Below, one piece after another: positions 1 through 64,000 of a DNA stretch of 64,000 nt. How positions within the stretch are numbered: position 1 is the first letter of the stretch; each line of letters opens with the position of its first letter. The translations under genes were made by a program, and so were the position numbers. A model generated the notes under the pieces. That model saw nothing but the letters and a program-made list of their open reading frames with translations, was not told where the DNA came from and did no database searches. The DNA is from Alitta virens (taxonomy: Eukaryota; Annelida; Polychaeta; Phyllodocida; Nereididae). The stretch is from positions 26,543,227 through 26,607,226 of the forward strand of contig OW028576.1 of assembly GCA_932294295.1 (NCBI GenBank). The letters are read 5' to 3'.

Positions 1-3000
1 ATGAGAAATTAATGACATCAGATGTCGATATGCCAAAACTATTTTTGGGACTTTTTGGCATGAATAAACCATTAACCTAATGTGGGAATTTTACTGATAA
101 GGCTTTTATTCCTAACAGGAACAACCACCAAAGAAAAACTATATGGAAATAATTTTTTTAAATGCTGAACCCCAGAGTTCTATGACTTATAGTTTCATTG
201 GGACACCTACTGGCGATGACCAATGTATAGCAATGACCCCAGTTTTACATTTTATAAAACAATTTGAAAGCCTTTTTTGTTTATTTAAATACACGTCAAT
301 TAATTAATTTGAATATGATTAGTCATTGTCAAATATTAAGAACAGTTTTCTGACAAATTAAAATGAAAGATTAGCATAATGTTTGAAAAAAGGAGTAAAA
401 CTAATAGCTTTAAATAGAGACTCATTCATTATATATAAAGCATGAAGTTGCTTTCCAAAGAAATACCAATATTTCATGTGACACAAAATAAATAACAATA
501 TAACATAACGTGAAATAATATTGATATAGTTAACTGTGTAACAGTCAGTATATGTCTGATGCTTGATTTAATTTCTATGTTTTGACATATCTAAAATTAA
601 TAATTTTTTTCATCTAATCTTCATATATATTTTCCTGTTTCATGTTTGATCATACTAGATTATATGTCGCAAAAGTAAGTAGTATTAAGAATAAGATCTG
701 ATGAAACTTATAGCACAGTGTATATCCTGGTATAAAATAATGCTATGCAAGATATAAATTGACATACTTTGTGCTAGCACTTTGATTCCAGTCCATTGAA
801 TCGAAAGTATCACAATGTCATGTGGGCTAACTTAGAACAATCTTCAATTCTAATGCAATCTGATTGTTTCATTTTACCTTGTGCTACTGTTACAACAGCG
901 TCAACATTATAAAGGTAGTCTTTTACAAATAGGTAAAATATAGTTAAAGGTAAAATAGAGTTGAGTACAAAATATACTAAATCATTGGTAAACAGTGTGT
1001 GCAGATAAAACTGCACTAGGAAGTTTAAAACATGGTAAAATGATACCAAAAAACGGTTTTCCTCAAATTGTGGCTGCAGTCAACATGTGATTTTTTAATA
1101 CTGCATTAGCATATACAACACCCAGATAAATACCGAACAATTCACTTGTGTATTTGGGAGTCAGAAAAGCACCACTACACAAGTTTCACACTTCACTGCA
1201 TGAAAGGTAATATTTACGTATAATTCAGTATAACAGCATGATAATGTACTGAGAACTATGTAAAATAAGTATTACATCAAATTGTGACACTATGACCAAT
1301 GAAACTAAAAATAAATGAAGTAATTGGTCTGACATTGTCTTCAGTTCAATATACACTGGGTGCATAATTATTATATATTTTAGCCAGTGTGATTTAAAAT
1401 CATATTTATTTCCTTGTTGAAGGTGTACAGACATCTTGTGCCAATATATTTTGTACTATAAAATTAATATTTCGTCAAATTTAGGTGTGCAAGTATGTCA
1501 GTCAGAAATAACCAGACATTTTGTACAGACATCTTGTGCAAATATATTTGGATATATGAGCAGGGATTCTCTATAAAATTTATATTTGGTCAAATTTAGG
1601 TGTGCATACTTATTATGCAAGTATATTAGTCAGACAGACATAACCAGAAAGTTTGATGAAATTTGGAATATATCATTGAATATTGTAAAAAGCATATCAG
1701 AAGAGCAGAGCAAACACAAATTTGAAACTCTAATGTATGTACCTCTAGTTTAAGTCGCACAATATTCTCATATGGTGTAACAAACAAATACATTTGTATT
1801 ATTTGTATATATTTATCCAAACTGCACAAAACATTCAACAATAATATTCCAACATCCTTTTTAGCTCTTGTTGCAATTATTTTTAGCATTTTAGAAGGAT
1901 GGACAAGCTTGTTCTACATTTTAATGAGTTCATATTCACTGCGGAATCGATAAACCAAGTCTGACCTCCAGATTTGGCTATTAGGTACCCAACATAATTC
2001 CAAGCATCAAATCGATAAGATTTGACCATTTAATGATACTATGCACAAATGAAAGGTAAATCAAGGACAGTCAAGTATATTAATGGATCTGTATTTGAAG
2101 TGTCCATCAGTATAAAATAGAAAACATTGCTTTTGCCTATGAAGTTCAGTACGGTTGGGAAATACATATATTCCATCCATATAGTTGCACAGCCATTTGT
2201 GGATTGTGATAGCAGAGTTCACCTGATACTTTAAAAGGTCAATCCCTCTATCCCAGAAACAAAAATATGAAGTAATTGATCTGAAATAACATGTGTTGAT
2301 ATGACCTATACAGAGTGCATTACTGTTATTCAATGGGTAGGCTCATTTCTAAGGGATTACACCAAAATGACAAGAGACAAACCCACAAACCGTCCAATAA
2401 GGGTAAGAAAAGGATGTTCATGACGAGGCTGCAGGGGGTCACTTTACCTTCTTAGCCCAAAACTGGGACTGGAAAAAATTTACATCGACTTAATCCCACT
2501 TTTGAATTGAAAAAGATACCAACAATACTGAAATAGTGACATGGTATTACTGCTTATTTGGAAAAAGTAAATAAAAAAGATGCAATTAAAACTGTTTTAG
2601 GTGCTGTCCTAGATGTTATTCCATCCCTGTCTTGCTATTCAACAAGTTATCATTCCACAATTTTTCCAAAAGTAAAGTGGCAAAAGTGATGCGGTTGTGA
2701 TTTGCATAATAATTGTGAACACTGAAATTTCATCAATTTTGCTTTATTTCACATTAAGCATAAATGATGAGGATTCTTTTGCTATCGTCTAAAGTGCTTG
2801 GCTGGGGTAGAGCTTTTTATTCACTGCATACATCATTGCTTGTTAACTTTTAGAATTATTGAACAATAACATACTTGCATAATAAGTATGCATGCAGTGT
2901 ATCTGACAAATTGTTTAATTGGAGATATAGTTATTAGATGAAGAAATTATATCCATGCTAGTTGCATTTATGTAATTGCATTATTACTGTATATTATCAA

Positions 3001-3039
3001 AGGCATATTCATAATGATCATAACATTTCTTAATTGCAG
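1..3039. other. Intergenic AT-rich stretch, no gene seen
   Basis: I find no convincing coding region. The short open frames here have no recognisable domains and are typical of AT-rich noise. At about 1425-1650 two diverged copies of a roughly 100-130 bp unit lie in tandem; both contain the words cagacatcttgtgc and tcaaatttaggtgtgca. A related word, gaagtaattg followed by tctga, also occurs at 1316 and 2270, so a dispersed repeat may be present. Confidence 0.6.
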
Positions 3040-3087
3040 AAAAAAGGCTACAAAAAAGATCATTCAGATTTCAAAGCATCGCCAATT

Positions 3088-6000
3088 ATGATTGGTAAGT
3101 ACTACTCTCAAATATTTACCTGAAAAAACATAGGCTGCACTGCAGCTAAACCCTCAGCAAATCCCACATAGCACACAGGCATCATTAAAATTGTTAAGTG
3201 CTCGTCCGATAGGCAGGAGGGCGGGCGTTACATTTGCCTCAGCATAGACACTGAGTACAAGACACCTCCAGTTTAATGTCCCATGCGATCGACATCCAGC
3301 TGATATGTAGCTCATGAAGAGTGCCGGGACTGGGTATTAAACTCGGGACCTTAAACAGAGCTGGCCAAAGTAGAATTGGCAAATGTCTTAACCGTTAGGC
3401 CACCCAGCAGCTCAGTTAATAAAAATAAACAATCAAACAAATTAGTGGAATATAAGTTAGCTCAGTGGAGAGATAGAAGCAAGAAAAATGTGAGTTAACT
3501 CCAGAATATGGGGGTAATAACTACAAATGTATATATATATATGCTATAGCTAGAGACGGCAAAACTGCGCCAGATTCAATGAGTTGTACTGTATTAGCAT
3601 ATGCTCAATTTTTTTATCAGTATCATCGTGCAAAGCATGGGATGGTTAAAATTGGACCAATGTCAAGAATAAACTACTTCAATTTACTGTTAGTTTTTTA
3701 AACTAAATGGCATTAACCCTCACTGTATGTTACTTTTCTCATCATGATTTCTGCCCTTTCTCAAACCGGAAACCATTTTAGTTTCTTCATTAACAGCTGA
3801 TTAAGTTCATAAACTTTCTTTTCTGTGAATAACCACAGGTCGCAGAAAAAAAAAATATTCTTAGTCCATGATACAAAATGTATATATATTATTTTGATAT
3901 AGGAGTGAGTTTATGCTTATAGTGAATTATAATGTTCAACAAGCCACGTAATATGTTCATGATAGGAATAATCTTACTATGTAGGATCACTGAATGAAAA
4001 TCACTGATTGAAAAAATAAAGTACAACAGAAATGAGCTCACCCCTGTACACACCTGAATAGCGTAACATACAGAGATTGATGTTCATGTATTCAACATCC
4101 ATTAGCAGGGTACAAACCTTTGTTGTCAAACTTCAGTTCGACACAGGGAAATTGTCAAAACATAGTAATGATGGAAAATGCATAATTACTGAAAGAATGC
4201 ATAGCAATATTTTGACCAAAAAATGTGAAGTGGATTTTATCATTGAACCATTTAGCAAGTTTATAAACCAAATAATGTAAATATAGTTAACTTTTTAGTT
4301 TTGTTAAGTTTCACACTTTGTAAAAAATACACCCCAGCGCAAACTTTCATACATGTTTAAAATCCAAATATAGCAACTGCAAAATGTTTACTACAGCAGT
4401 TAACTCAGCCTTTGATAAACAATTGATGCACAAAAGAAAAATGATATGGAACAAGTGTAGCCTATTTTAGAGAACCATCATTTTTTTCCCCTTATCATAC
4501 TTATTTTCCAATAAAAAGGACCCGGATGCCAAATGGGTAATACAACTTGGAGGTTCACCATATTCATTGATGTTTTTAATGCTATGTTATTGTATCCACA
4601 ATGTCAAGCTTTTAGAATGAAGTGGAAATTGAAGAAAAACTGTTTGTGTAAGGTAACAGAAAACTTTTGAAAGAATCTTAAGAGCTGAAATTCCACCAGG
4701 CAGGTTTTGTCATATGAATATTGTTTAGTAACATTGCACTTCTGACATTCTCAGAAGAAATCAAACACTTTCATGAAGAATGCTAATTATTACAATCCTG
4801 AAATTACCATATAATATTACAGGAAACCATATATTTAATTGATTTAAGTAATAAAATGGGAATATTGATGTTCTGACTGAAAGTTATCAATTTGTTAAAC
4901 AAATGTATGACTGTAGCCAGGATTACTGATTCCATTACATGATAAGTGGCATCTCAAATCATAACGACTGTTTGCTGCATCGGCAGTTGAACACAAAACA
5001 ACTACAATAACTGATTCTGCATCAATATCTTAAAGTGTGATGCAAAAATCATTCTCAAACAGCAGTTTACAGGAATTGAAATAAAAAACACAAAAACAAT
5101 AGAAGACCTTAATGATCCATGCATCACACATGCTAGGCTGTTTAAAAATGCTAAATGTTTTTTTATTTTATATCTTTTTAATTGAAAAAGTTCCTCCATT
5201 TATTTTTTATTGTTTATACAATGTATTTTGCAGTGATTTAAATACTTACCTAATGTCATTGATAATACAATGGACAATAATAAACAATATTCAAATTCTC
5301 CATGAAAAATCAGTAAAATATATTTCTGCTCCTTCAGGAAACCTGTCCGTTTGGCTATTGCTGGTTTACATTTTGGAAGGAATCCACCAGGGAGACACAA
5401 GTGCTGACACCTGCTGTAAATACAACACGAATCACACAACATATACTTGCCGAGGGTGTGGAATGAAAGATGTTCCAAAGCAAATAGATGGCAAAGTGAC
5501 TACCCTTGATTTAGCTCAGAACAACTTAACATCACTCAAAGACGATGTGTTTTTAAACTTAACAAAATTGATAAACCTGTACTTGAACAACAATCAAATC
5601 AGCCACATAAGTCGAAATGCACTCAGGGGACTGAAAAATCTTAACGAGTTGGATTTTAGAAGAAACAAATTATGTATCAGTGACTCCAATTTCAATGGGA
5701 TATTTAACGCCACACCACATCTTAAAACTCTACAGTTGGTGAATAATCAATGCAAGGATTTTATTCAAAGTTATCCAGATGAAGCATTTCAGCCGTTAAA
5801 AAGTTTACAGCAGCTTTCCATGCATTTCGTCAAAGATGCCGATCTTGGCCCAGTTTTTGAGGACCTGACCAATCTGAACTATTTGATGATTCTTGGCTCT
5901 GATGGTCTTAACAATAATGGAGGAACTTTGGGCTGTAACACTTTTAAGACATTGTCAAATGTGTCTCTGGAAATGTTATCCCTCAGAAATTCTGGCATTA

Positions 6001-7961
6001 CAAAGATTTGTCCACAAGCTCTCCAGCCACTGAAGGAATTGAAGTACCTTAATTTCGCTTGTAATAAGAATTTGTATTACAGCAATATCACTGACGCTGT
6101 TAACAAATTACCAGAGTGTACACTGCAAACTTTAATCATAGACAGGACAGGAGCAGGAGAAGGAGAAATTGACCTATCAGAGTACAAATATTCTAGTTCT
6201 TGGCATGGCCTGCAAAACTTGTCAGCACGGTTCATGAACACAGGACATCTATATTTTAGAAATTTTGAGTTCTTTCTAAGTTTGCCAAAATTGCAGTATC
6301 TTGGATTCCCAGCAAATATGATATACGTGAACTATAGTCCTCAGAATGTGGAGAAACTGATTGAATTTTTCAACAAGACTAAGATGGAGACAGCTGACTT
6401 AAGTTATTTTGGAGGTGTAGGATTCAGTGAAAAGGAATTTTACGGCAAGTTTTGTGATTCAGATAATATTCATGATGAACCTAATATATTCTTCCGCAAA
6501 CGACCAGAAGATGTCTTCCCATCTATTGCTCCAGAACACAATGATTTCGATCCAGATGCGCCTTATGAAGAAGGTCAATTACTATTGAGAAACTTACCAT
6601 TATCCCTTCATTATATCTACTTTGAACACTTCACATTTGGCATGATGGATGTGTTCCAGTTCCAGTTCAATCCCTTAAATCAACTATCATATGTTAGCGT
6701 TGCAAATTCAAATTTTTTTGGACGAATTGAAACGCTGAGAAATATGACCAATTTGCAAATATTGGATGCACGCAAATGTGGTTTTAACAACTTTGCAAGG
6801 AAGCCATTGAACTATCCAAATTTACAGAAACTCTTACTGAATGGAAATAACTTGAGGAATATTGGCACAAAAGAAGCAAAAGTGTCCCCATTTGATTTAA
6901 TGAGAATGCTTAAGCATATTGACCTTGGCAATAACAACATTAATTATATTCAGCAAAGTTCATTCAGAGATCTACCTTTGTTAGAAGTGATAAAATTAAA
7001 TCAAAATTATCTCACTACTCTAAATCTAGACTTAAGTGGATCACCTGCCATCAAAAGCATTGACATTTCTCGAAATTTTATTACTTCAGTAAGTGAGGCT
7101 TTCATGCAATCAGTTGATGAACTTGTTAATAAACATGAAGTATGGATGGATATGTCCAGAAACAAATTTGATTGCAGTTGCCAGTCTCTATCATTTATCA
7201 GGTGGTTCCAGACCACTGAAGTACAAATTCAAAGCCGTGATACTATGACATGTGCAGAAGGTAACATGATCGCTGACATAGACATGACTTGGATGACCTT
7301 CACATGTTTCATGACAAGAACACATCTTTCAGTTGTGCTGGCTACACTGGCTCCTACTGCTTTTGTTGTCATTGTTTTGGGACTCATGTACAAGAATCGT
7401 TACAGAATTCAATTCCGATATTATATCATGATAGATCATTTACGGCAAAACAGGAGTGAAGTGCTAAGAACCAGTGGACATGGAAGTTTAGAAGAACTGT
7501 GTAGAGATGATACACCAAATGTGTACATATCTTGTGCTGCTGAAGATACAGACTGGCTTTATGAAGAAGTTGTACCAAGACTCGAAGATTTATGGGGTTA
7601 CTCTACTTTTTCACGCAGACGTGACATTGACATGGGAAACCCTAAGATATCATCAGTTGCTTCCTTACATGCAGCTGCTGTCTGTATGTGTGTGATTACA
7701 CCTAACTTCTGTGAAGATGGTGTTTGTCTTTGGGAGCTTGAAATGATCTTGGCTAAAGGAGAGGAATCAGTTCTTTTCTTATGCAAAGAGCAAGTTGATC
7801 CGAATGAGCATAAATACATCAGTAGAATCACTCATTTCTATAATCATATTGAGTATGGAGAATCTGATTCAGAAAGACAAGTTTGCTGGGACAAACTGAA
7901 AAGCTTTATTGAAGTTAATGTGAATACTGGAATACCTGAATCTGATCCTGTAAGGCTATAG
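3088..7961 (+). CDS. Toll-like receptor A, two coding exons, atypical TIR domain
   Basis: Type I membrane receptor of the Toll/TLR family, expected to sense ligands with its leucine-rich ectodomain and signal through a cytoplasmic TIR domain. The proposed CDS joins 3088-3094 to 5338-7961. Exon 3040-3094 lies between a taattgcag acceptor and a GTAAGT donor and carries ATG at 3088. The large exon follows the acceptor ctccttcag. The split Gly codon (G|GA) matches in phase, giving a signal peptide that starts MIGNLSVWLLLVYIL and a protein of about 876 residues. The order is N-terminal Cys cluster, leucine-rich repeats, C-terminal cap (CSCQSLSFIRW region), one membrane helix at about residues 665-687, and TIR at about 729-865. 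The BB-loop motif reads RDIDMG instead of RDxxPG, and box 1 is also weak (PNVYIS). The open frame extends upstream to 5112, but that part is non-homologous and is probably intron. I am very sure of the family and fairly sure of the exon join. Confidence 0.93.
3200..3413 (-). repeat. tRNA-derived SINE in the first TLR-A intron
   Basis: Read on the minus strand this segment opens with a tRNA-like head: an A-box-like stretch (ggtggcctaacggttaaga) and, about 45 bases on, a B-box-like stretch (ggtcccgagtttaatacc). A non-tRNA body follows. It is less AT-rich than its surroundings, as expected for an inserted RNA polymerase III-derived SINE. I cannot assign it to a named SINE family. Confidence 0.6.
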
Positions 7962-8979
7962 AGTCACATTGATTAGGTTTCTCTTGTTGAGATGGGGTAA
8001 AGCACATGATTAAGCAATCTAATTTAAACATTTCACTCATGACTCGATAATTTTGGTCAAAAATGCAGGGCAAATGAATAAAAAAATGTAGTATATATAC
8101 TGTACATAAGATACTAAACATGGACATGTAACTAGGGACTTTAAAAGCAAGAAGAGGAGCTCCATTACGGTCTATACAACCTTTGTTTGATGACGCATTT
8201 ATACCATAATGTCAATGAGTGTATTGATAAGGTCACAAATGTTTTAAGGACAGGTACTTTGCTCCACTTTTTGTTTCTAAAGTATCACATTGACTCACAT
8301 AATTTTAAATGTGTTTATCCTATCCTTTTAAGAGGACCCTGATTGACAATAATAAAAAAACAACTCTATAAACAATAATATAAAGATGACAATGCTCTCA
8401 ATTTCTGTAAAATCATTTAATTTGTTGCGGCAGTATGTGCAAAATAATTGTAAATATACATAAATTATATGCAAATAGTTATACCGATATCATATAATAT
8501 AAATCCATATGAAAAGATAGTAAAACCAATAACACTATGTATACATTTAACTTTGATGTGCCTCATTGTGTGGAATGTACAATGAAAATTATCACGCATG
8601 ATAATCATTTTGGTATTAGTATTATCATTGATATGTAAATATTTGAACCATGAAAATGTAAGAATTAATTTTATGACTCTAAGTTTAGAAGTAATGTATA
8701 TAGGCCTCGTATATTGCCAGAACTCAAGAATTTGGTTTGCAAATATCTTTAAATCTAACCATAATCATTGCTAATATGGTTGACAATTTTCAAAGACAGA
8801 CAGAAATTTGTATTTGTATATATCATGGACATGTATTATCCCATGTTATTTTAGCTACAGTTTGTAATAAATATAATACACTGAGATAAAACACTTTGTT
8901 ATTGTTTAGTTTTTATTATACTTACCATTTTAGGTTTGAACATTTACAGGTGACCACTTTATTGATGCAGGCATCTTAC
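7962..8979. other. TLR-A 3' flank and spacer
   Basis: This is the probable 3' untranslated region of TLR-A, with candidate AATAAA polyadenylation signals near 8075 and 8350. The rest is AT-rich spacer in which I see no gene. Confidence 0.5.
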
Positions 8980-9209
8980 CATTACTGACACTCACTTGTT
9001 CACACTCTGATTGCCCAGCAAGTAATATTAAACCGATGCCACATTCTCTACAACAGGCCATGGTTAAGAGAATTAGGTCTTCGCCTTTGGATGAAAATGT
9101 ACCAGGCGTAGAGGAACTGAGAAAATCTGTAATTTTTCGTGCTCCAATCCTCCCAGACATAAAATGACATGTGGCTTGAGGTAGTGATAAGAGTTGTAAA
9201 AGGTTCAAC
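8980..9209 (-). other. Possible orphan coding exon between the TLR genes
   Basis: On the minus strand an open frame spans a region bounded by an acceptor (ccttttcaaattcag) and a donor (AATG then GTAAG). An alternative donor GTGAGT lies slightly upstream within it. The peptide contains the stretch GRIGARKITDFLSSSTPG and a Cys pair (MACCRECGIG), and its composition looks more coding than the surroundings. I do not recognise the protein and found no partner exon, so this could be an exon of an unseen minus-strand gene, an exon relic, or chance. Confidence 0.28.
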
Positions 9210-9382
9210 CTGAATTTGAAAAGGCTTGCCAAAACTGTAAATGCACAAAATCAGATCAATTAATTTGTGAGGTTGACAGTACTAATGCCAAACACTTATC
9301 ATTGACAATTACATTAACAGGCATTGTACAAAGTGAGTTGTGAAAAGTAATACAGAACTATAACTGAGTTCTCTGTTCAAAT

Positions 9383-9497
9383 GCAATTACAAATTATTGT
9401 CTTAATAATTACAAATTACTGTCATTATAATTACAAATTGTTGTCATTATAATTACAAATTCTAGTTATTATAATTACAAATTCTAGTCATTATTAT
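9383..9497. repeat. Short tandem repeat, units of about 25 bp
   Basis: About five imperfect copies of a unit resembling aattacaaattNttgtcattat lie in tandem. They sit upstream of the 5' end of the TLR-B coding exon. Confidence 0.75.
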
Positions 9498-9842
9498 TTT
9501 AACTTTGTTGGCATTTCTCTAGTTCTGTGATATCATTGTTTTTGTCTCAATTACTGTATAATCAGTAGTTGTATTTCTGTAATCATATCCATTACAGAAT
9601 TTGTGCAAGTAATTTACACATTTATACATGAATGTTTGTCTAAAAAACATATGTCTACTTTTTTTTCATCTTTTCTATAAAATATTGCAGAAAATGAATT
9701 TAGTTTGCATTTTATGTTATTATTAGTATATTAACTAATTTTAGATCAGAATGTGACCATCCAATGTTTTGGTTAGATCAAGTAACACAGTGGTAATACA
9801 TTTATAGGATTTTATTGTCTTGTTTCAGTTTTCAGATTCATT

Positions 9843-12536
9843 ATGGCTCTTGTATGTCTCCTTGCTTTCCTGCCTGATGTGACAATGACACCAGTTCCAG
9901 TTTTTGCAACCAATTGTCTTCAAGATGGTGCCACTCTTGACTGTCGCCACCGCCAGCTATCTTCAGTTCCAAAAATACCTCCAGAGGTCACCAAAGTCTT
10001 GTTAGATAATAACAACATTGATGGGATACAGAATTACGAATTTGCTGGAGCTACACAACTCAAAGTTATTAGTCTCTCATACAACAGAATATCATCATTA
10101 CCTGTCAATGTTTTCCAAGGATTGACCAATTTGAGATTCCTGCATCTTGGTCACAATAATATGTGTCTAGGTGATGATGCATATCCACCTGGTGTTTTTC
10201 ATCATTTGAAGTCATTGGAAACATTGAACATGGCTAGCAATGATTGTGAAAATCGCATCATACAGAAGTATCCTAGTGGTGCTTGTAAGGATTTGAAAAA
10301 TTTACAAGCAATTGCAATAACTGGTTTGCCTGCAAATCAAAACTCACTTGATGGTTTTGAGTACATGAGCAAATTGAAAACACTTATGTTTGTGGGAACT
10401 GGTAGTTCAATGGGTTCCCTGCCATGTAATTATTTCTCACCACTTCTAAACATTACCTTAAAAAGGCTTTCACTTAGAAATGCAGGACTAACAGGAATGT
10501 GCCAAACTGTTTTAAGGCAACTACAATCGCTATCATACTTGAATATAGCCTGCAATGCATATTTCGAATATGTGTCTCTCTTACCTGTTCTTTTTAACAT
10601 GGTAAAGCCGTCACTGAAGACTCTGTCAATGGATATGATTGGGTATCGTGGTGCAGAAGTAGGGGATTATTATTACTATGGTTTGGCCCACTCTAATTTG
10701 AATAATCTGAAAAGAATTTCAATGAGACAAATTGGTAATGTATTCTTCAACACAGACACCATAAAAACCCTGGCAAATGCAGAGGTAATTGTTCTTGGCC
10801 ACTCATTTATTCAGTTTGATGACAGCGAGCCACATGTGCCTGAAAGAGTTGAAGCAATATTTAATAACAGCAAATTAGTCACCGTTGCTCTGCCATATTT
10901 CAAGGATCAAAAATACCCATTACAAACATTTGAGAAGGAAATGTGTGAACCAGATGAAATACACTTAGAAGATCATCTTTACTTCCCAATGAATGATCAA
11001 TACACTCCTAAATTTCCTGTAGGAGCAGGCTTGGACAATATGAAAAAGAGTGAAGATAATAAATCTCCTTCAAATGGCAATGGCACCTCTCACAATTTGC
11101 TGACTCCATACAATTTGAAGCAAAGAGAAAAGACATTATTGAAAATACCTCCTTCATATCGAAGGGACACATTTGATAAGTTGCTGTTCAAATATTTGCC
11201 ACCATCTGTTAAGTCTCTATACTTGGATAACTGCCAACCAACTGTAATACAAAGTTTGTTCAACCTCGACATAAATCAATTGAATAATGTTCAGTATCTC
11301 AATCTATCAACGATGTCTTCTGCACCTGAAATGGACTTGTTTGAAAATTTGAAGAAGTTTCAAAACTTGGCTCTCTTTGAAGCAAATTTGTGCCAGATTT
11401 CTTCCATAGAAACAATTTTTCCACTGTTGCCCAATCTTGTTGCCATTAATCTTGATAACAACTCGGTCGCCAGTTTGGTAAACCCTTTCCAGAATATACC
11501 CGGAGTGGAAAGAATATCATTGCAAGGCAACAGGATTTCTACTATGGGTGAAGAAGCTTTTTCTAACCTCACAAAGCTTAGGAAGATATTACTGGCTCAC
11601 AATTCCATTTCATCCACATATCTGAACGTCGCAGATGCAAGTTCCTTGCAAGAAGTTGATATCAGTTGGAACAAGGTTCCTTATTTGAGTGAGAGATTCA
11701 TCCAGGAATTAAACAAGCATCCTTCACTTGTTTTGAATGTAAAAAGTGACCAAATGACCTGTGATTGTAATGCTCTACCATTCATCAGATGGGTTCAAGC
11801 AACCAACATTACTATAGTTGACAAAGATTCACTTACGTGTGAATACCGAGACAATTCAACAAGGATTCTTAACATAAACATAGATCATCTGCGAATATCT
11901 TGCTACAAGTGGTTAATGCCCTTGTGCATTGCTCTTGGTACAGTCTTTGTGATTGGTCTAATAATGGCAATTGCATACAAAAACAAATGGACACTGTTTC
12001 TGAAATATTACGTAGCTAAAAGACGATGGAGGATCTATTCAAAACGCATCAAATCAAATTTGGGTTTATTAAGTTACAACATGTTGGCCGAATTAGAAAA
12101 CACTTATGAGTATGATGCATTTATGGCACATGATAATGATGATTATGAATGGGTCAGTAGAGAATTCTGTGAAAAAGTTGAGGAAATATGGGGGAGAAAA
12201 CTTTGTATTGCAAAGCGAGACTGTCTTCCTGGAGAACCAGTTTTCAAAACTATAGTGGATGCCATTGATCAAAGCAAACTGGTCATCTGCTTATTAACAC
12301 CTGGCTTTGCAAAAAGTAACTGGTGTGATTTTGAGCTGAAATTAGCTCTGGACCGAGGCAAGAGTACAGTGATATTCATTTTAAAAGATCACATACCTTG
12401 GGATGAATCAACAAAATTGATTCGTCAAATAATTTACAGCAGACAAGAAAACTCTAATTTTCTTGAGCATACCCAAGATGCTCAAGGACAAGAACTGTTT
12501 TGGAATCAGCTACGTGAGAGACTGACGCAAAACTAA
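9843..12536 (+). CDS. Toll-like receptor B with canonical TIR domain
   Basis: Complete 897-residue TLR, expected to be a membrane pattern-recognition or developmental Toll-type receptor that signals through MyD88-type adaptors. It starts with a signal peptide (MALVCLLAFLPDV), then leucine-rich repeats with typical xLxLxxN spacing, a low-complexity insert at about residues 400-420, a C-terminal cap (CDCNALPFIRW), one membrane helix (WLMPLCIALGTVFVIGLIMA) and a TIR domain. The TIR domain has intact box 1 (YDAF), BB loop (RDCLPGEP) and box 3 (FW). The start is chosen because a splice acceptor (tcttgtttcag, ending 9828) lies just upstream, so the 5' untranslated region is probably spliced and the coding part sits in one exon. 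It follows TLR-A in tandem and shares its architecture, consistent with local gene duplication. Confidence 0.96.
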   Translation: MALVCLLAFLPDVTMTPVPVFATNCLQDGATLDCRHRQLSSVPKIPPEVTKVLLDNNNIDGIQNYEFAGATQLKVISLSYNRISSLPVNVFQGLTNLRFLHLGHNNMCLGDDAYPPGVFHHLKSLETLNMASNDCENRIIQKYPSGACKDLKNLQAIAITGLPANQNSLDGFEYMSKLKTLMFVGTGSSMGSLPCNYFSPLLNITLKRLSLRNAGLTGMCQTVLRQLQSLSYLNIACNAYFEYVSLLPVLFNMVKPSLKTLSMDMIGYRGAEVGDYYYYGLAHSNLNNLKRISMRQIGNVFFNTDTIKTLANAEVIVLGHSFIQFDDSEPHVPERVEAIFNNSKLVTVALPYFKDQKYPLQTFEKEMCEPDEIHLEDHLYFPMNDQYTPKFPVGAGLDNMKKSEDNKSPSNGNGTSHNLLTPYNLKQREKTLLKIPPSYRRDTFDKLLFKYLPPSVKSLYLDNCQPTVIQSLFNLDINQLNNVQYLNLSTMSSAPEMDLFENLKKFQNLALFEANLCQISSIETIFPLLPNLVAINLDNNSVASLVNPFQNIPGVERISLQGNRISTMGEEAFSNLTKLRKILLAHNSISSTYLNVADASSLQEVDISWNKVPYLSERFIQELNKHPSLVLNVKSDQMTCDCNALPFIRWVQATNITIVDKDSLTCEYRDNSTRILNINIDHLRISCYKWLMPLCIALGTVFVIGLIMAIAYKNKWTLFLKYYVAKRRWRIYSKRIKSNLGLLSYNMLAELENTYEYDAFMAHDNDDYEWVSREFCEKVEEIWGRKLCIAKRDCLPGEPVFKTIVDAIDQSKLVICLLTPGFAKSNWCDFELKLALDRGKSTVIFILKDHIPWDESTKLIRQIIYSRQENSNFLEHTQDAQGQELFWNQLRERLTQN

Positions 12537-12581
12537 GTAATCATTGGTAATCATTTTTGTCTGCCGTTTATTTTGTTATAG

Positions 12582-12587
12582 AATAAA
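12582..12587 (+). terminator. Candidate polyadenylation signal of TLR-B
   Basis: An AATAAA hexamer lies 46 bases after the TLR-B stop codon. Confidence 0.5.
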
Positions 12588-13078
12588 AACAGCTCAATGG
12601 ATTTGCCTCAATTTTTCAGAGAATACTCACAACATCCGCCAAATATAAAATAAATATGAATAACAAGTGTATAATTACTGATTATATGCCTCTGAGAGCA
12701 AAAGAAAATTATAATTTGGTAGTATTAATGTAATTATAATCAATCTCTATTTGTTGATCAAGATTTGTGGTTAAAACAACTAAAATATTAATTTTGATCA
12801 TTGAACGGAATTAAATGCGTTAAATAGAGATAATGTTGTTCCCTCTACCAAGTTCTGAAGAACACTCAGAATGGCCTGCACGGATTTGTAAGACAAGTGC
12901 GAATGTTGCCTGATGCCTGTCCTGAATGTGCTTTGTAAGTAAAAGCAAATGTTTCCCCTATATATTTGATTTGGTATCTATATTTACACATATTACATTT
13001 TTTGTATTATCAATTTTGAATGTGAGAAATAAAGTCAATTGTTTGATATCAAGTGTTGCTATAATTCTCATTGTCAAA
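12588..13078. other. Spacer after TLR-B
   Basis: AT-rich sequence with no recognisable gene or repeat boundary. Confidence 0.5.
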
Positions 13079-13243
13079 ATTTAATATCACGGATACCACT
13101 TATTTCTTTCCTACTGAGTTTCAGGCTTCCTATGAAGTTTTTCACATTTCTTATATTATTTCGATTAATAAGAAATATGCCAAACTTCATAGGCAACCAG
13201 AAACTCAGTTTGGAAGAAATAAGTCATGTGAGGGATATTAAAT
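13079..13243. repeat. Long imperfect hairpin, MITE-like
   Basis: The two halves of this 165-bp segment are inverted copies of each other over almost the whole length. The left arm begins atttaatatc and the right arm ends gatattaaat. The centre also folds (atttcttat against ataagaaat). This is the form of a fold-back MITE; a hairpin RNA gene is the less likely alternative. Confidence 0.75.
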
Positions 13244-13470
13244 AGGTATTACTGTAGACACATTTTTAGAACGGGACCTTCACATATAAACTGTATTGAC
13301 AAAAAACTAAAACTAAAATGTACTACAGGGTTAGATACTAATATGTCAGGCAAATGTTCAAAGCCACCTAAATTATGCAATTAGTACCAAGGGATCAATG
13401 TTGAAAGATAGACACGTAAAGCAGATAAGAAAAAAATAAAAATATATCTTTTAGATTGATTTTTAACATT

Positions 13471-13620
13471 GGAAGAAGAGTAAGACTATCTGAAATTTAT
13501 AAAAAAGCTAATATACTGAAGGTTGAAGATCTAACTAAACCATCAGTCCCGAACATTTTCTACAAATATATTAATGGAACGCTACCATAACGAATCAGTA
13601 ATCTATTTGAAATATCAGAT
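13471..13620 (+). pseudogene. Fragment of a LINE reverse transcriptase C-terminus
   Basis: One frame reads RRVRLSEIYKKANILKVEDL and continues to YKYINGTLP, an in-frame TAA (13588-13590), then RISNLF. The run of basic residues, then ILKVxDL, then NGxLPxxISxLF, is characteristic of the end of the reverse transcriptase region of invertebrate non-LTR retrotransposons (CR1/RTE type). It is an isolated relic, with no upstream polymerase motifs and no 3' tail that I can define. Confidence 0.6.
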
Positions 13621-14814
13621 CATTTTTTTTATAACTGCGTTCTTGTGCCTATGTAATGATGCTTTGGTTTGATATGCTCTATCAATGGTTTTAACTTAAC
13701 TTCATGCTATTTATTTTATTTGTCATCTCACTGCTCATTGTACTTTTCATTTGATCATTTCATGAGAGCAAAAAGTTTTACTTATGTTTACTGTTTTATT
13801 CCTGTCTGACTGTAGATAAACTTTATCTTATATTATTTTATCCTAATGACTTGGGCATCATGTATGACCTGATACACTGCAGAAATGATTTGTCATGATT
13901 GAGTGTAAGATATGACATGGTTACCCAAAATCTAGGAATGCATGGATCGGTTCAGTCGTGTAAATGTTGAAGTACCTTTGATTGTATTATCATTATGAAA
14001 GGAAATAGATTAACCAAAATTAATGAATGTATGGACACCAAAGACCCAATATTGACGAAATAAAGCCCAAGTGTCTTAAAAATATGTAATATTATATATT
14101 TGCGATATACAGCTTGGATATGCACATTTCATGTATTGGTCCAAACAAAATCAAGCCCCAAGAAGCTATATCTAATCGCTATTTATTTAAGTTTTTAAAC
14201 AATCATCTCAATTTATATTGCATTTTGTGTTTTGTTTAAGTGTCTATCAATATTACAAAATATCACATGATTTCATGAAAATATCTTTTTGGTTTGGTTT
14301 GTATAAGAAGTATGAAATTTACTATTAAATTGAAGGTCTGCATCAAAAAATCTATAAATATGATCTTGTGTGTTAGCTTTGTAGTGAAATTTTTTTTTTT
14401 TAGCAAGTAACACTAGATGGCAGATCAAGCTGTTGTTTTTCAATTCCCCCTGGTGAGTACTAAACATTAAATGTGAGACATAATGTCAGTTATTTCCTAT
14501 GACACCTCTCATTGCCTTATCCAAGAATAAAGAAGACAGTGTGATACATCGCAAGCATAATGATAGTTGAGTGCAGAGTGACCTATGGAGAATTAAATTA
14601 TCAAACAAATGGGCTTAATTAATTGTCAGACTGCTTTTACAAACTGATATAGCAATATAAGTTGCCCTTGTTGCTACAAAGGACAATTTTGTCATAACTT
14701 GCATGTGAGGACCATAATTCAGTATTCAACATAGTTGATGTAAAAATCAGATAATGAGTCCTGTTGGCCAATAAATGATATTGTTTGTTTTTAACAATAA
14801 TACTAATAATTTGT
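13621..14814. other. AT-rich spacer
   Basis: No gene or well-defined repeat seen. Confidence 0.5.
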
Positions 14815-15600
14815 AACTACACTACAAATCAAAAGTATTTAGACACCTTCAGATTTTATTAATATGCTTCCATTAAAACTTAGTATTACTACTTACTGTA
14901 GTTGCCAAAAACACCAGATAGAAAGACAGAGTCTGTCTTCTATGTTTATTAGAACAATAAATATGTCAAACTTTACATTCATCAAAGTAGCCACCTCTGG
15001 CATCTATAACAGCAGAACCAATTTGAGGCATTCTTTCAATGAGGGACATTAAATACTGTTCTGAGAGTTCATTCCTGCTTTGTTGAAGAAGTGTCCAGAG
15101 GTGTGCACAACTGGTCGGTTGCTTTGCCTTCACTTTTTGATCCATTTCACCCCAAACCAGTTCAATGGGATTTATACTGGGGACTGTGCTGGCCAATTCA
15201 TGATTTCCAGTCTTCCTTCTCATTCTTTCTTCTTCAGGTAGTTCTGATAAAGGTGGGAGGTGCATTTTCCCATGTTTTTTTTTGCCCAATGAAGTCTCTT
15301 TTTCTTATTCACAGGACTAGCAAAGGTTTTCTCGCTGAAATGCAGTCTTTTAGGCCAGCTTCCCTCAGTCTTCTTTGCACAGTTGAGGTAGACACTTTTA
15401 CATTGTGGATCTCGTTGACTTTGGCTTGTATTTGCGGTGCACAGAGTCGTTTGTCAAGCAAGCTGGTCACACAAATATACTTCACTGGTGCTGGAGTTGT
15501 TGATTGGGGCCTACCACTTCTTCTGTTTTGATTTGTGCCAATATCCTCAATTCTCTTCACTATGAAAGCTACAGTGCTCACAGTATATCTTTAATAAGGT
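14815..15600 (-). pseudogene. Tc1-type DNA transposon relic with internal deletion
   Basis: On the minus strand, 15581-15309 encodes the N-terminal DNA-binding half of a Tc1/mariner transposase (RSGRP, then a helix-turn-helix region with VSTSTVQRRLREAGL). After a frame change, 15289-14966 encodes the C-terminal end (NPIELVWGEMDQKV and RMPQIGSAVIDARGGYFDE). The central part carrying the two catalytic aspartates is missing, so the enzyme cannot work; the glutamate of NPIE is present. A Tc1-like terminal repeat lies near 14818-14848 (caaaagtatttagacacc). I did not find the matching right terminus with confidence. Confidence 0.85.
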
Positions 15601-16292
15601 TTCCAGGCTCACTTGCTGCAAGCTAGCCCTGTTTATTTAAGGCTAAATCAATCATGTTCAACACAGCATACTGGGATTTTAAATGTCAAATCTATATCAT
15701 GTGTATGTCACACCATCCATAATCTGTTACACCTACATTAGATCACCATGCCCATATATTTCCAATTCTAGTTTTGTCACTCCACAGAAAGCAGTGCCAG
15801 AAAGCTTTCTTTGTGTCTGTGTGCTTGATGCCTTTCAATACACTGGTCTACAAGCAAAATGCTTCCGGAATAAAGTAATAAAACTTTACCAAATTTAGGT
15901 CATTTAAGTCAAAAGTGCTAATTGGCTGTAGTTTTCAAGATACAGCAGTCAACATTTTAATTCTATGCAAATTAATGAGAGAATGGGTATTAATTGAAAG
16001 GAAATGTTTGTCTCTGGGCTATCAGTTGTACCTCAAAACACTGTCTGCACATTAGAATACATTCATCTTGGCCAGAGTTTTGACAGAACATGCTCTTTTT
16101 GACATATATGTGTCTTGGAAGCAGACAAAATGCATGCATGTTGCGACATTTCATGAGCATTGGCACACATTTATCTATGCTTCTCAAGTTACATGTAGCA
16201 GCTTGTAAACATTATCAGTGCCTGATATTTCTAGGGAACTTTCTCAAGTTTTTGAACTCAGGATGCAGAGATGCCTGGAAACTGTGTAAACA
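15601..16292. other. Spacer
   Basis: No gene recognised. The right end of the Tc1 relic may lie here, around 15,890, but I could not fix it. Confidence 0.4.
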
Positions 16293-17006
16293 ATGCAAAT
16301 AACTTGTCATATTTGTGGTGAGGTAACCTTTGCATCGCGAAAGCGCAGTATAACTGCAGTGGTAAAAAAAGCATACCACCTTTATTTTGGCTGCAAAATA
16401 GGGGATCAAGACAAGAGTTGGGCCCTACATTATTGTTGTAACACATGTCAAGGTCAGCTGACCCAGACTTTAGGCCACCATATTCCGCTCCTGAACCTCA
16501 TATCACAGAATGAACTAAATAACCTGGTCAATGATTTGGAACTGTCTAAGAGTAAAGCAGAGCTGTGGGGCTCCAGACTACAACAGTGGAACCTCTTTGA
16601 GAGTAATGTCCGGATCTCCATTTTCCGTGATCGCCAAAAGGATCTGGTTCAGTTTTTCTTAATGGAAGGTGATTTGGTTTACTGCAATGGTATCAATGGC
16701 TTGATGGCAGCCCTAAACATCACTTATGATCCAAATGAATGGAGATTGTTCATAAACCAGTCTAAAAGCTGTTCTAATGCACAATGGCAATGTTTTGCCA
16801 TCTGTTCCAGTTATATGATGGTGGATGTACAAAGTACTGCGGTTTTCTCTGTGAACCGGACAGCCGAGCCATGGATTCCCATGATGTTAAGAAAGACTGG
16901 CCACTATGAAAGTCACGGCAGCCAGGAAAGAAAAATGCCCAACATCCCACCCTTATTGACACCCACACACTTTTGTTACCACCTTCACATAATAAGCGGG
17001 GCCTAA
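16293..17006 (+). pseudogene. Broken copy of a repetitive transposon-associated protein
   Basis: The frame starts with a Cys-rich segment (ITCHICGEVTF) and continues with GDQDKSWALHYCCNTC. It then jumps to QNELNNLVNDLELSKSKAE, GSRLQQWNLF, DLVYCNGINGL and DPNEWRLFINQSKSC. These blocks match a large repetitive family found in many invertebrate genomes, usually annotated only as uncharacterized and probably spread by transposition. The spacer between the Cys-rich part and the QNELNNL block looks shortened, and the C-terminal third after about residue 160 no longer resembles the family. I read it as a truncated, decayed copy. The family function is not established. Confidence 0.6.
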
Positions 17007-17270
17007 TGAAGAACTTTGTAAAAATATCTCTATGAAAAATTTGAATGACTATGTGAAACAAAAGTTAAGGAAGGCATCTTTGTCGGTCCACAGATCGGAT
17101 AACGTCTTAGAGATGATACTTTTGATCGTCTGTTGCATAGGAAAGAAAATAAAGCTTAGAAAGCCTTTCAGTCAGTGGCAACAGAGTTTCTGAGAAACAA
17201 CAAGGTAGGATTTCGCAAATGTTATCTCTGAAGTAGATAATTTCCAAATTGTTAGTGAATCAAGCTATTG
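17007..17270. other. Spacer
   Basis: No feature seen. Confidence 0.4.
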
Positions 17271-17620
17271 GAGGTCTATTTTCTATTTTTCTTTCTATCT
17301 TAATATCTATCTTTCGATCTAATTGTTCTATCTTTCTATCTATCTTTTTATCTGGCTATCTTACCTTTGTTTCTACCTTGCTTTCAATATATTTTTTTCT
17401 TTCTTTTTCTTTTGTTCTATCTATAAACATATTAGTCAGTCAGTAAGTCGCTGATGCACAATCTATCTATTTATCTAACCATCTAACCATCTATCTATCT
17501 ATCTATCTATCTATCTGTCTAATTATGTATATGTCTATCTGTGTATCTATCTATCTATCTATCTATCTGTCTATCTATCTACCTATCTGTCTATCGATGT
17601 ATCTATCTATCTGTCATATA
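17271..17620. repeat. (TATC)n / (TTTC)n microsatellite
   Basis: Interrupted runs of tatc, ttatc, tttc and tgtc units over about 350 bp. The short open frames inside it are products of the repeat. Confidence 0.95.
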
Positions 17621-18054
17621 TAGTTGCCTGTTTTGAGAACTTCATCAGTGATGCCACAAAATGGCATGGATAGCTAACTTGAAATGGCCACCTAAGGAAA
17701 ACTATTGCAAAGAAATACTAGAATTGCACAGGCTACTGAATGTATGAGCAAGCAGGAGTGACTAGAAATGTTACAAAAGTATGGACGTTGACCAGCTTAT
17801 ATTATTCCCATTGGGTTTCCATTACCACCTTAGGTATAAAAGGGAATTTTGGCAGCAACCTCTAAATATTCTTCAATTTTTACAAAATTTGAGCAATATG
17901 TTTAGTTGGTCAGAAACAGGGGCAGTCTCGTGAAGCAGCAAAAGTAACAAATATTTTCTTGGACCACACTTTTCTCCATAGTAGACACTTATAATATATA
18001 ATTACCTAGTTCTGGCATATGCAATGGATGAACAAAAAATGTAGCTTATATGAC

Positions 18055-18060
18055 TACTTA
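18055..18060 (+). repeat. Left target-site duplication of the 38.5-kb element
   Basis: TACTTA directly before the AGTACC terminus. The matching hexamer after the right terminus (56610-56615) is TACGTA, a 5/6 match. Polinton/Maverick elements duplicate 6 bp on insertion. Caution: weak inverted similarity between the two flanks continues a few bases further out, so the exact end could be off by a few bases. Confidence 0.5.
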
Positions 18061-19593
18061 AGTACCAAGATAGGGCCAAAGGAATGCCGGCGCCTCAGGC
18101 TATGAGATCAAAGGATCCCTGCAGGTGCCGCAGGCTACCAGCCTCTGATCCTGCAGGGCCCTCCGGCTATAAGCATTTATGTCCAAACGCTGACAGGTGT
18201 TAAGGCCCTCAGGCGTTAGTGGTTGAGATGACGTTCAGTATACGTCCAGCATCTCCAAGAAAACCCCCAGGCCAAATGTAATGATGTACAAATAAATATT
18301 TAAAGATGGGTTGTTAAGAGTGAATTGCTTTTTCATTCAATTCAATTCAATTCAATTCAATTCAATTCAATTCAATTATGATAACCAAATACTGTTATTA
18401 AACAATGATGACAGGCTTGTGCCAGTGTATTTTTCATTGTTTAAATGGAAAAGTTGTCCAAAGCTCACTTGTAAGGTGCATTTGTTTTTTTTGACTTGTG
18501 TGTCTTTATAATTCTTTATTTATTTATTTATTCTCAAGTACACACATGCTATATTAACCAGTAGTGCTGAGTTAGCAATGACATTCACCGCAAAGCTCAG
18601 AGGAATGGTATTAGTGTTTTGTAAGCATAATTCTTTGTATGCTATATTATCCAGTATGTGTTGAGTCAGCAGCAGCATTCATCAGAATGAAGACTGACTC
18701 CTGCTTGTCAAACACCTCAGGCACTCAGTGATAACCAGTTATCATTGGCTGACTTTTAGCGTATGCCTCAGAGCACTATACACTGCCAATTGTACACCTG
18801 GTGGTCAAGAGCCTCATTGCTTTATTTTCATTGTCTTAGTCCAGCCCTGATATACTAAAAGCATATTTAATAAATGCAATTAAGAGTAGTTATGAAAACT
18901 TTTGGACACCTGGTTTTTTGACAGCACCCTCATTGTCTTGTGCTCATTGTCATAGTTTATCAATGGTATACTAAAAAATACAAAGCAACTCATTGTCTTA
19001 GTTTAACCAATGGCACACTAAAAATAAAATTAAATCAAGTTTAATAAATACCCCAAAAGTCGCTTATGAAAGATTTATTTCTAATATCAGAACATGCACA
19101 CTTTCAAGCAGTTAATACACAATAAATAAAAAACCAAAAACTATCATTTCATACTGTTAATCGATAAAAATCATTGTGTAATAGTAAAATAAAAAAGCAA
19201 TATTAGATAACATAGCAAAGACATTAGGCATAAACTACTACACATGCAACTCATATCACCAAAAAAAAAACTTATCACTTATAATATGCTACACACAACT
19301 CAAAAGTCACTTATGAAAAGATTTATTATATCAGAACATGCACACTTTCAAGCAGTTAATACACAATAAATAAAAAACCAAAAAAAAACTATTATTTCAT
19401 GCTGTTAATTGATAAAAATTATTGTGTAATAGTAAAATAAAAAGCAATATTAGATAACATAGCAAAGCCATTAACCATAAACTACTATACATGCAACTCA
19501 GATCACCTAAAAAAACTTATCACTTATAATATGCTACACATGCAAGCACATTCATTCTGTTTTAAAAAACAATGAAAACTTTTACACAGTTAA
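18061..19593 (+). repeat. Left terminal inverted repeat (about 1.5 kb)
   Basis: Inverted copy of 55090-56609, alignable by eye along its whole length with scattered substitutions and small indels. In order it contains: four copies of an 11-bp word (CCTCAGGCTAT and variants) at 18093, 18128, 18160 and 18207; a (TTCAA)n run at 18335-18377; and an internal tandem duplication of about 240 bp (about 19055-19300 and 19300-19545). The inner boundary is near the word ttacacagttaat. No protein is encoded; the short open frame at 18311-18511 only reads through the TTCAA run. Confidence 0.93.
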
Positions 19594-19900
19594 TCTTAAC
19601 ATGTGTCAACATCAATCCAAAAAATCCTCAGGAACACATGAACTAGCTGTTAATTAAAATAAAAGCAAATCACTTATTAAAAAAGAAAAAAGATAATAAT
19701 AATAAATAAATAAAAATAAAAGAAACAGACAGCACCAGTCACAGTCTCTGCTAATGGAATTCAGGGGTTAGAAAATTAGGTTTTTTCTTTTTATTACTAT
19801 TTTTCCTTAAACAAAAGTTGTTATGTGAATTTATTTGTTGTTCTATTATCATCAGAGTGTGGTTTGATTTTCTTTTTTTAATTCAGTGATGTGGCACAGT
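19594..19900. other. Non-coding interior next to the left inverted repeat
   Basis: A-rich, low-complexity sequence; no gene seen. Confidence 0.5.
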
Positions 19901-21737
19901 ATATTGTATAGTATCATCAATACTTTGCATAGTGTTGGCTGTCACTGTCATGTGCACATTAACTTGTTCACTGTGGTGTTTCTGTCTTCCTCCTATTGAA
20001 CAATAATGCCTACACAAAGCACACAAGCAGACCAGTTACATCTAAGAACTTATGCCAGCCAATCACAGCTGAATATGATAACAGGCTTTGATTGGCTTGT
20101 AGCACAGCCAAATATGACAGGCTTCCATTCAGAGCAGAATATGTCAACTTTAAGCTGCACTGTCCGTCAAATCGTCAATTTCTGAGACTCCATAAAATAG
20201 CTGAAAATAACCTTTATTAATCAAGGCACACTCCATTTGGGTGAACTAATGTTTTTATCAGACATTAATTTAAAAAAAAATAAAAATCTTACATTGAGAG
20301 AAAATCCAGACCAAAACATTGGAAACACAATGGATATGACATCATCAACCAATGTTCAGTATTGTGATGTTATCATTGGGTTTGTTTACATATTGAGTTT
20401 TTGATGGCATGAAAAACTCTATTTATATTATTTATTGTACCTTAAAGTTTAATTCCTGTGTACAAAGGAACATGAAATGGCAAAAATAGCATGGGACAAG
20501 AAGGTAGTATTGGCTTATATTATTATTTGCCTATGCTTAATCTTGAGACATAGTAACTTTAACTTAAGCAGCATTCTGAGTGCTCAAAACATCGGAAAAT
20601 GTATTCCTTGACTTGAAATATATATTGTGCATTTACACTGGACATATTTTGTTAAGCTAGCAAAATAACAGGTTCTTCTATATACCTTTTTGTGATGAAA
20701 ATATACAAAATAGTTTGAGTTATTGGATGAAATTTAAGAAACAGGTTACACCAAACAATTAAAGGCATGTCATAATATGTAAGATGTAAAATTAACAAAA
20801 TCATATTTTGCTTTTAAAATTTTAACAATAATAGGAGTATTCATATCACATATAAAATGAAATTTAATTTCTTAAAATTAACGGGGGAATAATAATGCAA
20901 GGTGTAAGTTATACTTGTTTGAGGCAAAAATGAACTGATCAGAGTGATATGATAAGCAAGTTTGTTACTGAACATTTACTTTTTTTATAAAGGGAAATAC
21001 GTTATAAACCAGCAGTTCTATGTAATTTTTGATGCAGAGCTAATTTAAACATAATCAGACCACATGTCATGTTGACAAATTAACAAAACTGAAAATTTAA
21101 TTAAATTAAAAGTGTAAGTTATGTCAGAGTATACTGCTAATGTTGGTATGGTAAAAGGTGTCCTAAAAATGGATTTTTTATTTGTTTTGATTCATCAAAG
21201 TGTTGGAATTGATGTGAGCAACCCTATAGAGTCACACTGCAGAATTATACTTGCAAAATAATAACGCTGAAAAAAGGAAAGGGTGAATGTTTGTACTTTG
21301 CATGTATACAATGCTTTAATGTTACATACTCATCAGCAGTACTGTGTAAAAAGCTAGATCAAAAGCACTGTAAAAAAATATAATTGAATGTACCAGAAAA
21401 GTGAAGTACTTTGGTGCTAGTATTGATATCAGTTGAATTCAAAGGTGAGAAAATTATAAAAAAATGTTATAAATATTTTCCCTTTAACAAAAATTGCGAT
21501 GTGGATCAATATTTTGCATAGTGTTTGCTGTCACTCTGTAATGTGCACATTAACTTGTTCACTGTGGTGTTTCTGGCTTCCTCCTATTGAACAATTCAGG
21601 CTTTGATTGGCTTGTAGCACAGCCAAATATGATAACAGGCTTCTATTGCTTATGGCAGAGCAGAATATGATAACATGGTATGTGACTAAATGACTGTATA
21701 GTTCATTACAATATCAACAGGTGTGAATGCTCAGCCT

Positions 21738-21824
21738 ATGAGTGCAAAATTAAAAAGAATAATTGAGGAGCAACAAATGCCCAAGGCACAGTTAGTTGAA
21801 TGCATCACTACCCTTTGTTGGTGA
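21738..21824 (+). CDS. Tiny duplicated open frame, unknown (copy 1)
   Basis: This encodes 28 residues beginning MSAKLKRIIEEQQMPKAQL and ending before TGA. The paralogous copy at 22785-22871 has the same length and stop position and begins MSAKLQRLIAEQQMPEAKL. Differences between them are mostly conservative. It may be the remains of an exon or of a helical N-terminus; I do not recognise a family. Confidence 0.25.
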   Translation: MSAKLKRIIEEQQMPKAQLVECITTLCW

Positions 21825-22784
21825 TAAGAAGCCTGTGTGTATATTTAATGAGTGATATGATAATCACTTAAAAAGTAAAGTTAGAAAATTTTAATCAAGA
21901 TGAAAACATAGCTTTTCTTTAATCAACAGTGCAATGTCAACTTAAGCAGCAATCTCAGAGCACAAAACATCAGAAAATGTACGCTTTTACTGAGAAAATA
22001 TATTGTGCATTTACACTGGACAGATTTTGTTAAGCAAGCAAAAATAATTTAGTTTCATTATGTACCTTTTGTAAAGAAAATATACAAAAGTGTTACTGAA
22101 TGAAATTCAAGACACATTTAACACCAAACAATTACAGCCATGTCATAATATGTAAGATATAAAATTATACCAGCAGCTCAATATATTTTTTCATGAAGCT
22201 AAGCTAAAACATACACAGACCTCATGTTATGTTGACAAATAAAACCCAGGTAAAAAATAAATAAAATAAAAAACTTTGGAATTTCACATTTAACATCCAT
22301 GTGTGTATTCAAATATAGAGTATCAGTGGTAATTTTAGAGACCAGATAGAATTAATTCCATAAAGTGACATACATTGTAGTTTGAAATGTAAATATTTAT
22401 TTTTTCATGTAAAGCTATGATAAAACACTGAAAATAAAAAGAAAATCTCAATTTTTTTTTAAACCAGCAATATGGCACAGTTTATTGTATATTATCATCA
22501 ATATTTTGCATAGTGTTTACAGTCACTCTGCAATGTGCACATTAACTTGTACACTGTGGTGTTTCTGGCTTCCTCCTATTGAACAATTCTGAGACTAGTA
22601 ACATCTAAGAACTTATGCCATCCCATCACAACTTAATATGATAACAGGCTTTGATTGGCTTTTAGCACAGCCAAATATGATAACAGGTTCTATTGCTTAT
22701 GGCAGAGCAGAACATGATAACATGGCATGCGACTGAATGACTGTATAGTTCATTACAATATCAAAAGGTGTGCATGCTCAGCCT

Positions 22785-22871
22785 ATGAGTGCAAAATTAC
22801 AAAGATTAATTGCGGAGCAACAAATGCCCGAGGCAAAGTTAGTTGAATGCATCACTGCCCTTTGTTGCTGA
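22785..22871 (+). CDS. Tiny duplicated open frame, unknown (copy 2)
   Basis: Second copy of the 28-codon frame inside the ~1-kb duplicated block. Start and stop are preserved relative to the copy at 21738, despite divergence of the surrounding sequence. Confidence 0.25.
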   Translation: MSAKLQRLIAEQQMPEAKLVECITALCC

Positions 22872-23400
22872 TAAGAAGCCTGCGTGTATATTTAATGAGT
22901 GATATGATAATCACTTAAAAAGATAAAGTTAGAAAATCTTTAATCAAGATGAAAACACAGCTTTTCTTAAATCAACAGTGCAATGTCAACTTAAGCAGCA
23001 ATCTTAGAGCACAAAACATCAGAAAATGTACGCTTTGACTGAGAAAACATATGTACCTTTTGTAAAGAAAATATACAAAAGTGTTACTGAATGAAATTCA
23101 AGACATATTTAACACCAAACAATTACAGCTATGTCATAATAAGTAAGATATAAAATTATACCAGCAGCATGTTATGTTAACAAATTAAACCCAGGTAAAA
23201 AATAATTAAAATAAAAAAACTTTGGAATTTCACATTTAACATCCATGTGTATATTCAAATATCAGTGGTAATTTTAAAGACTAGATAGAATTAATTCCAT
23301 AAAGTGACATAAATTGTAGTTTGTAATGCAAACATTTATTTTCTCAAGTAAAGCTATGATAAAACACTGAAAATAAAAATAAAATCTCAATTATGTCAGA

Positions 23401-24515
23401 ATATACTGCTTCTGTTGAAATGTTTAAGGATGCCCTAAAATTTAATTTTTTGTATTTCATCAAATTGCTGGAATGGAAGTGAACAACCATTCACAAGTCA
23501 CACTACATATACTTGCATAATAATAACACTAAAAATCAGGAATATCCCATACTTTGTTAGTAAATAACAGGTAAGCTGTGATGCTGAGCATCCTTGTTTC
23601 TTGGTCATGCCTCAGTGATTCCCTTGCATTTGACCCCTGGTCAGAACAATGAACTCCTGATGTCACATCATGCATATGTAATTAGCTACTGCCTAAAATG
23701 TAGGCTATTCTGGCTTGAGAATGTCATCTTAAATTGACTTACCTAGGATTCAGGAAATTAGTATTTCAGGGTATATCCTTTCATGGGACTTACAAAACTG
23801 AAAAAGTGCAAATTTCATTTTAGAGCACATTTAAGTCCTAAAAGCTCATCAATCACAAGCCTCCTTTTTCCCTCCAGTTTGATCAACTCACAGTGTTAGA
23901 GACTCGTTGGTGCTGTTGTGCAAGGAATGTGCATGCTTGAAGCAAGGTGAGTGGCTAGCTACCATTTATATATGGATTATTTGTCCTTTTATATTATAAA
24001 TTGAGGCAGATTAATATTTAAACCCTCTTTGTAACAAGTTGCTCAACCCTTAGTTCGGTAACACCCCACAGCGCATGTGTTCCAAACTAAGGATGACAGT
24101 GTCACCTACACCAACTGCAATTCTCTTGTTTTCTGATGCCTCAGCATTTGCATTTGCCCTTTCATTTTGCCAGGATAATAACTTTGATGTGACAGATTAT
24201 GCTGTTTTCGACTTCAGTGTCATTGCTGTCTTTGAGGAGATAGATGTTGCACACCAAATTGCAGTTGCTGTCCATGCTCAGTTTGCCCAGCCTGCCATTT
24301 AAATTCTGCTAAAATCGGGTGATTATTGTGTTGTGCAAACACAGAAGCCAAAATGTTCAATTGATACAAATAATATAGTACTGTGCTTAAATTTGTAGAT
24401 ACCAAGCAACAAGGAGACGCATAAGGCATTGCCCAGATCTACGGATTGACCATGATGGCTGTAAGTGTATTATCATGTCTAATGTTTCATAGTAAATATT
24501 GAATATTTCAAATAT
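23401..24515. other. Spacer between duplicated blocks and satellite
   Basis: No convincing gene. Open frames on both strands around 24,075-24,430 overlap each other and show no domain. Confidence 0.5.
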
Positions 24516-24519
24516 GTTT

Positions 24520-27500
24520 TGAGCGCTGTGAGTTGACGGTGTCTGTACATTGTGGGTATCTTAAGAAGGGCATACAAGCATAATATAGTCTGTGCATTAT
24601 GGGGTTAAAGCGTTGTGAGTTGATCGTGTCTGTGCCTTGTGGGTATATGTAGACCAGCACAGCAAAGCATTATAATGCCATCTGTTCATTATGGGGTTAA
24701 AGTTTTGTGAGATGATGTTGTCTATGAATGGTGGGTATCTCTAGATGTGCATACAAGCAAAATATTATAACACAGTCTGTGCATTATGGGGTTAAAGTGT
24801 TGTGAGATGATGGTGTCTGTGCCTTGTGGGCATCTCTAGAACAGCACAGCAGCAAAGCATTATAATGCAGTCTGTGCATTATGGGGTTAAGCCATTGTAG
24901 AATGATGGTGTCTGTGCCTTGTGGGTATCTCTAGATGAGCACAGCAGCAAAGCAGTATAATGCAGTCTGTGCATTATGGGGTTAAAGCATTGTGAGATGA
25001 TGGTGTCTGAGCCTTGTGGGTATCTCTAGAAATCAGACTAGTAAAGTATTATAATGCAGTCTGCATAATGGGGCTAAAGCTATGTGAGATGATGGTGTCT
25101 GTACCTTGTGGGTATCTCTAGAAGAGCACAGCAGCAAAGTATTATAAGGCAGTCTGTGCATTATGGGGTTAAAGTGTTGTGAGATGATGGTGTCTGTGCC
25201 TTGTGGGTATCTCTAGACGAGCACAGCAGCAAAGTATTATAATGCAGTCTGTGCATTATGGGGTTAAAGCATTGTGAGATGATGGTGTCTGAGCCTTGTG
25301 GGTATCTCTAGAAATCAGACTAGTAAAGTATTATAATGCAGTCTGCATAATGGGGCTAAAGCTATGTGAGATGATGGTGTCTGTACCTTGTGGGTATCTC
25401 TAGAAGAGCACAGCAGCAAAGTATTATAAGGCAGTCTGTGCATTATGGGGTTAAAGTGTTGTGAGATGATGGTGTCTGTGCCTTGTGGGTATCTCTAGAA
25501 ATTCAGACTAGTAAAGTATTATAATACAGTCTGCATTATGGGGCTAAAGCTATGTGAGATGATGGTGTCTGTGCCTTGTGGGCATCTCTAGAACAGCACA
25601 GCAGCAAAGCATTGTAAAGCAGTCTGTGCATTATGGGGTTCAAGCATTGTGAGATGATGGTGTCTGTGCCTTGTGGGTATCTCTAGAAATTCAGACTAGT
25701 AAAGTATTATAATACAGTCTGTGCATTATGGAGCTAAAGCTATGTGAGATGATGGTGTCTGTACCTTGTGGGTATCTCTAGAAGAGCACAGCAGCAAAGT
25801 ATTATAAGGCAAACTGCATTATGGGGTTAAAGTGTTGTGAGATGATGGTGTCTGTGCCTTGTGGGTATCTCTAGACGAGCACAGCAGCAAAGTATTATAA
25901 TGCAGTCTGTGCATTATGGGGTTAAAGTGTTGTGAGATGATGGTGTCTGTGCCTTGTGGGTATCTCTAGACGAGCACAGCAGCAAAGTATTATAATGCAG
26001 TCTGTGCATTATGGGGTTAAAGTGTTGTGAGATGATGGTGTCTGTGCCTTGTGGGTATCTCTAGACGAGCACAGCAGCAAAGTATTATAATGCAGTCTGT
26101 GCATTATGGGGTTAAAGTGTTGTGAGATGATGGTGTCTGTGCCTTGTGGGTATCTCTAGACGAGCACAGCAGCAAAGTATTATAATGCAGTCTGTGCATT
26201 ATGGGGTTAAAGTGTTGTGAGATGATGGTGTCTGTGCCTTGTGGGTATCTCTAGACGAGCACAGCAGCAAAGTATTATAATGCAGTCTGTGCATTATGGG
26301 GTTAAAGTGTTGTGAGATGATGGTGTCTGTGCCTTGTGGGTATCTCTAGACGAGCACAGCAGCAAAGTATTATAATGCAGTCTGTGCATTATGGGGTTAA
26401 AGTTTTGTGAGATGATGGTGTCTGTGCCTTGTGGGTATCTCTAGACGAGCACAGCAGCAAAGTATTATAATGCAGTCTGTGCATTATGGGGTTAATGTGT
26501 TGTGAGATGATGGTGTCTGTGCCTTGTGGGTATCTCTAGACGAGCACAGCAGCAAAGTATTATAATGCAGTCTGTGCATTATGGGGTTAAAGTGTTGTGA
26601 GATGATGGTGTCTGTGCCTTGTGGGTATCTCTAGACGAGCACAGCAGCAAAGTATTATAAGGCAAACTGTGCATTATGGGGTTAAAGTGTTGTGAGATGA
26701 TGGTGTCTGTGCCTTGTGGGTATCTCTAGACGAGCACAGCAGCAAAGTATTATAATGCAGTCTGTGCATCATGGGGTTAAAGTGTTGTGAGATGATGGTG
26801 TCTGTGCCTTGTGGGTATCTCTAGAAATTCAGACTAGTAAAGTATATTAATACAGTCTGCATTATGGGGCTAAAGCTATGTGAGATGATGGTGTCTGGGC
26901 CTTGTGGGTATCTCTAGAAATCAGACTAGTAAAGTATTATAATACAGTCTGCATTATGGGGCTAAAGCTATGTGAGATGATGGTGTCTGTACCTTGTGGG
27001 TATCTCTAGAAGAGCACAGCAGCAAAGTATTATAAGGCAAACTGTGCATTATGGGGTTAAAGTGTTGTGAGATGATGGTGTCTGTACCTTTTGGGTATCT
27101 CTAGAAGAACACAGCAGCAAAGTATTATAAGGCAAACTGTGCATTATGGGGTTAAAGTGTTGTGAGATGATGGTGTCTGTACCTTGTGGGTATCTCTAGA
27201 AGAGCACAGCAGCAAAGCATTATAATGCAGTCTGTGCATTATGGGGCTAAAGCTATGTGAGATGATGGTGCCTGTACCTTTTGGGTATCTCTAGAAGAGC
27301 ACAGCAGCAAAGTATTATAAGACAAACTGTGCATTATGGGGTTAAAGTGTTGTGAGATGATGGTGTCTGTGCCTTGTGGGTATCTCTAGACGAGCACAGC
27401 AGCAAAGTATTATAATGCAGTCTGTGCATTATGGGGTTAAAGTGTTGTGAGATGATGGTGTCTGTGCCTTGTGGGTATCTCTAGAAGAGCACAGCAGCAA

Positions 27501-29560
27501 AGCATTATAATGCAGTCTGTGCATTATGGGGTTAAAGCATTGTGAGATTATGGTGTCTGTGCCTTGTGGGTATCTCTAGCAATTCAGACTAGTTAAGTAT
27601 TATAATACAGTCTGCATTATGGGGCTAAAGCTATGTGAGAGGATGGTGTCTGTACCTTTTGGGTATCTCTAGAAGAGCACAGCAGCAAAGTATTATAAGG
27701 CAAACTGTGCATTATGGGGTAAAAGTGTTGTGAGATGATGGTGTCTGTGCCTTGCGGGTATCTCTAGAAATTCAGACTAGTAAAGTATATTAATACAGTC
27801 TGCATTATGGGGCAAAAGCTATGTGAGATGATGGTGTCTGTGCCTTGTGGGTATCTCTAGAAATCAGACTAGTAAAGTATTATAATACAGTCTGCATTAT
27901 GGGGCTAAAGCTATGTGAGATGATGGTGTCTGTACCTTGTGGGTATCTCTAGAAGAACACAGCAGCAAAGTATTATAAGGCAAACTGTGCATTATGGGGT
28001 TAAAGTGTTGTGAGATGATGGTGTCTGTACCTTGTGGGTATCTCTAGACGAGCACAGCAGCAAAGCATTATAATGCAGTCTGTGCATTATGGGAAGTTGT
28101 GAGATGCTGGTGTCTGTACCTTGTGGGTATCTCTAGAAGTGCAGAGTAGAAGTAATAAGCATAATATACAGTTTCCAAAATATAGGGATGAAGTGCTGTT
28201 AGCTGATGTTGTCTGTGCTTTATGGGTATGTCTAGCAGTGCATACAAGCAAAGTATTATAATGCAGTCTGTGCATTATGGGGTTAAAGTGTTGTGAGATG
28301 ATGGTGTCTGGGCCTTGTGGGTATCTCTAGAAGAGCACAGCAGCAAGGCCTTATAATGCAATCTGTGCATTATGGGAAGTTGTGAGATGCTGATGTCTGT
28401 ACCTTGTGGGTATCTCTAGAAATGCATGCAAGCAAGGTATTATAACGAAGTCTGTGCATTGTGGGGTTAGAGCGTTGTGAGATGATGGTGTCTGTGCCTT
28501 GTGGGTATCTCTAGAAATTCAGAATAGTAAAGTATTATAATACAGTCTGTGCATGATGGGGCTAAAGCTATGTGAGATGATTGTGTCTGTGCCTTGTGGG
28601 TATATCTAGACGAGCACAGCAGCAAAGCATTATAATGCAGTCTGTGCATTATGGGGTTAAACCGTTGTGAGATGATGGTGTCTGTGCCTTGTGGGTATCT
28701 TTAGAAATTCAGACTAGTGAAGTATTATAATACAGTCTGTGCATTATGGGGCTAAAGCTATGTGAGATGATTGTGTCTGTGCCTTGTGGGTATCTTTAGA
28801 AATTCAGACTAGTAAAGTATTATAATACAGTCTGTGCATTATGGGGCTAAAGCTATGTGAGATGATTGTGTCTGTGCCTTGTGGGTATATCTAGACGAGC
28901 ACAGCAGCAAAGCATTATAATGCAATCTGTGCATTATGGGAAGTTGTGAGATGCTGATGTCTGTACCTTGTGGGTATCTCTAGAAATGCATGCAAGCAAG
29001 GTATTATAACGAAGTCTGTGCATTGTGGGGTTAGAGCGTTGTGAGATGATGGTGTCTGTGCCTTGTGGGTATCTTTAGAAATTCAGACTAGTAAAGTATT
29101 ATAATACAGTCTGTGCATTATGGGGCTAAAGCTATGTGAGATGATTGTGTCTGTGCCTTGTGGGTATATCTAGACGAGCACAGCAGCAAAGCATTATAAT
29201 GCCATCTGTTTATTATGGGGTTAAAGTTTTGTGAGATGATGTTGTCTATGACTGGTGGGTATCTCTAGATGTGCATACAAGCAAAATTTTATAACACAGT
29301 CTGTGCATTATGGGGTTAAAGTGTTGTGAGATGATGGTGTCTGTGCCTTGTGGGTATATCTAGCAATTCAGACTAGTAAAGTATTATAATACAGTCAGTG
29401 CATTATGGGGCTAAAGCTATGTGAGATGATTATGTCTGTGCCTTGTGAGTATCGCTAGAAGTGCATAAAAGCAAAGTATTATAATGCAGTATGTGCATTG
29501 TAGGGTTAAAGTGTTTTGAGATGATGGTGTCTGTAAGTATCTCTAGAAGAGCAGATAGTC
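24520..29560. repeat. Satellite array of 95-bp units (about 53 copies)
   Basis: The period is 95 bp, measured between successive gttaaagtgttgtgag words at 25921 and 26016. The unit contains gatgatggtgtctgtgcc, tatctctaga and a small palindrome (ATAATGCA, gtctg, TGCATTAT). At least two unit types alternate: one with cgagcacagcagcaaag and one with attcagactagtaaag. The block at about 25,830-26,800 is nearly homogeneous, while both ends are diverged. Minus-strand open frames inside it are by-products. Confidence 0.97.
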
Positions 29561-29757
29561 TGTGACCTGCATGTCTAAACTGTGCAAATTAGGCAGTATG
29601 TACTAGGCATATTAGGAAAATATTTTGTTTACTGCATACTAGCGGTATCTGTCTCTGTGTTTAGCAAAGTATTATTATAGCATTTGCCTTTAGTATTTAG
29701 AAAAACATTTGCAAGTTGTTTCGTTTGGCCTCTTCTGGTATTATATGTGCAGTAAAG

Positions 29758-29932
29758 TATGACCATCTGTGCATTATCATTTGTAAAAGTACATGTTTAC
29801 CATGAGGTTGCAAATCATATATTAGTACTATGTGTTCTATTCCTCAAGTTAAGAACACATAGTACTAATATATGATGTGCAACCTCATGGTAAACATGTA
29901 CTTTTACAAATGACAATGCACAGATGGTCATA
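29758..29932. repeat. Near-perfect 175-bp palindrome
   Basis: Arms of 81 bases (29758-29838 and 29852-29932) differ at only two positions by my reading and are separated by a 13-base loop (attcctcaagtta). The left arm starts with a degenerate satellite-like word (ccatctgtgcattat), so the palindrome may have arisen by inverted duplication of the satellite edge. Confidence 0.95.
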
Positions 29933-30570
29933 GGGGGGTTGTTCCAAAAAGGGGGGGAGGGTTCTATAGTCTTTCATATGTATTGGAAGTGCAAGTTGTA
30001 TGCTTTTGTTTGGGGGGGGGGGGGGAGTTGTAACCCCCAGAACCCCCTCCCTCCCCCAGCTAAATCCACTCCTGAGTCATAATTGAAAAATAGTGCCAGT
30101 TTTAAAAGCAGATTTGATCAACTTCGTATAAAGAATGATGTGCAAAACCTGTGGAACATACATTTGTATTTGTGTGGCATTGTGTGAAAATTAACAAGAA
30201 AAGTATCCTTATAAAAAAGGATACCGTATCGGAACTGGTGTACTCTTATTAGATTTGACCACCAAAATCTCTCTCTTTCCATAGAAAGTAAATACTACAT
30301 GCCTCAATGTGAAACATTTCATACAAAAATTTCATATAAATTTGTTTATACAGATTCCAGTGACGTGAACACATAGAAACTATCGTCCAAGAACATTTAG
30401 TGGCTGCTATATATCGGAATCTTGAACAAATTTTGTTAATAAAGTTTACTTTCTCATAGGTCAAGACTCCGATACAAAAAGTAGTTCCAACTAAATACAA
30501 CAGGTGGCTCTGTGATGCAATAGGCCCTTCAACCTTTAATATACTCATTAAATTCTTATCCTTTTGGATG
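29933..30570. other. Spacer with poly-G tracts
   Basis: Contains G runs near 29,950 and 30,011-30,026 followed by a C-rich stretch. The minus-strand open frame at 30249-30692 has no recognisable domain and overlaps the more convincing plus-strand fragment at 30,576. Confidence 0.4.
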
Positions 30571-30575
30571 ACAGG

Positions 30576-30720
30576 TTCAAGGAAAGAAAAAAAGAAGAGG
30601 ACAAGTGATCGACACAGGTGGACAGAAGAGGAGGTCAACGAAATTACTAGCCAGTTAAAGGACTTCCTGTCAAAAAAAATTACACCTACCAAAGGAAATT
30701 ACCAAAGCCATACGTATTAG
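30576..30720 (+). pseudogene. Fragment with a SANT/Myb-like segment
   Basis: On the plus strand one frame reads SRKEKKKRTSDRHRWTEEEV and continues NEITSQLKDFLSKKITPTK before a stop. The W-T-E-E-E pattern followed by a helix and K-x-P-T-K resembles a segment at the C-terminus of many invertebrate zinc-finger or transposon-associated proteins. It is a short isolated relic, and the assignment rests on one motif. Confidence 0.35.
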
Positions 30721-32073
30721 CAAAAAAAAGAGGTAGGGTTCTTGCTGAAGTTGATCCAGCCAGATTGAAGAAAAGATAAGTTGGCTGAATAACCGCCACA
30801 AACATGTTTTTTCCAATACAAATAAAGACTAGCAGATGCACCTATAAGCCACGGCGTTCGCGCAAAGTCTACTGCCTGGAGTTAAATGATAAATATATAT
30901 TGAATAAACATGCATCCACCTAAACTCTGCACTGCTAGCGTTTAGATTACGCATGAACACATTCAGTACTGTAACAGTAATTAATTCATATATTTCTCTT
31001 GCATGTTGAGCCAGCTTTCCATTGGGAAATGTTTGACATGCTCATAAAATTGTCAGACCCGTTAAGACTTGCCGCAATTTAGTCATTGGTCTGATAAATA
31101 TCAGTTATTTCAGCTTTTGAAGCACTGAACATTATTCCGAAAGATCTTTGGTATGTTGACAGCAGTTGTGCTCACTGCAAATAGTCTTACTTCACAATGC
31201 AGTATCATATTATTAATCACTGAAAAGTTCATGATGATATCTCAAGTGGTTACTTTGCTGAACTTGCAAAAAATATGGTCAAGTTGGTTCTATTGAAGCC
31301 ATAAAACTAAGTGTCTATACATGTACATGAAAAAATACATTTACAGTAGTTATTCTGTGGAATGTTATTTTTGCAACTTTGGTAGACTTAAGAATGGCTA
31401 CTTTTTGATGGGAATTTAAGGCGAAAGTACCATAATTTTGCCATTGCATTGAATTCAAAGTAATCTCTAAAATAATGCTAATGGCAGCATCAAAATATGA
31501 CATATAATGTAAAACAAGGTTTCAGAACTCACTTTATGTTATGCAGTCTGTCTGATGCCAGGAGCGCGTGATTTGGATGGACTGCTTCCATGCATGTATG
31601 ACTTTGTACATTTGTATATTTGTAAATATCTACTATTGTATATCACTTCATATTGTATGTCAACATTCGCATCTCATATTGTATATCACTTCATATTGTT
31701 TACCATGTTGATAACAGTTAAGAGTACATCATGTATATATATATATCTATATATATTATGCTTAGTGTTTAGTATTGTTCTTGAACCTGAATTGTTGTGC
31801 TAAAACTATTTGTTGGTGCTTTTTAAACAGCATTATTACTATTATTTGTTTAGTTCCGGGTGCTTTAGAATTTCTTGGACAGACTATGTAGTGTTGATTA
31901 GTATTAGTTGATTAGTACTTGTCATAATATAGCTCCACTTATTTAATTATTTTAACTGTTGATCCATGTATTTCTATTATATTTTTATTTTTTGCCATTT
32001 ATTATTTTGTCATGCTGACACATGTATCAATTTGATATTTTGCTGTCAATAAAAATCTATACATATATATTTG
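30721..32073. other. Spacer
   Basis: No gene seen; a short (AT)n run lies near 31,735-31,760. Confidence 0.5.
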
Positions 32074-32190
32074 AATTTGAAGAGGGGTCAAAAACTTGTC
32101 ATAAATTATGCACACCCCACCAGAATGCTATTCCAAAGGGAGCTGAGTGTGCTTACTTTATGCCAAGTTTTTGACCCCTTTTCAAATTTA
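32074..32190. repeat. Hairpin element of about 117 bp
   Basis: Inverted arms of about 43 bases share the word ggggtcaaaaactt (left) and its complement aagtttttgacccc (right), with a loop of about 30 bases. The shape is that of a small fold-back MITE. Confidence 0.8.
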
Positions 32191-32479
32191 ACAACAACCT
32201 TGCAAGTTACTTGCTCTTGATATCACACATATAACGAAACAGAAACATAAGTAAGTTATGAAACCTTGTGCAACATTATATGAAATATTTTGATCCAGCC
32301 AATAGCTTTTTTTAGAGATCACTTATAATTGGTTGCAATGGCAAAATATTGGTGGGTGCCTATACATTCGCCCTCGATTATATATGTACTCTTTGTAAGA
32401 AATTTTAAATTGTTTGAATAAAAGAAGAACTATTGCACCAGTCTTGCTTCATTTTGTTATGTCTGTCACTGCTGGTTTA

Positions 32480-34470
32480 ATTCAGCTTGAAATATGCAGT
32501 CTGTACATTATGAGTTGAACTCAGTAGGATCCAATCTCTGTTACTCCTGGTTTATTTACCTTGAATAACATTAGATCTGTGCAGCATGAGTTGAAATTAA
32601 TTACAATAAGTTTGTACAGTATGAGTTGAAAGTCAATCAGATTCTGCGTCTGTCACTGGGTTTGAAAAGCCCGTACAGTATGAGTTGAAGTCAATTGGAT
32701 TCAATACTGTCAATGAGGGTTTGCAAAGTCAGTGCAGCATGAGTTGAAGTCAATTGGATTCTATGTCTGTCACTGTCGATTTGTGAAGTCCGTACAGTAT
32801 GAGTTGAAAGTCATTGAGATTCTGTGTCTGTCAAGTGTGGGTTTGCAAAAAACAAACAGTATGAGTTGAAAGTCATTGGGATTCTATGTCTGTCACTGTG
32901 GATTTATAAAATCTGAGTGCACAGTATGAGTTCAAGTCTATGTCTGTCAGTGTGGGTTTGTAAATGTCTATACAGTATGAGTTGAAGTCAGTGGGATTCT
33001 ATATCTGTCATTGTGGGTTTGTAATGTCTGGGCAGTATGAATTGAAGTCATTGCAAACCCTCAGTTACAGACATAGAATCCTAAAGTCTGTACTCTATGA
33101 GTTGAAGTCAATCAGACTCTGTGTCTGTCACTCTGGGTTTGTAAAAGTCTGAGCAGTATGAGTATAAAGTCAATAGGATTCAATGTCTGTCACTCCGGGT
33201 TTGTGAAGTCTGTACAGTATGAGTTGAAAGTCAATTTGATTTTATGTCTGTCACTCTGGGTTTGTGAAGTCTGTACAGTATGAGTTGAAAGGAAATTGGA
33301 TTCAATGGCTGTCACTCTGGGTTTGTGAAGTCTGTACAGTATGAGTTGAAAGTAAATTGGATTCAATGTCTGTAACTGAGAGTTTGCAAAGTCTGTACTC
33401 TATGAACTGAAGTCAATTAGACTCTGTGTCTGTCACTCTGGGTTTGTGAAGTCTGTACAGTATGAGTTGAAAGTCATCGAATTCTATGTCTGTCGCTCTG
33501 GGTTTGTGAAGTCTGTAGAGTATGAGTTGAAAGTAAATTGGATTCTATGTCTGGCACTCTGGGTTTGTGAAATCTGTACATTATGAGTTGAAGTCAATCA
33601 GACTCTGTGTCTGTCACTCTGGGTTTGTGAAGTCTGTACAGTATGAGTTGAAAGTCATCGGATTCTATGTCTGGCACTCTGGGTTTGTGAAGTCTGTGCA
33701 TTATGAGTTGAAAGTCATCGGATTCTATGTCTGTCACTCTGGGTTTGTGAAGTCTGTACAGTATGAGTTGAAAGTAAATTGGATTCTATGTCTGGCACTC
33801 TGGGTTGGTGAAGTCTGTACATTATGAGTTGAAAGTCATTGGGATTCTATGTCTGTCACTCTGGGTTTTTAATGTCTGGGCAGTATGAGTTGAAGTCAAT
33901 TGGATTCAATACTGTCAATGAGGGTTTGCAAAGTCAGTGCAGCATGAGTTGAAAGTCAATTGGATTCTATGTCTGTCAGTCTGGATTTGTGAAGTCTGTA
34001 CAGTATGAGTTGAAAGTCATTGGGATTCCATGTCTGTCAGTGTGGGTTTGTAAATTCCATACAGTATGAGTTGAAGTCAATAGGATTCTATGTCTGTCAC
34101 AGTGGGTTTGTAAAGTCTGAGTGCGCAGTATGAGTTTAAGTCTATGTCTGTCAGTGTGGGTTTGTAAAAGTCTGTCGGTATGAGTTGAAGTCATTAGGAT
34201 TCTATATCTGTCACTGAGGGTTTGCGAAGTCTGTACTCTATGAGTTGAAGTCAAGCAGACTCTGTGTCTGTCACTCTGGGTTCGTAAAAGTCTGAGCAGT
34301 ATGATTTAAAGTTAATCAGACTCTGTGTTTGTCACTCTGGGTTTGTAAAGTCTCTGCAGTATGAGTTGAAAGTCATTGGGATTCCATGTGTGTCACTGAG
34401 GGTTTGTAAAATCGCTACAGTATAAATTGAAATTATTTGGATTCTTTGTGTGTCACTGAGGGTTTCGGCC
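32480..34470. repeat. Satellite array of about 61-bp units (about 32 copies)
   Basis: Units of about 60-70 bp (61 bp between two measured copies at 33251 and 33312) contain cagtatgagttgaaagtca, ttctatgtctgtcactctgg and gtttgtgaagtctgta. The array is heterogeneous at both ends. Its first unit carries atgcagtctgtacattatg, which also occurs in the 95-bp satellite with one base changed, so the two arrays probably share an ancestral core. Confidence 0.95.
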
Positions 34471-34769
34471 TGGAATATATTGTGCACTATTGCATTTATG
34501 TGAACTGATTTAGTAAATGAACACAGTTGGAAATTTTTTACTTTACTTGTAAACCAGTAAACCCCATAGTGCAATGACTCAATAACGTCTTAATGTGTGA
34601 CAGACAAAGCACTGCCTCATAATGTCTTTCGGAACTATCTAGTCACCCTACAAGGAGACAGACCGATTTTTCCCCACAATGTATCTCACGTTAGTCCGTC
34701 TGTGTATCAAGCTATTATGCAGTGTGTGAAATATCATTATATAAGTTACTGTCATTCTTTCTCTTTAAT

Positions 34770-35185
34770 AATTTAACAATCAATCATTCTATCTAACTAT
34801 CTATCTATTTATCATCCATCCTTCTATCTATCTATCTATAAAGCTATATATCTGCTATTTCATTTTGACTGACAGGTTATTTCAAAAATCTTAAACCTTG
34901 AAGAAATTACATCATCCAGACAACCTTACCATTATGACTACCTTGCTATAAAGACCACTTCTTTATTAGGCCATCTGCAGACCAACTTACTATCAAGACC
35001 TCACTAATAAGGCCACCTCATTACTGACTACCTCACTGTTAAGACTACCTTGCCACTAAGATCAGCTTATTATTCAGACCACCTCACTATTGAGACCACC
35101 TCTGAAATAGGCCACCTTACCATAAAGACCACTTTTTCCAATTATTGACCTCCTAACTGTTAAGACCAACTTACTATTGAGGCCG
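34770..35185. repeat. (TATC)n followed by degenerate GACCACC-type repeats
   Basis: A short (TATC)n tract is followed by about 300 bp of imperfect 20-30 bp units with words such as ttactattaagacc and gaccacct. The same pair of repeat types occurs inverted at 37,240-37,960. Confidence 0.7.
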
Positions 35186-36697
35186 CCTTACAGTATTATA
35201 GCACCTGGCATGCTACCTTACAATTTAACAACCTCGCCAATGGGATCAGCAATGCAAGGTTGGCATTATGCTATTATGGAACCACAACATGATTTACAAA
35301 TTAATTCAATCACTATATTTGCTGGTCATTATCTAATCTATGCTTGCAAATGGATTTATCTCTTCATATGTAATCAAGATTGTAATAACTTGGTTATTAA
35401 ATTTTAGTTCTAGTTTTAAAGTTGGCAAAACTTGTTTTCTTGGTAATTGGATAACACAAGTGTATCAAGAAAATACATGCAAAATGACACCAAACATGAT
35501 ACATATTTCATAGTCCAGACAGAAGAAAAATGTGTATACAAAATGTAGTAAATATTGGTTGGCCTACACTGCCGTTTTACCTGGTAGTGCCTGCAATTTC
35601 TAGTTCAAAGTTTTTGCCCGCTAAAGTGGTTCACTGATGCATCAGGAAAGAATTTCTGTTAGTCATGTGAAAAAAAAAAAAATTCTAAGATGTCAACAAA
35701 TGGATTACCTTTAAACAGACATGGATACTTCGCCACCATTTGGCTGGCTCTGGAGTTAAAACCCGACACAGATGGCTGGCCCTTTCAAAGAGAAGTTTGG
35801 CTTCAAAACAGAAATTAAGTCCCTTGTCAAGGCCCCCAGCTGCATATGCAGTGCCAATGTGTGTAATGCTAAAGCCATGTATGCCTCTTCTTCAGGTTTA
35901 GATATTTTATTAACACTTTTTCATGTATTTCGAAAAACAAAAACAAGTTCTTATGCAGGGTGCATACAAGGGTGAGTCAATCAGTCAGTCAGTTACTTAC
36001 ATTTTGCTACATTATGACATTTATATTTCCATCTAAATCCTAACATAAACATTTGTGGTGGCTCAAGACCATTTTGCATAAAACAAAACCAATCTGGCAT
36101 GAAGAATGGATTGAATCAGGTAGTGCTGGCTTCCACTTTCTTGACCTATGTACGTAAGAATTTATTTATTTTGAATTCCCACACAAATGTTATCAGATTA
36201 TTATAGGCATTATGATAATTTTTAGGCTAAAGACATGGTAATTGTTACAATGAATTAATCCAAGTATATTTCACCATTGAGCAAAGGTTGTTACATACAA
36301 TATGTTCGAGGCATTTTTATGCTGTTTTGAGATGGTCCCTACTTCTATAAGTCAGAGCAAGGATCTCATCATGTGTCTTGGGCTAAATCATTAGGGACCA
36401 TCTCAAAACGATAAACTGCTGAGAATTTGTATTTTTTTTAGAAACTTTCTACTTTTTATCAGAAGTTATACAAATCAGTTTATCTATATAATTATTAATA
36501 TAACATGTTAAAGTACACTTACTTTATACCCAGATAGCATTCCAAATCGGGCAAGCGTAAATCTCTACATTGTTTGACATAAAATCAGAGTCTTAAAATC
36601 TATAAAATCTAATTAAAATGAAGTCAACTGATGTACATAGGCCATAAGTCTTGACAACGCTAGCTGGACAGCACCTGTGTTGAAAACTACAGTGTCT
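35186..36697. other. Spacer
   Basis: No gene seen. A 16-bp inverted pair (ttttgagatggtccct at about 36,331 and its complement at about 36,393) could form a stem. Confidence 0.45.
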
Positions 36698-37130
36698 AGG
36701 AGGGGACATAGACATTATTTTCATATCTCTTTCCAACGAGAAAAAAATTGTTTTAAGGAGAAAATAAATTGTTCTAATGAGAAAGTAAATTGTTCTGATG
36801 AGATATTATCTCCTTTTATCTCTTTAAAACTAGATACCATCTCGTTTGAACGAAATAATATCTCGTTCTAGCAAAATAACATCTGGTTGTAAAGATAAAG
36901 TATCTTGTCCTAACGAAAAACTAAGTTGTTCCCGTTTGTACAAGATAGTTTTTGGTTGGAACAAGATATTATTTTAGCATTAATTTGCTAGAATGAGATA
37001 TTATCTCATTTGACCAGATAGTTTTTCGTTGGAGCCATATAGTTTTATATAGGGACAAGATAGTTTTTCATTGGGAAAAGATGTTAACTCCTTAGAACGA
37101 GATATTTAAAAAAAAGTCCATGTCCCCTCC
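36698..37130. mobile_element. 433-bp MITE with internal degenerate repeats
   Basis: Bounded by 15-bp inverted repeats (GGAGGGGACATAGAC at 36698-36712 and GTCCATGTCCCCTCC at 37116-37130, one mismatch). The interior is a series of degenerate words such as gagatattatctc, aacgagat and aagatagttttt. No coding capacity, consistent with a non-autonomous DNA element. I could not define a target duplication. Confidence 0.75.
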
Positions 37131-37239
37131 AACCCCCTGTAGAAAACTGACACTGATGTGTTTTTCCTTTAGTGGGGAGGTAATTAAGCCATTCCAAAGC
37201 AAGGTATTATTGAAGGAGTCTAATTATGTTTAACAAGAA

Positions 37240-37960
37240 TAATTTTGGATGGAGACAATTCAGAGAGGTACAGATAGATAGTTAGATAGACATACAGATG
37301 GACAGATAGATAGACAGACAGACACACAGATAGACAGCTAGACAGATAAATAGACAGATATTTAGGCTGATAAATAGATAGATAAAAATATAGATATATA
37401 GATAGATAGATAGACAGATACACAGATAGATAGAGACAGATATACAGAGATAGATAGATAGACAGATAGATAAATAGACAGATAGATAATTACATAGATA
37501 ACTAGATAGATAATTAGATAGATCGACATAGGGTGATAGATGGTAAGATAATAAGATAGATAGATAGATAGATGGATAGATAATTAGATAGATAGATAGA
37601 TAGATAGACAGGCAGATAGATAAATAATAAGATAGACAGATAGATAGACATTTCTAAATAGATAGACAGACAGACAGATAGACAGTAAATAAATAGATAG
37701 ACAGATAGATAGATAACAAGATAGACAGATAAATAGACAGACAGATAGACAGAAATATTGATAATAAGACATATATAGATAGATAGACATAATTAGATAG
37801 ATAGACAGATAGATAGATAGACACATAGACATATAGAGAGATAGATTAGAAGAATAATGTGATCTTAACAGTGAGGTGGTCTTTTGTAACAGTGATAGTG
37901 AGGTGTTATAGTGAAGCGGTCTTAAAGTGGTGTTTTTGGTATATTCCCGTGGAGGGGGGG
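37240..37960. repeat. (TAGA)n microsatellite and inverted GGTGGTC repeats
   Basis: About 600 bp of tagatagacagat-type units is followed at 37,860-37,930 by cagtgaggtggtctt-type repeats. This is the inverted counterpart of 34,770-35,185. Open frames here are repeat artefacts. Confidence 0.95.
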
Positions 37961-38064
37961 GGGGCACTTATGACTAGATTCCAGTTTCGGTTTAGCTAAT
38001 ACAGTGTACATACTGAGGTTAAATATGATCAATCAATCAGTAAATCAGTCCAGCAATCCATCCA

Positions 38065-38327
38065 CCCATTTATCTATCTATCTATCTTTCTTTCTTATTT
38101 CTATCTTTTTTTCTTTCTTATTAATTTCTATCTTTCTACTTTTCGTTTTTTCTTTCTTTCATTCTATCTTTAAATCTATCTTTCTTTATATCTTTCTTTT
38201 TCTTTCTTTCTTTCTATCTTTCTTTCTATTTTTCTATCTTTGATCTTTCTTTCTTACCTTGTTTCTATCTTTCTTTCTTTCTTACCTTGTTACCATCTTT
38301 CTTTCCATCTTTCTTTCTATCTTCCTC

Positions 38328-38359
<32 letters not shown>

Positions 38360-38840
38360 TTCCATCTTTCTTTCTTTCTAACTTTCTTTCTATCTTTCTA
38401 TCTTTGATCTTTCTTTCTTACCTTGTTTCTATCTTTCTTTCTTTCTTACCTTGTTTCCATCTTTCTTTCCATCTTTCTTTCTATCTTCCTCTCTTTCTTT
38501 CTTTCTTTCTTTTCCATCTTTCTTTCTTTCTAACTTTCTATCTTTGATCTTTCTTTCTTACCTTGTTTCTAACTTTCTTTCTTTCTTACCTTGTTTCCAT
38601 CTTTCTTTCCATCTTTCTTTCTATCTTCCTCTCTTTCTTTCTTTCTTTCTTTCTTTCTTTTCCATCTTTCTTTCTTTCTAACTTTCTATCTTTCTATCTT
38701 TGATCTTTCTTTCTTACCTTGTTTCTATCTTTCTTTCTTTCTTACCTTGTTTCCATCTTTCTTTCCATCTTTCTTTCTATCTTCCTCTCTTTCTTTCTTT
38801 CTTTCTTTCTTTCTGTCTTTCTTTCTATCTTTTTTATTTT
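38065..38840. repeat. (TTTC)n array with about 150-bp higher-order units
   Basis: tttc and tatc units are organised into longer repeats beginning near 38,240, 38,400, 38,545 and 38,698. Each contains tttgatctttctttcttacc and ttgtttccatctttc. The overlapping Ser/Phe/Leu-rich open frames are not genes. Confidence 0.95.
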
Positions 38841-39126
38841 ATTTTCCTTTTCTGTAATACGTTTTTACCCTTCACACCAACTTGTACATTATTAATATGC
38901 ATTATAATTATTATTACTAATTTACATTTTATATAATCTTTTTCAGTGAACATTGTTTAAAATAAAATGAAGTTCCTTAAATTGTGACAGATATCTAGCA
39001 AACAAGCTTAAACAGCCATTTAATTGTGAACTTTATTATTCAGACAAGGAACTGAGTTGATGAGGCTAACTTATCAAAGGAGATGGATATCATCATAATG
39101 TACGTTGCTATCTGAATATAGTAGAC

Positions 39127-39130
39127 ACCG
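39127..39130 (+). repeat. Left 4-bp target duplication of the nested LTR element
   Basis: ACCG here is repeated at 43552-43555, directly after the right LTR. Confidence 0.85.
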
Positions 39131-39958
39131 TGTAAAAAGCACTAGGCTTTTTGACCCCTGGTTTGAAATGATGAACAACAATTAAGGTTAAGTTTATAAT
39201 TGAATTAATGAGTTAACTATAATAAATATGAATTATATAATGTTTGGACAGGTTATATTACACTGGATATGAGTTGATATATTTGTGTATGTATGAAATG
39301 TTCATGAAATGTGGAATTTGTGGAATTCAGTAAAATTCAGTCTAATTTAAATATACATTAAACAATGGTTGTCTGGCAAGCTTTGCTACTGCACTCCAAG
39401 GGGGTGAACAGGTGGGTGCTAGTACAATGGGGGTAAAATACAATAGGAGTAGATACAATAGGAGCTAAGATGAAGGGCACTCAGGCAAGGAGGTTGAGAT
39501 GAGCAATGCTCATCAGGGTACAAATAGGAGGTAGTATTTGGAATAAGGTATTGTGATTGGGGATGAATTCTGGACTCATTACCCCTGGAATGCACAGCCA
39601 AGCTACCAGAGGAATTAATTAGGAGGGGAAAGTCCACTGCTGGGAAGAGCTGGCCAGCATGGGCAGAAGGACACAGCTCTTGTGATTGGTTAAGCCCAAG
39701 GGGCAAAGGTAATGATGTACAGCATGAAAGGTACTGATTGGTTGTAGGCCTGGTGGCCTGTGTGAGGTTCCATAAAAACAATAAACTGAGGAATCCCAAG
39801 ACACTTTTTACCTAGTAGAAGTTTACTGGTCAAGACACCAAGCTCTGACTTTGACTTGTTTACTTTTATACTTCATCATGGAATTAAGAGACAACTTTGG
39901 AATATGGTGAGATGGTCATAAGTTCTTTTGAGTCAACTTGTGACCCCCAAATCTTACA
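39131..39958 (+). repeat. 5' LTR
   Basis: 828 bp, TGTAAAAAGC...CTTACA. A plausible core lies near its 3' part (ccataaaaac, then AATAAA at about 39,780). The minus-strand open frame at 39419-39799 occurs in both LTRs and has no known domain. Confidence 0.95.
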
Positions 39959-39959
39959 T

Positions 39960-39977
39960 TGGTGACCCCGACGTGAT
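39960..39977 (+). promoter_or_regulatory. Primer-binding site, tRNA-Trp type
   Basis: TGGTGACCCCGACGTGAT lies one base after the 5' LTR. It starts with TGG, complementary to the CCA end of a tRNA. From general knowledge, this 18-mer is the tRNA-Trp primer-binding site used by avian alpharetroviruses; an invertebrate tRNA-Trp with the same 3' end would serve here. Confidence 0.85.
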
Positions 39978-40028
39978 CTGTCTGGAATAGAGAAACCAAG
40001 TATTGGAATGGAACACTAATTTGGAACA

Positions 40029-40121
40029 ATGGAATTATTGAAAAAGCAGCTGGCACATGGACTACTTATCATGAGTGCTGAAGAGCTGAAATCATGGCTA
40101 TTAAGACAAAGGAACCTTTAA
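40029..40121 (+). pseudogene. Residual Gag start in the LTR element
   Basis: A 30-codon frame begins MELLKKQLAHGLL and ends SWLLRQRNL before TAA. The amphipathic, Leu/Lys/Glu-rich start just downstream of the primer-binding site is typical of Gag N-termini. The frame then breaks up, so the rest of gag is degraded or deleted. Confidence 0.4.
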
Positions 40122-42723
40122 CTCTCATGAGCAAATTTAATAGGTGCTTACTCTGATAGGACAAACTAGTTTAGAGGACTTACTAAACATCAGAGCTGCT
40201 TCGCACCAGCATCAAGCCAGCAGTCATCAGGAGCTGAAGGATCTGGCGGGGCCCAGGAAAGCATGATGCAGGACAATGGTAATGGAAACAAGTGGGACAT
40301 CTTGGAGGCCAGAAAGAAGAGATGCAATCCTTAAACAGAAGCCACTCTGGTCACAGCAGAAGTCAAGAAACACCTGTGGGACGCCACAGTAGGATTGTCT
40401 TCTACTTGATCAGCTTAGGACTGTTATTTTACTCTGGAAAGGCCCCAACTTGAAGATATGGCTGTTCAATTGTGCCTATGGTGCAGGAGTGCAAGTCGAA
40501 TCAAGTCACCAACTTTTAACCACCTGGAGAACAGCAACAGGGAATTGAATTGAAAAGAAAATTGTATTAAGTCCTGTCTTTAAAAGTTAATCATGCTGTG
40601 TGTATAGCTAGTTAAGTATATAAAATAATGTAATTAATTGTACAAGTGTTTTAGGTAATGTCTGCAAAGTGCAGTTGGAGTAACTGGTGCACACATGCTG
40701 TATTTGAAATGTCAATACATGTGAAATTGTGTTATTAGGTTAATTGATAACCTTTTGGTTGTTTTTGACAGACATGAGCCCACCACTCTTTGGCCTCTCT
40801 CCATTGCAGAGGCAGTGGCCATGTACTGGTTTGGTATTTCATGGTTTAAATGGACACTATATAATGTCCACGGGAAGATTCTGGGCTGAATCTTTGTAGC
40901 AGGTTATGCCACTTCAATATCACCTGTAGGGTTACAAACTCAAGGCTCTGTGAGTGTCTTGGCGCACAGGCACAAACAGCTGCTTACCTAATTGCTGCTG
41001 CCTACTCTAGTCATTAAGGCTTATGTTAATTATTTGTAGTGGTAGAGAGCTAAATTGAGTAGGCAGACTTCAATTTTGGTGCAGGAAGGAAGATAGGTAT
41101 CTCTGCAGGAATGATTTGAGGTTTTTATAACATAATCTCAAGGTATACGGAAACTTGAAAGTACAACTTGGTATGAGTAAATTAAACTCATTTAGAAGGT
41201 ACATGAACAATATAGCACATCTTTGACCAAAAGATGATAGCTGTTCATTACTGGAAATTGGTATGGGCAATATGCCACAGTCTAAATTGAGCTCAGGTGG
41301 AACTCCCAAGCACTTCTTTAAAGATGATAGCTGAGGGAAAGAATTAGTCATGTTTCTCATAGTACAAATGAGAAATGTCAATTTAATTCATGCGAGGTTC
41401 TTGCCATTGTTATGGTCTGACGTGGCTCACCAGTCTGTTGCAGTCTTCCTTGGTCTTTCAGCTCAATTAAGTAGATATATTAGTATTTGCCTTTAGGGAG
41501 CTGGATGGGGTAACAGACTCTAGACCTGGTGCATGCACAACAATAGGAGACCCTCTAGCTTTGAAGGCAATTGAGCCAGAAATAGTTATGTAATAGTAAA
41601 CATAAATTTATTTTGGTTGAGGATGCATTCATGCATGATTGGACTGGCTGTCCAGGTATTTTGTGTAACCCCAGCACTCCTTAAATAGGATAACTAAAAT
41701 GCAGGATGTAAATAGTTCAATTTTGTAATTAATTAGTTAGGATGTTTATGAGTTCTTTCTTAGTAGATTTCCATTCGACTAATGTATGCAGTGTGCAATA
41801 TTTTTCTTGGTTAAGGAACAAAATACTTGGGGAAGTGTCAGAGCCACAGGCCGACTCCCTGTTCCAGCAGATCAAGATGTATTATGAACATGAATATAAA
41901 GTTGTCTCTTGGGTTTGTGTAGTTTTGTGGTAGGTAAAAATTTGTGTTGAATATATGTTCTTATTGTTTTAATTGGTAAAACTGGAAGTGTTGTGGTGTA
42001 ATGATGTGCGGTGAAGCATATCAGCTTTTCTTACCCTTTAAATGGAATAGTGTATGATGATGTGCAATGAAGCATGTCAGTACTTGTGTTAGAAGTCATT
42101 TCTATGAATGGTGTTGTGTAATGTACTGTTGTACTTATGACAATTTGATTTTATGTGCTTTACTATCATGTATCTGTGTTGTAGCTGTGTACCTTAATGT
42201 ACCTTGTCAGATTTCCTGCTCTGTCTCATAAGGTTAGTGCCTCTGGCCAACCTCAATTCAACAGGATGACATTGAAATGGTAGTTGAGGACCTGCTTGCA
42301 TCAGGTATGGACTTAATAGTAATTAATTATTTTTGTGTGTAAAATAGTGTAGAACTACAAAAAAAAAAAAAAGCAAAAAGGTGGCTACCAGAGCAATAGG
42401 TCATCATCATTTCAGGTAGTTAGTGAGATGTGCAAGACAATTGGTGATACCGATGTTGTATTGAGTCTCATACAAAATGGTTAGCTCCATGTATTTGGGA
42501 AAGATCCCTGTCAGGATTGGACAAAATACCTGGGAGGTTGTGTAGTGTACTGTGCATTGTCGTGATGAAATGGGTGTTTATGTAAAGCTATTCTGGGAGA
42601 CTTTGCAATAATTAGTATGTTTAATTGGTGTTCGATATGTATGTTTCATTGGTGTTAACATATAGGTTTGATTGGAATAGTTTTAATGATGCACATCTCA
42701 CTAACATTTATGGGAGGGAGTAG

Positions 42724-43551
42724 TGTAAAAAGCACTAGGCTTTTTGACCCCTGGTTTGAAATGATGAACAACAATTAAGGTTAAGTTTATAATTGAATTA
42801 ATGAGTTAACTATAATAAATATGAATTATATAATGTTTGGACAGGTTATATTACACTGGATATGAGTTGATATATTTGTGTATGTATGAAATGTTCATGA
42901 AATGTGGAATTTGTGGAATTCAGTAAAATTCAGTCTAATTTAAATATACATTAAACAATGGTTGTCTGGCAAGCTTTGCTACTGCACTCCAAGGGGGTGA
43001 ACAGGTGGGTGCTAGTACAATGGGGGTAAAATACAATAGGAGTAGATACAATAGGAGCTAAGATGAAGGGCACTCAGGCAAGGAGGTTGAGATGAGCAAT
43101 GCTCATCAGGGTACAAAGAGGAGGTAGTATTTGGAATAAGGTATTGTGATTGGGGATGAATTCTGGACTCATTACCCCTGGAATGCACAGCCAAGCTACC
43201 AGAGGAATTAATTAGGAGGGGAAAGTCCACTGCTGGGAAGAGCTGGCCAGCATGGGCAGAAGGACACAGCTCTTGTGATTGGTTAAGCCCAAGGGGCAAA
43301 GGTAATGATGTACAGCATGAAAGGTACTGATTGGTTGTAGGCCTGGTGGCCTGTGTGAGGTTCCATAAAAACAATAAACTGAGGAATCCCAAGACACTTT
43401 TTACCTAGTAGAAGTTGACTGGTCAAGACACCAAGCTCTGACTTTGACTTGTTTACTTTTATACTTCATCATGGAATTAAGAGACAACTTTGGAATATGG
43501 TGAGATGGTCATAAGTTCTTTTGAGTCAACTTGTGACCCCCAAATCTTACA
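42724..43551 (+). repeat. 3' LTR
   Basis: 828 bp, same ends as the 5' LTR, preceded by a purine-rich tract at about 42,712-42,720. The visible differences from the 5' copy are acaaataggagg against acaaagaggagg and agtttact against agttgact. Confidence 0.95.
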
Positions 43552-43555
43552 ACCG

Positions 43556-45265
43556 GTCAAGGGGTGTCCAGCTGATAGTTGAGAGGGCAGTCAAAGAAAG
43601 GGGGGGGGGGGGTGTTAATTGGCTATCAGATAAGAGAGGAATGTCTCTGCCTGACCTCTGGGGTGAAATTGACAAACTATGACAGGCTATTAAGAGGGGT
43701 AAACTTCTATCATTACCATTCTGTCGGGAACGCTAGAAATTATAAAAACAAACTCTTACGAGCACTTTTTTCCCCTTACGATCACTTTTGATGAATAAAA
43801 TCATGAGTAAACTAGAGACACTGGTTCAACTTTTAGTGATGGTTTGGGGTCGATAGGGCAACTATAACATATTCAGAATCACGTTTAAAGGTGAAAATGA
43901 GCCTTAGTGCGTTACCACAGAAGTGTAGCTGTTGCTGCAGACCTGCCTATCATTACCAATTAAATGGTATCGCTGGAGCGCTACTATTTCGTGATAATTC
44001 ACTCGACTGCTCATACATGCTCTCACTCATCCACTGATTCATGTTTCCATTCCTATAAACACTTAATTAAGGCTGTCTCTGAGAAAACGAGGAGAGTATG
44101 AAACATGGGTTGTCTCAAATGTTTACAAAACTGGGTTGACTTGTTCATATGTTAGGTTCAGGTGATCCAATACACTCTTTTTTTAAAATCAGCAGCATGT
44201 TTAGAACTACAGAGAGATTTCCTGATCGGCCTAAGTACTAGTATTAAACTATTCTAGCATATCAAGATTAGATTTATTACTGAAATAGCATGGAACATTT
44301 CCACATATCTGCTAGGATTGCAATAACAAGGTTTTGTACATAAATCTGGATACATCCAGAAGAGGCAGACATTCTGTGTATTTCAGCATGACTGGTCAGC
44401 ATCAAAGCCTAAGCTTGTGCTTGCAGATACCTTCACTTTCTGACTGGAAGTGTTCCAGGCTAATCATCACTGATTTAGAAGTTTATGGGTTATCTTACAG
44501 ATGCTTCATTCTGAAAACTGGAGGCTCAAGTTACAATAATTTAACATGTAACCAAATGGAAGGAAATTTTCAGCTTTTTTTATGGTCAAATGCTAAAATT
44601 GGGTCAAAAATCAATTTTGGGCTAAATGACTTAGTCCATTTATTTCCTATGTATTTGAATAGTATCATGAAAATCTATTCATGTTTTGCACTAAATAGGG
44701 TCTCTGCTTGGGGTTACTCAGAGACACTCAATAGTACACTGGGCAGACAGAAAGTCACCGATGGGACCAAACAGACTGAGCCAACACTGAGCCATTATTG
44801 AACCAGACAATGGGCTACTTTGTTGGGCTGACATCTTGCCAATATTGGGCCCTTGATCCAGAGTACTTCTCAAGTATATGACAATGGTATTGGACTAATT
44901 TTAATATAATTCATGTTTCCATTCCATTGCATAATCACTTACAATACACTGAAATTACATTTGGCTGATATTGGACCAGACAATTACTTATACTTTAGCA
45001 TATATTTGACCCAAACTAACATAAGGCTGACAGTGGACCAAGATAAGCCTAACCAGACACCTCATTTGAGTATAAAATTTTCAGAAAACCAGACAGGTAG
45101 CATTGATCAACAAGTTGTGACTGACAGTTCAAACTATTGTTCACTCAACTGCATTAACCCGTTGCCATATTTTAAAAATCTGATATATCACCGTCAAAAC
45201 CCATGGAAAGATTTTCCCAATGCGAAAATGTCATTCTGTTAGTAATTATTTCTGTAGTGAGCAGG
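43556..45265. other. Spacer between LTR element and capsid cassette
   Basis: Contains a poly-G run at about 43,601-43,612. At 44,700-45,070 there are loosely repeated words such as ggaccagacaat and ggctgacat that may be very diverged tandem repeats. The open frames at 44334-44801 and 44913-45242 show no domain and I do not call them genes. Confidence 0.45.
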
Positions 45266-45269
45266 TTAA

Positions 45270-46030
45270 AAGACTGTTGCAACTTCCTCACTATTACAGG
45301 GAGAGTCACTCGACTGCATCACCTTGGCCTTGTCATCGTTGACGCCTATGAAGAGGATTTTTGATGTGACAATGCCACACTGTTAGCCATTGTATTTCCA
45401 TTGCGAGCAGGTGTGAACACATCACACATCACAAAAAGCCTCTTTGAAAAGGAATGTACAGTTCTCCAAGGATTTTGCTGGTGACTTTTGATCATTGGTT
45501 TCCACCATTCATTTTCAAAACACTGGACTCCATCCAAGACATCACTTGAAAGGTTGAAAATCTGTTGCGGTGTCCTCACTCTTGCAGGGAGCGTTACTCA
45601 ACTGCAGCAACCAACCATGTGATGACTGTAAGATATCATCGTTGAAGTCCGTGGATCAGATTTTAGATACAATGACACCACACTCTTAACCGTTGTATTT
45701 ACATTACTGAAAGTGCTCTCTCACTGCACTCAAATCAGGTTGAAAAGCTTTTGCAGTGACCTCACTCTTACCAGGAGGGTCACCTGATTGCAACGACCAG
45801 CCAGCACGATGAATCAGCAGATAAAACACTGGACTCCATCCAAGACATCACTTGAAAGGTTGGAAATCGTGATAGCAGTCTTTGTGATGTCATCATCAAA
45901 GTCTGTGGATAGGATTTTGCATGCCACAAAATTACACTGCTAAGAAAAATTATTGTGTTTCCAGTGCAAACCAGGTCCACTCTCTTTCACTGCACTCAAA
46001 GCAGTTTGAAAAGCTGTTGCAGTGACCTCC
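45270..46030. repeat. Diverged repeats directly upstream of the virus-like genes
   Basis: Three to four mosaic copies of units sharing gttgcagtgacctcac (and variants), gtatttccattg, cactggactccatccaag and aaagtctgtggat. The last copy ends within about 200 bp of the first cassette ATG. Position and repetition suggest an upstream regulatory array, but no known promoter element is visible. Confidence 0.6.
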
Positions 46031-46222
46031 AGCGGTGCGGGCCAGTCGCCCTCCTTTCGAGTGTCAGGAGAGGTACGGACAGTGCCGGCTTCTAGTGCAG
46101 GAGGAGGGCACCTCGAGGAAGGGGGGCCGCCGGTTCGCCATGGAAATACAATGACCAGCGGCTGGCCCACTCGACAAGATAGAGAGCGACATCGAGCTAG
46201 AGATCTGAGTCAGTCCGCCTCG

Positions 46223-46908
46223 ATGGCTATGGCCACTGAGACCGCATCCTCTCTTCCCTCACCTCCCTCACCTCCCTCACCTCCTTCGGCTCCTTCGGCT
46301 CCTTCGGCTCCTTCGGCTCCTTCGGCTCCTTGGCTCCTTCAGTCACTGGTCCTTGCCCCGTGGCTGAGAGTGCGAGTTCGAGTGCTACTGATAGCATTAC
46401 TCGCAAAATTGACGCTCAGTTGAGAAATGAAACCCTGCGTGACAAGGCCAGGAGCGTACTGCATCTACTGTCAACGGAGCGAGAGAGGCAAAGAGAGCCA
46501 AAGAGAGAAAGCTATTACATCGATCTGGTTCTGCACACTCAGTCGAGTGCTTTCGCAGTACCAGCTGGCCATCACAAACTGTACTGGCTCATGTTGCGAC
46601 GCGGTGTGCCTCTGAATTTAATTTCAAACGTTAAATTATGTAGAATATTACATTATATGAAGAACAAATACCGAGTAGACGAAGAAGAACAAGAAGAACA
46701 AGAAGAAGAAGACATAGAGGTGAAGAGAGGGAAGAGGGGGAAGAGGAAGAGGTTAAGCCTGGAGTCTGAGGAGCCTGAGCCTACTGCTGCCACTGCCACT
46801 GCCACTACCACTGGCACTGCACCTGGTGAAGACACCGGAGTGAAAAGAGTGGTCAGGGGAACGAATAAGAGGAGCAGGAAATCGTGGACCAAGGTCAGCG
46901 CTAAATAA
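46223..46908 (+). pseudogene. Cassette protein of unknown function, probably frameshifted
   Basis: The first gene of the cassette. ATG at 46223 opens a frame with Ser/Pro/Ala repeats (PSPPSPPSAPSAP); the conserved-looking part continues in another frame (to 46908), with the change inside the ccttcggct repeat at about 46,280-46,340. The second part has a folded-looking core (YYIDLVLHTQSSAF, HHKLYWLMLRRGVPLNL), then an acidic stretch, a basic stretch (KRGKRGKRKR) and a Thr/Ala linker, ending basic. Charged low-complexity and nuclear-localisation-like tails suggest a DNA- or capsid-associated role, but no family is recognised. Its stop lies two bases before the integrase ATG. Replication slippage in the repeat is the simplest cause of the shift. 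Confidence 0.55.
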
Positions 46909-46910
46909 GG

Positions 46911-48176
46911 ATGGGGCTCCCCCGAGATATAGACGCCTATTTATCACGTAGATTTTACAATCACAGGACCCCTGGTAGCTTCACCAGTGCATCAAAGTTG
47001 CACTCTGTCATAAAGAGCGAAGGACGCTATGACATAAGTCTGAGTAGAATTGAAGACTGGGCCCAGTCACAGGACATTGTCACTTTGCACAAGTCAGCTC
47101 GCGAAAAGCCTCGAAAGTATAGACGAGTCATAGCCCCTGGTATGAACCACTTGTGGGACTGCGATCTACTTGTGCTGACAGGTGAAAGGTTCAAGAGAGC
47201 TAATGAAGGGTTTACTTACATCATGGTAACTATAGATGTCTTCTCCAGATACTGTAGGGCCCGAGCAGTCAAAAGCAAAAGTGCCAAACACATGGAACAA
47301 GCCTTCCAGGAAATATTTAATACTACTACTACTACCACTACTACTACTACTGCTGCTGCTACTGCTACTACAGCTGCAGGTACAGGTGCAGCCACAGTGT
47401 CAGTCCCTGCATCAGACGCAGAAGGCACAGGAATGCCAAAGTTCATACGCACTGATAGGGGGACAGAATTCACAAACTCTCGTGTCAGCGATTTACTTAA
47501 AGCAAGGGGAGTGAGTAACATCTTCACTAATACAGAAACCAAAGCGAACTACGCCGAAGCGGCGATTAAAGGACTTAAAAAGAGACTGTTCCAGTACTTC
47601 CAATACACCAACAGCTACAGCTATCTGGATGAACTCCAGGATATAGTAGACTCGTACAACAGAACTATTCTGACAGTGTCAATGAGGAAATGAACAGGGA
47701 ATTTGGGACTACCAATACATCACTCAGCAAAATACGAAGGACTTAGCTCGTGCCTTCAAGAGTGCCATTTCCACAGCCAGGAACAAGAGAAGAAATCCAT
47801 ACAAATTCACACTAGGACAGAGGGTCAGAGCGTCATACCATCGCAAAGCGAATTTTTTTCGCTCCTACGACGAGCAGTTTACAGGCGAAGTATTCACCAT
47901 CAGAGCTAGGAAATTCTCAGACAGAGTAGCCATTTACTACCTCCTAGACTACCAGGGTGATGATGTTGATGGCCCTTTTTACGTAAACGAGCTGACACCT
48001 GTGAAATTTGACCCTGACGCTTTCTTTAAGGTAGAAAAAGTGATCAAGAAACGCATGAGGAGTGACGATGCTGAAGAAAGCCTGGTTAAATACCAATCCT
48101 GGCCTAGTAAATATAACCAGTGGCTACTTAGCTCTAACATCAAGACACTGAAGGCGAAGAGACAGAGAAAAAAATA
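46911..48176 (+). pseudogene. Retroviral-type integrase, Polinton class, one frameshift
   Basis: DNA integrase that would join the element ends to host DNA. The first frame (to 47693) has an N-terminal helical segment (GRYDISLSRIEDWAQSQD), then the catalytic core with Asp85 (LWDCDLL), Asp182 (RTDRGTEF) and Glu216 (NYAEAAIKG); Asp and Glu are 33 residues apart by my count. A Thr/Ala run coded by (act)n is inserted between the first and second Asp. After a frame change near 47,660-47,690 the family continues to 48176 with an SH3-like segment (TLGQRVRASYHRKANFF) and a chromodomain-like end (SWPSKYNQWL) followed by a basic tail. The overall family is that of the transposon-derived protein F54H12.3 of Caenorhabditis and Polinton integrases. 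The frameshift probably disables it. Confidence 0.88.
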
Positions 48177-48243
48177 AATAAAATAAATAAATGAAAACAA
48201 AGCAAAGGCCTTTGGAGGGGATCTTAACTAGAAAGGAACCAAA

Positions 48244-49095
48244 ATGTATCTTTATCTGGCTAGTGACTTGACACCAGAAATAAACCCTAGAAACACAGCA
48301 GGGAAGTTTACTGTACAGCTGCCCGAGTCATTTACGAGACCCTCAAGAGCTGAACCGAGGGGGCGGTGTTACTTGGGGCTGATCGAGATAGCCATGCCGC
48401 CAGTGGGTGCAGGTGCCAACAAATGGGATGTCGTCTATGTAACATGCCCTCATGTAGAGGGAGTTGCGATGGGTGTCACCTACAGGCCGGTGCTCAGGTC
48501 CATAGCTCTGGGAGAAATAAGACGGCACAACTACACAAGTTTCACTTCAGTACTCTACACGCCCCTGAGAGTGAAGGACGTGAGACATATTTCCATTGAA
48601 CTGAGAGACTCGAGCTGGAACCTGCTACCAGAGCTCGCCGAAGAAACTAGACATTCCACCAAGTGTACTCTGGAACTAATATGGAGGCGAGATACAAATC
48701 CCTATCAGCAATGGATGCAGCACCCTGGATAGAGCATTTTAAAAAAAACTGCTGGTCACACGAGCATACTGTCGTCGCAGCCGAGGCCTGTAGTGATCAA
48801 AAAGCCTCGTAGCAGCAGCGACGCCCATGGAGAGAAAGCCAATGTCAGTTTACCCCTTACCATTGTGTCTCCAGTAGGTCAGTCTAACGAAATGGCCTAG
48901 GCTGATTTACGCATGGAAAGCGATAAAAGGGTAGGGGCTGGCTCAGCTGGCTCAGTCGGCAGCTCAGCTACGTCAGGGACACAGAGATCCAGGAAGAGAA
49001 AGCAACCTCCTCACACTCCTCAGAGCAGAGTGACTAGCGGTGCTCCAAAGAATAAGAAGACAAAAATCACTAGGATCAAGGACATTTTCAGTTAA
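48244..49095 (+). CDS. Putative minor capsid protein with basic tail, two in-frame TAG
   Basis: The frame 48244-48732 (162 residues) starts MYLYLASDLTPEINPRNTAG and continues TVQLPESFTRP and YLGLIEIAMPP. This is beta-rich and like proteins encoded next to Polinton-type capsid genes, so I infer a penton-like minor capsid role. The same frame runs on past TAG (48730-48732) and TAG (48898-48900) to a Ser/Lys/Arg-rich end (KKPRSSSD, then RSRKRKQPP and KNKKTKITRI) at 49095. The tail could bind DNA. Either two C-to-T changes of Gln codons broke one 280-odd residue gene, or the basic part (ATG 48913) is a separate small gene, or the stops are read through. The stop at 49093-49095 lies one base before the capsid ATG. 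Confidence 0.6.
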
Positions 49096-49096
49096 C

Positions 49097-50492
49097 ATGG
49101 CGGCCGGTGAAAAAGTACTGGAATCAATAGACCTGGCATACGATGACACTCTTAATCTGTTCAGTTTACCTCTCAGCAACCTAGGAGTGACGGACATTAA
49201 ATATTTAACGCATAAGTCCATCAATCAATTTTCGTCCGAGGGCGATGCGAAATTCCATGTCCCCGGTGCAGGAACAGCCTACATAGACCTGTCTAGTGTT
49301 TACATAAAAACAAGGGTGAGAATAGTCACAGAAGATGGATCCAGCCTCCCCGAAAGGACCAGCAAAAAGAAAAAAAACATCAACACCTGTAGATGCAGCT
49401 GCAGCTGCCGAGGAAGCAGAGAGTGAGACTGAAGGGTCTTGGAGTGTGGGTGTGGTCAATAACCTGGCGCACGCTCTCTGGGACCAGGTAGAGGTGCGAC
49501 TTAACGACAGAGTGGTCACGGGTGGACAGACTGGCTACAGCTACAAAGCATTAATAAACACACTGCTGGGAGAGGGCGATCTCAATGACTCCGAGCTAGA
49601 ATGCTCCTTGTTCCAGAAGGACACAGCACGATGTATGGACGATGTGAGTCTGATGTATGGAGGCAATCAGGGATTTCGAAAAAGGGCAGCTCTCATGAGT
49701 GGCAGCAAAACGGTGGAGCTATTGTGCAAAGTAGACGTCGATGTCTTTCAAGTCAACAAGTTGCTTTTAAATGGAGTGGCCATGGACATGACTCTTACAC
49801 CGACTTCGAACAGCTTCAGACTGCTGTCATCGAGCTTGGTTAGGAGAGACTACAAGCTTGAGATTAAGGACATTACGCTTATTCTCAAGCATGTTACACC
49901 TTCAAATCTAGTACTACTCGGACATCAAAAAGTCATGGAAGAGGAGATCTCTCAGGCAAAATATTTCTACACCAGAGAAGAATTAAGGAAATTTAATTTG
50001 GCCGAGGACACCTCCTCATATTACATCGAGGATGTGTACAATGGACGAATACCTAGCAAGATAGTGATGGGCTTTGTGTCAGGTGAATCTATGAGTGGCA
50101 GCCTGGGGAAAAATCCATACAATTTCAGGCACTATGACGTCACTTACGTCAATGTGAGTCTGTCGGGCATGCCAACGCCATCGGGTCCTCTAAGTATAGA
50201 CTTCGACGAAGGCAAGTACATACACTGCTATTCGGAACTTTACCGAGGAAAGACCAACTTCAGCGGCGAAGCCCGGATCACCAGAGAGGAATACAAAGGA
50301 GGCTACAGTCTGTTTGTCATAGACTTGGCACCTCAGAACTACCGTGACTTCTACCCTGTCACACGAGATGGCTGTGTGAGAATAGAACTCAGATTTAAGT
50401 CGCCCTTACCAGAATCATCTGTCATGATAACAAAAGTGACATACCCGGGCTTATTCCAGATTGACTATGCTCGCAACATCTACCTGACATGA
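49097..50492 (+). CDS. Major capsid protein, double-jelly-roll type, split by a -1 shift
   Basis: Homologue of the hexon-like proteins annotated in invertebrates as F54H12.2-like, which sit beside F54H12.3-like integrases. Frame 1 from ATG 49097 gives SIDLAYDDTLNLFSLPL and YIDLSSVYIKTRVRI. The frame changes by -1 at the A-run at 49370-49378 and then continues to 50492 with VVNNLAHALWDQVEVRLND, KDTARCMDDV, LLGHQKVMEE, NPYNFRHYDVTYVNVSLSG and a final VRIELRFKSPLP. An Ala/Glu/Ser-rich insert follows the shift. Total length would be about 465 residues, ordinary for this family. The shift sits on the slippery heptamer AAAAAAC, so either a one-base indel in the homopolymer or programmed frameshifting explains it. 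The stop overlaps the protease start (ATGA). Confidence 0.85.
49372..49378 (+). promoter_or_regulatory. Canonical -1 slippery heptamer A-AAA-AAC
   Basis: In the upstream capsid frame the codons read AAA AAA AAC, so the heptamer is in the correct register for -1 slippage into the downstream capsid frame. GC-rich self-complementary sequence (gcagctgcagctgc) follows about 20 bases downstream. It may equally be a simple homopolymer indel. Confidence 0.4.
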
Positions 50493-50992
50493 ACACTGAT
50501 CAAATATATAAAATACTGTGGAATGACGTCACGGTATCGTCACGCGTGATGGCTGTCATACCGTGCAATGCTCTGAAATACATCTCAGTCAATACGTACA
50601 CGAGGGGATGCTACATCTTGAATTGTAATGAAAACTCGTACTTACGTGGAGACATCGGGCATTGGATTTTCCTGAGGATTCATAGCTGTGGTAGACGCGA
50701 TGAGGATGCTAATGCTGTTGATGTTGATGTCGGTGATGTGAGGCAAAGACTTGAAGTTTTCGATGCTCAGGGTGCGAAGTGCTATAATGAAGAAATCAAC
50801 ATGTTTATGAGACAATTCGTGTCATGCTCAACCAGTAGAGTACACATTTCCAATGCTAATTGTGGTTTTTACACTCTAGCTTACTTGTATTATAGATGTA
50901 GGAATTTTAAGCCCGAGAGTGTTATAAATATACTTAAAGACATACGGGATGTGAAAGAACACTGTCTGGCTCTATACAGAGACACAGGATAA
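50489..50992 (+). CDS. Adenain-like capsid maturation cysteine protease
   Basis: Protein of 167 residues with the order of a C5-type (adenain) protease: His58 in DIGHWIFLRI, Asp92 in LEVFDAQG, and Cys125 in SNANCGFYTLAYLYYR. Such proteases cleave capsid and core proteins during maturation in adenoviruses and Polintons. The position seven residues before the Cys, where adenovirus proteases carry the oxyanion-hole Gln, is Val118 here, so activity is uncertain. An Asp/Val-rich run (about residues 71-84) separates the His and Asp segments. It is uninterrupted, starts in a 4-base overlap with the capsid stop, and is the last gene of the compact block. Confidence 0.82.
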   Translation: MNTDQIYKILWNDVTVSSRVMAVIPCNALKYISVNTYTRGCYILNCNENSYLRGDIGHWIFLRIHSCGRRDEDANAVDVDVGDVRQRLEVFDAQGAKCYNEEINMFMRQFVSCSTSRVHISNANCGFYTLAYLYYRCRNFKPESVINILKDIRDVKEHCLALYRDTG

Positions 50993-51664
50993 TACATTTG
51001 TATTATTATTATTTACTGTAAATAGATATATAGATATATAGAAATATAGAAATATAGACATATAGTCATATAGACATATGGATATATGACTAGCTTAATA
51101 CTTTTAATGTTATTATTATTATTATTGTTATTATTATTATTTTATTCTTATATGTTATTTGTAAATTTTAGTCAAAAAAAAATGTAACGATGGAGATAAT
51201 ACAATGGTAATAAAATTATATATATATATATATATATTAATATTATTGTTGCAGTTATTATTAATATTACTCTCAACTCAGCTGACTTCATATGACATTG
51301 GTTGCATAGTAATGCACAATAAATGCAATTTACTTAAATTAGTATAGTTCTCTGCCATGGGGCAAGTGGTATTTAGCATTTAAGATATGACTTTCTACTG
51401 CATAGTAATCTCAATTGGATTGGTGCTGAGTCATTAACGCGATATTGATAAAATCGCAATACTCCACCGCATACACGCAATATTACAATAGTTCTCTGCA
51501 TGCCTTCAGCATAAGCGATAATGATAAAATCGCAATACTCAACAGCATGTATGCAATATTACAATAGTTCTCAGCCCACTGACAGCGTGTCAGCGTGCCG
51601 GCATCTTAATGACATGGTAATGAACGATAAATACAATAAGCGAATTTAGCTATAGTTATCATTG

Positions 51665-51699
<35 letters not shown>

Positions 51700-52296
51700 A
51701 AGTCACTTACCTTTTTTAAAAGTGTAGACCTTTCGGTGAGCGATTAGAGGTATAGAGTTCAAAACAATTCCTGGTGTTGCTGCAGCATAGAGAAGAGTCC
51801 TAAGAAGAGCTCATGGAGATGTGATGTGCAGAGTTTTTTTTTTCTTCTTTCAAAGAGCAAAAAACTGGAAGTGATGCTGCTGTCATGATGCACAGGCTTT
51901 TTATATGGTATTTTTGCCCTGGGGCAAACACTGGGGGGTCTGCATGGTGTCTTAAAAGACCACTTTTGCTCAGATGGTCACCTGCCCTGCCCATATGCTT
52001 GACTTACAAGGTCACAGTCAATGTATCATCCATGTCTGTGGGTTCTAGTTGTTGACATTGACTGCGGGGGGCTCATAGTAATACAATCATTGGCCTGATC
52101 TTACCAGCCATCAGTAAATGCATGTGCTTAATTTCAATAATTGAGGGTCAAATGACTCGCTCGCGAGCTGAACTCAACATTTTAACTGAGAGCCTCAGGA
52201 CACCATATCTACAAAGAACCCATTGTCAACTCAATTAAGCTACTTTCAGAGAATTTAACTTTAAAGTACAGCAAAAATAAAAAAATAAAAATTAAT

Positions 52297-52339
<43 letters not shown>

Positions 52340-53114
52340 TTAATGTCATTGTTAAATTCTGTTTTACTTACCAAAGGGTGTAAATTTTGCTGGTACATAG
52401 GTTATGTATCAATTTCTCTTCATCTAGCTACACATGAGTATCTTTAATTAACTAGACTCTTTTTACTTGAGTTTAACACATAGTCCACATGGTTTAATCT
52501 ATCTGTATTAACAGATTCAAGTGCAATAGCTTCTATTAGTGATATAAATATGGTTTGCATACAGAATTTGTAAAAATGTAAGCCGAAAATGAATTGTACT
52601 AATGATGTGTTTGTGCAATCAAAAAGGAATTTCAATACCAGCACATAAAGCATTACTGACAGTGTAATTAAATAATTTAACCTACTCTATATTCAATATG
52701 TACACATTGTTTCTAAGTCACTTTTAGTATGTTCCATATTTAATATATATATATATGTATAGATTAACCTGAGTCACTTTTACCTTGGACAATAGAATTT
52801 ATTGTAGTATATACAGATAAAGCAATAGACCTATTATTAATAGGACTTATAATATTTTCTGGTTTGACATACACCAGCAGTAGTAGCAACAGCAGTGAAG
52901 CTGCAGTGATATATGTGAATATAACTTACATTTCAATTAGATTATACACTCTCTATTGTCTAGGGGCTGGGCATGAGAGTCAGGTCTTTTGTTGTGTTAT
53001 ATAATGGCAGGTTTTACCCCCCACCCCCCTCTGTGATTTGGGGTTTTTTGGCACTGCATGTGACCATAGCTCCTTGAGATACTGAAGAGACAAGACATTT
53101 GGATTGATAGCTAC
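50993..53114. other. Non-coding interior with microsatellites
   Basis: AT-rich runs (ta/tat repeats at 51,020-51,240 and 52,300-52,335) and a (TG)n tract at 51,663-51,698. Two tandem copies of an about 85-bp unit lie at about 51,432-51,575, sharing gataaaatcgcaatactc and gcaatattacaatagttctc. No gene seen. Confidence 0.7.
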
Positions 53115-53827
53115 ATGAGTGAAAACAAAATGATTTGGATCTTGCTGCTTTTTGGCTTGAGTATATGCTCAACAGATGCATGGATTTGCGGAAACGAGGA
53201 CCAGTGCAGGTGTACATCTTCGGGGGACGTTATGTGCACTGCAGATGGAGTTGCACCCTTTTTCATTGATGTCTACCGAAGCGGAAAGAGGCTGACAATC
53301 AAGACGGATCCAGGCTTCTTAGCGACACAATAGGGTTTGACCGGGTGATGGTGATTGGACTTTCCCGTGAGCAATGTTCACGTGTCTCTGCTTCTTTCCC
53401 TTCGATCATGTGCATTATGACGACCACGATATATGCTCATCCTGTGATGAATGCTGGACACGGTTTCCAGACGAGTGAGCCGACTACAGCTGAGCCTCAA
53501 GGAGGAAACACCGATTAGGTGCAGCAGTCACCTGCTGGGTCATTGGATGCGCTGGATGCAGTGATTATATGGACGGCCATATCGGGTGCCATCGGGGCGA
53601 TATTGATGGCTTGCATTCTGGTGAGTCTGGTTAATCTTCATGCTCGCATTAACACTCATGCACGCTGCAATGATCCGCCAATGTTCACAGTGAGCTGCTG
53701 TCTGAAGTGCCTAGCAGTACTGCTATTCCCCCTCCATCTGTGTGCGAGGTGCTTCAAATGTACTACATGCTGCTTGTTTACACTTGATCAGACTGTGAGA
53801 GGCACTTCAACATCTTTCAGAGCCTAA
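53115..53827 (+). pseudogene. Cys-rich type I membrane protein of the element, interrupted
   Basis: ATG 53115 opens a signal peptide (MIWILLLFGLSICSTDAW) and a Cys-rich start (NEDQCRCTSSGDVMC). Coding-like sequence continues after a frame change near 53,325 (TIGFDRVMVIGLSREQC), reaches a TAG at 53516-53518, and goes on in the same frame with a membrane helix (AISGAIGAILMACILVSLV) and a Cys-rich tail (CLKCLAVLLF, CARCFKCTTCC). The layout suggests a surface or envelope-like protein of the element, or a captured host membrane protein. No family is recognised. The two breaks fit decay; an unseen small intron is an alternative for the first one. Confidence 0.5.
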
Positions 53828-54261
53828 ACTAGGTTAGTCACTTGATTTCTGTACCTCTAGACAAGTCATACACCCCCAACAGTATAAAGTATAATTTAGC
53901 GGGCAATAGCCCACATGATGGCTTGGTGTTAAACTAGCCTACTTGTACTTTTACTGTATTGTACATTCTTATATCTTCAATGGCCTGCATGATTCAAGGC
54001 TGTCATTTTGATTATGAATGCTCTATGAACCACCTTTTCTTTGTTTTTATTTTTTGGTTATGCCATGTTATGCTGTGACTGAAAGGCAGTTTCTTTAATG
54101 TTTCACTCATGTGGCACTTCTTGGTGTTGTAACTCAATGTACCTGGAAAAAAACATTCATCCAGCCCATCAGTGGCTATTTAATTTTGTCTTTTGTATGA
54201 CTTTAAATAATGTTCAGTGACTGATTGATTGTTCTTTTCTCTTCAGACGAAAGATTTTATT
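53828..54261. other. Spacer or intron between right-end genes
   Basis: A donor-like ctag-GTTAGT lies just after the membrane gene (about 53,830) and an acceptor-like ttctcttcag ends near 54,246. The two right-end genes may therefore be spliced in one transcript. No coding region between them. Confidence 0.35.
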
Positions 54262-54666
54262 ATGACCTTGGCGTTACGTGTGCTTGTGCGGGTTATTCTG
54301 ATTTATATCTGGAATGTGGACCTTGTACTGGCCTTTGAAAACGCCGATGAGCGCAATTTGTTTTTGGTTATGCTCCTCCGTATGGCCCGCTGGATGATTA
54401 ACTCGATTGAAGCACGTAACCGTGACATCATCAACAACCGCCTCAACCCCGACAACAACAACAACAATGACGGTGACGCCAACAACAATGTCATTAACAA
54501 TGACAGGCCAGGGGCAGCACCCCTACCTCGACGTATGCCCGATGCAGAACAAGCCAGACCTGAACATCGCGCACGCGTCCGCCCCCTCCGCCCTCGGGGT
54601 ATGGCTGGTCTGGACTTGAACAATGTGCTGAACCAGAGGTTAAGAAACCGTAATAATGTTAATTGA
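54262..54666 (+). CDS. Asn-rich protein of the element, unknown function
   Basis: An intact frame of 134 residues. It has a hydrophobic N-terminus (LALRVLVRVILIYIW) that could be a signal peptide or anchor, then FENADERNLFLVMLLRMARW, a run of Asn/Asp coded by (aac)n, and an Arg/Pro-rich end (RRMPDAEQARPEHRARV, RPLRPRGMAGLDLNN). Its GC content is higher than that of the flanks, as for the other cassette genes. It lies about 400 bp inside the right inverted repeat. I do not recognise the family. Confidence 0.5.
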   Translation: MTLALRVLVRVILIYIWNVDLVLAFENADERNLFLVMLLRMARWMINSIEARNRDIINNRLNPDNNNNNDGDANNNVINNDRPGAAPLPRRMPDAEQARPEHRARVRPLRPRGMAGLDLNNVLNQRLRNRNNVN

Positions 54667-55089
54667 TTTGCTTTTATTTTAATTTACAGCTGGTTCATAT
54701 GTTCCTGAGGTTTTTTTCCCCTTTGTTTGGGTTTTTTTTTTTTGGATTGATGTTTACGCATTTTAAGATTTATGTGTTTTTTTTTGTTTTTTGTTTTATA
54801 GTTATCCATTTGGAGATTTCGTGCTTATTTCATTATTTCATTATTTTTATCTGCATGGAAGTGTGAGTGCATGTGAGTGTTGCTGAGGCTGTGATTGGTG
54901 CTGTGTGATTGGTTTATTGGCTGTATTTTTTAATAATTGATTTGCGGTTTCTTTTTATTGCTTTTATGGTTGTTTAGATATAATTATTTTGATTTGGTGC
55001 ATGCTATTTTATGTGCTTTTTTTATTGTCTTTATTTAATATTTTAGTAATTAAAGTTAGGAAAGCATATGGAGTAGAATGTTTTATTCA
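54667..55089. other. T-rich spacer inside the right inverted repeat
   Basis: T-rich low-complexity sequence with no gene. Confidence 0.5.
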
Positions 55090-56609
55090 ATTAACTGGGT
55101 GAAAGTTTTTAAAACAGAATGAATGTACCTACATGTGTAGCATATTATAATTGATTAGTTTTTTAGATGATCTGAGTTGCATGTATAGTAGTTTATGGCT
55201 AATGGCTTTGCTATGTTATCTAATATTGCTTTTTTATTTTACTATTGAACAATAATTTTTATCAATTAACAGCATGAAATGATAGTTTTTTGGGTTTTTT
55301 ATTTATTGTGTATTAACTGCTTGAAAGTGTGCATGTTCTGATATAAGATAAATCTTTTCATAAGTGGCTTTTGAGCTGTGTGTGTAGCATATTACAAGTG
55401 ATAATTATTTTTTTTTTTTTGGTGATATGAGTTGCATGTGTAGTAGTTTATGCTTAATGGCTTCGCTATGCTATCTAATATTGCTTTTTTAATTTACTAT
55501 TACACAATAATTTTTATGGATTAACCGCATTAAATGATATTTTTTTTTTGGTTTTTTATGTATTGTGTATTAACTGCTTGAAAGTGTGCATGTTCTGATA
55601 TTAGAATAAATCTTTCATAAGCGACTTTTTTGGAGTATTTATTAAACTTTTTAATTTTAGTGGGACATTGATTAAACTAAGACAATGAGTAGCTCTGTAT
55701 TTTTTAGTATACTTAGATAAACTATGACAATGAGTACAAGACAATGAGGGTGCTGTCAAAAAAAAACCAGGTGTCCAAAAGTTTTCATGACTACCCTTAA
55801 TTGCATTTATTAAATATGCTTTTAGTATATCAGTGCTGGACTAAGACAATGAAAAATAAAACAATGAGGCTGTTGACCACCAGGTGGACAATTGGCAGTG
55901 TATAGTGCTCTGAGGCATACGCTAAAAGTCAGCCAATGGTAACTGGTCATCACTGAGTGCCTGAGGTGTTTGACAGGCAGGAGCCAGTATTCATTCTGAT
56001 GAATATAGCACACAAAGAATTATGCTTACAAAACACTAATACCATTCCTCTGAGCTTTGCAGTGAATGTCATTGCTAACTCGGCACTACTGGTTAATATA
56101 GCATGTGTGTGTGTGTGTGTGTGTGCTTGAGAATAAATAAATAAATAAAGAATTATAAAGACACACAAGTCAAAAAAACAAAAAACAAATGCACCTTACA
56201 AGTGAGCTTTGGACAACTTTTCCATTTAAACAATGAAAAATACCCTGGCACAAGCCTGTCATCATTGTTTAATAACAGTATTTGGTTATCATAATTGAAT
56301 TGAACTGAATTGAATTGAATTGAATTGAATTGAATGAAAAAGCAATTCACTCTTAACAACCCATCTTTAAATATATATTTGTACATCATTACATTGGGCC
56401 TGGGGGTTTTCTGGGAGATGCTGGACGTATACTGAACGTCATCTCAACCACTATCGCCTGAGGGCCTTAACACCTGTCAGCGTTTGGACATAAACGCTTA
56501 TAGCCTGAGGGCACTGCAGGATCAGAGGCTGGTAGCCTGCGGCACCTGCAGGGATCCTTTGATCTCATAGCCTGAGGCGCCGGTATTCCTTTGGCGCTAT
56601 TTTGGTACT
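55090..56609 (-). repeat. Right terminal inverted repeat (about 1.5 kb)
   Basis: Inverted partner of 18061-19593, including the duplicated inner block of about 240 bp, the TTCAA run (56,297-56,335 as ttgaa), the four CCTCAGGCTAT-type words and the terminal GGTACT. The scattered differences from the left copy are clearly more numerous than those between the LTRs of the nested retrotransposon. Confidence 0.93.
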
Positions 56610-56615
56610 TACGTA
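56610..56615 (+). repeat. Right target-site duplication
   Basis: TACGTA directly after the terminal GGTACT; it matches the left TACTTA at five of six positions. Confidence 0.5.
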
Positions 56616-57358
56616 GTTATATGAAATCGACAATTCTGTTTTGGTATTTATTTATACACTTATTTTTCTGATTGTCAAGTCTCTTGAAGTTCTGACATTA
56701 AGTTACATCAGCAGAGTATGTGGAATACTCAACTGCAACATCACCAACACTAGCTGCCATGGTAACAGCAACCAAAATGCTCATTGTGCAATCCAATTTG
56801 ATGACAAAACTGCAATTTTAATATATATATGAAATATCAATCTGGATGACATGTCAAATGCAGTTTTTTTGTTCTTGACGTGAAGCCATATTTGTTGTTG
56901 TGCCCCGTGGGAAGTCATTGAGGACTTCCATCTGACACCATAGTGGAGCAAGTTCTTTCCGGGTGCCTTGCTTCTAAGTGCTATAGTATCGCCAGTAGTA
57001 ATTGTCAAGCACTGATTGTTCTCAAATCAGGAGGTTATAATTGTGTACAATTTGATAAACACTAAAGTGTATAATAAACAAGCATTCATGGACTTAAGTT
57101 TTATTTAACTTTATTAAATTAATTCAAATTAGTATTGCAAGTAAAACGAGTGATGTTTCACATTTCACTTTAAAATACATTTATGTAAGAGTTGCATAAA
57201 ACATGTAAACTCATTATTTATATCACACAAAATAACCATTCAAAAAGTGTTCATAGACAACTACATGACCAGCATGTAGATAAATAACTGACAGTTAATG
57301 CGCAATAAAGCAAGTAGCGTAGGCAAAGAATGACTTACAATAATACTATGTGGGGACT
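56616..57358. other. Spacer and 3' region of the secreted-protein gene
   Basis: No gene seen. On the minus strand an AATAAA near 57,105 could be the polyadenylation signal of the gene that ends at 57,359. Confidence 0.4.
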
Positions 57359-58547
57359 TTAATTGTCACCTCTTTGCCTTCTCGAAGCACTCTGAGCATT
57401 TCCACCGGCAGGATTTTGTCTATTGCCACCAGCAGGCCTCTGGGGGCGCTGTGGTCGCTCTGGACATTCACAGAAGTGCAGGTCAGCGTCCTTTCCAGCA
57501 ATAGTTACAGTGCACGCCACAGTTTCGTTACAGTTGACCTCAGCGCCACTTCTGCTTCTGCAAGGATGCCCAATCTCATTGTTGTCAGAGTTTAACATTG
57601 AAGACTATTGTACAGACCGCACATTAGGCAGCTCAATATAGGTTTACTCATGAGAATGTTATTATACTTTAAGGATGGATGTTCAATTAAGATACTCCAC
57701 TATGTCTACAGGAATATTTGTCAAATATCTTGGAATTTAGGCTCTTCAGATCAATGATAAATGGAGCAGATAAGGCAAACCCACTAATTGTGGCATGGAT
57801 GCACCCGGAGATTCGAGTGAACAACATGGTTACAAATAGAGTATATAAACTTACAATGAAGAGAGCTGGTGGGATGGAACATCTGCGTGGTCTCTGGTTC
57901 TCTTCAGCATCATCGCCATCATCAATGTCATCATCATTCTCATGACTATCATCTTCATCTTCAGATCGCTCCGGTCTCTCAGGCCTATCGGGGAAGCAGG
58001 TATGCGCGAGTTGTTCCATGGCATCTCTATCTGGCTTCACTGGTCTGTCAGTGCAAATGCTGTTGGCATCAAAACTTTGCACTGTTTCTAGAAACAAAAA
58101 AAAAACAAAACATATTGACAATTCAGTAAGTTGTTGTAGATTAAAATGTAAGTGCCTTCACAGTTCAAAATGATGTTTATTTTTAACGCAGTGCCCTCTA
58201 TTGCATAAATAATCTGGGAGTAATTAGAAATACATCTTAGCGCCACCTACCGGTTTGCACACGGATAATTCAGCAACATCTTGTAAATGACGTGGTTTCC
58301 TTTCCAAGTCATCAAATCGTGTCAAATTGACAGCTTCACAGACGAAAAGACCTCCCACAGACAAACAGTCATTCTCAACGACCGTGTCATTGGTGAAAAC
58401 GATTCTGCAGGGTTTTCCCAGATGTCCCCGGCCTCCTTTTGGACCTTTTTCACCCCCTGGAGGGCCTCGGTTACCCCTTCTGCGTGGGGCAGCTACAGAC
58501 ACAGCAACAAGCACTGCAATGGCTAGGACGATGAATAGGGTTTTCAT
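57359..58547 (-). CDS. Secreted protein with collagen-like and acidic segments
   Basis: Proposed join on the minus strand: 58547-58247, 58087-57855, 57604-57359, about 259 residues. Exon 1 has a signal peptide (MKTLFIVLAIAVLVAVSVAA), a short collagen-like stretch (RGNRGPPGGEKGPKGG) and Cys residues. Exon 2, after a strong acceptor (ttttttgtttctag), has CTDRPVKPDRDAMEQL, a long Asp/Glu run, and ends at a GTAAGT donor. Exon 3 has VNCNETVACTVTIAG, then RPQRPQRP and an Arg/Asn-rich end. Phases agree (1, then 0), but the exon 1 donor (GTGGCG) and exon 3 acceptor are weak. The charge pattern recalls matrix or mucus proteins; function is unknown. Confidence 0.6.
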
Positions 58548-58920
58548 TCTGTGAATAAAACAAGAAAACATATGTTGTAAATTTACATTGAAGATTAGTT
58601 CAATGTGATTTAATTGCACTGTCAATATAATATTATGCCTAGTGCAGAAACTGGCCACACACAAGTCTCTGATTGAAAGAAAAGTGTTTTTTCTTCATGT
58701 TCACAAATTAAATAAAAGCTAAAGTTACTGTAGGATTTTTTTTCTATTTCTAATTCCACTGGAAAAATTGTATGACTTAAATCAGGAGCCTTTAAATATT
58801 AATCCAACCTTATGCTGTAGTTATGTGGCAGATTGCGAAAGTTCAGTCTCTTCTGAATGCAGTGATGGATGCTTTTTCAGTGTTGGCTGAAGTGGAGTGT
58901 GTTTTGGCCAGTCATTTTGG

Positions 58921-58934
58921 CTCCTTATATACTC
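58921..58934 (-). promoter_or_regulatory. TATA box for the minus-strand secreted-protein gene
   Basis: Read on the minus strand: GAGTATATAAGGAG. It lies about 375 bp upstream of the ATG at 58547, leaving room for a 5' untranslated exon and intron. Confidence 0.55.
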
Positions 58935-59031
58935 CCTTGACGTCCCAGAATCGTGACAGGGTTTCTTTAAGGCCGTTCCGTCAGACTGCTCCCGTGACTG
59001 TAAACAGCAACGTCCTCAATTTTGCCTACAG

Positions 59032-59039
59032 TGACGTCA
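59032..59039. promoter_or_regulatory. CRE-type palindrome TGACGTCA
   Basis: A perfect cAMP-response-element palindrome, followed by a second GTGACGTG word at 59042-59049 and about 100 bp upstream of the TATA box. Position and spacing fit a CREB/ATF-bound proximal promoter of the minus-strand gene. Confidence 0.5.
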
Positions 59040-59113
59040 CGGTGACGTGCGTCAACAATAATTATCAATCACATCAACACAAAGTGTCCATTGAATTTGA
59101 ATTTAAGGGGTGA

Positions 59114-62100
59114 CTACCGTAGCACCTTTAAAGCCATTGTGAAGAATAAAACTGCAAGGTCATCCAACATATTTTTTGAGGGTGAAAATTAAGAAATGTC
59201 ACATTTATCTCATAAACATTTCCTCAATTAGGGGCGTTATTAGGCCTATATATCCAGTCAGAGCTGGTTGAAATATTTCGTGTGATTAACATATTTTAGA
59301 CCACGTCACTGGAGATTAATAAACACTGACCAACCAATTATATACAATTCATATCTTATGATTGAAAAATGGTTCAGTTGTCAGTTTTTCACTTTTCTTT
59401 TTTTTTTGCAATAGCATGATGTCAGATGTATCCTCATGGCTTTTCATAGAAATCATTATTTGTAGTAAATTAATTCAGAGTCTTAAATAGATTCCTCCCT
59501 ATCTTTCATAGAGTGAAATGTAAACCATCACATACCAGCACTCTTTCAGCATACCTCTTTCGAATTCTTATTCAATAATTTGTTGATTAGCACTACTTTG
59601 GTAAAATTCAGCATATATTTTCATTTTAAATTGAACTATATCTTTTAAAAAGCACGTGTAAATAAATTTCCAATTTTCAGTGTGCCACTGGGTACGAAAT
59701 AAAGATGATATATATATATATATATATATTATTGAATGCAGATGAATATTTCCGAAGCAAGTACAGAATCAAAATGGTGCCGTCAATACGATTGCAATTG
59801 CACCCTGCTGATTCTGCTTCATTGGCAGTCAATAGCAATTAACAGACTGAACATTGTGAACACTCAGAAAGCAATTAAACCCTAACACCTGTAAAAATAA
59901 GCAATAAAAGGTTAGGACATAACAATGTATTAGAGTTGGCGTGATTAATATACACTTCTAAAACAATTTTGGATGTTTGTGTTGGCAATTCTGCAAAATG
60001 CATACATACACATTTCAACCATTATTATGGTTTGGGTGTCATTCCATCTCATCTCATCATGAAAAACAAATCCCACATGACATGAAAAAAATCCAGGAGT
60101 AGTATGTGTTTCGAAATGAAAAGTGCAAAATGTCAGACATTTGAAATTTATCAAAACACAATGCATCAAGAGGGAGAGTGAGGGGGAGAGGGGGGGGGGT
60201 GCTGCCTCCTTCCTCAATTAAATTAATTAACAAGCAGTTACTGAGCGCAGGGTTCTTAAAAAGTTCCTCTATGCTCAGATCATTCTAGTGTTAATGGTGT
60301 TAGCCTGGTATGATGTGCTGTATTTACAGAGGACAATAAATTCAATATTGCTTGCTGAATTTTCAACTTCCTGTTAACAAAAATGAACATTGACCTACAT
60401 TTGGAAAGACATATTTTAAGTGCTCCCTCTGCAATATGCACACATTGGCGTTTGGAGGTGAGGGGTGGGGGGCTGCCAGCATTTGGTGATTTGCAAAATT
60501 TGGGCAGTTGAAGGAAATAGTTTGGGCAATTTAGGCCTATATAGTTGTAAAAAAAACAAAAAGAAAAAGACTATTTCTGTATGTATGTTGACCTAAAGTG
60601 CCCAAGAAATGCTTTTTTATGTTTAGGTCAACATCATACAAAAAAGATATATATATCTCTACCATATAGAGTACCCAACAAATTGACCACATGTGGTTAT
60701 TAGCAGAACATCAAACAGAATCTCATTGAGAGCAACTCACCAAATGTCCCGCACAACTAACCCAGTGACTTTTGACATACAGTCCTCGGTTCAAACTTGC
60801 TCAATATTATACAAGGAAGTAAACGCAAACTAGATCGGCAAACATTTTCCTGGAGACAGGCCTGACCACCCCCCCCCCTTCCCTGATTGGATTTTTTAGA
60901 AATGTAAGCATTCTCTTTGGGATACTCACTATATAGAATCTGATCAGCCTGATGTGAGAATTCTCTTCATTTTTGGCTGATATTTCTGAAAATGTCTACC
61001 CTCCTATCCTGATATTTCTAATATAATGCAAAATTTTCATCCAAATTGCCACCACCGGTCTTAATCTGATATAAAAGGTTGCTCTTTGCAAATATTTTTA
61101 AATTCTTACTTTTTCTGAAATCTTATCTATCAAATGCTGATATTTTTTAAAAAATGTACATATAAAAAACCAATATGACTACTATTTATATTTTTCCCCC
61201 GAATTCCTGTTTAAACAATTGATATTTCTCGTGGATTTCTAAATAAATACCTACATTTTAGTAATTTGATCCTGCATGATTTAAGCTAACATGTAAGTCA
61301 GAATAATGCTACAAACTGTAGCTAGCTTTAAATAATACGGTCAAGCCTTAGAATATGTTCATACCCATGGTGCGCTAGATGAATGCGCCACTATGATTTG
61401 GGAAATATTTTGGAACTTTGCACTAATAGACAACACTGTTGATCAACACTAAATGTGTAAATCAAGTGCGGGGGTGTCAATATAGGGGAGAATGGGGAGG
61501 GGGAGGGATATATACCCCCACTTGGGCAAAATACTCCCTCCCCGAAATGCAACTGGTCCCCTACGCCTATGTGTGCACACAAGATGTGAACACAACATTA
61601 TGTAGTACTGTAGCCATAGATGCCATAAAATATTCTAAAAACTACTTTCTAAAATTCATGTCATGACTGAAGTACTAACCTAAGAGACCTTTGTAATTGC
61701 ACGAGGCACACCATAGATTGGTTTATATTGTTTGACCTCAATTGAAATGACTACAAAAGCACTATAACTTTCTTCCTCCATATATATATATATATATATA
61801 ACCCCCCCCCACCCAACAAAAAATAATTCTTAAAAAAAAAACCAATAGAACTATCATATATCTTAAGAAATTCTTTGAAATTTATTAAATTAAAAATATC
61901 ACACAGTAAATTATATTGTTGAAAATAACTGAGATTTTAGAAATAACGTATGCTCCCTCATTGGGGGCACCACTGCCCATCCAGCATGGTTGATGGACAA
62001 AATGTAATGATAAGTAGTGCTGTCAAATTACTATTAGGGAGGTTCATTTTTAACTCAAAAAATAATATGAAGGATACAAAACTGTATTTGCTGAACTAAT

Positions 62101-62545
62101 AAGAAAAGCTCTCTTTAAAAAAGAGACCTGTATCAGAACTGGTTGAAATAGTCTAGACAAGGGGTAAAATGATTTATTTTGTATAGACTAGAGGGTAATA
62201 GCTGCAGATATTGACAAGGTAACATGTCATTTCAAAATATTACAATCAAATAGTATTTCATATAAATGTATGTTGTCTTTATGATAATTGCTTTAAATTT
62301 ACTCTGCCTCTACCTAGGGAGGGGGGGGGGGGGGCAGCCTCTATGGGGGGCTGAAAAGCCTGACTGATAGAGGTTCCTGGTACTGACATTTCAAGAGTTC
62401 TGTGATAACCCCGGTCGCTGACCTTACTAGGTCAGTGACCGACTTAATTTGAACTGGGTGACCTGAACCACGTGACCACGGGAATGCACCCAGGCCGCAT
62501 CAGTAGCTGAAAGTGTGCATATAGCAAAAGGACAGGTGGTAGGGC
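59114..62545. other. Spacer, no gene seen
   Basis: AT-rich, with (TA)n runs near 59,710-59,728 and 61,780-61,800 and G or C runs near 60,190, 60,870, 61,800 and 62,320. I find no coding region with recognisable features. Confidence 0.55.
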
Positions 62546-64000
62546 AAAAAAAGTCGAAAAAGTGAATCTGCCGAAAACGGTGAATGCTAACCAGGTGAAT
62601 AATGAACCTGTGCAAGGATACACTTGAACACGACTCCCCGCTCATTTGCAGCCTCTCCTAGACGAAATTGATGACTTGAGTGCAGATCAACTGTCAGAAC
62701 TGAAAAAGGTCTTGATTGAATACGAACACTGTTTCGAGGGAGGTAAATACGGGCTAAGACGTACAAACCAAGCCACGCACAAGATTGATACAGGTGACAA
62801 TCGGCCCTTCAAAGTGCCCGCAATGAGATTAGGATGGGCACAAAGCAGTGCGCTGTCAGATGAAGTAGACAAAATGCTGAGACTCGGAGTAATTGAGCCC
62901 AGTAATAGCCCCTGGTCTAGCCCTCCTGTGTTGGTCAGAAAGAAAGATGGGAACTTTTTGATTCTGTGTAGACTCTAGGAAATTGAATTCGTGCACCAAA
63001 AAGGATGCTTATCCTTTGCTACGCATTGACGACTGTTTAGACACTTTGACAGGGGCCAAATGGTTTTGCACATTGGACTTTTCGTCTGGCTATTGGCAAA
63101 TAGCCATGGACAACAAAGACAAGGAAAAGACAGCATTCACTGCACCACGAGGGCATTTTCACTTTACAGTGATGCCTTCGGAGTCACTAATGGTCCAGCC
63201 ACACTGGAACGCCTGATGGAGTTGGTATTGGGAGGGCTAGACTTGTCTACTTGTCTGTGCTATATGGACGATATAGTAGTACAAGGCCCTACATTCCAGA
63301 AGTGCTTGGGAAATTTGATAGTTGTGTTGAAACGCATTAGTGGGGCTGGTTTGAGGTTAAAGGCCAGCAAGTGCAAATTGTTCCTTGGTCACATAGTATG
63401 CAGGGAAGGTGTAAAACCGGATCCCAGGAAAATAAAAGTAGGGCCCTCACGACAGCACCAGTCCTAGTGCTACCCCGTGAAGGGTGCCCTGTCATCTTGG
63501 ACCGAGACGCTTCTGACCTTGCAATAGGGGGAGTGCTGTCGCAAATCATTGATGGAGAGGAGCGTGTAGTAGCCTACGCCTCGCAATGTCTTTCGTCATC
63601 ACAAAAGCACTATTGTACATCATACAAGGAATTGTTAGCTGTGGTCAGAATGGCGAAAATATTTCGACCATACTTGTATGGACAGGACTCAGTGTGATTA
63701 CGCACTGATCATCATACTTTTTACATGCTGCAGAACTTTAAGGATGCAGAAGGAATGTTAGCAAGATGGATAGCTTCTTTGACTGCATACAAATCGTGAT
63801 TGAATATAGAGAGGGCAAGAAGCACGCTAATGCAGATGGCTGCTCACGTATTCCAGTGAGAGCCTGTAAGCGCCAAGAGTGCCCTGACCAAGGTCACGGC
63901 CAAAATAGTGACCTTGTGGCTTCCATCACTCAATGGAACCAGGTACAAGGCTTCAGGAGCCCGGAATTATGGGCAGGACAAGCGAATTCATGCAGTGGTG
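62546..64000 (+). pseudogene. Ty3/gypsy retrotransposon pol relic, truncated by window end
   Basis: Reverse transcriptase and RNase H of a Ty3/gypsy-type element, spread over at least four frames. From 62646: a linker (LLDEIDDLSADQL), KIDTGDNRPFKVPAMRL, VIEPSNSPWSSPPVLVRKKDG, then after a shift GAKWFCTLDFSSGYWQI, after another shift the catalytic YMDD (63261-63272) and ASKCKLFLGHIVCREGV, then RNase H (VILDRDASDLAIGGVLSQ, then KELLAVV). In-frame stops and several frameshifts make it non-functional. A TGA also interrupts the part before 62646. Integrase and LTRs, if present, lie beyond the window. Confidence 0.9.

Follow-up and report, generated by a model that had tools for sequence, protein, structure and literature searches.

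A Polinton insertion with right-type ends on both sides in Alitta virens, probably a hybrid between a palindromic derivative and a full-length element

INTRODUCTION

The replication mode of Polintons, also called Mavericks, has largely been inferred. Among adenoviruses, symmetric recombinants (SYREC, Ad12) have non-viral palindromic DNA in the middle and a copy of one viral end at each terminus, and the FB foldback transposons have long, internally repetitive inverted arms. Intact vertebrate Mavericks are described as 12.7 to 24.6 kb long, with terminal inverted repeats (TIRs) of 46 to 1,447 bp and 6-bp target duplications; the same source reports Polinton particles as not yet observed despite the encoded capsid genes (PMC8097293). 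In the literature searched, which covered the titles and abstract openings of the top matches, no palindromic or two-right-ended Polinton was found.

The window analyzed here is a 64,000-nucleotide stretch of the Alitta virens genome (contig OW028576.1). The element that it contains resembles Polintons in its chromodomain integrase, double jelly-roll (DJR) capsid protein, TIRs, and 6-bp duplication, and carries a candidate adenain-like protease (a weak match); PolB and an A32-like ATPase are carried by a sibling on C13. Unlike described Polintons, the window copy possesses two right-type ends, a nested block, and a left arm without recognizable genes, and lacks the PolB/ATPase half.

RESULTS

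Termini and target duplication

The window locus is a single insertion of a Polinton, a virus-like DNA transposon, with right-type ends on both sides, and displays the inverted termini and 6-bp target duplication of the Polinton/Maverick type. A reading made earlier from the sequence alone had recognized inverted repeats of about 1.5 kb, which are real (18048-19568 versus 56622-55106, 90.5% identity). It had placed the ends too far inward, however: the true termini are 8 bp outside the positions first given, at 18053 and 56617 (ACTACKTAAGTACC), and the near-identical flanks that it took for a duplication (TACTTA/TACGTA) are part of the repeat. The true duplication is a perfect TATATG that directly abuts both right-type tips, a match with a chance probability of about 4e-4 given the base composition. 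The boundary features are as follows.

18047..18052, no strand: TATATG target-site duplication, left copy, identical to 56618-56623
18053..19676, minus strand: left tip, an inverted right-type Polinton end; nearest relatives at C11:21619865 and C3:29130511
55106..56617, plus strand: right tip, a right-type end, matching the one at C2:51733885 at 99.2%
56618..56623, no strand: TATATG target-site duplication, right copy

The starts of such ends were compared at 30 loci and could be located in 27. Twenty-four open with ACTACGTA, among them the right end of the window element with both of its duplicates, and one end counted two times; the remaining three are the left end of the window element and the duplicates of that left end. 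The left tip is right-type from its first base, with 94 to 95% identity to right ends versus 82% to the left end of the C13 sibling (119 bp). In a tree of ends, it clusters with the ends at L031 and L033 (support, 1.000), separate from the right tip, and the inverted repeats of the window are therefore not sister copies. The same tree led to rejection of the idea that two right ends of one kind had diverged by age alone. The left half is an inverted end of right type that belongs to a different subfamily; it adjoins a repeat arm, denoted F, without recognizable genes. The same junction between left tip and arm was found at C11 and C3 with different flanks, indicating that the left arm was mobile in that form.

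A nested insertion within arm F

The length of 38.5 kb first given for the element is inflated. Positions 23850 to 44008 are a nested insertion with its own 6-bp duplication, so that the Polinton shell measures only about 18.4 kb. The L061 copy is continuous from 23849 to 44009 without this block; in a palindromic element on C1 (see below), arm F runs straight from 23849 to 44009.

19677..23849, no strand: arm F, outer part; both C1 palindrome arms match it at 97%, the C1 match beginning at 19317
23844..23849, no strand: GCTCAT, 6-bp duplication of the nested block, left copy (right copy, 44009-44014)
23850..44008, no strand: nested block within arm F (repeat G, repeat H, and an LTR-type element); lacking in L061
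23850..34693, no strand: repeat G with a 95-bp satellite; right boundary provisional
24580..29534, no strand: array of the 95-bp satellite, 52.6 copies, within G
34694..39129, no strand: repeat H with tetranucleotide arrays; right boundary approximate
39130..43551, no strand: LTR-type element with 829-bp direct end repeats 99.8% alike and the duplication ACCG
44009..46029, no strand: arm F, inner part; 98% to the C1 palindrome over 44009-45822, the inner 200 bp in pieces

The components of the block are found elsewhere in the genome: pieces of repeat G have 98 to 99% copies at C8, C4:32.4, C7, and C11, and the first 2.6 kb of repeat H has 26 near-full-length dispersed matches (95 to 99%). The satellites sit within repeat G and were accordingly rejected as the DNA that replaced the left half. 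A replaced left half, one of the two options in the sequence-only reading, is broadly correct, but satellites are not what replaced it, the replacing DNA being the inverted right-type end plus arm F. The window locus as a whole is segmentally duplicated and rearranged, with duplicates spanning about 88 and 96 kb. The duplicate at C4:24.44 contains the inner junctions of the element at 99%, including the junction at 46030 at 99.4%, and has an empty site in place of the LTR-type element.

The capsid half belongs to a full-length Polinton family

The right 10.6 kb of the element represents the capsid half found in a 22-kb Polinton family of the same genome.

46030..56617, plus strand: capsid half of a full-length Polinton, matching the C13 copy at 95-97%
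46905..48177, plus strand: integrase (rve plus chromodomain), split over two frames; matches to PF00665 and a chromodomain
48232..48732, plus strand: putative minor capsid protein, by position in the cassette only
49034..50492, plus strand: DJR major capsid protein, split over two frames
50465..50992, plus strand: adenain-like protease (weak fold match)
53070..53827, plus strand: pieces of a protein encoded by a single 256-aa frame in the C13 copy

The integrase and capsid genes recognized previously are real, albeit each is broken into two frames. The integrase matches PF00665 (E = 2.3e-11) and a chromodomain (E = 6.2e-7). The major capsid protein (MCP) has a predicted DJR fold: its AlphaFold model (mean pLDDT, 83) retrieved in Foldseek the PBCV-1 capsid proteins as top matches (E down to 5.6e-10) and also those of mavirus and Sputnik, with Pfam giving a DJR-like match at E = 0.012 only. 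For the protease, the top PDB match in a fold search is adenovirus 2 proteinase (1nln; probability 1.00, TM 0.49, a weak E of 5e-3), with no PDB match at E ≤ 0.001 and no significant match in Pfam; H66, E97, D100, and C133, which we take to be the catalytic set, are invariant across 8 sequences. The sole Pfam match of the putative minor capsid protein is a weak one to Spike_JR2 (E = 0.13).

The earlier remark that PolB and the ATPase are missing also holds. Searches with five proteins of the sibling copy (tblastn, E ≤ 0.01) detected no remnant of either in the window, including a degraded PolB in the left half, or in the C4:24.44 duplicate, so the shell lacked or lost both. The sibling at C13:13267183-13289293 (22.1 kb), the one sibling opened end to end, shares the right half of the window element at 95 to 97% and contains an open 1511-aa PolB frame (PF03175, E = 1.2e-37) and an open A32-like ATPase frame (Pox_A32, E = 2.1e-5), within the target duplication AATACA. 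The similarity between the two ends of this sibling is limited to about 119 bp, at 84%. The genome contains at least 106 MCP matches at ≥82% and at least four further A-type end pairs spaced 22.4 kb apart, known by their ends alone. An unusual lineage, as first proposed, is hard to reconcile with these counts and with the gene content of the sibling. A complete copy encoding PolB and the ATPase, named beforehand as the sign of a simple deletion, exists for the right end; the left end differs from that of the sibling, and the window element is therefore no simple deletion.

A palindromic element with Polinton right ends

The locus C1:49887953-49908652 is a 20.7-kb mirror-image element with Polinton right-type tips and the 6-bp duplication GATAGG. 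Its tips are homologous to those of the window family (71 to 74 of 115 alignment columns identical; alignment scores of 57 to 62 versus best scores of 18 to 28 in 500 shuffles each). The arms are identical over the outer 1348 bp, a single mismatch was found in 386 bp beside the central loop of about 24 bp, and the mirror point (49898302.5) is the midpoint of the termini. The element is palindromic in all parts read, with the same tip on both sides. The tip was classed as a right-type end from the position of the capsid gene: of 38 tip ends typed, drawn from 42 listed matches, 22 have an MCP match 0 to 12 kb inward, and both C1 tips belong to the other 16. Coding capacity in arm F was considered and rejected: none of the four frames examined, namely all three frames of >100 aa from L061/L062 (E ≤ 0.1) and frame 44316-44801 in the window's own arm, matches Pfam.

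Arm F forms inverted pairs at seven more loci, none flanked by an A- or C-type tip among the tip matches listed; a palindrome with Polinton tips is established at one locus only, C1:49.9. F is thus possibly an unrelated palindromic repeat, and may have been captured by Polinton ends.

The C1 element, with right-type tips on both sides, fits the plan of the adenovirus symmetric recombinants, and in the window element, too, both ends are of right type. Unlike those recombinants, the window and C1 copies are chromosomal and are bounded by target duplications; furthermore, the window copy is organized as a heterodimer instead of a palindrome. Foldback-type transposons, as described for Galileo (PMC3573991), also have long inverted arms with internal repetition, whereas the C1 element ends in Polinton right tips and has a 6-bp duplication.

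DISCUSSION

The reading that we favor, at a probability of roughly two in three, is that the window element combines two sources: one arm of a palindromic Polinton derivative with a duplicated right end, and the capsid half of a full-length Polinton to which that arm was joined. The element lacks the PolB/ATPase half and contains a 20.2-kb nested block. Fold-back (snap-back) copying of a displaced single strand during protein-primed replication, or a similar inverted duplication in that process, would generate the palindromes. The chimera would then arise through a template switch or end joining at 46029/46030, and both palindromes and chimera would be replicated and integrated in trans by the PolB and integrase of full-length Polintons; we infer this supply of proteins in trans. 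Almost no microhomology is seen where the two parts meet at 46029/46030, leaving rearrangement after integration as a minor possibility.

In a different history, an ordinary full-length Polinton inserted at this site, lost its PolB/ATPase half, and acquired its left end of right type at a later stage, through gene conversion or ectopic recombination, before repeats piled in. The membership of the right half in a full-length family, the segmental duplication and rearrangement of the locus, and the demonstrated nested insertions are all compatible with this history; we nonetheless consider it unlikely, given the perfect 6-bp duplication directly outside both right-type tips and the tip-arm junctions at C11 and C3, whose other flanks mark the arm as mobile in that form. 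Alternatively, a palindromic-arm element and a Polinton could have inserted separately, been truncated, and been brought together in inverted orientation. The placement of the tips in different clades and the illegitimate appearance of the inner junction at 46030 would agree with two insertions, which are quite improbable because the flanks would then match by chance, at about 4e-4 and at the expected position on both sides.

The two other explanations are far weaker. A distinct Polinton lineage of about 38 kb, dependent on another element for replication and packaging, would account for the lack of PolB and ATPase in the window and the C4:24.44 duplicate, but 20.2 kb of that length is the nested block, the locus duplicates extend over about 88 and 96 kb, and the right half belongs to the ordinary full-length family; such a lineage is very unlikely. 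Long inverted repeats and satellites assemble poorly, yet an assembly artifact is hardly credible: in the C4:24.44 duplicate, the inner junctions recur at 99% and the site of the LTR-type insertion is empty, and the C1 palindrome has different flanks, with a matching duplication on its two sides.

Beyond this locus, we tentatively propose that Polintons in this genome may spawn giant palindromic satellites, with two right ends, a mirror-image arm, and no genes in the parts read, which would be copied by the protein-primed polymerase of the full-length element, pasted by its integrase, and able to recombine back, the window element being one such hybrid. A palindrome of 20.7 kb that ends in Polinton right tips and is bordered by a perfect duplication is what linear protein-primed replication with fold-back should leave behind, and also what would be expected of defective genomes carried by a helper. 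Judged by sequence only, it would suggest that nothing beyond right-type ends is needed in cis and that Polintons are themselves parasitized.

Ends and target site of the element

The two ends of the Polinton-type insertion carry an inverted repeat of 1.5 kb with 90.5% identity between the copies (left tip, 18053-19676; right tip, 55106-56617), as the sequence-only reading had proposed. The genome (671 Mb, 23 contigs, here labeled C1, C2, and so on; the window is C4:26543227-26607226) was searched with a 990-bp piece of the left copy, yielding at least 49 matches (best 40 of 143 candidates scored). The end could be located at 27 of the 30 loci read, and 24 of these start with ACTACGTA directly before AGTACC, where the left start had been placed earlier; therefore, the true start lies 8 bp outside that point, at 18053. 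The other terminus is 56617, and a copy of TATATG flanks each end. The 24 ends include the element's own right end (L020), its duplicates (L018 and L019), and one end counted twice (L034/L038); the remaining three are the left end of the locus and its duplicates, bearing ACTACTTA or ATTACTTA. Duplications of 6 bp are also found in intact vertebrate Mavericks (PMC8097293).

A nested block within the element

The earlier size of 38.5 kb includes a nested block, 23850-44008, that accounts for the excess; ∼18.4 kb remain, within the 12.7- to 24.6-kb range given for intact vertebrate Mavericks (PMC8097293). The related arm of an element on C1 (L061) passes directly from the equivalent of 23849 to 44009 (98.9% and 98.1%), and GCTCAT is present at both sides of the block. 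This 6-bp duplication is accompanied by no evident inverted termini (CAATCAC...CGACT). The block contains the following:

Repeat G: pieces of it recur at C8, C4:32.4, C7, and C11 with 98 to 99% identity
Within 24560-29540: 95-bp satellite, inside repeat G
Repeat H: 26 near-full-length dispersed matches, 95 to 99%
39130-43551: LTR-type element with ACCG duplications and an empty site in the C4:24.44 duplicate

The spacing that holds the satellite in copies of G ranges from ∼3.0 kb (C8) to ∼70 kb (C4:24.44).

Segmental duplicates of the locus are found on the same contig. At C4:24.44, identity is 99% for the right flank, the right tip, and the junction at 46030; the left flank is broken, the first 81 bp of the left tip are missing, as are 49353-49661 and 49882-52366, and a longer satellite brings the tip-to-tip length to ∼96 kb. 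The C4:24.63 duplicate (∼88.6 kb) retains the left flank and tip, and C4:26.79-26.81 holds an inverted left part of the locus. The left flank contains two open frames (5103-7961 and 9786-12536) that encode leucine-rich repeats and a TIR domain, the combination known from Toll-like receptors, which makes an animal host probable. Both frames sit in a segmentally duplicated region adjoining the element.

Gene content and the Polinton family

No trace of PolB or ATPase was found by tblastn in the window, upholding the earlier claim, or in the C4:24.44 duplicate. The family itself is of the ordinary kind, which the sequence-only reading had left to a check of other copies. A 22.1-kb sibling, C13:13267183-13289293, also with ACTACGTA tips and with AATACA on both sides, matches 46030-56617 in its right half at 95 to 97% identity; the match stops at 46030, and beyond that point the sibling carries a 1,511-aa PolB frame and a Pox_A32-like ATPase. 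The sibling's own two ends have only ∼119 bp in common, at 84% identity, so that left-type and right-type ends can be distinguished. Four more end pairs, known here by their end spacing, lie 22.4 kb apart (C14:3.44, C6:7.58, C3:10.98, and C1:43.00); a match to the DJR major capsid protein (MCP) is present at three, with none at C6:7.6 among the matches listed.

The MCP frame has at least 106 matches in the genome (best 106 of 1,247 candidates scored, hence a lower bound), every one listed at ≥82% identity and 105 without a stop inside the match. The Polinton load of this genome is thus large and recent. Among the matches listed at ≥95%, MCP is in a single 485-aa frame in 10 of 16. Both the integrase and MCP frames of the window element are broken; its MCP split (49326-49426) recurs, at an A-rich run, in the C13 copy (L054:7791-8183), yet the two copies have different target duplications. 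Among 30 typed ends matching the left copy of the inverted repeat (A-type), 16 have an MCP match 0 to 12 kb inward and 14 have none among the matches listed, 6 of the latter being the window locus's left end or duplicates of that locus. At C9:6418556/6441786, a right-type end is apparently interrupted at its position 106-113 by ∼23 kb, as would follow from insertion of one large element into the tip of another.

The left tip and its arm

Over its first 119 bp, the left tip shares 94 to 95% identity with right-type ends but 82% with the left-type end of C13. In the tree built from right-type ends, the left tip forms a clade with C11:21.62 (L031) and C3:29.13 (L033) (support, 1.000), and the right tip is placed with C2:51.73 (99.2%). 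Inside the tip, window positions 19584-20279 are also matched in pieces by L031, and 19584-20143 by L033, with 93 to 96% identity; the flanks of both loci differ from those of the window. Thus, as read at the near end of each, the combination of tip and arm occurs at three sites.

The adjoining sequence, 19580-23849, has matches at many loci, frequently in inverted pairs (at least 150 matches; best 33 of 2,925 candidates scored). Such pairs of the arm, designated F (19677-23849 plus 44009-46029), occur at eight loci, including C1:49.9, as judged from 52 of 150 listed rows. Pair centers agree within one base for at least two pieces at six of the seven loci where several query pieces were comparable; further pieces are off center by 9 to 340 bp at C6, C7, and C12, and at C4:35.39 three centers spread over 15 bp. 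The scores of the two arms differ by 0 to 2.3% per locus (16 selected piece pairs).

The C1 pair lies in an element with both ends, C1:49887953-49908652 (20.7 kb), with tips ACTACGTGAGCGGCG and GATAGG on both sides. Its arms are identical over the 1,348 bp read on both. The stretch read across the center is symmetric about 49898302.5, halfway between the termini, with a single mismatch over 386 bp and a ∼24-bp loop; this symmetry applies to the parts read, and part of the right arm between 49898700 and 49903031 lies outside them. The C1 tip (C-type) is homologous to the ends of the family described above (71 to 74 of 115 alignment columns identical; scores of 57 to 62 versus at best 18 to 28 in 500 shuffles each). 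It has at least 42 matches (best 40 of 73 candidates scored), giving 38 typed ends after four rows were dropped (two second pieces of one end and two short partial matches). Among the matches listed, MCP lies 0 to 12 kb inward at 22 of the 38; therefore, this tip is the right-type end of another capsid-bearing subfamily. It is found on both sides only at C1:49.9 among the matches listed. At C1:3481036-3502547, this tip and a short, oppositely directed tip match of 84 bp are separated by 21.5 kb, as in an ordinary element that has a long end and a short end.

Origin of the element

A chimera fits best, with a probability of about two in three. In this history, one arm of a palindrome with its right end duplicated (18053-23849 plus 44009-46029) would have joined the capsid half of a full-length Polinton (46030-56617), and the product would have integrated once, with TATATG. 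Against the reading of arm F as a palindromic Polinton derivative, the other seven inverted pairs have no flanking A- or C-type tip among the matches listed. The chimera is also slightly less probable because the C4:24.44 duplicate does not retain the start of the left tip and the match of the protease is weak. An unlikely alternative history is that an ordinary full-length Polinton lost its PolB/ATPase half and later gained a right-type left end by gene conversion or ectopic recombination.

For the chimera, we infer a fold-back step, assistance in trans, and packaging, if any. A palindrome that has one end duplicated is the expected product of fold-back copying of the displaced strand in protein-primed replication, and the palindrome that contributed the arm may have arisen in this way; the nearest parallel would be the symmetric recombinants of adenoviruses.
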